The translations under genes and the position numbers were made by a program. 40,103 nucleotides of DNA from an uncultured Bacteroides sp. (GTDB taxonomy: Bacteria > Bacteroidota > Bacteroidia > Bacteroidales > Bacteroidaceae), in assembly GCA_944320735.1 (NCBI GenBank), contig CALUIQ010000125.1:1-40103 (forward strand), in the 5' to 3' direction. Positions 1 through 40,103 of the stretch are shown in pieces (within the stretch, counting starts at the first letter, position 1; each line of letters begins with the position of its first letter). The notes below the pieces were generated by a model. That model saw only the letters and a list, made by a program, of their open reading frames with translations. It was not told where the DNA came from and ran no database searches.

Positions 1-442
1 TTCCCGTGGCCAATGGTACCAGAGCCTTGCATTTGGCTCCGGAGGGCATAATGGTGCCTTTGTCGTCCAGGTAGTAGTCCTCGCCCCGGCTGCTGATGAC
101 GCGCAGGATGGGGATGCGCTGGGCGACCTTTATGCCCACCTTATGGCTGGGGGTCTTGTAGCATTCCACGCGGTCGATGAGCGGGTGGGCGGCCAACACA
201 GTTTCCAGTTTGTCGGTACGTATGTTATCCATCTCCTTTCCGACGGGATTGAGCTTCCGCTTCGTTAGCATAGAGGTTATCTCTTCCGGGGTGATGAATC
301 CGGCGTAGGCGGTGTCTTTTATCACCAGTTCGATGCCGGCGCAGACAGCCCCTGCCGGCTTCCGGTTGAAAGCGGTAATGGCCACCAGCAAGTAGGCGGT
401 GACCAGCAGCAGGACCAAGGTCAGTAGAATCTTTTTCAGCAT
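1..442 (-). CDS. ftsQ: Cell division protein FtsQ, 5' part (cut by window edge)
   Basis: About 147 codons are visible, starting with ATG at 442 and running open off the left edge. The protein starts MLKKILLTLVLLLVTAYLLV, a short cytoplasmic tip plus one membrane helix, as in FtsQ/DivIB. The periplasmic part then has a POTRA-like stretch (TAYAGFITPEEI, then AAHPLIDRVE at about 86-95) and a VAQRIPILRV segment typical of the start of the FtsQ beta domain. FtsQ is the bitopic scaffold that joins FtsL and others at the septum. The start lies 13 bases after the murC stop, so it is the next gene of the same dcw operon; ftsA and ftsZ would be expected further left. The call rests on topology, motifs and position; the C-terminal half is not in the window. 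Confidence 0.9.
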   Translation of the reverse strand, partial: MLKKILLTLVLLLVTAYLLVAITAFNRKPAGAVCAGIELVIKDTAYAGFITPEEITSMLTKRKLNPVGKEMDNIRTDKLETVLAAHPLIDRVECYKTPSHKVGIKVAQRIPILRVISSRGEDYYLDDKGTIMPSGAKCKALVPLATG

Positions 443-455
443 AGCGGAAAACGGG

Positions 456-1862
456 TTAAGCGGTTTCGTCCGATGGCGTGTTGTCCAATCGTTGTTGCAA
501 CAGTCGGGTAATTTCGGGCGTGAAATTGTCCAAGTCTCCTGCGCCTAAAAGAATCAGGACCTCCAACGGACGGTGGGCAAGCAAGTTCAACATCTCTTCT
601 TTTCGGCAAAGCGTCTTTTCGATGCCAGGCCGCAGGCGGTCGTAAATCAGCTCGCTGCTGACCCCCGGTATGGGTTGCTCGCGCGCCGGATAGATGTCCG
701 TCAGTATGACTTCATCGAGCAGAGAAAGGCTTTCGGCAAATTCTCGATAAAAGTCGCGGGTACGGGTGTATAGGTGGGGCTGAAAGAGGCCGGTCAGCCG
801 CTTGTCGGGGTACAATTCGCGTACGGAACGGATGCACTGGGCTATCTCGGCAGGGTGATGGGCATAGTCGCTGAGAAAGACGATGTCGGGCGTTTTCAAC
901 TTGAAGTCAAAACGGCGTTCCACCCCTTGGTAACTCTCCATACCCTGGCGGATTTCTTCGTTGCTTACTCCATTGAGGTGAGCCAGAGCCATAGCGGCCA
1001 CTCCGTTCTCAATGTTGATGCCGACGGGAACACCCAAGCGGATGTCCGCAATGCGGGTGTCGGGCGCAATGAAATCCATATAGATTTCGCCACCGCCGAT
1101 GCGGATGTTCTCGGCGTGGAAATCTCCTTCGTCCCGACTATAGGTATAGACTTTCACTCCGGAGGGGACGTTAGGTTGCAGGGCCAGGCCTTTGTGCAGG
1201 ATGAGGGCTCCGCCCGGCTGTATCAGCGACGTGTAGTGACGGAAACTTTCCAAGTATGCCTCGTACGTGCCGTAGATATCCAAATGGTCGGGGTCGGTAG
1301 CGGTGATGACGCTCATATAGGGTGACAATTGGTGGAACGAGCGGTCGAACTCATCCGCCTCGATGACCGTGTAGGGGCTGTCTGCGGAAAGTAGCAGGTT
1401 GGTGCCGTAGTTCTTGGATATGCCTCCCAAAAAAGCAGTGCAACCTATGGCAGACTGGTGCAGCAGGTGGGCGGTCATCGTGCTGGTGGTCGTTTTGCCG
1501 TGCGTGCCGGCCACGCAGAGTGCTTTGCTGCTGCGGGTAATAAGTCCTAATACCTGTGCCCGTTTGTGTATTTCGAACCCCTGCTCACGGAAGTAAACAA
1601 GTTCGGCGTGCGATGCAGGGACGGCCGGTGTATAGACTACCAACGTAGTTTCCGGATTCCGACACTCGTCGGGTATCAATGCAGCATTTTCTTCGTAGTG
1701 TATCCGCGCTCCTTCAGCTATAAGACGCTCGGTCAGTTCGCTCGGCGTACGGTCGTACCCGGCCACGAACTTATCTTTCGACAGGAAGTAGCGCACCAAT
1801 GCGCTCATCCCGATGCCTCCGGCACCTACGAAGTAAACCGATTTTATGGTATGTATGTCCAT
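456..1862 (-). CDS. murC: UDP-N-acetylmuramate--L-alanine ligase MurC
   Basis: This 468-residue Mur ligase adds L-alanine to UDP-MurNAc in the cytoplasm, the first amino acid of the stem peptide. A Rossmann-like N-terminus carries GAGGIGMS (13-20), which binds the UDP substrate. The ATP loop GTHGKTTT is at 119-126; the His within it is typical of MurC, whereas MurD has GSNGKTT and MurE GTNGKTT here. DPDHLDIYGT, and YAHHPAEI further on, match the central and C-terminal domains. Length matches the family. The gene lies between murG (46-bp gap) and ftsQ (13-bp gap), and the ATG at 1862 is the natural start. Confidence 0.98.
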   Translation of the reverse strand: MDIHTIKSVYFVGAGGIGMSALVRYFLSKDKFVAGYDRTPSELTERLIAEGARIHYEENAALIPDECRNPETTLVVYTPAVPASHAELVYFREQGFEIHKRAQVLGLITRSSKALCVAGTHGKTTTSTMTAHLLHQSAIGCTAFLGGISKNYGTNLLLSADSPYTVIEADEFDRSFHQLSPYMSVITATDPDHLDIYGTYEAYLESFRHYTSLIQPGGALILHKGLALQPNVPSGVKVYTYSRDEGDFHAENIRIGGGEIYMDFIAPDTRIADIRLGVPVGINIENGVAAMALAHLNGVSNEEIRQGMESYQGVERRFDFKLKTPDIVFLSDYAHHPAEIAQCIRSVRELYPDKRLTGLFQPHLYTRTRDFYREFAESLSLLDEVILTDIYPAREQPIPGVSSELIYDRLRPGIEKTLCRKEEMLNLLAHRPLEVLILLGAGDLDNFTPEITRLLQQRLDNTPSDETA

Positions 1863-1908
1863 TGTTACATTTAATAATTATATAGTCAACTTCAAATTTG
1901 TACTTGGG

Positions 1909-3075
1909 CTATTTGTTATCTACCAGTCGCAACACCTCCTCCGCAATGTCGCGGGCAGCATTGGGCCGAGCCAGTCGGCTGACGTTCGTTTTAAGCTCGA
2001 GCAACTTCTCGTCATCCGCCAGTGTCTCCAGCGCGACATTCAGCAGGCAATCTTTGGCGTCGGCATCCTTTACGTAGAGGGCAGCCCGCTTCTCCACCAA
2101 GGCTAAGGCGTTTTTCGTCTGATGGTCTTCGGCCACGTTGGGTGAGGGCACTAAGATGCAAGGCTTGCCCAATAGGCAAAGTTCGGAGATGGAACCGGCA
2201 CCTGCACGCGAAATGACTAAATCGGCCAACGCATAGGCGCAATCCATATGCTTGATGAAGTCGGTCACGTACAGATTGGGCAAACTACTGACACGAGTGC
2301 TACGCACCGATTCTCCCGTAAAGGCGGTAATGGCCTCCTTCACCTGATTGATGTAAATCTTGCCTGTCTGCCAAATGAACTGCACGTCCGGATGAGCCTT
2401 GATGAGCGGTAGCCCCGTCATCAGTGTCTGGTTAATGGTGCGTGCTCCCAAGCTGCCTCCTATGACAAGGACTGTCTTCTTGTTTGTGTCAAAGCCGAAG
2501 AACTTGGCCGCTTCTTCACGATTGGTTGAATCGGTAAGCAAAGTCTGCCGCACGGGATTGCCCGTCAACACCATACGTTCGGCGGGGAAGAAACGTTCCA
2601 TACCTTCGTAAGCCACACAGATGCGTGAGGCTTTTTGAGCCAACAGCTTGTTGGTGACGCCTGCATAAGAATTCTGCTCTTGTATCAGCGTCGGGATTCC
2701 CATCATAGAAGCCGTTTTCAAGGTTGGGCCGCTGGCATAGCCACCTACGCCTACCGCTACTTGCGGACGGAAGTCGCGGATGATTTTGCGGGCTTTCCAT
2801 TGGCTGCGCAGCAATTTGACGATGACCGCGACATTTTTCCACAAGTGTTGACGATCGAATCCGGCTACAGGCAAACCGATGATACGATAGCCGGCATCGG
2901 GTACCCGCTGCATCTCCATACGCCCTTCTGCCCCGACAAAAAGAATTTCGGCTTCGGGACGAAGCTCGCGGATGGCGTTGGCAATGGAAATGGCCGGGAA
3001 AATATGCCCGCCGGTTCCACCGCCACTAATGATGATGCGCGGTCTCTGATTCGTATTATGAACGTCCTCTTTCAT
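1909..3075 (-). CDS. murG: Undecaprenyldiphospho-muramoylpentapeptide beta-N-acetylglucosaminyltransferase MurG
   Basis: This GT28-family enzyme moves GlcNAc from UDP-GlcNAc onto lipid I to give lipid II at the inner face of the membrane. The protein has 388 residues. The glycine-rich loop GGGTGGH is at 18-24 with HIFPAISIANAI after it, and a second glycine loop (VIGGSLGARTIN) opens the C-terminal half. The donor-binding segment SRAGAGSISELCLLGKP and the downstream PSPNVAEDHQTKNA are classical MurG signatures. ATG at 3075 leaves a short polar extension before the first beta strand, as in other Bacteroidales copies. It sits 21 bp after ftsW and 46 bp before murC, within the dcw order. Confidence 0.98.
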   Translation of the reverse strand: MKEDVHNTNQRPRIIISGGGTGGHIFPAISIANAIRELRPEAEILFVGAEGRMEMQRVPDAGYRIIGLPVAGFDRQHLWKNVAVIVKLLRSQWKARKIIRDFRPQVAVGVGGYASGPTLKTASMMGIPTLIQEQNSYAGVTNKLLAQKASRICVAYEGMERFFPAERMVLTGNPVRQTLLTDSTNREEAAKFFGFDTNKKTVLVIGGSLGARTINQTLMTGLPLIKAHPDVQFIWQTGKIYINQVKEAITAFTGESVRSTRVSSLPNLYVTDFIKHMDCAYALADLVISRAGAGSISELCLLGKPCILVPSPNVAEDHQTKNALALVEKRAALYVKDADAKDCLLNVALETLADDEKLLELKTNVSRLARPNAARDIAEEVLRLVDNK

Positions 3076-3096
3076 ATTGTCATTACATTTTTTCTA

Positions 3097-4407
3097 TTAT
3101 TTAAATTCGCTGTCGCTGTTCAGCAAGGGTGAGGTCGGCTCGGCTGCAAGTTCACTCTCGCTTGGAGGAGGAATGTCGGGCATTTTCCCCGGTTCAGCCT
3201 GTGCCAGTTGCAAAGCTTCCTGTTTTTGCTGTTCTTCCAGCTGGGCGGTATATCGGCTTACACTTAGTATCATACCGATATAAGCGCAATTGATGAAAGT
3301 AGATGTACCACCCTTGCTGATAAGCGGTAGGGGCTGCCCCGTGACGGGTGCCAAACCTACGGCCACCATCATATTGAACAACGCCTGTGTGACCAATAGT
3401 AGCGCGATGCCAGTGACAAGGAAGGCCGGAAAAGTCCGGTCGCACTTGCGGGCAATGCGGCCTGCTTGAATCAGCAGCCAAATATAGAGAAAAACAACGA
3501 TAATACCGCCGATTAGTCCTAATTCTTCAATAATAATTGCGTAAATAAAGTCCGAATACGCTTGGCTGAGGAAATCGCGCTGCACCGAATTGCCCGGCCC
3601 TTTGCCCAAAATGTGGCTGGTAGCTACGGCAATACGTGCGTGAGCCACTTGGGCGTCACCATCGATGTCAAACTTGGCGGGCGGCACTTCCTTGGCGTAA
3701 GCAAAGTCCGTGATACGCGCTTTGACGGTGGTAAAGCGGTGTCCCATAGGGATTTTCTCCAATGTCTCATTGGGCGTGGCCAAAAGGAATGCCACAAACA
3801 AAGCCGCAGCTCCAATCAATCCGCCGCCAAGCAGGACGAGTTTTTTCGTTTGTACACGGCCGATGATCATCATCAGAAAGACGGTGCCAAACAGCAGGGC
3901 GCCTGTGGAGTAATTCTCCGGAAGGATAAGTCCGCAGACGATGCAGGTCATAATCATAATGCGCTTGAAGGCCTTGGGCGAAGCACCGTGTTCGTCTTGT
4001 CCTCGCGAAAGGATGACGGCGGTGCCCATAACCACTCCCATCTTGGCCAATTCCGAAGGTTGGAACTGTATGCCCATAAAAGTCATCCAGCGGGCGGCCC
4101 CGTTGATGCGGTCGCCCGTCACCATACCGGTAATCATAACAAAAGCCAGCAAAATGACCGACACCAACAACAGCGGATAAGGAAACATCTGGAACCATTT
4201 GTAGGGAATGTTGTGTACCAACACCACAATCAGTGCTCCGATGGAGAGCAGGATGGTGTGTTGCGTGATGGGTCCCCAATGGTCACCGCTCTTATAGGTC
4301 AGCGTAGAAGCCGCCGAGAACACTTCGATAATGGAAATGAGGCAGAGTGCCAAGAAGATAATCCATATCACTTTGTTGCCTTTGAATATGCTTCGTAATA
4401 AATCCAC
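3097..4407 (-). CDS. ftsW: Septal peptidoglycan glycosyltransferase FtsW (SEDS family)
   Basis: This 436-residue SEDS protein has many membrane helices. It polymerises lipid II at the septum together with the class B PBP encoded upstream (ftsI). Family signatures include the segment GITGMVTGDRINGAARWM-like (read here as VMITGMVTGDRINGAARWM), PSELAKMGVVM, and GKGPGNSVQRDFLSQAYSDF followed by IIIEELGLIGG, which hold the conserved extracellular loop residues of SEDS enzymes. The C-terminal tail after the last helix is charged and cytoplasmic. The start is a GTG at 4407 (GTG GAT TTA TTA); no in-frame ATG precedes the first helix. Just upstream is a short AT-rich array of ATTAAAC-type units. Neighbours are murD (39-bp gap) and murG. 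Confidence 0.96.
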   Translation of the reverse strand: MDLLRSIFKGNKVIWIIFLALCLISIIEVFSAASTLTYKSGDHWGPITQHTILLSIGALIVVLVHNIPYKWFQMFPYPLLLVSVILLAFVMITGMVTGDRINGAARWMTFMGIQFQPSELAKMGVVMGTAVILSRGQDEHGASPKAFKRIMIMTCIVCGLILPENYSTGALLFGTVFLMMIIGRVQTKKLVLLGGGLIGAAALFVAFLLATPNETLEKIPMGHRFTTVKARITDFAYAKEVPPAKFDIDGDAQVAHARIAVATSHILGKGPGNSVQRDFLSQAYSDFIYAIIIEELGLIGGIIVVFLYIWLLIQAGRIARKCDRTFPAFLVTGIALLLVTQALFNMMVAVGLAPVTGQPLPLISKGGTSTFINCAYIGMILSVSRYTAQLEEQQKQEALQLAQAEPGKMPDIPPPSESELAAEPTSPLLNSDSEFK

Positions 4408-4446
4408 TTCTTTAATGGTTAATGTTTAATGTTTAATTGTCAATTG

Positions 4447-5790
4447 TTACAGCGCTCTTACGCACTCTTTGAACTGGTCACCTCGGTCTTCATAGCTTTT
4501 GAAGAGGTCGAACGAGGCACAGCAGGGGCTAAGCAGAACGGTTTCACCTTTTTGGGCCAGACGGAAAGCTGCGTCTACGGCGTCTTTCATACCTGTCTGC
4601 ACATCGGCTACAGGCAAACCCAAGCGGTCGAAGAAAGCGTGTAGCTTTTCGTTGTGCAAGCCTAAGTAGACCAAGGCTGAGCACTTCTGGCGGACTAAAT
4701 CCTCTATCTCGCCATAGTCGTTCCCCTTGTCCTTCCCGCCAAGAATCAGTACGACTTTGGTCGTCATACTTTGCAAGGCGTACCAACAGGAATTGACGTT
4801 GGTGGCCTTCGAATCGTTGACGAAGTGTACGCCTCGGACATCGCATACTCGTTCCAACCGATGGGGAACGCCTTGGAAATCGCTCAAGGCCTTGCGGATA
4901 TCCTCGTTCCTGACGCCGGCAAGGTTAGCCGAGATGCCTGCCGCCAATGAATTGTAAAGGTTGTGCGTGCCGCGCAGAGCTAGTTCCTCTTGCTCCATAT
5001 TGAAAGAGATGGGCGTATTGATTTCCACCTCACCGTCCTCCACATAAGCGATGGCTCCGTCTTCCTTGACGGCGGAGAAAGGGTACAAGTGCGCTTTCAG
5101 GCCGTGCTTGGCCAGTTCGCGGCGGATGATGGGGTCATCGTTCCAAAAAATGAAGGCGTCCTCCGGAGTCTGGTTCTGCGTGATGCGGAACTTGGCGTCC
5201 ACATAGTTCTGCATACAGTGGTCGTAGCGGTCCAGGTGGTCGGGTGTGATGTTCATCAGCACGGCGATGTGGGCACGGAAATCATACATATTGTCTAGTT
5301 GGAACGAGCTCAGCTCGATGACATAATAGTCGTGCTTTTCAGTGGCCACTTGCAGGGCCAGGCTGTGCCCGATGTTGCCGGCCAGTCCTACGTTCTTGCC
5401 CGCGCTCTTCAGGATGTGGTAGATGAGCGACGTGGTAGTCGTCTTGCCGTTGGAACCGGTGATGCATATCATCATCGCGTCCGTATATCGCCCGGCAAAT
5501 TCTATCTCGGAGATGACAGGCGTTCCTTGGGCTTTAAGTTTTTGTATCATTGGGGCGTCGTTAGGGATGCCGGGGCTTTTGATGACCTCGTCGGCATTCA
5601 GAATCAGGGCTTCCGTATGTCCGTACTCTTCCCACGGAATGTCGTAGCGATCCAACAATCCTTTGTACTTGTCCTTGATGGCGCCCGTGTCGGAGGCAAA
5701 GGTGTCGAATCCTTTTGTCTTTGCCAGTACGGCGGCTCCTGAGCCGCTTTCACCGGCACCCAATACAACAATTCTCTTCATCTTGTTCAT
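4447..5790 (-). CDS. murD: UDP-N-acetylmuramoyl-L-alanine--D-glutamate ligase MurD
   Basis: This 447-residue enzyme adds D-glutamate to UDP-MurNAc-L-Ala in the cytoplasm. GAGESGSGAA (11-20) is the UDP-binding nucleotide fold, and GSNGKTTTT (112-120) is the ATP loop. NITPDHLDRYDHCMQNY carries the carbamylated-lysine/metal region of the central domain, and NDSKATN with the C-terminal GGKDKGNDY and SPCCASFDLF are typical MurD. The ATG at 5790 comes directly out of the AT-rich array upstream: on the coding strand the last array unit GTAAATG contains the start codon. A second ATG three codons later (MNKMKR) is possible. It lies between mraY and ftsW. Confidence 0.97.
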   Translation of the reverse strand: MNKMKRIVVLGAGESGSGAAVLAKTKGFDTFASDTGAIKDKYKGLLDRYDIPWEEYGHTEALILNADEVIKSPGIPNDAPMIQKLKAQGTPVISEIEFAGRYTDAMMICITGSNGKTTTTSLIYHILKSAGKNVGLAGNIGHSLALQVATEKHDYYVIELSSFQLDNMYDFRAHIAVLMNITPDHLDRYDHCMQNYVDAKFRITQNQTPEDAFIFWNDDPIIRRELAKHGLKAHLYPFSAVKEDGAIAYVEDGEVEINTPISFNMEQEELALRGTHNLYNSLAAGISANLAGVRNEDIRKALSDFQGVPHRLERVCDVRGVHFVNDSKATNVNSCWYALQSMTTKVVLILGGKDKGNDYGEIEDLVRQKCSALVYLGLHNEKLHAFFDRLGLPVADVQTGMKDAVDAAFRLAQKGETVLLSPCCASFDLFKSYEDRGDQFKECVRAL

Positions 5791-5862
5791 TTACAATTTA
5801 GCAATTTACAATTTACAATTTAAGTAAGTGCACAACATTAAATGATAAATTATCGGGCTGTG
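5788..5862 (-). repeat. AT-rich GTAAATT array plus conserved 40-bp tail, copy 1
   Basis: Read on the gene strand, a segment ending GGGCTGT..ATTTATCATTTAATGTTGTGCACTT-like sequence leads into three or four units of GTAAATT and then the murD start codon. The same composite (array plus about 40 bp with TTATCGGGCTGT on the plus strand) occurs at 11205-11279 upstream of ftsI, with only a few changes. It is intergenic except for its last bases, which overlap the murD ATG. It is a repeat seen directly in the sequence; its function is unknown. Confidence 0.85.
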
Positions 5863-5886
5863 TGTTGTCTGATTTAGTATAACAAA

Positions 5887-7155
5887 TCACCTAATCTTCA
5901 ACGTTATGATAGTAATCGCCGCCAGGATGATGGTTACAATCCAAAAGCGGACGGTTATCTTCGATTCGTGGAACAACTGGTCGGGCTTGGTAAACACGAC
6001 CCGGCATCCCGGCTCCACCAAGTCCATACTCGTGCGGAAGTGGTCGTGTATGGGAGTCCGCTTGAAAAGGCGTTGTTTCACTCCGTGCCGCTTGCCCGCC
6101 TTGTAGTACACCCGTTGCAGGATGACCGAGAGGTTTTCCACCAAAAACACGCCGCATAGGATGGGTATCAACAGCTCTTTGTGGATGATGATGGCCAGCA
6201 CGGCGATGATGCCGCCAATGGTCAGGCTGCCCGTATCGCCCATAAATACCTGGGCCGGATAGGCGTTGTACCACAGAAAGCCGATGAGCGCGCCGATGAA
6301 GGCGCAGACGAATACGACCAACTCCTGCGAGCCGGGTATGTACATAATGTTGAGGTAACCGGCGTACTCGATGTGGCTGGACACATAGGCCAATATGCCG
6401 AGCGTCACCCCCATAATGGCCGAGTTGCCCGCCGCCATACCGTCCATCCCGTCGTTCAGGTTGGCTCCGTTGCTCACGGCCGCCACCACGAAGATGGTTA
6501 CGAATACGAAGAGTATCCATCCGGCCGTCTGCGCGTGTTCGCCCAGAAATCCCATCAGGTCGGCATAATCGAGGTTGTTGCTCTTGAAGAAAGGAATGGT
6601 GGTCTGTGTGGCCTTGATTTCCTTTGCCGCGTGCACCACTTCCACCTGTCCGTCCGGCTTTTCCACCTCGATGTTTTCGCGGATGACCACCTGCGGGCTG
6701 AGGTAGAGGGTCAATCCTACAATCAGTCCCAAACCTACTTGGCCGATAATCTTGAACTTGCCGTGCAGCCCCTCCTTGTCCCGCTTGAATATCTTGATGT
6801 AGTCGTCGGCAAAGCCCAGGGACCCCAGCCATACCGTCGTAACGAGCATCAATATCATATAGATGTTACCCAAGCGTCCCAACAGCAGGCAGGGGAGCAG
6901 GGTGGCAAAGATGATGATGACTCCTCCCATACTGGGTACGCCCACTTTCTTCACGCCGAAGGGGTCGATGGAAGCGTCGCGCTGCGTCTCGGTAATCTGT
7001 TTCCGTTTCAGCAGCCGGATGAAGCGGTCGCCCCATATCGTCGAGATGAGCAGTGCCAAGATGACGGCCATCAGTGCCCGGAAAGACGTGTAGGCGAACA
7101 TACCTGCGCCGGGGAAATCGTATTGGTCAAGCCAACGGAATAAATAATATAACAT
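5887..7155 (-). CDS. mraY: Phospho-N-acetylmuramoyl-pentapeptide transferase MraY
   Basis: This integral membrane enzyme transfers phospho-MurNAc-pentapeptide from UDP to undecaprenyl phosphate, making lipid I. With 422 residues it is longer than the roughly 360 of E. coli MraY. Much of the extra length is a hydrophilic insert at about 155-205 (VVIRENIEVEKPDGQVEV onward), a layout known from Bacteroidetes homologues. Signatures are VPSMGGV (73-79), GFADDYIKI (the Mg-binding aspartates, about 114-122), NLNDGMDG (232-239), FMGDTGSLTIGG, and the C-terminal TPIHDHFR histidine motif. ATG at 7155 starts MLYYLFRWLDQ. Repeats flank both sides: a 338-bp repeat-filled gap to murE and a roughly 96-bp gap to murD. 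Confidence 0.97.
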   Translation of the reverse strand: MLYYLFRWLDQYDFPGAGMFAYTSFRALMAVILALLISTIWGDRFIRLLKRKQITETQRDASIDPFGVKKVGVPSMGGVIIIFATLLPCLLLGRLGNIYMILMLVTTVWLGSLGFADDYIKIFKRDKEGLHGKFKIIGQVGLGLIVGLTLYLSPQVVIRENIEVEKPDGQVEVVHAAKEIKATQTTIPFFKSNNLDYADLMGFLGEHAQTAGWILFVFVTIFVVAAVSNGANLNDGMDGMAAGNSAIMGVTLGILAYVSSHIEYAGYLNIMYIPGSQELVVFVCAFIGALIGFLWYNAYPAQVFMGDTGSLTIGGIIAVLAIIIHKELLIPILCGVFLVENLSVILQRVYYKAGKRHGVKQRLFKRTPIHDHFRTSMDLVEPGCRVVFTKPDQLFHESKITVRFWIVTIILAAITIITLKIR

Positions 7156-7213
7156 CTTGTCTATTTACTATTTAGCAATTTACAATTTACAATTTACCAT
7201 TCCTCATCCACCC

Positions 7214-7320
7214 TGTCATTCTGAGCGGAGCCCGTAGGGCGTAGTCGAAGAATCTCACGTTGGCAGTGCAATACTTTATGTGAGATCCTTCGACTCCACT
7301 GCGTTTCGCTCAGGATGACA
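7214..7320. repeat. Palindromic intergenic element, long form, copy 1
   Basis: The element starts TGTCATTCTGAGCG and ends CGCTCAGGATGACA, so its 14-bp ends are inverted with one mismatch. Inner arms TCGAAGAATCTCAC and GTGAGATCCTTCGA are also inverted with one mismatch. The whole 107 bp could fold into a long hairpin. It resembles dispersed palindromic repeats that are common between genes in Bacteroidetes. It has no coding capacity. Confidence 0.85.
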
Positions 7321-7397
7321 GTATCAATGTTTAATCATTAATCACTAATCATTCATCATTAATCACCAATCACTAATCATTCATTCTTCATTACTCT

Positions 7398-7466
7398 TGT
7401 CATTCTGAGCGAAGCGAAGAATCTTCTATGTGCACCGGGAGATGCTTCACTCCGTTCAGCATGACA
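7398..7466. repeat. Palindromic intergenic element, short form
   Basis: A 69-bp relative of the element at 7214-7320. It starts with the same TGTCATTCTGAGCG and ends TTCAGCATGACA. It lacks the central part of the long form: GAAGCGAAGAATCTTC lies on the left and GATGCTTCACTCCGTTC on the right. It is also able to fold back on itself. Confidence 0.75.
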
Positions 7467-7493
7467 GTATAAATGTTTAATGATAATCATTAA

Positions 7494-8942
7494 TCATTCA
7501 ATAGCCGCCAAGGCTTCTTCCTTGTCGTCGAAGTGGTGCTTTACGCCCTTTATCTCCTGGTACGTCTCGTGCCCCTTGCCGGCTATGAGCACCACGTCAC
7601 CCCTCTGCGCCATCATACAAGCGGCGCGGATGGCTTCGCGGCGGTCGGCGATGCTTACGGTCTTCATCCTGTCGTCGGGATCCAGTCCGGCCATCATATC
7701 GTCGATGATGTCCTGTGGTTCTTCGTAGCGCGGGTTGTCGCTGGTGATGACAAGGCGGTCACTCTGTCGGGCGGCCTCCTTGGCCATCAGCGGGCGTTTG
7801 CCCTTGTCGCGGTTGCCCCCGGCTCCTACTACGGTAATCACCTTGCCCTTGCCTTCCAGCACGCCGTGGATGGCGTTCAGCACATTGGTCAGCGCGTCGG
7901 GCGTGTGGGCATAATCAATGAGGATGGTAAAGCCCTTGGGCGAGCGGACCGTGTCCAGCCGTCCCGCCACCGGGTGCAGCGTGCTGAGCGCCACTAATAC
8001 CTCCTCTTCTTTTTTGCCCAAGAGCACCGCCGCGCCAAACACTGCCAGAAGGTTGGCAGCGTTGAAGCGACCTATGAACGGCACGGCCACTTCGCGGTTG
8101 TTGAAGTCGAGCAACATCCCTTCGAAGTGAGACTCCAGCACCTTGCCCTTGAAGTCCGCCAGGCTTCGTAGCGAATAGGTATATATTCTTGCGCGGGTGT
8201 TCTGGGTCATCACCAAGCCGTTCTTGTCGTCCAAGTTTGTCAGGCAGAAGGCCGCCTTGGGCAGGTCGTCGAAGAATTTCTTCTTCGCCCGCAGGTAATT
8301 GTCCATCGTCTTGTGATAATCCAGGTGGTCGCGCGTCAGGTTCGTGAAGATACCCCCCGCAAACCGCAGCCCGCTGATCCGTTTTTGGGCGACGGCGTGC
8401 GAGCTTACCTCCATAAACGCATACTTGCAGCCCGCGTCGGCCATCTGTCCCAGCAGGCGGTTCAGCGTGACGGGGTCGGGCGTGGTATGTTCGGCCGGTA
8501 CGGGTTGGCCGTCAATGTAGTTGCAGACGGTGGAGATCAACCCCACCTTGTAGCCGAAATACCGGAACACATTATATAGCAACGTGGCGATGGTCGTCTT
8601 TCCGTTGGTGCCCGTCACACCCACCAACTCCATCTTTTGGGTCGGGTCGCCATAGAACGCCGTGGCCATCCGTCCCGCCGCGTCCTCACTGTCCCGCACT
8701 TGTACGTACGTCACCCCCTCCTGCAAGCTTTCCGGCAGGTCTTCGCAGAGGATGGCTTTGGCGCCTCGCTCGATAGCCGCCGTAATGTATGCGTGTCCGT
8801 CCGTCTGCGTGCCCCGCATCGCCATGAACAAGTCTCCCGCTACTACTTGGCGCGAGTCGATGTTCACACCGGTTATCTCGATGTCCGTCTCCCCGATGAC
8901 TTGCACCGGGTGTATGGATTTTAGTAATTCATTCAGTTTCAT
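7494..8942 (-). CDS. murE: UDP-MurNAc-L-Ala-D-Glu--2,6-diaminopimelate ligase MurE
   Basis: This 482-residue ligase adds the third amino acid of the stem peptide. The ATP loop GTNGKTT is at 111-117. [10 protein letters not shown] and EVSSHAV are typical of MurE substrate binding. The DNPR motif at 402-405 (SDNPRYEEP) is the signature of enzymes that select meso-diaminopimelate; lysine-adding MurE enzymes differ there. So the wall is predicted to be meso-DAP type, as known for Bacteroidales. ATG at 8942 gives [10 protein letters not shown]. The gene is separated from ftsI and mraY by repeat-filled gaps of 214 and 338 bp, unusual for a dcw cluster. Confidence 0.97.
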
Positions 8943-8957
8943 CTATTCATCTATTCA

Positions 8958-9014
8958 TTTACAATTTAGCAATTTACAATTTACAATTTACAATTTACCA
9001 TTCCTCATCCACCC
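8958..9014 (-). repeat. AT-rich GTAAATT array upstream of murE
   Basis: On the gene strand this is a run of GTAAATT and GCTAAATT units ending about 16 bp before the murE ATG. It continues on the other side into a CCATTCCTCATCCACCC segment that also borders the element at 7214. Array and segment together are a near copy of the sequence at about 7163-7213. Confidence 0.8.
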
Positions 9015-9121
9015 TGTCATTCTGAGCGAAGCCCGTAGGGCGTAGTCGAAGAATCTCATGTCAGCAGTGCAATATTTTATGTGAGATCCTTCGACTCCAC
9101 TGCGTTCCGCTCAGGATGACA
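9015..9121. repeat. Palindromic intergenic element, long form, copy 2
   Basis: A 107-bp element that matches the one at 7214-7320 along its full length with only a handful of substitutions, with the same terminal inverted ends (TGTCATTCTGAGCG / CGCTCAGGATGACA). It lies between ftsI and murE. It is followed by a run of TAATGATAAATCATT-type units up to the end of ftsI. Confidence 0.85.
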
Positions 9122-9156
9122 GTATAAATGTTTAATGATAAATCATTCATCACCAA

Positions 9157-11199
9157 TCATTCATTCATCATTATCCGTACGGTCTGCCCTTTCACCAGTC
9201 GGCTGCCGGCCGCTATGGACTGCCGCCTGACCTTGCCTACGCCGCTCACCTTTACTTTCAGTCCGCGGCTTTCCAGCAAGTAGACCGCATCCTTTGCCCC
9301 CATGCCGACGACATTGGGAACAACGTTGGCGGCAAACGTTTTTTCCTTCAACAAATCCTGCTGGATCGGGATGTCCAGCTCCGCCAACACCTGCAACGTC
9401 TCGTCCACGTTCCCCGCTTTTACCGCGGGCATCACGTTCGTAGTGCTGTCGATGGCGTTGGCCAAGTTCAGCCGGAGGTCTTTCGCATACACCCGTTCCG
9501 CTATCCGGCCGAACACGCTGCCCGCCATGCCGCCGCCCGAGGGGATCCCCCTGTCTATCTGTATGGACACGATGCAGCTGTATCGCGGAGCCTCCGAAGG
9601 GAAGTAGCCGCAGAAGCTCACCAAGTGGTTGCGTCTTCCCGTCTTGTAGCCCCCTGCCTGCGCCACCTGCGCCGTCCCCGTCTTTCCCGACACGCTGAAC
9701 TGCTTGCTGCCCGCGGGCTTGGCCAGGCCGTGGCTCACCACCCGCTGCAGGATGACGCGAATCTCGTCCAGCGTCTTGTCCGAGCAGATTTTTGGGTTGA
9801 TCACTTCCACGGGAAACTCCTCCACCGTCTCGCCGTCCCTCACGGCACGGGTCACGAAGCGCGGCTTCACCATGCACCCATCGTTGGCGATGGCGTTGTA
9901 GAAGGTCAGCACGTTGATGGGAGGCAGCTGCACCTCGTAGCCGATGCTCATCCATGGCAGGCTGGTGCGCCAAAAGGTAGGATCGTCCGCGTCCTTGATG
10001 TAAGGCTTTCCCGCGCCCGGCACCTGCAACCGCAACGGCACGTCTAGGCTCATACGCTTCAGCCCGTCGATGAACCGCTGCGGGTCGTCCTTGTAGTTTT
10101 GGTCGATGAGGTAAGACACCCCGATGTTGGACGACACCTCCACGATGCGGGTCACGTCGATGACCCCATACCCCCCGCGGTGCCAGTTATGGTCGCGCAT
10201 CGCGCTGCCGTGCATCATCATCACCCCGTTACCCGTGTCCACCGTCGTGTGGGGCGTTATCTTCCCGTCCTCCAGCGCCACCATGACGGACGCCGTCTTG
10301 AACGTCGACCCCGGCTCCATCAACGCGCTGATGGCCAAGTTCTGCCGTTCCCGGTAACTCCCGTCCGCGCCGCGCGACAAGTTGACGATCGCCTTCACGT
10401 CTCCCGTCTTCACCTCCATCAGCACCGCCACGCCCCATACGGCCTCTATCTCCTTCAGCTTGTCCATCAACGCCTTCTCGCAGATGTCCTGCATGTCCAC
10501 GTCGAGGGTCGTCACGATGTCGCAGCCGTCCACGGGAGGCTTGTCCACGATGTTCAGGTATTTGTCCATCACCTTTTGCCGGTGGGTGACGCCCTCTTTC
10601 CCCTTCAGCAGCGAGTCGAACGACATCTCCAGCCCGTTCTTTGCCCCTTGGGCGGCGTCCGCGTACACATCCCCCAGCGTGCGTTCGGCCAGCGACCCGA
10701 AAGGCTTTTTGCGGCGGTTGTAGGCCAGCTCGTGAAATCCTCCCTTGTATTTGTTCAGCCTGAACACCGGCAGCCGTTTCACCTCCTTGTATTGGATGTA
10801 CGAGATGCGCTTGGGATATATCAAGTAATTGCGGCTCCGCTTGCGGTATCCGGCTTTCAGGCGGGCTTTGAACCGCGCGGCGCTATAGTCCGGGAATATG
10901 CGGTTCAGCCCCTTGCACACCTCGTCCAGGTGCCGCATCAGCGAATCCCCCCCCACCTTGAAGTCCATGTAGATGCGGTATTCGGGCAGCGAGCTGGCCA
11001 TCAGCTTGCCGTCGGCCGAGAGGATGTTCCCCCGGCTGGGTTTCACGGGCACCCCTTCGCGCACGAAGCGGTCGGCCACCTCCTTCCAATACCCCTGCTC
11101 GGCAAACATGATGACCCCCGCTTTCACCACCACGGCGATGCCCGCCAGCGTCAGCAGCAGCACCACGAAGAAGTAACGTGTCAAGATACTCTTTTTCAT
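9157..11199 (-). CDS. ftsI: Class B penicillin-binding protein FtsI/PBP3 (septal transpeptidase) with C-terminal PASTA domain
   Basis: This bitopic D,D-transpeptidase crosslinks septal peptidoglycan as partner of FtsW. With ATG at 11199 it has 680 residues: a short tip, one membrane helix (about 10-30), a pedestal region, then the penicillin-binding domain with STFK near 298-301 (catalytic serine), SSN near 356-358 and KTGT near 506-509. A single PASTA domain (VPNVVGMGAKDAVYLLESRG) closes the protein at about 625-680. An in-frame TTG one codon further out (11202) is less likely as the start. The gene follows ftsL after a roughly 240-bp gap that contains a long inverted repeat. GC content is clearly high here. 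Confidence 0.96.
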   Translation of the reverse strand: MKKSILTRYFFVVLLLTLAGIAVVVKAGVIMFAEQGYWKEVADRFVREGVPVKPSRGNILSADGKLMASSLPEYRIYMDFKVGGDSLMRHLDEVCKGLNRIFPDYSAARFKARLKAGYRKRSRNYLIYPKRISYIQYKEVKRLPVFRLNKYKGGFHELAYNRRKKPFGSLAERTLGDVYADAAQGAKNGLEMSFDSLLKGKEGVTHRQKVMDKYLNIVDKPPVDGCDIVTTLDVDMQDICEKALMDKLKEIEAVWGVAVLMEVKTGDVKAIVNLSRGADGSYRERQNLAISALMEPGSTFKTASVMVALEDGKITPHTTVDTGNGVMMMHGSAMRDHNWHRGGYGVIDVTRIVEVSSNIGVSYLIDQNYKDDPQRFIDGLKRMSLDVPLRLQVPGAGKPYIKDADDPTFWRTSLPWMSIGYEVQLPPINVLTFYNAIANDGCMVKPRFVTRAVRDGETVEEFPVEVINPKICSDKTLDEIRVILQRVVSHGLAKPAGSKQFSVSGKTGTAQVAQAGGYKTGRRNHLVSFCGYFPSEAPRYSCIVSIQIDRGIPSGGGMAGSVFGRIAERVYAKDLRLNLANAIDSTTNVMPAVKAGNVDETLQVLAELDIPIQQDLLKEKTFAANVVPNVVGMGAKDAVYLLESRGLKVKVSGVGKVRRQSIAAGSRLVKGQTVRIMMNE

Positions 11200-11204
11200 C
11201 AAGC

Positions 11205-11279
11205 CATTTACAATTTAGCAATTTACAATTTACAATTTAAGTAAGTTTGCAACATTAAATGATAATTTATCGGGCTGTT
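11205..11279 (-). repeat. AT-rich GTAAATT array plus conserved 40-bp tail, copy 2
   Basis: On the plus strand this reads CATTTACAATTTAGCAATTT..., then AAGTAAGTTTGCAACATTAAA and TTATCGGGCTGT. It is nearly the same as 5788-5862 upstream of murD, in the same orientation relative to the downstream gene. It begins a few bases upstream of the ftsI start codon. Confidence 0.85.
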
Positions 11280-11282
11280 CAT

Positions 11283-11397
11283 ATGGCACACAGATGACAC
11301 AGATGAGACAGATTTACACAGATTTTAAAGGGCTTCGCCACAGAAAAAAATAAAAATCTGTGGTCATCTCGTTTAATCTGTGTCATCTGTGTGCCAT
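11283..11397. repeat. 115-bp inverted repeat (CACAGATGACACAGAT type)
   Basis: The ends ATGGCACACAGATGACACAG and its reverse complement are perfect over about 22 bp; the inner parts (CACAGATTTT and AAAATCTGTG) are also complementary. The centre is GGGCTTCGCCACAGAAAA. It could form a long hairpin in the ftsL-ftsI transcript, or be a remnant of a small non-coding mobile element. The words resemble dispersed junk repeats seen in many Bacteroidetes genomes. Confidence 0.85.
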
Positions 11398-11437
11398 CTA
11401 AATTCCCATTTATAGCATAAAAAACATTCATCACTAA

Positions 11438-11749
11438 TCATTCAATCACGTACGGCGGTTGCGTGGCCGTCTGCAATTCGCTCTCGCGTGTCGAGATGTA
11501 CTCCTCTATCCGCGACTGCCGGCTTCGTTCCATCAACTCCGAGCTGCGAGTCAAGGCGTCATATTTGATGTCCGTCAACTCCTTTTTCAGCCTGTCTACT
11601 TCAATCATTTGCCGCTGGCACGTATAGCGGTTATGGATGTAGAAGATGACAAGCGCCATGAGCAGCACCAACAACTTCGTTTGCCGCCGGAAGAAGTCCG
11701 TGGCCAGGATGTCGCCCCCGATGATGCCTTTCAACTCCTTAGTCCTCAT
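11438..11749 (-). CDS. ftsL: FtsL-like divisome protein, Bacteroidetes type
   Basis: A small (103 aa) bitopic protein. The cytoplasmic tip has GGDILATDFFRRQTK, the membrane helix is about 25-39 (LLVLLMALVIFYIHN), and a periplasmic heptad-rich segment follows (MIEVDRLKKELTDIKYDAL). Size, topology and its place between rsmH and ftsI fit FtsL, which pairs with FtsQ and DivIC/FtsB at the septum. FtsL is poorly conserved in sequence, so context carries much of the call. Its start lies inside the end of rsmH (11-bp overlap), which suggests coupled translation. Confidence 0.87.
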   Translation of the reverse strand: MRTKELKGIIGGDILATDFFRRQTKLLVLLMALVIFYIHNRYTCQRQMIEVDRLKKELTDIKYDALTRSSELMERSRQSRIEEYISTRESELQTATQPPYVIE

Positions 11750-12671
11750 CCGTCCCTCCTGTCTTTTCCGCTATCCTCAGCTTGGCGCTGCGCGAGCGCG
11801 GGTTCCGCTCCACCTCCTCCTCGGTGGGCACTATCACCTTGTTGTTCACCGCCCTCAGCGGGGCATGCGCCCGGCCGTAGAAGTCCCGTTCCGCCTTGCC
11901 GTTCACGTTGCCCGTCCTTATGACGTTCTTCACCATGCGGTCCTCCAGCGAGTGGTACGTAATCACCGCCAGCCTTCCGCCGGGGCGCAAGGCCCTCGTG
12001 GCCGCTTGCAGCATCTCCTTCAGCGCCTCCATCTCCTGGTTCACCTCGATGCGCAACGCCTGAAACGCCTTGGCCAGCTCCTTCTTCTCGCGTTCGCGCC
12101 CCAGCAGCGGGCTTACGATGTCCACCAATTGGCCGATGCGCTCTATCCTTTGCCCGCTTCGTGCCTTCACGATCGCCGCCGCCAGTTTCCGGCTGTTTTT
12201 CAGCTCCCCATACAGGTAGAACACGTCCGCCAGCCGTCCCTCCTCGTACGTGTTCACCACGTCCGCCGCCGTCGTGCCCGCCCGTTTGTTCATGCGCATG
12301 TCCAGCAGGCCGTCAAAGCGGAACGAGAAGCCGCGCCCGCCGTCGTCCAGGTGGTGCGACGACACCCCCAAGTCCGCCAATATGCCGTCCGCCTGCTCCA
12401 CGCCGTGGTAGCGCAGGAAGTTGTGCAGGTATCTGAAGTTGCTTCTCACGAAAGTCAGTCGCGGGTCGTTTACGATGTTCCGTTCCGCGTCCTCGTCCTG
12501 GTCGAAGGCCAGCAGGCGCCCGTCCGGGCCCAGGCGTGAGAGTATTTCACGCGAGTGTCCTCCGCCCCCGAAGGTGACGTCCACATAGACTCCATCCGGC
12601 CGGATGTTCAGTCCCTCCACGCTGGGCTTCAGCAGTGCCGGGACATGGTATGGGGTTGCTTCTGCGCTCAT
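11739..12671 (-). CDS. rsmH: 16S rRNA (cytosine(1402)-N(4))-methyltransferase RsmH (MraW)
   Basis: This SAM-dependent enzyme methylates N4 of C1402 in 16S rRNA and is the first visible gene of the dcw operon. It has 310 residues, the normal family size. The SAM site VDVTFGGGGHS is at about 30-40; further signatures are YHVPALL at the N-terminus, GILADLGVSSHHLDD, FSFRFDGLLDMRMN, ALRIEVNQEMEALK and VITYHSLEDRMVK. The ATG at 12671 gives MSAEATPYHVPALL. In many bacteria mraZ lies directly upstream; here the upstream neighbour is an unrelated AraC regulator 163 bp away. Confidence 0.97.
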   Translation of the reverse strand: MSAEATPYHVPALLKPSVEGLNIRPDGVYVDVTFGGGGHSREILSRLGPDGRLLAFDQDEDAERNIVNDPRLTFVRSNFRYLHNFLRYHGVEQADGILADLGVSSHHLDDGGRGFSFRFDGLLDMRMNKRAGTTAADVVNTYEEGRLADVFYLYGELKNSRKLAAAIVKARSGQRIERIGQLVDIVSPLLGREREKKELAKAFQALRIEVNQEMEALKEMLQAATRALRPGGRLAVITYHSLEDRMVKNVIRTGNVNGKAERDFYGRAHAPLRAVNNKVIVPTEEEVERNPRSRSAKLRIAEKTGGTDED

Positions 12672-12696
12672 AGTTGTTGCTTTTTGAATTCGAGCG

Positions 12697-12729
12697 TAAA
12701 AGTACGTATTTCTTTTCGATAAATTGCAA
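12697..12729 (-). promoter_or_regulatory. Possible promoter of the dcw operon
   Basis: On the minus strand TACTTTTA (12704-12697) resembles the Bacteroidetes -7 box TAnnTTTG. A TTG at 12729-12727 lies 22 nt upstream, slightly more than the usual 19-21. The rsmH ATG follows about 26 nt downstream. It is a weak match, listed because some promoter is expected in this 163-bp gap. Confidence 0.3.
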
Positions 12730-12834
12730 GGATTTTAAGAAAAAACACCAACAAGTTTTCAACAGTCTTAATATGCTTGTTTGCAATGCTTTCTGAGCGC
12801 TTGTGAAAACGATACTTTAAGTCACGATTCTTTT

Positions 12835-13731
12835 TTATGCTTGCTTGTCCGCTGGGTGCTTTTTCCGTACTTCTTCCCTGTAAGCTCTGGGGGATACTCC
12901 CAAATGTTGGCGGACATATTTGCCGAAAAAAGAAAGGGTCGGAAAGTCCAGTTCAATGGCAATCTCCTTGATGCTTTTTGAAGTATGCGTGAGGAGGTAT
13001 TCGATATCCTTCACCATGTAGAGGTCAATAAGGTGCGAAGGGCTTTCCTTTGCGATGCTTTTGCATACGGCGGCCAAGTATTTGGGGGTAACATGCAGGC
13101 GGTCTGCGTAATAGTTTACCCTGCGGTTTTTGGGATACATGGAGATAAGTAAATCTATGAAGCTCTTGAAAAGGTGTTCGCCTGAAGTGAATGGGCGTGG
13201 AGTTGTTTGTATCAGTCTGTCCATGGCACTGCGCATATCGTAAAAGAAAGCGGCTATAAGTCCGTCGATAATCTCCTTACGGTATTTGGACGGTTGTACT
13301 GCTTTGCGGCACAACATATTATAATAGTGGCAAAACTCTTCCACTTCATCGGAAGACAATGACATAAAAGGGTGTCTCTCAAAAAAGAGCCGGACATCCC
13401 AGTTGTTATTGGTCATCATTACGATTCGCTGGATATAGTCTGCCGTGATGCCGATGCAATGGCACTTGAAGTCGCTGCTCATAAGCGCATTGTTCAAGAT
13501 AGAATCTGGCGTACAGACAAACAAGTCTCCTCGCTCGGCCGTATAAGGGTTTCCGTCAATATCAATCGATGCCTGCCCTTGTGTGCACAATACGATGGCG
13601 AAGAAGCTCGTCTGTATCGTTTTGTCCAGTTTGATGTCGCCCCAATCATCCCAAAGCGCCAAGTTGCCGTCATTATAGGTGGCTGTATTTATAATTTTAG
13701 GGTCGTTTAAGTCTTTTTTCTCGCCAATCAT
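12835..13731 (-). CDS. AraC-family transcriptional regulator
   Basis: A 298-residue regulator. The N-terminal half looks like a cupin-type sensing domain (QASIDIDGNPYTAERGDLFVCTP region at about 55-80). The C-terminal hundred residues are a double helix-turn-helix of the AraC/XylS family: YYADRLHVTPKYLAAVCK is the first HTH and SIKEIAIELDFPTLSFFGKY with VRQHLGVSPRAYRE the second. It is transcribed away from the NamZ gene with a 165-bp shared gap that holds an imperfect palindrome. A divergent regulator beside a catabolic run is a common layout, so it may control the recycling genes. Ligand unknown; a muropeptide or amino sugar would fit but is inference. Confidence 0.93.
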   Translation of the reverse strand: MIGEKKDLNDPKIINTATYNDGNLALWDDWGDIKLDKTIQTSFFAIVLCTQGQASIDIDGNPYTAERGDLFVCTPDSILNNALMSSDFKCHCIGITADYIQRIVMMTNNNWDVRLFFERHPFMSLSSDEVEEFCHYYNMLCRKAVQPSKYRKEIIDGLIAAFFYDMRSAMDRLIQTTPRPFTSGEHLFKSFIDLLISMYPKNRRVNYYADRLHVTPKYLAAVCKSIAKESPSHLIDLYMVKDIEYLLTHTSKSIKEIAIELDFPTLSFFGKYVRQHLGVSPRAYREEVRKKHPADKQA

Positions 13732-13757
13732 ATTCTTTCCATTTTAAGTTGATACTG

Positions 13758-13765
13758 CAAATTAA
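13758..13765 (-). promoter_or_regulatory. Putative -7 box of the araC-family gene
   Basis: TTAATTTG on the minus strand matches TAnnTTTG with one change, and lies 27 nt before the ATG at 13731. No convincing -33 TTTG is seen at the standard distance. Confidence 0.35.
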
Positions 13766-13795
13766 GCCATTTTTTCGCAGACGAATATGTTCTAT

Positions 13796-13814
13796 GGAGC
13801 ACAAATTGTGTTCC
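13796..13814. promoter_or_regulatory. Imperfect palindrome, candidate operator
   Basis: GGAGCACAAATTGTGTTCC: 9-bp arms with one mismatch about a single central base. It is centred in the shared upstream region of the AraC gene and the NamZ gene, about 75 bp upstream of the expected transcription start of the latter, a fitting place for an activator site. No binding evidence is available. Confidence 0.4.
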
Positions 13815-13868
13815 GTATGAAAACGTGTTTTTTCAGGAACGAAGCGACAGGGTATAAGATTAATTTTC

Positions 13869-13876
13869 TATCTTTG
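13869..13876 (+). promoter_or_regulatory. -7 box of the NamZ-led operon
   Basis: TATCTTTG followed by CAC is a perfect Bacteroidetes -7 element (TAnnTTTG), 20 nt before the ATG at 13897. At the usual 19-21 nt upstream there is no TTTG or TTG, so the promoter may need an activator. Confidence 0.65.
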
Positions 13877-13896
13877 CACGAAAGAGATAGAAAACC

Positions 13897-15093
13897 ATGA
13901 ACAACAAGATATACATCTTATTATTGACTTTCGTGCTGGTGCAGCTTTGCATGACTATTCAGGCACAAGAAGAAAAGGCCGTTCCTCGCATTGTTCCTGC
14001 CGATGAACGGACGGAATTGTATTTGCCCTTGTTGCAGGACAAACGGGTAGCTTTGTTGACCAATCATACGGCTCAGGTAGGCGACCGTCATCTGTTGGAC
14101 ATGCTCTTGGAGAAAGGCGTTCAGGTCTCGGCTGTCTTTAGTCCTGAACATGGCTTTCGGGGTACGGTAGAGGCAGGAGGAAGTGTCAGAAGTTCGTTGG
14201 ACGAAAAGACGGGCGTCCCCATTTTGTCGCTTTATGGAGGTGGGCGCAGCAAAGGGCCTGCTGAACGGGATATGCGGAAGTTCGACTTGGTGGTGGTGGA
14301 TTTGCAAGACGTAGGTTTGCGTTTCTATACCTATTATATAAGTATGTATTATATGATGGACGCTTGTGCCGCGTATGGCAAGGAAATGTTGGTGTTGGAT
14401 CGTCCCAATCCTAACGGCTTTTACGTGGACGGCCCGACGTTGGACGTTTCCCGCTATAAGTCGGGTGTAGGAATCTTGCCCATCCCTGTGGTACACGGTA
14501 TGACTTTGGGGGAACTGACGCAAATGATAAACGGAGAAGGTTGGTTGTCGGGTGGGCGGATATGTAAGCTCACCGTCATTCCTTGCGCTCATTATACGCA
14601 TCGTTCGCTCTATCGTTTGCCGGTGCCTCCTTCGCCCAATCTGCCTAATATGCAGGCCATCTATCTTTATCCCAGTTTGTGCCCTTTCGAAGGAACGGTA
14701 GTCAGTTTAGGGAGAGGCACGGACAGGCCTTTCCAAGTCTATGGACATCCACAAATGAAAGGGTGTCCCTATCGTTTTACGCCCCGCAGTGTAACGGCCG
14801 CCAAGAATCCGCCCCAATGTAACAAGTTGTGTTATGGTTTCGACCTTTCCCGGCTTTCTCAAGACAGTATCCGCCGGCGTGGATTCGACTTGAGCTATGT
14901 CATAGACGCCTACCAAAGACTTGATATGGGTGACCGATTTTTCACTTCTTTTTTCGAATTGCTCATTGGCGTGGATTACGTGCGGAAGATGATCATACAA
15001 GGATGTTCCGCAGAGGAGATTCGGAAACGGTGGCAAGAAGACGTGCGGAAGTTTAAGATACAACGTAAACCCTACTTGCTCTACGAAGAATGA
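13897..15093 (+). CDS. namZ: NamZ-type exo-beta-N-acetylmuramidase (DUF1343)
   Basis: This secreted enzyme of 398 residues has a cleavable signal peptide (about 1-23, ending QAQ). The rest is the DUF1343 fold: ALLTNHTAQVGDRHLLDML, then FSPEHGFRG at 81-89, DLQDVGLRFYTY at 135-146, LDRPNPNG, and CPFEGTVVSLGRGTDRPF, all family signatures. DUF1343 proteins from Bacillus and Tannerella were shown to release MurNAc from the non-reducing end of peptidoglycan chains. The signal peptide places it in the periplasm. It is the first gene of a run with a symporter, an AmpG-like permease and an amino-sugar kinase, which supports a recycling role. The ATG at 13897 follows a clear -7 box. Confidence 0.9.
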   Translation: MNNKIYILLLTFVLVQLCMTIQAQEEKAVPRIVPADERTELYLPLLQDKRVALLTNHTAQVGDRHLLDMLLEKGVQVSAVFSPEHGFRGTVEAGGSVRSSLDEKTGVPILSLYGGGRSKGPAERDMRKFDLVVVDLQDVGLRFYTYYISMYYMMDACAAYGKEMLVLDRPNPNGFYVDGPTLDVSRYKSGVGILPIPVVHGMTLGELTQMINGEGWLSGGRICKLTVIPCAHYTHRSLYRLPVPPSPNLPNMQAIYLYPSLCPFEGTVVSLGRGTDRPFQVYGHPQMKGCPYRFTPRSVTAAKNPPQCNKLCYGFDLSRLSQDSIRRRGFDLSYVIDAYQRLDMGDRFFTSFFELLIGVDYVRKMIIQGCSAEEIRKRWQEDVRKFKIQRKPYLLYEE

Positions 15094-15140
15094 AGAATGA
15101 GGAATAAATCTCTGTGCCTCTGCGTCTCCGTGTTCAACCC

Positions 15141-15284
15141 AAATCGTAAATTGTAAATTGTAAATCGTAAATTGTAAATAGTAAATAGTAAATAGTAAAT
15201 AGTAAATCGTAAATCGTAAATCGTAAATCGTAAATCGTAAATCGTAAATCGTAAATCGTAAATCGTAAATAGTAAATTGTAAAT
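15141..15284 (+). repeat. VNTR-like array of about 20 units of TAAATNG
   Basis: About twenty 7-bp units (GTAAATC, GTAAATT, GTAAATA) run without a break up to and into the ATG of the symporter gene: the last unit is GTAAATG, and its ATG is the start codon at 15283. A TCTGTGCCTCTGCGTCTCCG segment (15110-15130), another known type of dispersed repeat word, precedes it. The spacing is constant, so this is a true tandem array and not a CRISPR. Confidence 0.9.
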
Positions 15285-16749
15285 GAATATGTCTACTCCT
15301 TGGATTATTCTGACAACCATTGCCTGCTACTTCGCCCTGCTCTTGTTGTTATCGTGGATAAGGGGGCGTAAGGCTGACAATGCCGCCTTTTTTACCGGAG
15401 GGCGTGGCTCTTCGTGGGGAATGGCTACGTTGGCTATGATAGGGGCCACTATCTCCGGGGTGACTTTCATATCGGTGCCGGGTGCGGTAGGCACGGGTGG
15501 ATATGCTTATATGCAGATGGTTTTGGGGTTCTTTGTGGGTGCCGTAGTGGTAGCGTTGGTGCTTATTCCTCTCTTCTACCGGATGAACCTGACCAGCATC
15601 TACGGCTATCTGGAACAACGTTTTGGAGGGACATCCTGCCGTACGGGAGCTTGGATATTCTTTGTCAGTAAAATGTTAGGGGCATCGGTACGTTTTTTCG
15701 TCGTGTGTGCTGTGTTGCAACCTTTGGTATTCGAGCCTTTGCATATACCGTTCGCCGTAGGGGTTATCCTTACAGTAGCCCTTATTTGGCTTTACTCATT
15801 CCGTGGCGGAGTTAAATCTATGATTGGGACAGATGTGCTCAAGACGGTATGTTTGGTCGCTTCCGTCGTTTGTTGCATCGGGTATATCGCACACGGTTTA
15901 CATTTGAATACGACTGATTTGCCTTCTGTCATCGCTCATCATCCTACCAGCCAAATATTCTTTTGGGATCATCCGGAAGATGGACGTTATTTTTGGAAAC
16001 AGTTCTTGGCGGGTATCTTTCTGATGATAGCCACTACCGGGCTGGATCAAGATTTGATGCAGCGCACCTTGTCTTGTCGCAATCCGCGCGACGCTCAAAA
16101 GAATATGGTGCTTAGTGCATTTATACAGATATTCGTGATTGGCTTGTTTTTGGTGTTAGGTACACTGCTTTATGTTTATGCCGAGGCTCGCTTCCCGGAA
16201 GAAGAAATTGCGGGTGACGCGCTCTTTGGACGGGTCGTATGGGATGTGGAGTTCCCCGTTGCGGTAGGCATTGTCTTTATTGTAGGGTTGATATCCGCAG
16301 CCTATTCCGCCGCCGGCTCAGCCTTGACGGCACTGACCACCTCTTTTACAGTGGATATCCTGAAAGCTGACCGCACTCAGGGCGAGCGGGATTTGGCGTT
16401 GACTCGACGATTGGTGCATATGGTTATGTCGTTGCTTATGGCGTTGGTCATAGTGGTATTTTATGAACTGAATAATGACAGTGCCATTAACGCCGTTTAC
16501 AATTTGGCGGCCTATACGTATGGCCCCTTGTTGGGAATGTTCTGTTATGGGTTGGCGTGTCGGCGCCCGGTGCGCGACCGATGGGTACCTGTCGTGGCGG
16601 TTTTATCACCTTTGTTATGCTACATCCTCCAACGGAATAGCGAAAATTGGTTCGGTGGGTGGCAAATCAGCTTTGAACTACTTATTATCAACGCCGCAGT
16701 CACCGCCATCGGACTGGCCTTTATCAGCCGAAAGCACATAAATCATTAG
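15283..16749 (+). CDS. Sodium:solute symporter (SSS family)
   Basis: A 488-residue inner-membrane transporter with about 13 predicted helices. SSS signatures are seen: FFTGGRGSSWGMATLAMIGATISGVTF (helices 1-2 region, sodium site), LIPLFYRMNLTSIYGYLEQRFG, FRGGVKSMIGTDVLK, and DQDLMQRTLSCRNPRDAQKNM. It probably takes up a sugar or amino-sugar product with Na+. It sits 189 bp after the NamZ gene, so MurNAc or a muropeptide sugar is a reasonable substrate guess; SSS proteins also carry many other solutes, so this is inference from context only. The start ATG (15283) is part of the array upstream; a second ATG two codons on (15289) is possible. Confidence 0.9.
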   Translation: MNMSTPWIILTTIACYFALLLLLSWIRGRKADNAAFFTGGRGSSWGMATLAMIGATISGVTFISVPGAVGTGGYAYMQMVLGFFVGAVVVALVLIPLFYRMNLTSIYGYLEQRFGGTSCRTGAWIFFVSKMLGASVRFFVVCAVLQPLVFEPLHIPFAVGVILTVALIWLYSFRGGVKSMIGTDVLKTVCLVASVVCCIGYIAHGLHLNTTDLPSVIAHHPTSQIFFWDHPEDGRYFWKQFLAGIFLMIATTGLDQDLMQRTLSCRNPRDAQKNMVLSAFIQIFVIGLFLVLGTLLYVYAEARFPEEEIAGDALFGRVVWDVEFPVAVGIVFIVGLISAAYSAAGSALTALTTSFTVDILKADRTQGERDLALTRRLVHMVMSLLMALVIVVFYELNNDSAINAVYNLAAYTYGPLLGMFCYGLACRRPVRDRWVPVVAVLSPLLCYILQRNSENWFGGWQISFELLIINAAVTAIGLAFISRKHINH

Positions 16750-16789
16750 CACATTAGCATATTAGCATATTATGAACATTAGCACATTA
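16745..16789 (+). repeat. Short CATTAGCA repeats reaching into the glycosyltransferase gene
   Basis: CATTAGCA / CATTAGCA / TATTAGCA / TATTATGA, period 8, run up to the ATG at 16772. The sequence after the ATG (AACATTAGCACATTA) repeats the same words and encodes the first residues NISTL. The array therefore spans the junction from the symporter stop into coding sequence. Confidence 0.8.
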
Positions 16790-18091
16790 ATAGAAACGTC
16801 TACTCAAGCTATTCGTGCGATAGCCGAGCAAGCCCGGGAGGATTGTGTCATACTGAGTACTACTGCCTCGCCGGTACATTGGGGGCCATTTGCTTTGGAG
16901 CGTATGAAGCAGATTCTCTACGATTCGGGAGCTGGTTGGGTCTACGCCGATTATCGGGAAGATACAGGAGAAAAGGTGGAAAACCGTCCACTCATCGATT
17001 ATCAGAAAGGGTCGTTGCGTGATGATTTCGACTTCGGCCGTCTTTTATTGATACGTACCGAGGCCTATCAAGAGGCCTGTGCACGAATGACCGGAGATTA
17101 TACTTATGCCGGGCTATACGACTTACGTCTCAAGCTGTCCGAGCGATGGCCCATCGTACACATCAACGAGTACCTCTATACAGTGGGGAAGGACCGGCAG
17201 CAAGCATCCAACCAGTTCGCTTACGTAGATCCGCGTAACCGGGCATATCAGTTAGAAATGGAAGCTGCCTGTACCGATCACCTACGGGCAATTGGCGCAT
17301 GGCTGAAACCAGACTTCACTCCCGTAGACTTGACTGAAGATTCATTCCCTTGTCAAGCATCGGTTATAATTCCTGTCCGCAATCGTGTACGGACCATCCG
17401 CGATGCCATCCGGTCAGCTCTTAGCCAAGAAACTGATTTCGACTATAATCTGATTGTTGTGGACAATCATTCCACTGACGGCACCACAGAGGCGATTCGG
17501 GAATTTGAGGCAGACCGCCGTCTTGTACACATCATCCCTGAGCGAATTGATTTAGGAATTGGCGGCTGTTGGAGTCAAGCGGTGCATCATAAAGCATGTG
17601 GTCGCTTTGCGGTACAGTTGGATAGCGATGACCTTTACAAAGACAGCCATACATTACAGACGATGGTCGATGCTTTCTATCAACAACAATGTGCGATGGT
17701 AGTCGGCGCATACCTTATGACAGACTTTCACTTGAACACTCTCCCGCCGGGACTTATTGACCATCGGGAATGGACGGAGGAGAATGGGCGTAACAATCTG
17801 CTGAGGGTGAACGGAATAGGAGCTCCCCGGGCGTTTTATACGCCTTTGTTGCGGCGCATCAATGTTCCTAATGTCAGCTATGGTGAAGATTATGCTTTGG
17901 CGTTGCAGTTCAGCCGTCGTTACCGGATAGGCCGTGTGTACGAACCTGTGTATTTGTGCCGCCGCTGGGAGGGCAATTCTGACGCCGCTCCCAGCATAGA
18001 ACTCTCCAATGAACGAAACTTGTATAAGGACCGATTGCGGACGTGGGAGTTGCAGGCGCGCATCACTTTCAATAATAAGTATTGCCTATGA
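16772..18091 (+). CDS. Glycosyltransferase, two tandem GT-A-like halves
   Basis: A protein of 439 residues. The C-terminal half (about 190-430) is a family 2 type transferase: [18 protein letters not shown], then [14 protein letters not shown], and [11 protein letters not shown] as the DxD metal-nucleotide site. The N-terminal half (about 20-180) looks like a second, partly degenerate GT-A fold ([27 protein letters not shown]). No signal peptide or membrane helix is visible, so it acts in the cytoplasm. Homologues often occur in this place in Bacteroidales recycling clusters, but the acceptor and donor are unknown to me. Its TGA stop overlaps the next ATG (ATGA). Proposed role: none beyond sugar transfer. 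Confidence 0.83.
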
Positions 18092-18996
18092 ATGACGCAG
18101 CCCTCCAGTTGTACCACGAGCAGTTGAGAACATGGAAAACTGCCTATGTTAATTATCAAGCTTTATCCTTAGTGCAGACACGGGAAATATCGGTAAACGA
18201 CATTTGCTATCGGATTCAGTATAATGCTGCCCGTATTGTATCCTCGGATGCCAAAGTCGATGCTGCTTCCATCGCTCGGCGTCCTTGTTTCCTCTGTGCG
18301 TCTCATCGGCCGATAGAGCAAAAGAGTATTCCCTTGTTAGGGCATTATGAATTGTTGGTCAACCCGTATCCCATTTTCCCGGAACATTTCACTCTTGTGG
18401 AGAAGGCCCATGTACCTCAACGTATCGCGCCTCGTATGGCCGATATGTTACAGCTGGCATATCTGTTGAGTCATTACACCGTCTTTTACAACGGCCCCTG
18501 TTGCGGTGCGTCTGCTCCGGATCATGCCCATTTTCAGGCTGGTACCCGCGGATTCCTTCCGATAGAAGACGTTTGGCGGCAACAGATAGACAAGGAATTG
18601 GCAAAGATGGCCGGCGCCACACTCTATTGTTTGGCCAATACGCCGCGTGCCACACTGGTGATAGAGGCCGACCAAGTAGAAGCCGCTGAACGGATGTTCC
18701 ATATGGTGTACCAAGCGTTGCCTGTACTTCAGGGGGAGGAAGAACCCCGGATGAACATACTGACATTGTTTCGAAACGGTCACTGGGAAATCTTTATTTT
18801 TCCCCGTTCCAAGCATCGACCGGCCTGTTACAGTGCGGTAGGCAAAGCTCGCCTGTTGAGTAGTCCCGCATCGGTAGACCTCGGCGGTGTGTTTGTTCTT
18901 CCCCGCGAAGAGGATTTCCGAAAGATAACGGCTCCTGACATTACGCAAATATTAAGCGAAGTCTGTTTACCATTGACCGAATTAAAAATGAAATGA
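18088..18996 (+). CDS. DUF4922 protein, HIT-like nucleotidyltransferase/phosphorylase fold
   Basis: A cytoplasmic protein of 302 residues. The start is ATG 18088, which overlaps the previous stop by 4 bp; a TTG two codons out is less likely. RPCFLC at 65-70 has a CxxC that could bind zinc. The strong feature is [13 protein letters not shown] at about 140-152: the HxHxQ motif (H146, H148, Q150) is the active site of GalT/Ap4A-phosphorylase type HIT proteins, and closely resembles GDP-L-galactose phosphorylase. So a nucleotidyl transfer or phosphorolysis of a sugar nucleotide is likely; the substrate is unknown. Its place between a glycosyltransferase and the AmpG/kinase pair suggests amino-sugar phosphates. 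I recognise the family, not the reaction. Confidence 0.8.
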
Positions 18997-20321
18997 ATCA
19001 GATGAGAACTGAACCCGACATACAGGTGGGAATACTTTCCGCACCCAGCATTGAATTTACGTTGTCTACACCTTATCGTTTACAAGGTCAAATGCTGGAA
19101 GGGCCGCAGAAAGCCGTTTATGCTAATGGGCATATCTTGTTAAATGGACAATCCTATAACGATTTGTTCTTTGAACCGGCAATCCCGGCACGGGCTTCTT
19201 TTATATTGCATCGTGTCACCATTGGCATCGGCTTTCATTGGCAACGTGATGAAGTCCAACATTTTCAAGGGGCTTTACATATCATCATAGAGGAGGGGAG
19301 ATTGACCGCTGTCAACATCATTCCGGCAGAGGCCTACTTGGCAAGCGTCATATCCAGTGAGATGAAAGCTACCGCTCCGATGGGATTGCTCAAGGCGCAT
19401 GCTGTGATTTCAAGAAGTTGGTTGTTGGCCAATCTGGGCCATCGTGCAGAACCGCAGCAAAAGCCGGACGGCGGTTTGGTATGGTACGAGCGAACTGCCC
19501 ATACCCATTTTGACGTTTGCGCCGATGATCACTGTCAACGGTATCAAGGTATAACCCGTGCAACGACCGAACAGGTAAGGCAAGCCGTAGCCGAGACTTG
19601 TGGTGAAGTGCTGACGTACGAGGGGCAGATTTGTGACGCTCGTTTCTCCAAATGTTGCGGAGGTGCTTTTGAGGAGTTTCCTTATTGTTGGGCGGATATA
19701 CACTATCCTTATTTACACCGAGGCCGGGATTGGCGCATCGGGAAACAGACGGTTTCTCTTCCTGACTTAACTCGGGAAGCCGAAGCTGAACGCTGGATAC
19801 GTTCCGCGCCTCCCGCTTTTTGCCATACGGCCGAACCGGGACTTTTGGCCCGTGTGCTGAACAACTATGACCAAGAGACTTCGGATTTCTATCGTTGGCG
19901 GGTGGAGTACGGGCAGGACGAACTGGCCGCTTTGATACGTGAACGCTCGCGGACGGACTTCGGCCGTATCGTTGACCTAATCCCTGTAGCGCGTGGCACC
20001 AGCGGCCGCCTGTGGCAACTGAAAATAGTAGGCACTCAGCTCACCCGTATCATTGGAAAGGAACTGGAGATACGCCGCACGTTGTCACCGACTCATCTTT
20101 ATAGTTCAGCTTTCGTGGTCGATAAGACGGATTGTCTTCCGGATGGATTGCCCGGACGTTTTATCCTGACCGGTGCCGGATGGGGACACGGCGTGGGCTT
20201 GTGTCAGATAGGTGCTGCCGTTATGGCGACTCAAGGTTATAATTATCGTGAAATTCTGCACCATTATTATGCAGGAGCGGATATAGAATGTATTTATCAA
20301 GCTAAAAATTCGCAACTATGA
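18993..20321 (+). CDS. SpoIID/LytB-domain protein, probable lytic transglycosylase without signal peptide
   Basis: A protein of 442 residues. The SpoIID domain spans about 75-385: IIPAEAYLASVISSEMKATA (catalytic-type Glu near 123), then LLKAHAVISRSWLLAN, QRYQGITRATTEQVRQAVAE, ICDARFSKCCGG and GAGWGHGVGLCQIGA near the end. SpoIID cleaves peptidoglycan glycan strands stripped of stem peptides. Here the N-terminus ([18 protein letters not shown]) has no signal peptide or membrane anchor, and the ATGA overlap with the previous gene fixes the start, so the protein appears cytosolic. In this AmpG-kinase context it may act on imported muropeptides; alternatively it is exported another way. Confidence 0.88.
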   Translation: MNQMRTEPDIQVGILSAPSIEFTLSTPYRLQGQMLEGPQKAVYANGHILLNGQSYNDLFFEPAIPARASFILHRVTIGIGFHWQRDEVQHFQGALHIIIEEGRLTAVNIIPAEAYLASVISSEMKATAPMGLLKAHAVISRSWLLANLGHRAEPQQKPDGGLVWYERTAHTHFDVCADDHCQRYQGITRATTEQVRQAVAETCGEVLTYEGQICDARFSKCCGGAFEEFPYCWADIHYPYLHRGRDWRIGKQTVSLPDLTREAEAERWIRSAPPAFCHTAEPGLLARVLNNYDQETSDFYRWRVEYGQDELAALIRERSRTDFGRIVDLIPVARGTSGRLWQLKIVGTQLTRIIGKELEIRRTLSPTHLYSSAFVVDKTDCLPDGLPGRFILTGAGWGHGVGLCQIGAAVMATQGYNYREILHHYYAGADIECIYQAKNSQL

Positions 20322-21592
20322 GACATCCTACAAACACCCGACAGATTTCTCCCTGGTCTTGGATACCTACGTTGTACTTTGCAGAAGGACTGCCCTATGT
20401 GGTGGTAATGACTTTGTCCGTGATTCTCTATAAACGTTTAGGGCTGAGCAATGCCGAAATAGCACTCTATACTTCTTGGCTTTACTTGCCTTGGACCATC
20501 AAGCCCTTGTGGAGTCCCATTGTAGATTTACTGCGCTCCAAGCGTTGGTGGATTGTCGCTATGCAGTCGCTTATAGGAGCCGGTTTGGCCGGAGTCGCTT
20601 TTTTCATCCCTACAGATTGGTGGATACAGGCATCGTTGGCCTGTTTTTGGGTGATGGCTTTCAGTTCGGCCACACACGACATTGCCGCCGATGGTTTCTA
20701 TATGACAGCTCTTCCCACCGAAGGGCAGTCCCTTTTTGTAGGTATACGCAATACTTTCTATCGATTGGCCTCCATATTTGGCCAGGGCGTACTGGTTATG
20801 CTGGCTGGGTGGTTGGAGGTACACACCGGCAATATCGCTTTGGCATGGAGCCTGACATTCTACTTGACAACCGCCTTGTTCATCGGACTTACTGTTTGGC
20901 ATGGCTTTGTCTTGCCTCGCCCCATAGGTGATAGCCATCGGCCTGGTTTGGCGGTTGGAGCGTTGGTGCGCGAATTTGGCGGCACGTTTTCTTCGTTCTT
21001 CCGAAAAGGAGATTTAGGGTTGATACTTTTCTTTTTGTTGACCTATCGCTTGGGTGAGTCACAATTGGTCAAGATTGTATCTCCATTCCTGCTGGATCAT
21101 CCTGACCAAGGAGGCTTGGGGTTGAGCACTGCTACCGTAGGAATGATATACGGCACCGTAGGTGTGGTTGCATTGCTGATTGGAGGCATTGTGGGCGGTT
21201 GGGTGGTGTCGCGTCAAGGGCTGAAACGCTGGATGCTGCCTATGGCTTTAGCCATCAATCTGCCGGATTTGCTCTATGTTTACTTGGCTGTCGCCTTGCC
21301 ACAGGATGTATGGGTTATCACGGGCTGTGTAGCTATCGAGCAGTTAGGGTATGGTTTCGGTTTCACGGCTTACACATTGTTCCTCATCCACATAGCCGCT
21401 GGGCGACACCCCGCTGCTCATTATGCCATTGGTACGGCCTTTATGGCTTTAGGGATGATGTTGCCGGGTATGCCTGCCGGATGGATACAGGAACAGTTAG
21501 GTTACACGTGGTTCTTCATTTGGGTATGCGTGTGCACCTTGCCGGGCATTGTGGCGGCTGTATGGGCGGCAAAAAAAATAGAAACGACTTAA
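20318..21592 (+). CDS. ampG: AmpG-like muropeptide permease (MFS)
   Basis: An integral inner-membrane protein of 424 residues with about 12 helices, MFS family. WIPTLYFAEGLPYVVVM at the N-terminus, LGLSNAEIALYTSWLYLPW, and KPLWSPIVDLLRSKRWW match AmpG signatures, as do SSATHDIAADGFYM and GFGFTAYTLFLIHIA. AmpG imports GlcNAc-anhydroMurNAc peptides and disaccharides for recycling. The ATG overlaps the SpoIID-like stop by 4 bp, and the kinase gene follows 16 bp later, so the three products are likely made together. The specificity is inferred from family and neighbours. Confidence 0.9.
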   Translation: MRHPTNTRQISPWSWIPTLYFAEGLPYVVVMTLSVILYKRLGLSNAEIALYTSWLYLPWTIKPLWSPIVDLLRSKRWWIVAMQSLIGAGLAGVAFFIPTDWWIQASLACFWVMAFSSATHDIAADGFYMTALPTEGQSLFVGIRNTFYRLASIFGQGVLVMLAGWLEVHTGNIALAWSLTFYLTTALFIGLTVWHGFVLPRPIGDSHRPGLAVGALVREFGGTFSSFFRKGDLGLILFFLLTYRLGESQLVKIVSPFLLDHPDQGGLGLSTATVGMIYGTVGVVALLIGGIVGGWVVSRQGLKRWMLPMALAINLPDLLYVYLAVALPQDVWVITGCVAIEQLGYGFGFTAYTLFLIHIAAGRHPAAHYAIGTAFMALGMMLPGMPAGWIQEQLGYTWFFIWVCVCTLPGIVAAVWAAKKIETT

Positions 21593-21608
21593 ATGATTAC
21601 ATATAATT

Positions 21609-22472
21609 ATGGTGTACTTACTTGCTGATAGTGGCTCGACGAAAACTGATTGGTGCTTGACCGAAAACGGGAAATCCATTCTGCGACAGCAGACACAAGG
21701 TATCAATCCCGTATACCAAAGTGAAGAAGAAATAGAACGTTGCATTCAGGGTGAATTGTTGCCTGCATTGAATGGGAAACGGCCACAAGCGTTGTATTTC
21801 TATGGGGCCGGTTGTACGCCTGCCTTGACGGAAAAGATGAGTTGTGTTTTGAAGCGCGTCCTCTGCCCGGAGGGTACAGTAGAAGTCTGTTCGGATATGG
21901 TGGGGGCAGCTCGTTCCTTGCTTGGCAGTCAGGAGGGTATAGCCTGCATTTTGGGGACAGGGTCCAATTCTTGCCTGTGGGATGGTGAACGTATGGTACA
22001 GAACGTGTCTCCTTTGGGATTTATCTTAGGTGATGAGGGTAGTGGCGCCTATTTGGGTAAACGGTTGGTAGGTGATTTGTTGAAAGGACAGACGCCTTCT
22101 TACTTGCGCGATGCTTTTGAAGCGCATTACGCTTTGACACCGGCTGATATCATAGAGCGTGTTTACCGCCGTCCCTTCCCGAATCGTTTTTTAGCCTCCT
22201 TGTCCCCTTTCATTGCAGGACATCTCCACGAACCATACCTGCGTCGCTTGGTTCTCGATAGTTTCCGTGCCTTCATCGTCCGCAACGTGTGGCAGTATCC
22301 CCGTTATCAAGATTATCCCGTATGCTTTACAGGCTCCATCGCCTGGCATTACCGTGAATTATTAGCCGAGGCGGCGCAGGAGGCTGGCATTCGTTTAGGT
22401 CGGGTCGCCGTTTCCCCATTAGAGGGATTGGTGGAGTATCATTCTTCTACTCCAACCGACCTTCATCGTTGA
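21609..22472 (+). CDS. BadF/BadG-type ATPase: N-acetylglucosamine or MurNAc kinase (MurK-like)
   Basis: A 287-residue sugar kinase of the ASKHA fold. The phosphate-1 loop ADSGSTKTDW is at 6-15, phosphate-2 ILGTGSNSCLW is near 115-125, and GDEGSGAYLG comes after. This is the pattern of GlcNAc kinases and of MurK enzymes that phosphorylate MurNAc and GlcNAc. As last gene of the NamZ-to-AmpG run, it would phosphorylate recovered amino sugars. MurNAc-6-P would need a MurQ etherase, and none is in the window. The 3' end overlaps the convergent radC gene by 26 bp. The exact sugar and phosphorylation position are not settled by sequence alone. Confidence 0.87.
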   Translation: MVYLLADSGSTKTDWCLTENGKSILRQQTQGINPVYQSEEEIERCIQGELLPALNGKRPQALYFYGAGCTPALTEKMSCVLKRVLCPEGTVEVCSDMVGAARSLLGSQEGIACILGTGSNSCLWDGERMVQNVSPLGFILGDEGSGAYLGKRLVGDLLKGQTPSYLRDAFEAHYALTPADIIERVYRRPFPNRFLASLSPFIAGHLHEPYLRRLVLDSFRAFIVRNVWQYPRYQDYPVCFTGSIAWHYRELLAEAAQEAGIRLGRVAVSPLEGLVEYHSSTPTDLHR

Positions 22473-23136
22473 AGCTGTAATAGCCACCATCTGTAATGAC
22501 CAAGTGGTCGATGAGGTGGATGTTCATCGTGGTCGCGGCTCGTTGCACTGCTTGGGTTAGCCGGATGTCCTCGTTGCTGGGGCGGATGTTGCCCGACGGA
22601 TGGTTGTGTACCAAGGCTATCTGCGTGGCACGCTTGAGGAGTGCTTCGCGCAAGATGGTGCGCACATCGGCAGTCGTCTGGTCAATGCCTCCGCGACTAA
22701 TCCGCACTTTGTCTATCACTTTGGTGGCTTGATTGAGCAACAGTACCCAAAATTCTTCGGTGGGCAGGTCACATAGCAGTGGATGGAACAAATTGTAAAT
22801 GTCGGTCGATGAGCGAACTTGCTGTCGTTCGGCTTGCATTTGCAGGTTTCGCCGTTTGCCCAATTCCAAAGCCGCCATAATGGTGATGCTTTTGGCGGGT
22901 CCCATACCTTTGAAGCGAGCAAAGTCGCGCACTTCCCATTTGGCAAGTAGGTTCAGGTTGTTGTCGCAGGTGGCCAAGATGCGCTGCATCAGGGATACGG
23001 CACTCTCGTCCGTGCTTCCGGAACCAATCAGGATACCTAACAGTTCTGCATCGGTCAGTGCTTCAGCCCCCCTTTGCATCATTTTTTCGCGCGGTCGGTC
23101 TTCTTCGGCCCATTGATTGATGTTTAGTTTCTGCAT
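22447..23136 (-). CDS. radC: RadC family JAB-domain protein
   Basis: A protein of 229 residues. The N-terminal half (about 20-100) is a helix-hairpin-helix like region (ARFKGMGPAKSITIMAALELG). The C-terminal half is a JAB/MPN domain with LVHNHPSGNIRPSNEDIRLT: the metal ligands H177, H179 and D190 are all present. Despite the name, RadC has no settled DNA repair role; JAB domains are metal-dependent hydrolases. Its start at 23136 is 3 bp after the glycosyltransferase stop, so the two are cotranscribed from the promoter at 24142-24172. Its last 26 bp overlap the end of the kinase gene on the other strand. Confidence 0.95.
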   Translation of the reverse strand: MQKLNINQWAEEDRPREKMMQRGAEALTDAELLGILIGSGSTDESAVSLMQRILATCDNNLNLLAKWEVRDFARFKGMGPAKSITIMAALELGKRRNLQMQAERQQVRSSTDIYNLFHPLLCDLPTEEFWVLLLNQATKVIDKVRISRGGIDQTTADVRTILREALLKRATQIALVHNHPSGNIRPSNEDIRLTQAVQRAATTMNIHLIDHLVITDGGYYSFNDEGRLE

Positions 23137-23139
23137 AAC

Positions 23140-24129
23140 TTATTTATAAAAGTTCTTCCGAAATGCTTCAAACTCACCTTGATGGCATACACATCGCCGC
23201 CACCAGGCGCGCCAGAAACCTGTACCATAACCGATGAGCTGACTGTAGGCAGCGGCAACGGAATAGATGCCGATGCGCAGACTGTGGTTCTGGAAGGCGG
23301 AATCGGTGCACACCAACAGGGCATAGAGCAGCAAGGGCAACAAAGCGTAAGGACAAACTACAGAACCAGCTATTAGTATGGCTGTGCCCAATGTGAAAAG
23401 TCCGGGGAGCAGATGTACCAGCTTCAATGAATCGGGATATTTCTTGTAAAGGTTGATGCGGGCGATGCCGGAATTGTGGACTTGCTTGAAGAACTTGCGC
23501 AAATCGGTGCGGCGTTTATGATAGACCCATGCGTCTGGGAAAAGGCGGCAACGATACCCTCCCTTGAAAATGCGGATACTGAAATCAATGTCTTCACCAA
23601 ATCGCATTCGTGAAAAGCCTCCCAACGCTTCGTAAACTTCACGGCGAACTCCCATATTGAAGCTGCGAGGGTAGAACTTATCCAGTTTTTTGCGTCCTCC
23701 CCTTATGCCTCCGGTCGTAAAGAACGAAGTCATGGAGTAGTTGATGGCTTTCTGCATATCGGTAAACGACGGGTGTGCACGGTCGGGGCCGCCAAAAGCA
23801 TCGGCAGGCTCACGCTGTAATTCTTTTTCGACAGCTTCAAAGTAACCGGGCGGTAAGATACAGTCAGAGTCTAATATGATAAGGTATTCACCCCGGCTGC
23901 GTTCAGCACCATAATTCCGGCTCTGACCGGGGCCGGAATTGGGCTTATTATAATAGTGTATATCCAAACAACTTTCGTACCGAGCTACCACGTCTCTGCA
24001 CAGAATGGCTGAACCGTCTTCCACGACAAGAACCTCAAAGTCTTGAAAAGTTTGTTCCACAAGGCTTTGCAAGAGCTCATCCACCTCATCGGGACGGTTG
24101 TATACAGGGATTATGACCGAATATTTCAT
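23140..24129 (-). CDS. Family 2 glycosyltransferase with C-terminal membrane segments
   Basis: A protein of 329 residues. MKYSVIIPVYNRPDEVDELL opens the GT-A fold; VVEDGS (35-40) and ILDSDC (85-90, the DxD site) follow, then GGPDRAHPSFTDMQKAINYS and FGEDIDFSIRIFKGG typical of GT2 enzymes. Two or three hydrophobic stretches near 235-300 suggest attachment to the inner membrane. Substrate unknown. The start is set at 24129 and not at an in-frame ATG at 24171, because the promoter -7 box lies between the two and gives a leader of about 6-10 nt. Likely transcribed together with radC. Confidence 0.92.
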   Translation of the reverse strand: MKYSVIIPVYNRPDEVDELLQSLVEQTFQDFEVLVVEDGSAILCRDVVARYESCLDIHYYNKPNSGPGQSRNYGAERSRGEYLIILDSDCILPPGYFEAVEKELQREPADAFGGPDRAHPSFTDMQKAINYSMTSFFTTGGIRGGRKKLDKFYPRSFNMGVRREVYEALGGFSRMRFGEDIDFSIRIFKGGYRCRLFPDAWVYHKRRTDLRKFFKQVHNSGIARINLYKKYPDSLKLVHLLPGLFTLGTAILIAGSVVCPYALLPLLLYALLVCTDSAFQNHSLRIGIYSVAAAYSQLIGYGTGFWRAWWRRCVCHQGEFEAFRKNFYK

Positions 24130-24141
24130 AGAATTTTTGGG

Positions 24142-24172
24142 CAAAGATAATGCAAACCGAGCGCAGGACAAA
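24142..24172 (-). promoter_or_regulatory. Promoter of the glycosyltransferase-radC pair
   Basis: On the minus strand TTTG (24172-24169), exactly 19 nt, then TATCTTTG (24149-24142): a full match to the Bacteroidetes consensus TTTG-N19-TAnnTTTG. A perfect 8-bp palindrome (AAACAAAC TT GTTTGTTT, 24171-24188) overlaps the -33 side and could be a regulator site. The site decides the start codon of the gene. Confidence 0.85.
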
Positions 24173-24241
24173 ACAAACTTGTTTGTTTTTCATGCCGAGG
24201 TTCTGCTTATATTCGCTTGTCTTCGGTTCATCCGACAAATA

Positions 24242-24280
24242 CGTAGGGGGTAAATTGTCAATTATCATTTACCCCCTACG
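24242..24280 (-). terminator. Hairpin terminator after the BACON/LamG lipoprotein gene
   Basis: CGTAGGGGGTAAA and its perfect reverse complement TTTACCCCCTACG (13 bp) flank a 13-nt loop. It begins 5 bp after the stop of the gene at 24285. The following minus-strand sequence is TATTTGTCGG, only modestly T-rich. Its position marks the end of the long minus-strand run. Confidence 0.75.
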
Positions 24281-24284
24281 CATA

Positions 24285-25928
24285 TTATTGCTTGGCTGTA
24301 TAAATCTCCTTGATTTCATTTCCCGAAAGCATTCGGTTGTCATACACGCGGAAGTTATCCACGGTCATGTTCGTTGCGTTCAGGGTCACGCTGTTTGACA
24401 GCTTCAGACTGCCGCCCATGACGAAGGTTGTGCCCGTGTCGTAGGAAGACTGGTTCCCGCCGTTCTCGTTGAAGTGGTTGGCAGATTCGGTCACGGTGCT
24501 TGTGCGCAGCCCGTCCACATAGAGCGTATGGGTAACGGTGGAATAAGCCGTGACCTCAAAGTCGGACACGACGACGATGTGGTGCCATTTCCCGTCGGTC
24601 AGCGCGGGATGGGTGAATGCGGTGGCCGCCCCGTATTGGTACCGGTTGTTATAGCGGGTGATGATGAACTTCAAAGCTCCTCCGTCCATGCTGAGCGTGA
24701 ACATCGGCTCGTTGCCGACAGAGGAAAGTATGTGGAAGATGTGTCCGTCGGCAAAGTCTTTGCCCCAGAATGAGAAAGTCATTTCGCGGGAGTCGATGAT
24801 AGGGCTGCCTACGTTGAAGGTGGTGTTGTCCGTTCGGCTGAACTTCAACGCCTGCCCGCCTGCCACGCCGTCCACAAACGTACAGTTCCCAAACCCGTCC
24901 ACGGCATTCTCGGTAGCGTCTTCGTAGTTGCCGTCAAACTTGTAGTAGGTGTAAAGCCCTTGTGCCACGACGGTTTCGCCGGATACGGGCTCGTCGCCGC
25001 CGCCTGTCTCCGTCTTGGAGGCTGTTACGGTAATCATCGTTTCCTTGGTCCCGTCGGAGATGATGAACGTGGTGTTCACCGTCTCGGGCATCGATTCACG
25101 GTCCAGCTTCACTTGCAACACTTGGTTGCCGCCGGCCGGTACTGCTCCGGAGGTTGCCGACAGGGCGAGGTACTCAGCCGTCAGTCCCGACACGTTGTAG
25201 CTTAGTTCGGCGTTGCCCGTGTTGCGGATGTCGAGCGAGAGTTCGGTCAGTTCCGTGCCGAAATCTAAGACAGTAGGTGTTACCGTCATTTCAGCTGCTT
25301 GCGTCCGTGGTGAGCAAGACACGGAGATGGTGTAGGAATTGCCAAAAGCCGACAAGGTCACCCGTGCCGTCTTGGCTTCCGACAAGCGGTCGCGGTCTAC
25401 TGCGAAAACGATGCTTTGCGTGCGCCCCGCCGCAATGTTGCCCGAAGCCGGGCTGGCGGAAAGCCATGGGTTCTCGCCCAAGTTCAAGGACCATTCCGTG
25501 GCCGCATTGCCGTTGTTGGTGATGCTGACCGCCATCTCGCTTTGCGTCACGCCGAAGTCCAACGTGGAAGGTTCGATGGTAATCTCTGCCGCCTGCTGTT
25601 CCGGTGTCAGTTGTATGTCGCAGTTGGCCGTCTCGCCCACCAAGACAGTCACGCTGCGTGTGTTGGTTACATAGCCTTCTTTGATGAATTGCAGGCTGTA
25701 GCTGTCGGCATCCAAGTCGCGGAAGCTGAACTGCCCGTCGCTGCCTGTCACGGTACTTGTGCCAAGCCCTACGATGTTGACCTGCACGCCGCTCAGCGGA
25801 GTGGTCGTTCCGTTCTCTGTTACAATGCCTTGGATGTTCCCGTAAAGGGGATCCGCTTCTTCCGTACACGATGTCGCCAACAACAGGGCAGACAGGCATA
25901 CCACTAATAAATGATAGATTTGCTTCAT
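24285..25928 (-). CDS. Surface lipoprotein: carboxypeptidase-regulatory-like, two BACON domains, LamG-like C-terminus
   Basis: A protein of 547 residues with a lipoprotein signal (LLLATSC, Cys21). After the Cys comes TEEADPLYGN, then a carboxypeptidase-regulatory-like beta sandwich (about 30-108, GNIQGIVTENG...GSDGQFSFRDLDAD), BACON-type domains at about 113-205 and 212-302 (EPSTLDFG, NNGNAATEWSL, TPTVLDFG), and a LamG/concanavalin-like domain at about 325-545 (YYKFDGNYEDATENA, MTFSFWGKDFADGH, WHHIVVV). Such proteins bind glycans or mucin on the surface of Bacteroidetes; the ligand is unknown. Its N-terminal layout matches the larger lipoprotein two genes upstream, so the two are paralogues. 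It is the last gene of the run. Confidence 0.85.
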   Translation of the reverse strand: MKQIYHLLVVCLSALLLATSCTEEADPLYGNIQGIVTENGTTTPLSGVQVNIVGLGTSTVTGSDGQFSFRDLDADSYSLQFIKEGYVTNTRSVTVLVGETANCDIQLTPEQQAAEITIEPSTLDFGVTQSEMAVSITNNGNAATEWSLNLGENPWLSASPASGNIAAGRTQSIVFAVDRDRLSEAKTARVTLSAFGNSYTISVSCSPRTQAAEMTVTPTVLDFGTELTELSLDIRNTGNAELSYNVSGLTAEYLALSATSGAVPAGGNQVLQVKLDRESMPETVNTTFIISDGTKETMITVTASKTETGGGDEPVSGETVVAQGLYTYYKFDGNYEDATENAVDGFGNCTFVDGVAGGQALKFSRTDNTTFNVGSPIIDSREMTFSFWGKDFADGHIFHILSSVGNEPMFTLSMDGGALKFIITRYNNRYQYGAATAFTHPALTDGKWHHIVVVSDFEVTAYSTVTHTLYVDGLRTSTVTESANHFNENGGNQSSYDTGTTFVMGGSLKLSNSVTLNATNMTVDNFRVYDNRMLSGNEIKEIYTAKQ

Positions 25929-25934
25929 TGAATA

Positions 25935-26426
25935 TTACTTTTTGATTGTTTTTACTTCATTGATTGTAAATCGGTAGAGGTAGCACCCCTCTATCTGCTC
26001 AAACTGTCCGGCAATTCCCGACTCCGGCTTCATGTTGGCGAAGAGGAGGAAATGCCTGCCCGGCACAACGATGCTCTTCTTGAGGTTTTCCCACAACAGG
26101 TGCCAGTAGGCAAGGCTTTCCGCATCGTTCACCCGTTCCACGGCGGTGGGCTTGTTCACGCCCTCCCGGTATAAAGCGACGATGACTCCCCGGTGCCGGA
26201 CGGGCGGGGGAAGGATGTTGACGCGGTAGCATACGATGTCGCCCCGCCGCTTCAACGTCCTGCCGGTACCGTCCGTGCCGATAATGTCCTCCCCGTTATC
26301 GTCCACAGAGAGTTCGAGCCGGTCGAAGGTAAACTCCGGCTGCCCCGCGAAGTCGGGTATCATGTAACGTGTCCCGTCCAACGTGGCGAACTTGAATCCC
26401 TTTCGGGTGACTCTGAGGCGTGGCAT
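25935..26426 (-). CDS. Unknown small protein between two lipoproteins
   Basis: 163 residues from ATG 26426 (MPRLRVTRKGFKFATLD). A longer reading from 26465 would overlap the end of the gene before it and adds an implausible MLARYWNNQTSF tail, so the shorter start is preferred. There is no signal peptide, membrane helix or known domain that I recognise. The sequence alternates beta-like segments (FTFDRLELSVDDNGEDI, GDIVCYRVNILPPPVRHRG) with a helix around NDAESLAYWHLLWENLKK. It lies 16 bp after one lipoprotein gene and 6 bp before the next, so the three are probably one transcript and the product may act with them. No function assigned. Confidence 0.7.
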   Translation of the reverse strand: MPRLRVTRKGFKFATLDGTRYMIPDFAGQPEFTFDRLELSVDDNGEDIIGTDGTGRTLKRRGDIVCYRVNILPPPVRHRGVIVALYREGVNKPTAVERVNDAESLAYWHLLWENLKKSIVVPGRHFLLFANMKPESGIAGQFEQIEGCYLYRFTINEVKTIKK

Positions 26427-26442
26427 AGAAAAACTTGTTTGG

Positions 26443-29400
26443 TTATTCCAATACCGGGCAAGCATATCCGTTCACCGTCTCGTACTTCCAACGGCGGTAA
26501 GTGGAAGGGTCGTTCTCGTTCACCCAACGGTTCAACTCGTCTACCACGTCTTTGCCGCCCAATTGGATGAGGGTGCAGCTCGAAGAGGAGCGGGTGAAGT
26601 AAGAACAATTTTCCTGTTCCACATCACCTGTATCAATAAAGCCTGCTTCAACTCCAGCATTCCCCGCAACATCATTCAGCCAAAAGCAATTTTCTGCGAT
26701 TGTTGTATAATAACTTTGATCTAATATGCCAGCTCCGGTTATTACGTTGGAATAATTACAGCAGTTGTATAAAATATCATTATGTGATGCTCCTATAATG
26801 CCTCCGACATTGGTATCACCTTTAATTTGACCATAATTGGCACAGTTTGTTATATTTTTGGTAAGCCCTCCACTGTGTGTATGTTGTCCGCCTATTAAAC
26901 CGCCAACGTTTGTATTGCCTGTTACAGAACAATGATTTGCACAGTTGGTAACGGTTCCTTTACGCATATACCCACAAATACCTCCTACATGTCTATTACC
27001 TTCAACGGTTCCGCTTGTTTCGATGGAGTTGAATATGATGCCTTCATCTGCATATCCACAAAGTAACCCAACGTAGTATTCGGATTCTGCATTCACATTT
27101 CCTGATAGATAAAGATTTGATAAAGTCGCATTTTCAATTCTGCCAAACAAACCTGCATTGTCATTTTGACTTGTAACTCTTAACTCTGTAATTTTTTTGT
27201 TGTTTCCATCAAGATTTCCGGCAAAAGGATACCCGTTCTTTCCTATCGGTGTCCAATTCTTATTCGCCAAACTGATGTTGGACTCCAGCCGGAAGTAAAT
27301 CCCCGCATACGTCGTGCAACTATTCACTTTGTCCGCCAAGAGTTTCAGTTGCGCGGCTGTTTCAATCCGTATCGGGTCGCTCTGCGTACCCGAACCTCCC
27401 GCAAAGTTGGAAGCCACGGAAGTACCGTCCCAAATATCAACCTCGCTATCCGTGGTGGTAAACGAAACTTCCTCGCTGTATGCCACACCCGCGCTGTTCT
27501 GGGCATAGGCACGCAGGTAGTAAGTGGTCAAACCTTGTAGGCCTGTCACTTGGGTAGAGATACGGTCTCCGGTGGGGCAAACCAACTTTGCGTCATAAAT
27601 GGTCGCTTCCGATTGCGTGGACCAGCATACGCCCATTTCCGTGATGGTAGCGTTCCCGTCCGAAGTCAGCGTGGCGGTTACGTCGGCTTTGGTCTTACCT
27701 ACGTTGCTTACGGAGAGGGCTCCCCACGTGGCAAGTTCTACTTTCGTGGTGGTAAACTCTACCGTTTCGCTATATCCTGCGCCCAACTCGTTGACGGCGT
27801 AGGCGCGTACATAGTACTTAGTTCCATCTTTCAAGCCTTCCAATTTTGTGCCGAATACGTTGCCAGACGGCTTGCAACTGATGTTTTCCTGCTCAATGGT
27901 CGGTTCGGGACTTGTGCTCCAGCAGAAACCGCAGTCGGTTATCGTGCCTTTACCCTCGTCCGTTATCCGGCTTTGCAAGGTAGCGCCTTGGGTGGTGACG
28001 CCCGATACGGAGACGGCAGCCAAGGTGGGAAGGCTCAAATCTCCCGTAGTCGTCTTAAACGAAATGACTTCACCGTATGCCGTGCCTTTCTCGTTGGTGG
28101 CGTAAGCGCGTACATAGTAATTGTGGTTCAACGACAAACCTTTCAACTCGCTGCTGAAAGAGGCGGGAGTGTCCAATTCTCCTAATTCAGTTTTAGTAGA
28201 CAAATCGACAGTCAGTTCTTTTGTCTCGCCCCAAATGTGGCCGTGCTGGCCGACTTTCGTGACATTGCCCAAGTGGGTTACTGCCCCGTTGGCCGTGGCG
28301 GTGGTACCCGCTACGTTGGTCATTTCGCGGGTCTCGACCGTAGCCAAGGCGGGCAGTTTGGTCGTGGTGAAAGTCAAGGTGTTGCTGTAAACGATACCCT
28401 CGTTGTTTTCCGCATACAGGCGGACGTAGTACTTCGTCTCGGTTTCCAACCCGGTGATGGTGCCTTCTACCGCCATCGGGGTACTACAATCGCCCATATC
28501 GGTGAAGTTCGATTCTTCCAATACGGGTTCTTCCGAAGCCGATGACCAACAGAAGCCATAGCGGGTAATCTTGGAATAGCCCACGGAGACAATCGTGCCC
28601 GAAAGGGTCGCCCCGTTGTAAGCCACGTTCTTCACTTGGTCCAAACTCACTGTGGGAGTGGATTTTACGGGGACAGTCAGTTTCACGGGGACGATAATCT
28701 GCTCTTCGCCCACGCTGAAGGTGATTTGGCCGTTGTATTCACCCGCGTCCAATGCGCTGCGGTTGACGGTCAGCGTGATGTAATCTTCGGTCGTTACTTT
28801 CCCTCCCGTCTTGCTAAGGCTCATCCATTCGTTCGATACTTGGGCTTTATACTCCAGCGTTCCCTTTCCCCGGTTGGTCAAGGTCAGTTGGGCGGTGGTT
28901 TCCGTTTCACCCAAATCTATCTCGGTGGGAGTAATCACCAAGTCCGAGCCGCTGACTTCCATGTGGATGGCAATCTCCGCGCTGCCTCCGTTGGACGTAA
29001 TGGCCAATGTCTCGGTATAAGTTCCCCGTTTCAAACCTTCGCGGGAAACGGTAACAGTGATGGAAGATATTTCTTTCTCCGTTTCGCCCGCCGTCTCCGA
29101 ACAGGTCAGCCATCCGATGTTTTCTGTGATCTCCCACCTCAATACTCCGTTGCCTGTGTTGCTGATGTCCAAGGTGAGCGAAGTCGTTTCGGTCTCGAAG
29201 TCCAACGCTTCCTTGCTGACACCCAGTTGGGGATGTATCGGTGTAATGGCCTTGTCGGCACGGCTGTCTATCCCGGCTTGCACGGTGATGACCCGTGTGT
29301 CCGTGATGTAACCGTCCTTGGTAAATGTCAGCGTGTAGTCCGTCGGGGCCAGCTCGATGAAGGAGAAAGTTCCGTCGCTGCCCGTAGTACGGGTGTCGCC

Positions 29401-29580
29401 TTGCGGGCTGATGGCTACCGACACTCCGCTTACGGCTCCTCCGGTTTCCGCGTCGGTCACTGTTCCGGAGATGCTGCCATACAAATCGCGTTCGCTTTCG
29501 GTACAGCTGCCTATGCTTATCAAACCTCCTACTAAAACCATTAGCAAGAAGGTGATGGAAAAGATATTCTTTCGTTTCAT
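26443..29580 (-). CDS. Large lipoprotein: carboxypeptidase-regulatory-like, two BACON, four Fn3-like and GLUG repeats
   Basis: A protein of 1045 residues. Lipoprotein signal with Cys26 (SIGSC). Domains in order: carboxypeptidase-regulatory-like (about 33-112), two BACON domains (about 115-210, 212-305), four Fn3-like modules (about 308-405, 406-510, 512-610, 612-710) that share GFCWS and YYVRAYA signatures, then a GLUG-like repeat region (about 735-985; VGGICGYM, VGGLIGG, VGGIIG) and a C-terminal tail. Probably surface exposed, an adhesin or glycan-binding protein; the target is unknown. The GLUG part (about 26600-27230 in DNA) is much more AT-rich than the rest, suggesting a swapped-in domain. 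It shares its N-terminus with the LamG lipoprotein downstream. Confidence 0.85.
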   Translation of the reverse strand: MKRKNIFSITFLLMVLVGGLISIGSCTESERDLYGSISGTVTDAETGGAVSGVSVAISPQGDTRTTGSDGTFSFIELAPTDYTLTFTKDGYITDTRVITVQAGIDSRADKAITPIHPQLGVSKEALDFETETTSLTLDISNTGNGVLRWEITENIGWLTCSETAGETEKEISSITVTVSREGLKRGTYTETLAITSNGGSAEIAIHMEVSGSDLVITPTEIDLGETETTAQLTLTNRGKGTLEYKAQVSNEWMSLSKTGGKVTTEDYITLTVNRSALDAGEYNGQITFSVGEEQIIVPVKLTVPVKSTPTVSLDQVKNVAYNGATLSGTIVSVGYSKITRYGFCWSSASEEPVLEESNFTDMGDCSTPMAVEGTITGLETETKYYVRLYAENNEGIVYSNTLTFTTTKLPALATVETREMTNVAGTTATANGAVTHLGNVTKVGQHGHIWGETKELTVDLSTKTELGELDTPASFSSELKGLSLNHNYYVRAYATNEKGTAYGEVISFKTTTGDLSLPTLAAVSVSGVTTQGATLQSRITDEGKGTITDCGFCWSTSPEPTIEQENISCKPSGNVFGTKLEGLKDGTKYYVRAYAVNELGAGYSETVEFTTTKVELATWGALSVSNVGKTKADVTATLTSDGNATITEMGVCWSTQSEATIYDAKLVCPTGDRISTQVTGLQGLTTYYLRAYAQNSAGVAYSEEVSFTTTDSEVDIWDGTSVASNFAGGSGTQSDPIRIETAAQLKLLADKVNSCTTYAGIYFRLESNISLANKNWTPIGKNGYPFAGNLDGNNKKITELRVTSQNDNAGLFGRIENATLSNLYLSGNVNAESEYYVGLLCGYADEGIIFNSIETSGTVEGNRHVGGICGYMRKGTVTNCANHCSVTGNTNVGGLIGGQHTHSGGLTKNITNCANYGQIKGDTNVGGIIGASHNDILYNCCNYSNVITGAGILDQSYYTTIAENCFWLNDVAGNAGVEAGFIDTGDVEQENCSYFTRSSSSCTLIQLGGKDVVDELNRWVNENDPSTYRRWKYETVNGYACPVLE

Positions 29581-29697
29581 GGTTTAAATATTTTTTTCTA
29601 TTTCAATATTTATGTATCTCTCATTGTTTATATCTTAGAATCTGTCTTCGCAGAGGGCGGTTGGCCTTTCCGGAAGCCCTTTTAAGCGAAGTCCGGG

Positions 29698-29755
29698 AAG
29701 GTTAGAAACATTCGGGCCTTATGTTTCTAACCTTCGGCCTCTATGTTAGAAACAT
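29698..29755. repeat. Hairpin with repeated GTTAGAAACAT words
   Basis: AAGGTTAGAAACAT (29698-29711) and ATGTTTCTAACCTT (29721-29734) form a perfect 14-bp stem with a 9-nt loop. A third copy, ATGTTAGAAACAT, follows at 29743-29755. It lies in the 258-bp gap between the transglutaminase-like gene and the large lipoprotein gene. It could be a terminator, an attenuator or a protein site; the gap holds nothing else I can support. Confidence 0.7.
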
Positions 29756-29838
29756 TCCCGCCTTAGGATAGTAACCTAAAATGGAATAAAATCCCGGAAC
29801 CTCCGTATTTGTAATATCTATTAACCGTATTCTGTGGG

Positions 29839-31320
29839 CTATTTATCGTTCAATTTCACAACTTCGATGGAGACTTTCATCAGGTCCGGCATACCCATCC
29901 CAAGGCTTGCGCCGATGTAAGTCGGGTCGCATATCAAGTATTTCTGCCCGTCTACCAATACGTAGTCTCCCCGCGTATGGGGATTGTCGAAGTGTACGGC
30001 TGTGGCCAAGTGCAGTCCCGGATAATATAGCAACACGACTTTCATACCCAACAGGCGGCGTACCAGTTGGGAGAAGAGAATGGCGCGGTCCTCGCAGTCG
30101 GAATAGGAGGAGGCTATCGTCTCTTCGGGGAAGAACCAGTGTTCGTAGCCGAACTGGTCGTCATCCGTTTTGTATTCAAAAGCGTATTGCGCGAAATGCA
30201 GCAACGTGTTGACGGCCTCTTCCTGCGTTTTCCCTTTGAGCGCAGGGGCTATCTGCCGTTCCACGCTTTGCCAAAAGGCGTCGCTCAATCCCGCTTCCGC
30301 GTAATAGTTGAAATTCACGCAAGGGTAGGAGGACAGGAACCGGCTGTAGTCGGCGTTGTATTGCAGGTTGTAACTCCGTTGCTTGTCTTTCAACACTTTG
30401 GTCACGACATTCTGGCCTAATGCGGGTGTCCTGTCTAAGGACATGTCGAAACGCTTGGTCGCACCTCCATATTCCATGCGGCAAGTCCGGATGGAAGTCA
30501 AGTCCTTGTGTTCGGAGTTGACCACCGTGTAAACGACTCCTTGCTCGTCGCCATAGCGGAAGAACATGGTGTTGGTCACTTCGCAGTTGAAAACAATCAG
30601 CGGCAACAAGTCCTGCCGCACACGGCCAATCTTCGCGCGGTAACCTAACTGGTTCAGCGTGAATACGGCAAACACGACTTGTTCGTTGGCGGTTCCTTGT
30701 GGAAAATAGGCTTTGAAGACTCGGTTTATCAGTTGGTACATTCCCCAATCGTTCAAAGACAGTTCATCCTTGTATTGCTTCACGCTGCCGACCCACTCCG
30801 TATAAGGGAGCCGTGAAAGGCTGTTCCAATAGGCCGCTACGGATTTCTCGTCCACACTGCGCAGAGGAGGCAATGCGTAAGAGACTCTCCGCAAGGTGAC
30901 TGTTGTGCCGTAAAAGTCCGCTTTCAGTTGGGGGATTTCCATCGGGATGGGGGTGAGTTTTCTGCGGTCGTCATGGGTAGGCGGCACAGGCTGGGCAGGC
31001 GGCTCTATTTCTCCTCGCACCGGATATCGCATAGGGTTCGGACGAGGGTCGCCCGGCACGTAAGTATCGGGAGGAATCGGGTTCTTGATGGGCGGTTCTT
31101 TCTTGGTAAGCGGATAGTCCGGCCACACTTCCGCCAAGTAACGGCCGAACTCCCGGTTGATAGAGTCGTTGTACGCCTTGAATCGTTCTTCTTCCGTTCG
31201 GACATATTCGTTGAATGCCGCTTCCTGCTCCCGAGCATACTTTTCGAAATCATCTTCCGTCTGACAATAAGTACCCGTGCAAGTTAGAATCAGTCCTAAT
31301 AACAGCCAACTTCGTTTCAT
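29839..31320 (-). CDS. Secreted transglutaminase-like (Cys-His-Asp) protein
   Basis: A protein of 493 residues with a signal peptide (about 1-19, ending GTYCQ). Then comes a charged helical part with repeated Glu/Tyr (FEKYAREQEAAFNEYV), a Pro-rich linker (about 75-120), a middle region without known fold, and a C-terminal transglutaminase-like core: SYSDCEDRA with Cys409, LHLATAVHF with His443, YLICDPTY with Asp465. These three fit the catalytic triad. Bacterial members are often cysteine peptidases or amidases rather than crosslinkers. Periplasmic location is likely. It follows the LPP20-like genes with 12 bp between, and a 258-bp gap precedes the next gene. Substrate not known. Confidence 0.82.
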   Translation of the reverse strand: MKRSWLLLGLILTCTGTYCQTEDDFEKYAREQEAAFNEYVRTEEERFKAYNDSINREFGRYLAEVWPDYPLTKKEPPIKNPIPPDTYVPGDPRPNPMRYPVRGEIEPPAQPVPPTHDDRRKLTPIPMEIPQLKADFYGTTVTLRRVSYALPPLRSVDEKSVAAYWNSLSRLPYTEWVGSVKQYKDELSLNDWGMYQLINRVFKAYFPQGTANEQVVFAVFTLNQLGYRAKIGRVRQDLLPLIVFNCEVTNTMFFRYGDEQGVVYTVVNSEHKDLTSIRTCRMEYGGATKRFDMSLDRTPALGQNVVTKVLKDKQRSYNLQYNADYSRFLSSYPCVNFNYYAEAGLSDAFWQSVERQIAPALKGKTQEEAVNTLLHFAQYAFEYKTDDDQFGYEHWFFPEETIASSYSDCEDRAILFSQLVRRLLGMKVVLLYYPGLHLATAVHFDNPHTRGDYVLVDGQKYLICDPTYIGASLGMGMPDLMKVSIEVVKLNDK

Positions 31321-31332
31321 GACGTCTGACGC

Positions 31333-32208
31333 TTAAAAGTTCAACGACAGGGCGATGCCTCCCGATTGGGATGCCGCATAGGGAGAGATGCGTAGTTGTG
31401 CGTCTCCCAGCATAACGGCTTTCCGCTTCCCCTTGGCGGCGATGCCGTCTATCACGTTCCATAGATACAGGGCGGCGGCACCCGCTATCAGGCCGTTGCG
31501 GATGTTGGCGCAGTTGTCCGCCTTATTGCCGTAGGTCTGCATTTTGTGCGCGTCGTGGGTGGAGTTGAATTTCGACTCATACGATGCCCGCATGCTTTCT
31601 GCTATCACGATGCCCGTGATGCAGGCCGCTTCGCCGACGATGAAGAATATGCCTTTTCCTTTGCTGCCTTTGTGCAACTGTGCCCAACCCGGCACGAATA
31701 CACGGCCGGAGAAGGGGTAACGTCCCGTGATAGACGCATTATACTCTTTGAGTTTCTTGTCAAAACCGGAATCCTGGAAGTTGCGGGTGTCCAATGAGTA
31801 GAAATCATCCGCCCCGTTCACGTTCCGTTGCACTTGCACCAAGATATAGATTTTCAGTCGGCCGCCGCTCAGCGCAATCGGTTCGGTGGCACTGACGATA
31901 CGTCTTTTCATGCGGTTGAACTTCACGACGGCGTTGATGCCTTTCGTGGCCACGTCGTTGATGTCCTGCTGCGTGATGCCTACCACGCCTAATTCGTGAA
32001 ACGACTTCTGCAAGGCATCCGCCCATGCGGCGTTCACGGCTTCCTGTTCATTGTAACCTTCGCCTACGCCCCAATTCAGGAAATAATTGGCACCGACAGG
32101 CGGAGTAGGGGCTGTATAGGCCCAATAAGGGCGCAACTCGGTGGATGATTGGGCGAACACGTTCACCCCTATCCACAAAACAATCAGGGTAAATAAAATG
32201 TTTTTCAT
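31333..32208 (-). CDS. Secreted protein with LPP20-like N-terminus and DUF5683-like C-terminus
   Basis: A 291-residue protein from ATG 32208, which overlaps the TGA of the upstream gene (ATGA). Signal peptide about 1-20 (ending VFAQ). Residues 25-130 (PYWAYTAPTPPVGANYFLNW...VKIYILVQVQ-like strands) resemble the neighbouring 142-residue protein and the LPP20 lipoprotein type. Residues 165-270 (FVPGWAQLHKGSKGKGIFFI, then LIAGAAALYLWNVIDGI) have two hydrophobic hairpins in a pattern seen in DUF5683. Envelope location is expected. No catalytic motif is seen; probably part of a complex with its neighbours. Confidence 0.72.
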   Translation of the reverse strand: MKNILFTLIVLWIGVNVFAQSSTELRPYWAYTAPTPPVGANYFLNWGVGEGYNEQEAVNAAWADALQKSFHELGVVGITQQDINDVATKGINAVVKFNRMKRRIVSATEPIALSGGRLKIYILVQVQRNVNGADDFYSLDTRNFQDSGFDKKLKEYNASITGRYPFSGRVFVPGWAQLHKGSKGKGIFFIVGEAACITGIVIAESMRASYESKFNSTHDAHKMQTYGNKADNCANIRNGLIAGAAALYLWNVIDGIAAKGKRKAVMLGDAQLRISPYAASQSGGIALSLNF

Positions 32209-32633
32209 TCTTCTTTGTTTGAGAGGCAATTAAACGACTTGAAATTCGGAATCACACGCACGTCTTTGGCCACTTGGCAGAGGATGTAAGTGCGGTACCC
32301 GCGGCGTGTGGTCAGTTCCACCGTGTGTTGGCATACCTTATTAATAGGAATTTTTACATAGCGGTTGGCTTCCACCAATAGGCTGTCTCCTTCCAGTTGT
32401 TCGAGCTGTTGCAAGTTCAACGGTACACCTATGGCCAAGGCACTCTCCAGCACAGCCATGGCGAATGCTTTTTTATTGGCAGTTTCCTCGGTCAATCCGG
32501 TACCCTGCGATACCCGGTAATAATAAGTGTCGCTTGCAGGTGGGGGAGTCTGCACCCATTGGGGCAGAACATCCTGCCCCAACGAGGACAAGGTACAAGC
32601 GGTGAATAGTGCAAGTAATAGAATTTTTTTCAT
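32205..32633 (-). CDS. Small secreted LPP20-like protein
   Basis: A protein of 142 residues with a signal peptide (about 1-19, ending SSLGQ). The mature part PQWVQTPPPASDTYYYRVSQGTG, then EETANKKAFAMAVLESALA and YILCQVAKDVRV, has the alpha/beta pattern of LPP20-like domains. The same pattern appears in the next gene, which suggests an old duplication. There is no lipobox, so it is probably periplasmic. The genes are coupled by a 4-bp overlap downstream and a 17-bp gap upstream. No function known. Confidence 0.75.
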   Translation of the reverse strand: MKKILLLALFTACTLSSLGQDVLPQWVQTPPPASDTYYYRVSQGTGLTEETANKKAFAMAVLESALAIGVPLNLQQLEQLEGDSLLVEANRYVKIPINKVCQHTVELTTRRGYRTYILCQVAKDVRVIPNFKSFNCLSNKEE

Positions 32634-32650
32634 CTTTTTTATGTGACGCG

Positions 32651-33322
32651 TTATTTCATGGCATCCATTTCTTCCTTTTGCTTCTTGGCGCCTTCCTCCA
32701 ATTGGGCGTCTATCTTTTCGAAGAACTTTTGCTTGTCGTAGTCTACTTTCCGCACTTCCAATTCTTCAGCCAGTCCTTTCTTGGCGTCGTCCAACAAGAC
32801 ATGTACAGCCACGTAGCCCACATAACCGCCCGTGGCGCTTTGCGACAATTTGCGGCATACCACTTGGGCATATTTGTCTATCACTTTGGTGCCGATGGCT
32901 TGCGCGCCCCCTTCCAATGAACTTTCGTACATCTTCTTGCTGCTGGGTACGTTCACATCCTTGGAATAATCTTCGATGGCGTTCTTTATTATGCCCACGT
33001 AGCGGGAGGCGATGTCAGCAATGGCCACTCGGTTGGCATCCAAAATAGCCCTCGAACGGTCGGGACGGTCTTCGGCAATACCCAGTCCGGCCATATATTC
33101 GCCCGGCATGTCGTATGCCTCATCCATACAGAAAGTAAGGAGCACTTGTTCACCGACCGGCATCTTAGGCTGCGTAGGGTCATTTTGAGTTTGTACGGGC
33201 GCAGGTGTCTGGGGCACGCTCACTGTAGACTTTCCGCTTCCGCAAGAAGCGAGCAGGAGGGTTGCGAAGATTCCGCCACTTAGCAGAACCGACTTCAAGA
33301 AAAAGTTTCGTTTCATGTTCAT
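32651..33322 (-). CDS. LPP20-like lipoprotein
   Basis: A protein of 223 residues with lipoprotein signal LLLASC (Cys27 from the first ATG; a second ATG two codons on is possible). After a Pro/Gln-rich linker (30-55), the region 60-185 (GEYMAGLGIAEDRPDRSRAILDAN..., GYVGYVAVHVLLDD) fits an LPP20-type domain, and the last 35 residues are a charged helix (KIDAQLEEGAKKQKEEMDAM) that could be a coiled coil. Likely anchored to the outer membrane, facing the periplasm. It precedes the two smaller secreted proteins in the same run. Confidence 0.75.
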   Translation of the reverse strand: MNMKRNFFLKSVLLSGGIFATLLLASCGSGKSTVSVPQTPAPVQTQNDPTQPKMPVGEQVLLTFCMDEAYDMPGEYMAGLGIAEDRPDRSRAILDANRVAIADIASRYVGIIKNAIEDYSKDVNVPSSKKMYESSLEGGAQAIGTKVIDKYAQVVCRKLSQSATGGYVGYVAVHVLLDDAKKGLAEELEVRKVDYDKQKFFEKIDAQLEEGAKKQKEEMDAMK

Positions 33323-33378
33323 TACAGTTTAAATGTTGTTATTAAGTTATAAATGTTGCATAAACTTTCAAGCCATCC

Positions 33379-34458
33379 TTATGAATAATGGTCACATCTG
33401 GTTGTGGCGGGGCTGTTTATACTCCTGTCCAAGTAGTGACAATAGCCTGAACTGTAATGGGAACAACTGGAACACCGCCCGCTTGAACTACTGCTTTTAC
33501 CCAATAGGGAGAGAAGGAAGTAACCTATTATTACAATGATAAGTAGCACGACAAAATGGGCAAGTATCAGGACTGTGGACAATGACCCCAATACATAAAC
33601 CGCCGCACAAAGGAAAGCGTTACCCCAACCACTTTCGGGTACTATACTTTTGAATATCAATATAACCTGTATCAATTGGCAGATGGCGAAAATAACGAGC
33701 ACAATAGGTACGGCACTTGGAAAGAAAATGCCTGATACAATTACGGCAATAATTCCTCCTATCCATGAATAGATGCCCCAACGTCTGTCGAAAAAGCCGT
33801 TGCTGTTATAAGACACGTCATCCAGCGTGTTGAAAAAGCACATATATTGGTTATAGACCACAAAGCCAAAAACAAGAAAGTCTATAATGGTCCATACCCA
33901 TCCGACTTGATCCGGAATGCAGAACCAAATGGCATCCGAACCCATAAACGATAGATACACAAGTTCCAGAACAGATACGGATAGGAACAAAATCCAGTTT
34001 GTCAGATAGATTCCGTCTTCCAAGGGCTCTTCCCCTCGGTTTTTCCGGATGAAGAACAATGCGATGGACATTCCCAATATGACGATGACTATCCACTTCA
34101 CATCGTGTTTATGTACCCGCCACGAAGGAAACTTAAATGTTGAAACTGATGGTTTGACGTCAGTGGCAGGATCCTCCACTTTCATTAGATAGTCCGCACT
34201 GACATACGCATATCCACCATCGTAGCTGATTTTAGCCCAACCGTTTGTGATGTCATACACTTCCACTTGCCCGCCTTTGTCAATAGTTCCCAATATGGGA
34301 GCATCGACAGACGCATGGCTGCGGATATTTAGGAAGGTATTGGCTGTTACCTCATACACTGTGGTTTGCGCATGTGCCCAAAGTCCGATGCTACAGAGGC
34401 AACAGAATATCAGCAACCACTGCCAATTCGTCTTGAAAGTGTAGTATAATCTTTCCAT
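33379..34458 (-). CDS. Bacterial SH3 domain protein with multiple membrane helices
   Basis: A protein of 359 residues. A signal peptide or signal anchor (about 1-31, ending HAQ) precedes an SH3b domain (33-93: EVTANTFLNIRSHASVDAP, GWAKISYDGGYAYVSADYL). Then come a linker and one helix at about 120-138, and after a gap a group of five or six helices to about 320. The C-terminal tail (GKSSSSSGRCSSCSHYSSGY...) is rich in Ser, Cys and His. SH3b domains bind peptidoglycan or peptides outside the cytoplasm. It lies 3 bp after the 917-residue gene, which also has an SH3b domain. Role unknown. Confidence 0.75.
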   Translation of the reverse strand: MERLYYTFKTNWQWLLIFCCLCSIGLWAHAQTTVYEVTANTFLNIRSHASVDAPILGTIDKGGQVEVYDITNGWAKISYDGGYAYVSADYLMKVEDPATDVKPSVSTFKFPSWRVHKHDVKWIVIVILGMSIALFFIRKNRGEEPLEDGIYLTNWILFLSVSVLELVYLSFMGSDAIWFCIPDQVGWVWTIIDFLVFGFVVYNQYMCFFNTLDDVSYNSNGFFDRRWGIYSWIGGIIAVIVSGIFFPSAVPIVLVIFAICQLIQVILIFKSIVPESGWGNAFLCAAVYVLGSLSTVLILAHFVVLLIIVIIGYFLLSLLGKSSSSSGRCSSCSHYSSGYCHYLDRSINSPATTRCDHYS

Positions 34459-34461
34459 AGG

Positions 34462-37215
34462 TTATTTGCTTTTGATGTTGACCGTAGAAGTGTACATCTT
34501 GATACCTTCACACCATATTTCGTAACGGTAATTTCCGGAGAGGTAGGAATTACCTTTACTGTTTCCCCATCCCGGCAGATAGAATACCCCCTTGGTTCCT
34601 GTAAGTGTTCTTTTCTTTTCAAATGTATATCCTTCCGGAGAATCTGTCGCTTTCTCCAACGTTCCGTCCGGCTTGAAGACTTTTATTTGCAACAATATGC
34701 TTTCCGAAGTATTCATTCGTTTGCTATAAGAGATCTTGGGCTGAAGGTATTGTATGTCGGTGTACAATTGCTTGCCAAAATCGGTTAAGACATTCCCGTC
34801 ATAATCCGTGTTGGCAAATACGACCGCGGTAATTTCCAATGACTCCGGTGAAAGTTTTTTGTCGACCACATCTATATTGGTTGTATAGATTTTGGCTCCT
34901 TCATGCCATATCTCATACCGATAGGTTCCTGCCGGATAGGCGGTGCCCTCCTTGTTCCCCCAGCCCATAATGACACAATTACCTTCTCGTCCGGAAAGCG
35001 TGAGATTCTCTTCAAACGTATATTCCTCCGGAGATGTGCTTCCTCGAAGCAATGTGCCGTCGGGTCTGATAATCTTGACTTGCAACTTTAGCGTTTCCGC
35101 ATTTGCACTCCGTTTCTTATAGGTGATTCGGGGTTGCAGGTATTGTATGTCCGAATACAGTTGTTGTCCATATTCAGTGAGGATCCTGCGATTATAGTCT
35201 GCGTTAGCAAATGTCACGGATGAGATGCTTATCGGCCTTGCCGTATCTTCTTCTCTCCTCGTTGTCGGCACATAGGCTTCCCCTTGGCGGGTATAAGAGA
35301 ATTTATATTTCCCGGCACTTCTTGAATAGGAAACGGATTTGATGTCCCCGCTTTCGGGCGCGTCCTCGTAGTAACGCAGTACGGGAGTTTCGTCTTCCCG
35401 GAACGCATAGACCGCGGAACGTCTTTGGCCGGTCGCGTTGTCTTTCAAGATAAAGGCGAACTCGCTAAAGCTGTCATACCCGTCCTTCAGTTGCGGGAAG
35501 GTCACACTGTTGGGCTTCATCTCTTTAGCTTTTGTGAAAAGTTGCCATCCGCCGCTTCCTGTGCTCAATCCGTTTTTCTTTATAAAGTCAAGCATCGCCA
35601 CTCGGCATTTGGAGGTATTTACCATGTCTTTGGCTTCTTCATTGCCCCATACGCCGTCCAGTAGAGCAAAGTCTGTTTCGTTCAACAGATAATCCGATGA
35701 AACATAACCTTTTTGTCCGTTGGCTTCAACGTATGCCCATCCACCTTCGTTGGTATATATGGGTAGTTCGGTGCCATAGGGGATGATTCCCAAGCGGTTC
35801 TCTCTGTCGACAGATTTGGAAGAGCGTAAAACGAGTTCGTTGGCAAACACATAACCGTGCGGAACACTCTCTACAAGAGTCTTCTCTTGGTAAGCATTGT
35901 AGCCAAAGTAGGCTGCGGCGGCAACAATCACTGCAACGATTCCCCAAACGAAACATCCTTTTTTCTTTTTCTTCTTCTTTGTAGGAGGGGTGCGGAGCAG
36001 GCTGTCGTACCTGCCGTCATTTCGGGCCATGGAAAGAAGCATGTCTTCAGCCATAGATATCTGTTCTACCCGGAAGGTTGTCCTATAGAGGTAATAGTCG
36101 CCTTCATAGAACTCCATCCTCCAAGTACCCGCTTCGCGGAATATGGTTCCATTGTCTGAACCACAACCGTTTATGATGACACTCCCTCCCGTATTCCCCG
36201 GCAACGTAGCTGTCCATTTGTAATTTCCGTCCGCGCTTTGAACCGTATTTCCGGAAGGGGATAGAATCTTATACCAAATGTTTTTCGGTGTTGTAGTAGG
36301 ATAGGTCACCTCGTAAGTGATACGAGGGGTCAGGTATTGCATGTTGGTGCGGAGCGTGGTGCCAAAGTCGCTCAACAAATTTCCCTGAATGTCCCCATCC
36401 GCAAATGTGACTCCGGTGATGCGTATGCTCGTCCCCCTTGGTGACGAACTGTTGTTTGTAAGGGGTGTCTCCGGACGAGGTGAAGGTGGCATGGATTCCG
36501 TCAATTCCACAAGTCGCTTGCTGAATGCTTCGAACAGTGTTTTGTCTTTTAATCCATATTGTTTGGCGATACCCCGGCACTCCTTGCTGTAAACTATCAG
36601 CTCCTTATGATTACTATGGAGTTTGTCGCATTCGCTTAAGAGGTTGATGCAGGCTTCTAACAGGCGGCGGTCCTCTTCGCTCCAATCCCCAAACCAACAA
36701 GTCGCAATGAAGTTCAGGGCGTCTTTCTCCGCTTCGTCCAATAAGTCCTCATGGTTGTGCAGATAATTAACCGCAGTGTGAAACTTTATGACATTCTGTT
36801 TCAGCAGTTTCATCAAGGCGGTGTTGTCTCCTGTGGGTGGTGCGCTATCTCGTTTTTGTGGTTGCTGCCTGCCACGCGGCGTATGCTCACGCGTAAAGGC
36901 TTTCATTCCCTTTTGAAATTGCGTGTAGGTTGCTTCGTCCTTGGTGTACATCTGTCGCGCAATTCCCCTGAACGTCTTGCTCCATTCGATGATGTCCCGA
37001 TGGCTGGCATGGTATTTGTCGCTATCAGTGAGCGTTTTAATCAAATCCTCACACTCGGCAACAAAATCGGCGTCGAACCGGCGGTCTCGCCAAAAGTCGG
37101 CAAGCAATTCTATGGCAGACCATTCGCCCGCCGACAGATTGTCTTGCTGCGATTTCAAGAAACGGCACGCTTCGTTCCACTTGCCGATTTGTTGCTTCAG
37201 TATCTTTTCGTCCAT
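34462..37215 (-). CDS. 917-residue membrane protein: helical repeats, SH3 domain and three copies of an unrecognised beta repeat
   Basis: Two helical modules (about 1-110 and 133-240; both contain a DKxHxxHxxxIxxSK-like stretch) are followed by a repeat unit (264-383), a Lys-rich stretch (413-419), one membrane helix (about 420-438), an SH3b domain (449-512), a central part (about 515-655), and two more copies of the repeat unit (662-784, 792-917). The unit starts VTFANxDYxxxILTxxGxQL, then DIQYLQPRITY, and ends TYRYEIW. I do not recognise it. By the positive-inside rule the N-terminal third is cytosolic and the SH3 and two repeats are outside. It sits between the Hsp70 gene (7 bp) and the SH3/TM gene (3 bp). 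Confidence 0.78.
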   Translation of the reverse strand: MDEKILKQQIGKWNEACRFLKSQQDNLSAGEWSAIELLADFWRDRRFDADFVAECEDLIKTLTDSDKYHASHRDIIEWSKTFRGIARQMYTKDEATYTQFQKGMKAFTREHTPRGRQQPQKRDSAPPTGDNTALMKLLKQNVIKFHTAVNYLHNHEDLLDEAEKDALNFIATCWFGDWSEEDRRLLEACINLLSECDKLHSNHKELIVYSKECRGIAKQYGLKDKTLFEAFSKRLVELTESMPPSPRPETPLTNNSSSPRGTSIRITGVTFADGDIQGNLLSDFGTTLRTNMQYLTPRITYEVTYPTTTPKNIWYKILSPSGNTVQSADGNYKWTATLPGNTGGSVIINGCGSDNGTIFREAGTWRMEFYEGDYYLYRTTFRVEQISMAEDMLLSMARNDGRYDSLLRTPPTKKKKKKKGCFVWGIVAVIVAAAAYFGYNAYQEKTLVESVPHGYVFANELVLRSSKSVDRENRLGIIPYGTELPIYTNEGGWAYVEANGQKGYVSSDYLLNETDFALLDGVWGNEEAKDMVNTSKCRVAMLDFIKKNGLSTGSGGWQLFTKAKEMKPNSVTFPQLKDGYDSFSEFAFILKDNATGQRRSAVYAFREDETPVLRYYEDAPESGDIKSVSYSRSAGKYKFSYTRQGEAYVPTTRREEDTARPISISSVTFANADYNRRILTEYGQQLYSDIQYLQPRITYKKRSANAETLKLQVKIIRPDGTLLRGSTSPEEYTFEENLTLSGREGNCVIMGWGNKEGTAYPAGTYRYEIWHEGAKIYTTNIDVVDKKLSPESLEITAVVFANTDYDGNVLTDFGKQLYTDIQYLQPKISYSKRMNTSESILLQIKVFKPDGTLEKATDSPEGYTFEKKRTLTGTKGVFYLPGWGNSKGNSYLSGNYRYEIWCEGIKMYTSTVNIKSK

Positions 37216-37222
37216 GATTCGG

Positions 37223-38806
37223 TTATTCTACGACAGCTTTGGTTATGATGGCTTTGGATTGATTTAATTCTTCCGCGTTCTTCACGCCTTCAATGGTAAG
37301 CGAGAAGTCCAATATGTCTTTTTCCACAAAAGCGTTGACGGAAAGGATACCTTCGTTATCTATGTTGAACGTCACGGTTATCGGGGTTCCTTTGGGCCAA
37401 TCTTTGGTCAGTTTCAACACTTCGTCATTGCCCACACGATTGCAAAAGCGATCTTCTACTACAAAATCTGTTTCTTCATTCGTAAAATCACTTTCAAAGA
37501 CTTTCATTGAAACAAACCGTTGATTGTCATACGTAGTATTAAATGTCAATGTACGTTTGACGGGCAATGATGTGTTTGCGAAAATCATATTCTGTACCTT
37601 ATTCCCAACGATGTCTGTGCCATACGTTTTGCTGGTCACGTTGACCACTACGGCACGGTCGCCTCGCAAAGGCGCGGGCTTGAAATCGCTTTCACCTTCT
37701 TCGTAATCTTGGATGGCCTGTGCGTAAGCAGCGTTCATGGCATAAATGGCCGCTCCTTTGGCCACGCACTCATCCGGGTCACTCAATTTGGCGTCACAAC
37801 CAAACTCCCGGTCTATGCGTTCCTTGATTTGCGGCATTTTGCTGCTTCCTCCCACCAAAAGAAACTCGTCAATCTGCTTGTAGCCTTTGTTTTCTGCAAT
37901 TTCTATGACCCTGCGGGTAGCGTCAATCGTTTCTTCGAGGCGAGCCATCGTTAAAGAATCGAATATCTCACGTGAGATTTCTATGCGGGCCGATTTCCCT
38001 TCGTACTGGATATTGGCCTTTACATTTTGTTTGGCGGTCAATAACTTCTTTTTCTGTTCCGCTTCCAGTAGCAATGTGTATTTCAGTTCCGGAGAACTCT
38101 CCAGTGTATAGGAAGTGTGGTTTTGTTCGTTAAACTCTGTCAGCATGTATTCCGCCAAGGCCGTATCCCAATCCACGCCGCCTAAGTGATGGTCGCCTCC
38201 GGTGGCTATTACCTTGATGGCTCCCTTGTTGACATTGATAATCGTTACGTCAAAAGTTCCGCCACCCAAGTCATACACTAATACGGATTTCTTTTGATCG
38301 GTCTTGACACCATAGGAGATTGCCGCGGCTGTAGGTTCATTGATGATGGCCAACACGTTCAGTCCGGCAATTTCGCCCGCTTGCTTGGTCTGCATGCGTT
38401 CTTTGGTGCCAAAATAAGCGGGGCAGGTTATCACCACGTCCTTGATTGGTTCGGGATTGTCCCCTAAATTGTTGGCGTCATCAACCAGCTTTTTCAAGAT
38501 GAAAGCGGATATTTCTGCCGGGTCATAATGATGAGGAAAGCGGTTGATTGACTTATTGAAACTGTCGTCCACTCCCATTTCGCGCTTTACGAAAACCACC
38601 GTCTTATCCGGTTCCGTGGCTAACATGCCTTTAGCTTCTTTGCCTACGATGACATGGTCGGCATCTTCAAAATAGACCGCAGAGGGTGTCGTGGCATCGC
38701 CTTCAAAGTTGCGCAACACTACGGCTTGGTCATATTTGTCCACTTGCGAAATACAACTATAGGTCGTTCCTAAATCTATTCCATAAACAGCTCTTGAATT
38801 ATCCAT
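37223..38806 (-). CDS. Hsp70-family chaperone lacking the helical lid
   Basis: A protein of 527 residues from ATG 38806 (MDNSRAVYGIDLGTTYSCIS); a start at 38836 would add ten residues without homology. The ATPase domain is intact: DLGTT (11-15), ITCPAYFG, NEPTAAAISYG, VYDLGGGTFDVTII, and LVGGSSKMPQI. A beta substrate-binding domain follows (about 385-500), but the C-terminus stops soon after (EGVKNAEELNQSK), so the alpha-helical lid of DnaK (about 638 aa) is missing. It is thus not the housekeeping DnaK. The preceding gene encodes a GrpE-like protein, 34 bp upstream. Clients are probably the membrane proteins of this operon (inference). Confidence 0.93.
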   Translation of the reverse strand: MDNSRAVYGIDLGTTYSCISQVDKYDQAVVLRNFEGDATTPSAVYFEDADHVIVGKEAKGMLATEPDKTVVFVKREMGVDDSFNKSINRFPHHYDPAEISAFILKKLVDDANNLGDNPEPIKDVVITCPAYFGTKERMQTKQAGEIAGLNVLAIINEPTAAAISYGVKTDQKKSVLVYDLGGGTFDVTIINVNKGAIKVIATGGDHHLGGVDWDTALAEYMLTEFNEQNHTSYTLESSPELKYTLLLEAEQKKKLLTAKQNVKANIQYEGKSARIEISREIFDSLTMARLEETIDATRRVIEIAENKGYKQIDEFLLVGGSSKMPQIKERIDREFGCDAKLSDPDECVAKGAAIYAMNAAYAQAIQDYEEGESDFKPAPLRGDRAVVVNVTSKTYGTDIVGNKVQNMIFANTSLPVKRTLTFNTTYDNQRFVSMKVFESDFTNEETDFVVEDRFCNRVGNDEVLKLTKDWPKGTPITVTFNIDNEGILSVNAFVEKDILDFSLTIEGVKNAEELNQSKAIITKAVVE

Positions 38807-38840
38807 CACTCTATCTGATTTTAATTTGTGTAACATTCCA

Positions 38841-39662
38841 TTATTTTATGCTCTCGTCCAGTTTGTAGACGGCTACGATAGCGGGTTTCAAAATCTTCCC
38901 CGAAGCTATTCCTTTGAAACCGCCATAGATACATTCCGCTATAGTCCCGGCTTTTGACGGGTCGTTTGTTGGCAAACTTCGTAACGCCTGATGCTCTTTC
39001 GGCACATAAGGAGAACCTACAGGTGGTTCTGTATAAAGCAGGTCGTATTCGTCTTCAAGCATGTCTTGAATCATCAGCATGTTGCCTTCTGTGTTCTTTA
39101 GCAGTTGCGTGAACAGTTCCGCTTGTTCTCCTGTTCCCTCTTTTGTGAAATGCCAGTAAGTCTTGGCTATACGTTCGTGAATCTTGGTGATGTTCTTCAG
39201 GAAAGGCTTGGCTTGTTCGGCCTGTATGGCAAGACTGTTTTTGTGCAACTCTTCATGGAGCTCCTTGATGAGTTTGTCTTTGTAAGCCATATCTTCCAGC
39301 AGGGTTTTGATTTGTGCCAAAGTGGTCATCACCGTTTCAGTTTCGGCTACAGGCGCTACAGGCGTGGGAGCATTTTCTACTGTTTCATTGGGAAAGGTAA
39401 TGGCGCCCTCGTGTGGAGCAGACTCTCTCTCACGCAATTGTTCTTCTTTTATCTTTAGTTGCTCTTCTTTCTTGCGTAAGGCTTCCTCTTGGTCTCTCAG
39501 CGCTTTCTCTTTGTTGGCCAGCGTCTCTGCCTGTTCGGCCAGTTGACGGCTCGCTTCTTCCATCTTCTGCTCTGCATCTTTGGCTTTCAACGCATTGATT
39601 TCTTGCCTCAGAAGTTCTAACTGTTCGGTCAAATCTTTGTTCTTGTTTCCCCAAGGTGCCAT
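38841..39662 (-). CDS. GrpE-like nucleotide exchange factor with N-terminal coiled coil
   Basis: A protein of 273 residues from ATG 39662 (MAPWGNKNKDLTEQLE); an upstream in-frame start at 39767 would read through the AT-rich leader and is rejected. Residues 10-80 are a long Glu/Lys/Gln-rich coiled coil. Residues about 118-200 are helical, and the end GTIAECIYGGFKGIASGKIL followed by KPAIVAVY (239-266) matches the beta-wing of GrpE (GTV..E..QKGY....RVLRPA.V.V). GrpE opens Hsp70 for ADP release, and the next gene is an Hsp70. The N-terminal coiled coil is longer than in usual GrpE and rests on the pattern; I would call it GrpE-like. Confidence 0.75.
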   Translation of the reverse strand: MAPWGNKNKDLTEQLELLRQEINALKAKDAEQKMEEASRQLAEQAETLANKEKALRDQEEALRKKEEQLKIKEEQLRERESAPHEGAITFPNETVENAPTPVAPVAETETVMTTLAQIKTLLEDMAYKDKLIKELHEELHKNSLAIQAEQAKPFLKNITKIHERIAKTYWHFTKEGTGEQAELFTQLLKNTEGNMLMIQDMLEDEYDLLYTEPPVGSPYVPKEHQALRSLPTNDPSKAGTIAECIYGGFKGIASGKILKPAIVAVYKLDESIK

Positions 39663-39691
39663 GACATTTTCTTTTTTAAAGGTTGAAAATA

Positions 39692-39716
39692 AAAATAACT
39701 TCAAGCATGACACAAA
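39692..39716 (-). promoter_or_regulatory. Weak candidate promoter of the chaperone-envelope operon
   Basis: On the minus strand a TTTG (within TTTTTTTG, near 39716-39713) is followed after about 20 nt by TTATTTTC, two changes from TAnnTTTG. The GrpE-like ATG lies about 25 nt downstream. It is AT-rich sequence, so chance matches are likely. Confidence 0.25.
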
Positions 39717-39720
39717 AAAA

Positions 39721-39951
39721 GCGTGAGTCCGTCCTGTTGTCCGTCCCACGCATCGAGGCTCTAGCATTGCCTATTGTAGTTGAACAGACAACGTCAGAGC
39801 CCACGCCGATATGACCGATACACTGAGCCTTGCGGTACACCTATAATTATATAGGAAGCCCTTGTGCCCGAACAGGAATACAGTTCGGGCCGGCAGGATA
39901 CACCGCAGGCTGTGATGTAATCACACCCGGGGCATCTACCGTTGCTAAGTT
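39721..39951. ncRNA. Structured region, possible RNA leader or separate small RNA
   Basis: Several stems are seen. TGCGGT (39831-39836) pairs with ACCGCA (39902-39907) and encloses two hairpins: CCTATA/TATAGG (39840-39855) and GCCCGAAC/GTTCGGGC (39866-39890). TGTGAT/ATCACA (39911-39925) stands outside. GGCTCT/AGAGCC (39757-39801) is another. On the minus strand the region ends with a GCGTG...CACGC stem and seven T. It lies directly upstream of the GrpE-like gene. No match to tRNA, tmRNA or RNase P RNA was found by eye. Strand and boundaries are not certain. Confidence 0.4.
39727..39746. repeat. Direct repeat GTCCGTCC x2
   Basis: GTCCGTCC TGTT GTCCGTCC: two perfect 8-bp direct copies spaced by 4 bp, inside the loop of the GCGTG/CACGC stem at the end of the structured region upstream of the GrpE-like gene. 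Confidence 0.6.
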
Positions 39952-40103
39952 CAAGACTACAATTCGTAAATTTGCTAGATTTCGATGCGTCTCAAACAGA
40001 GCGTCAAGTAAACGCCTTCAATATGTCTTTTGACTCCCGCTTTCCCGCCCAATGCCCGCTTCGTATGGATTAGCCTGTGATAACTCGTCCACACTTGGCT
40101 CGG

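Follow-up and report, generated by a model that had tools for sequence, protein, structure and literature searches.

A lidless Hsp70, a GrpE-like protein and an SH3 membrane protein in Bacteroides: a possible membrane-anchored chaperone module joined to a lipoprotein operon

Eleven ORFs lie on the minus strand between positions 24285 and 39662 of the window, i.e. of the whole stretch of 40,103 nucleotides from an uncultured Bacteroides sp. which was analysed. We suggest that they make up two units, the outcome of two operons having fused behind a single leader RNA, and that the first unit is a membrane-anchored chaperone module; this reading, with both of its parts taken together, is given an even chance. 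Unit A (33379-39662) codes for a GrpE-like protein, a lidless Hsp70, a 917-residue membrane protein (p917) and a multi-pass SH3 protein (SH3m), and unit B (24285-33322) for three small secreted proteins, a transglutaminase-like protein, two paralogous lipoproteins and the p176 ORF. Every feature given below is on the minus strand. A first-pass annotation had described eleven minus-strand genes that are closely spaced or overlap, apart from one gap of 258 bases; all of these were present, the gap being at 29581-29838.

The division into units is based on the neighbourhoods read in other genomes. Unit-B genes were found in none of the 12 other unit-A loci, and GrpE-like, Hsp70 or whole p917 genes in none of the six unit-B loci, i.e. 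the units were separate in 18/18 other loci examined, L013 excepted. Among these loci A and B are joined in the window and in L013 only; the latter was found by one p917 scan of public genomes, of a kind limited to close relatives, and the A-to-B junction is kept there with 93.6% identity over 7126 bases. Two scans of viral contigs returned no relative. The expectation that the gene set is kept together in relatives did not hold for the eleven genes, and on these neighbourhoods the reading of them as one conserved system was rejected. Since the run joins two units which occur apart elsewhere, the number of genes in it does not speak for a single system.

The Hsp70 label of the second gene of unit A (527 aa, 37223-38806) proved correct, since PF00012 was matched by residues 7-513 with an E value of 4.8e-105. 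The protein has the ATPase domain and the beta substrate-binding domain; the alpha-helical lid is absent, the profile match ending at 504 of 599, and its 527 aa compare with 636-645 aa in 11 of the 12 DnaK rows (the remaining row, 602 aa, was taken from a cut stretch). The phosphate-loop, Lys, Glu, Asp and Thr positions, which we take to be the signature residues with roles in the ATPase, are invariant across the seven aligned rows. A hydrophobic interdomain linker is a canonical Hsp70 feature; VVVN stands at its place in the window Hsp70, and it is missing in L022 and L086 (alignment A2). In the tree the 14 unit-A Hsp70 rows formed one clade (support 100/99) apart from the 12 DnaK rows, the support of the whole 'short' Hsp70 group being just 72/84, with a warning of long branches by the tree tool. 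Four short Hsp70s, L093 and L094 of the genus sample and L101 and L102 of the order sample, were not counted as unit-A loci, the latter two being kept in the tree; none of them has a p917-related gene adjoining the Hsp70. In L093, Ig-like-repeat proteins are encoded approx. 5 kb farther from the Hsp70. No J-domain gene was recognised in unit A.

The first gene of unit A (38841-39662) codes for a coiled-coil GrpE-like protein of 273 aa, the start codon of which is uncertain (39767 by the ORF tool, 39662 in the first-pass annotation). The GrpE label is justified for the family: six of the seven aligned relatives match PF01025 (GrpE) at E up to 0.1, the best with 1.9e-10, and the L022 protein is above the cut-off. 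The window protein itself gave no PF01025 match at E up to 0.1, and its NCBIfam match to GrpE was weak, the E value of 0.0012 being far from the cut-off. The L086 protein gave no Pfam GrpE match and was assigned by BLAST to that of L022. Membership in a defence system was considered and rejected, PADLOC having returned only weak coiled-coil-type matches for the GrpE-like protein, the best with an E value of 0.0016, besides a single weak match to Cmr5.

The third gene codes for p917 (34462-37215), in which two helical repeats and an Ig-like repeat, a Lys run, a single TM helix (residues 420-438), an SH3 domain, a conserved domain and two Ig-like repeats follow each other; 'Ig-like' is here a sequence reading by eye, with no Pfam match. 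Eight Lys/Arg residues precede the TM helix and one follows it, and from hydropathy and charge the part before the helix is predicted to be cytosolic and the part after it periplasmic. The hydropathy peak was clear in the window p917 and in 6 of the 12 other partners, at the threshold in L021, below it in L020, L022, L087 and L088 (1.43-1.47, at the same place), and not detected at the TM place in the L086 partner. SH3m (359 residues, 33379-34458), the fourth gene, has one SH3 domain, several TM helices and a C-terminal Cys motif. SH3_3 was above the cut-off in p917 and SH3m, in agreement with the earlier description of two SH3-bearing membrane proteins.

The order GrpE-like gene, Hsp70 gene, p917-related gene was the same in all 12 other unit-A loci, and the other domains of the p917-related partners vary (SH3, FKBP prolyl isomerase, TonB_C, Sel1 and MORN). 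FKBP_C together with SH3_3 was found in four partners and TonB_C in three, SH3_3 being below the cut-off in L020 and L021 and absent from L025 and L027, which carry MORN. A gene for an L,D-transpeptidase (YkuD), absent from the window, lies beside five unit-A loci, and several unit-A relatives have either domains usual outside the cytosol or this neighbouring gene. The distribution of unit A is patchy, 9 of the 99 genomes of the genus sample carrying it, and no description of it was found in the literature searched. The proposal that the chaperone pair is tied to an envelope complex was supported for the first four genes, with a p917-related neighbour in 12/12 loci; it was not supported for lipoproteins as the exposed surface end, since the lipoproteins are outside the unit-A set.

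Unit B begins with a lipoprotein of 223 aa (32651-33322; lipobox identified by eye), which is the first unit-B gene in five of six relatives as well. It is followed by a small secreted protein of 142 aa (32205-32633) and a secreted or membrane protein of 292 aa (31333-32211), distant paralogues of each other: similarity to the 142-residue protein was found in one relative of the 292-residue protein (25%, E 2.5e-7), and a more distant relative matches DUF5683. These three had been described as LPP20-like, a label which was not confirmed and was rejected, since a search of the assembly with PF02169 gave no match at E up to 10; the control was weak, 3/14 genomes giving a match and none of the three above the cut-off. 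In case of the fourth protein (493 aa, 29839-31320), described as transglutaminase-like, the Pfam matches were weak (E 0.0029 and 0.058), both of them below the cut-offs (17.5 bits against 20.5 for PF04473, 14.1 against 23 for PF01841). The multi-domain lipoproteins of 1045 aa (26443-29580) and 547 aa (24285-25928, the last unit-B gene, with a laminin-G-like domain as well) share CarboxypepD_reg and BACON domains and are indeed paralogous. Between them lies p176 (25935-26465), for which 98 other genomes gave two weak partial matches; in L080 its place is occupied by the gene of a 472-residue SH3 membrane protein. Inside unit B of L079 and L080 there is an SH3 membrane protein distantly like SH3m, with C-terminal cysteines; another SH3 protein gene, divergently oriented, stands beside the L080 locus, and a p917-like SH3 protein is encoded nearby in L083. 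Since SH3 proteins occur in or near unit B of these loci, some kinship in function between the two units may exist.

The run is preceded by a structured leader RNA. Its 3' part, R1 (39715-39814), ends in a hairpin and a U run, which a spacer of 52 bases separates from the GrpE-like start codon (39662), and its 5' part (39815-40063) could be aligned to relatives with large gaps (alignment A8). The window R1 matched the R1 model with 74.1 bits, the window row being included in the model, and by alignment it is homologous to the leaders of relatives which have unit B only; R1 covariation is seen over 68 distinct rows. Of the 99 genus-sample genomes, 71 have R1. It heads many accessory operons, some of the runs carrying tubulin-like, FHA and kinase genes; the class heads five of the six unit-B loci, the window run and some Hsp70 operons. 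Enrichment of SH3 or lipoprotein domains behind R1 was not found (SH3 in 2/60 loci). Against the 4227 families of Rfam, R1 of the window and of L149 had no match at E up to 1, and that of L137 matched atpB alone (14.2 bits, cut-off 37.4); in six loci scanned at gathering scores FopS was the sole family matched, at another place. No description of R1 was found in the literature searched. Since one leader RNA precedes the whole run, its co-expression is plausible, and leader, unit A and unit B are probably co-transcribed in the window lineage.

R1 might instead be a stand-alone small RNA or the plain terminator of an upstream gene, as its hairpin and U run would suggest, the hairpin being kept in the lowest-energy fold of the window copy. 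We consider this unlikely, because the next gene was co-directional in 53 of 58 scorable places (p 3.5e-11 if these are independent, which some are not), 29 of the 53 genes starting 0-110 bases from R1, and because a looser promoter scan revealed a TAnnTTTG box 180-327 bases upstream in 47/60 cases. The first Bacteroides promoter scan had given no hit either upstream of the unit-B relatives or in the window, and sigma-70 and terminator consensus scans were unhelpful, the latter omitting the R1 hairpin. The likely -7 box of the window run falls beyond the contig end at 40103; in L013 it is TACATTTG at 286-293. An alternative R1 helix was 90.5% paired, and its covariation (0.103) did not exceed that of one slid control (0.111), for which reason it is not taken as a sign of a switch. 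Taken as a whole, a wider reading appears rather doubtful: R1 would be an undescribed, switchable Bacteroidales leader controlling an accessory-machine regulon and serving as a landing place for cassette exchange, and the lidless Hsp70 modules would be ATP-driven trans-inner-membrane machines, with peptidoglycan or proteins folding outside the cytosol as their targets.

From its gene content, kept neighbourhood, separate Hsp70 lineage, lid loss, ATPase residues and varied partner domains, unit A is best read as a putative ATP-driven, membrane-anchored chaperone module for the envelope. The lidless Hsp70 would grip the cytosolic part of p917, or else a client which that part holds, and the GrpE-like exchange factor would recycle the Hsp70; both this contact and a periplasmic function are putative. 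p917 would cross the inner membrane once, its SH3 and Ig-like repeats facing the periplasm, where in the relatives the work might be done by the prolyl isomerase, the TonB_C domain or the neighbouring L,D-transpeptidase. The ATP cycle could thereby set the assembly or activity of an envelope complex, the task being most likely the upkeep of peptidoglycan or envelope proteins. Unit B would be a separate lipoprotein operon, having its own R1-class copy in five of six relatives, in front of which leader and unit A may have come to lie in the window lineage by operon fusion.

The short spacing on one strand and the junction kept in L013 would also suit a single functional envelope system of all eleven genes with the lipoproteins as its surface end, the more so as SH3m might here replace the unit-B SH3 membrane protein with C-terminal cysteines of L079 and L080. 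The separation of the units in 18/18 other loci makes this very unlikely. Still less credit is given to an ordinary DnaK/GrpE duplicate travelling with unrelated neighbours. The Hsp70 and GrpE homology would agree with it, and no full DnaK was found in the window's assembly, which is incomplete; against it stand the lidless Hsp70 in a clade apart from DnaK, the constant three-gene order in 12/12 other loci, and a full-length DnaK row in seven of eight other genus genomes with unit A, the exception being G082, which is 71% complete.

Well short of an even chance, we also consider that unit A serves stress or conflict signalling, the Hsp70/GrpE-like pair and the SH3 membrane protein sensing envelope damage or invasion and relaying the signal, in the manner of HSP70/GrpE conflict systems or of TerY-P triads of kinase, phosphatase and VWA. 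In L086, Pkinase, VWA, PP2C_2 and MORN genes directly precede the GrpE-like, Hsp70 and SH3 genes (the unit-A locus whose flanks were scanned against Pfam; kinase, VWA and PP2C neighbours may also occur at the 11 others), and the patchy distribution and the kinase-, FHA- and tubulin-like-bearing runs behind R1 fit as well. Kaur et al. (2020; PMC7159879) describe HSP70 and GrpE together with a protein in which FNIII is joined to DnaJ or TPR. On the other side, the unit-A proteins gave weak coiled-coil-type matches alone to defence models and no GTPase or nuclease match in Pfam, and an envelope role is indicated by the L,D-transpeptidase and by the prolyl isomerase.

The run is of interest for several reasons. 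We know of no bacterial Hsp70 which has been shown to reach from the cytosol to the envelope by way of a membrane partner of its own, and a compact natural set of Hsp70, GrpE-like and membrane protein with swapped outer domains would make such action testable. R1 gives a handle on possibly co-regulated accessory operons in Bacteroidales, and the window run would illustrate operon growth by insertion behind a common leader.

Compared with known systems, unit A has the ATPase domain, the beta substrate-binding domain and the exchange factor in common with DnaK/GrpE of the same group, and differs in the missing alpha lid, the different clade and the p917-related neighbour. JUMPstart/ops, EAR and UpxY/LoaP-type leaders of long operons are conserved elements before accessory or surface operons; R1, conserved before accessory operons, is likened to them by position and not by fold, and unlike them it has no Rfam match, nor is antitermination attributed to it. 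E. coli YegD, with the YegI kinase, the PphC phosphatase and YegL, is an accessory Hsp70 in a signalling neighbourhood, which to our knowledge includes no GrpE-like gene or SH3 membrane protein. As in the excerpts on CoCoNuT (PMC11090510), where a TerY-P triad accompanies Hsp70, Hsp70 relatives are found near kinase, phosphatase and VWA genes, here at L086; however, the Hsp70 parts in that account either form fusions with restriction proteins or lie next to them, and no kinase, PP2C or VWA gene of the triad is among the window's eleven genes. No GTPase-type Pfam match was obtained for the eleven window proteins, the proteins scanned, with a library that may lack the GAP1 models. The GAP1-N2 HSP70/GrpE conflict systems, as given in the excerpts of PMC7159879, resemble unit A in their HSP70 and GrpE genes (the window GrpE by family homology) and in a neighbouring protein that combines beta-sandwich repeats with helical or TPR parts. 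Unlike these systems, described there mainly from firmicutes and actinobacteria, unit A belongs to Bacteroidales, and its partner has a TM helix and SH3, with FKBP or TonB_C in the relatives.

The window is the entire contig C125 (40103 bases) of a 2.9 Mb assembly estimated to be 79% complete. The eleven ORFs of the first-pass annotation were borne out on the minus strand between 24285 and 39662, with short gaps or overlaps and a single 258-base gap. The run is real but composite: it was proposed as one system, but in the other loci read, L013 excepted, its genes fall into two units lying apart. Unit A encodes a GrpE-like protein, a lidless Hsp70, the 917-residue membrane protein p917 and the 359-residue SH3 protein SH3m; unit B encodes three small secreted proteins, a transglutaminase-like protein, the 1045- and 547-residue lipoproteins and p176. 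The labels given to the Hsp70 (PF00012, E 4.8e-105), to SH3_3 in both the 917- and the 359-residue proteins and to the two lipoproteins with domains in common were sound. The GrpE label is drawn from the family, PF01025 being matched in six of the seven aligned relatives, but the window protein itself gave only a sub-threshold NCBIfam match. For the transglutaminase label, the Pfam match of the window protein was below the cut-off, and the LPP20 label failed in a search whose control was weak. At window positions 1-13700 ORF order and sequence starts resemble what we take to be a division and cell-wall (mur/fts) cluster.

Neighbourhoods were read using a simple ORF caller and BLAST. Counting the window's own genome each time, matches were obtained for p917 in 8 of 61 genomes, and for the GrpE-like, the transglutaminase-like and the 292-residue proteins in 5, 44 and 16 of 99, respectively. 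Unit A (GrpE-like protein, Hsp70, p917-related partner and often SH3m) was found in 12 loci besides the window, within the genus (L020, L021, L022, L025, L027, L086, L087, L088) and in a different family of the same taxonomic order (L097-L100). These loci are not all independent and represent about five kinds; the Hsp70s of L022, L087 and L088 are identical, L020 differs little from L021, and a single genus supplies all four genomes of L097-L100. In all 12 the GrpE-like gene precedes the Hsp70 gene and the partner gene comes next. The L025 GrpE-like gene was absent from the ORF calls and was taken from the protein search, and that of L086 was labelled by BLAST to the L022 protein (E 2.9e-11), Pfam giving no GrpE match. 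Unit-B genes were present in none of the 12 within the stretch read, some contigs being short (L025 has 9870 bases, and L027 begins within the GrpE-like gene).

Unit B was found in six other loci, and none of them carried GrpE-like, Hsp70 or whole p917 genes. L080 has every unit-B gene except p176, in the window order; L079 and L083 lack the 1045-residue lipoprotein, as do L081 and L082, where the 142-residue gene was uncalled and, in L081, the gene order differs. L085 is more distant, and its first two unit-B genes were missing by BLAST at E 1e-5. Some SH3 proteins run counter to the separateness of the units: L079 and L080 carry within unit B a 472-residue SH3 membrane protein with C-terminal cysteines (25% identity to SH3m in the alignment for L079), another SH3 protein gene of L080 is transcribed divergently from unit B, and the 231-residue protein of L083 is 46% identical to the SH3 portion of p917. 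In the window, p176 (25935-26465) occupies the position of the 472-residue protein gene of L080. It was matched in 3 of 99 genomes including its own, weakly and partially in the other two (G103 and G030). Two FopS small RNAs (RF04319) scored above gathering in L082, at 1560-1629 and 1892-1965.

The junction of the two units is kept in L013, a contig of a related uncultured Bacteroides sp. recovered by public-genome search, with 93.6% identity over 7126 bases; L013 breaks off within the first unit-B gene. There (7496-7756) some 113 codons of the gene are followed by unrelated sequence that may belong to a mobile element. A conserved stretch, the leader RNA R1, lies upstream of the GrpE-like gene in the window (39715-39814, minus strand) and L013, and upstream of the opening gene of unit B in five of the six loci that have this unit. 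Five relatives have R1 followed by the first unit-B gene, and the window has R1, unit A, 56 bases and unit B. The aligned rows place the window R1 in another sub-type than those of the unit-B relatives, so a leader probably arrived together with unit A and displaced the former unit-B leader in the window lineage. Such a replacement would explain the single strand, the short gaps and the likely co-transcription without a common function.

The R1 covariance model (98 positions) was built from the seven copies of the five unit-B loci, the window and L013. At E up to 0.01 R1 was detected in 71 of the 99 genomes of the genus, a single genome having as many as nine copies; across the order, 20 of 148 genomes, the own one among them, had it at E up to 1e-4. 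The window assembly has a further copy (G000:C202:4063-4163), which also lies before a co-directional ORF. Sixty regions, some closely duplicating others, were drawn from among the matches listed. In 58 of them R1 is followed by an ORF of 130 residues or more, two having none, and the nearest such ORF was co-directional with R1 in 53; the median gap was 76 bases, and 29 of the 53 gaps measured 0-110 bases. A TAnnTTTG box was present 180-327 bases upstream in 47 of the 60, as compared with 92 of 1100 windows taken at random downstream and 301 of 3000 shuffled sequences. No box was found upstream of the L079 copy, and the window contig ends too close to R1 for one to show. R1 precedes unit A in L022, L087 and L088 as well, and lies about 35 bases ahead of two other Hsp70 operons, L090 and L091; at E 0.001 it was not found in L020, L021, L025, L086, L097-L100 or L027, the last having no upstream sequence. 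The L090 and L091 operons encode an Hsp70 of 830-836 residues, a protein resembling the kinase-AAA fusion of locus L024, and a protein with an 'NPYRxLG'-type N-terminus, a motif reminiscent of the J domain, although Pfam gave no match for the one in L090. R1-headed runs also hold tubulin-like, FHA, kinase-Sel1, SrfB-like and helicase proteins. The copies in L174, L175, L189 and L195 precede runs including tubulin-like (below the Pfam cut-off in L174 and L175) and SrfB/Virul_Fac-like (L195) proteins.

Over 68 distinct aligned rows, R1 pairing was kept in 93.0% of cells, with double changes in 16 of 27 pairs and a covariation score of 0.330, slid controls giving at most 0.114; these scores lean toward the model, to which the alignment had been fitted. 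Two pairings are open to the strand GCGUUGCU: that of the consensus fold and an alternative with GCAAUGC, the latter kept in 90.5% with covariation not beyond the controls. The lowest-energy fold of the window copy (z-score -5.1) has the GCAAUGC pairing and a separate hairpin ahead of a U run; among six copies folded, four took the consensus and two (window, L090) the alternative. The hairpin was missing from the output of the consensus terminator scan. Because the alternative pairing shows no extra covariation, the folds are split and the scan missed the hairpin, a switching R1 is only a proposal. R1 matched no Rfam family in the loci scanned, apart from one sub-threshold match. Weinberg 2010 (PMC2864571) gives Rfam numbers for Bacteroidales-1 and Bacteroides-1 but not for Bacteroides-2, which stands outside this comparison.

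The unit-A Hsp70s (490-543 residues) end past the beta substrate-binding domain, and the ATPase signature residues are invariant in the seven aligned rows. In a 33-row tree, where the tool flags long branches, 14 unit-A rows including the window and L013 group together (support 100/99), separate from 12 DnaK rows and five longer Hsp70s. In the order sample of 393 genomes, among the matches listed, the window scored 929 bits, four genomes of one genus 770-794, two odd loci (L101 and L102) 392-394, and the remaining rows at most 330; by these scores, the window-type Hsp70 stands clear of DnaK. The window assembly gave the lidless Hsp70 and a 32-bit fragment but no full-length DnaK, probably because of its incompleteness. 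A second DnaK-like frame with three internal stop codons was seen at G110:C112:18025-19791.

Window p917 has, in order, a pair of helical repeats (each about 110 residues), a single Ig-like repeat, a Lys-rich stretch and one TM helix, beyond which lie SH3, a conserved domain and a further pair of Ig-like repeats, "Ig-like" being our reading of the sequence. From the charge bias, its first part would be cytosolic. The partner is modular, its domains varying among unit-A loci. The L097-L100 partners have the same N-terminal repeats, then TM helices, SH3_3 and FKBP_C; those of L022, L087 and L088 end in TonB_C, and the L086 partner begins with Sel1 repeats. SH3_3 exceeds the cut-off in the window and 8 of the 12 further partners, falls short of it in L020 and L021, and is absent from L025 and L027, which have MORN repeats. 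A TM peak stands out clearly for the window, L025, L027 and L097-L100. The peak of L021 is at threshold, those of L020, L022, L087 and L088 are lower though unchanged in position, and L086 shows none at that place. A gene for a YkuD L,D-transpeptidase adjoins the partner in five loci (L020, L021, L022, L087, L088), none being beside it in the window. The C-terminal Cys pattern of SH3m is kept in L020 and L022. In L086 (3274-12832) kinase, VWA, PP2C_2 and MORN genes precede those of the GrpE-like, Hsp70 and SH3 proteins, all in one run.

The suggestion that a chaperone pair serves an envelope complex survives for the four unit-A genes but not for the whole, composite run. The simplest mechanism would be a cytosolic Hsp70 cycle acting on or through the membrane protein, the outer part of which would perform envelope work; the contact and the direction of the effect are presumed. 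Of the printed systems consulted, two come nearest. The HSP70/GrpE theme of GTPase-centric conflict systems (PMC7159879) has parts in common with unit A, but its GTPase is unmatched among the window's genes and unit A is tied to a membrane protein. The other is the Hsp70 associated with TerY-P genes in CoCoNuTs (PMC11090510).
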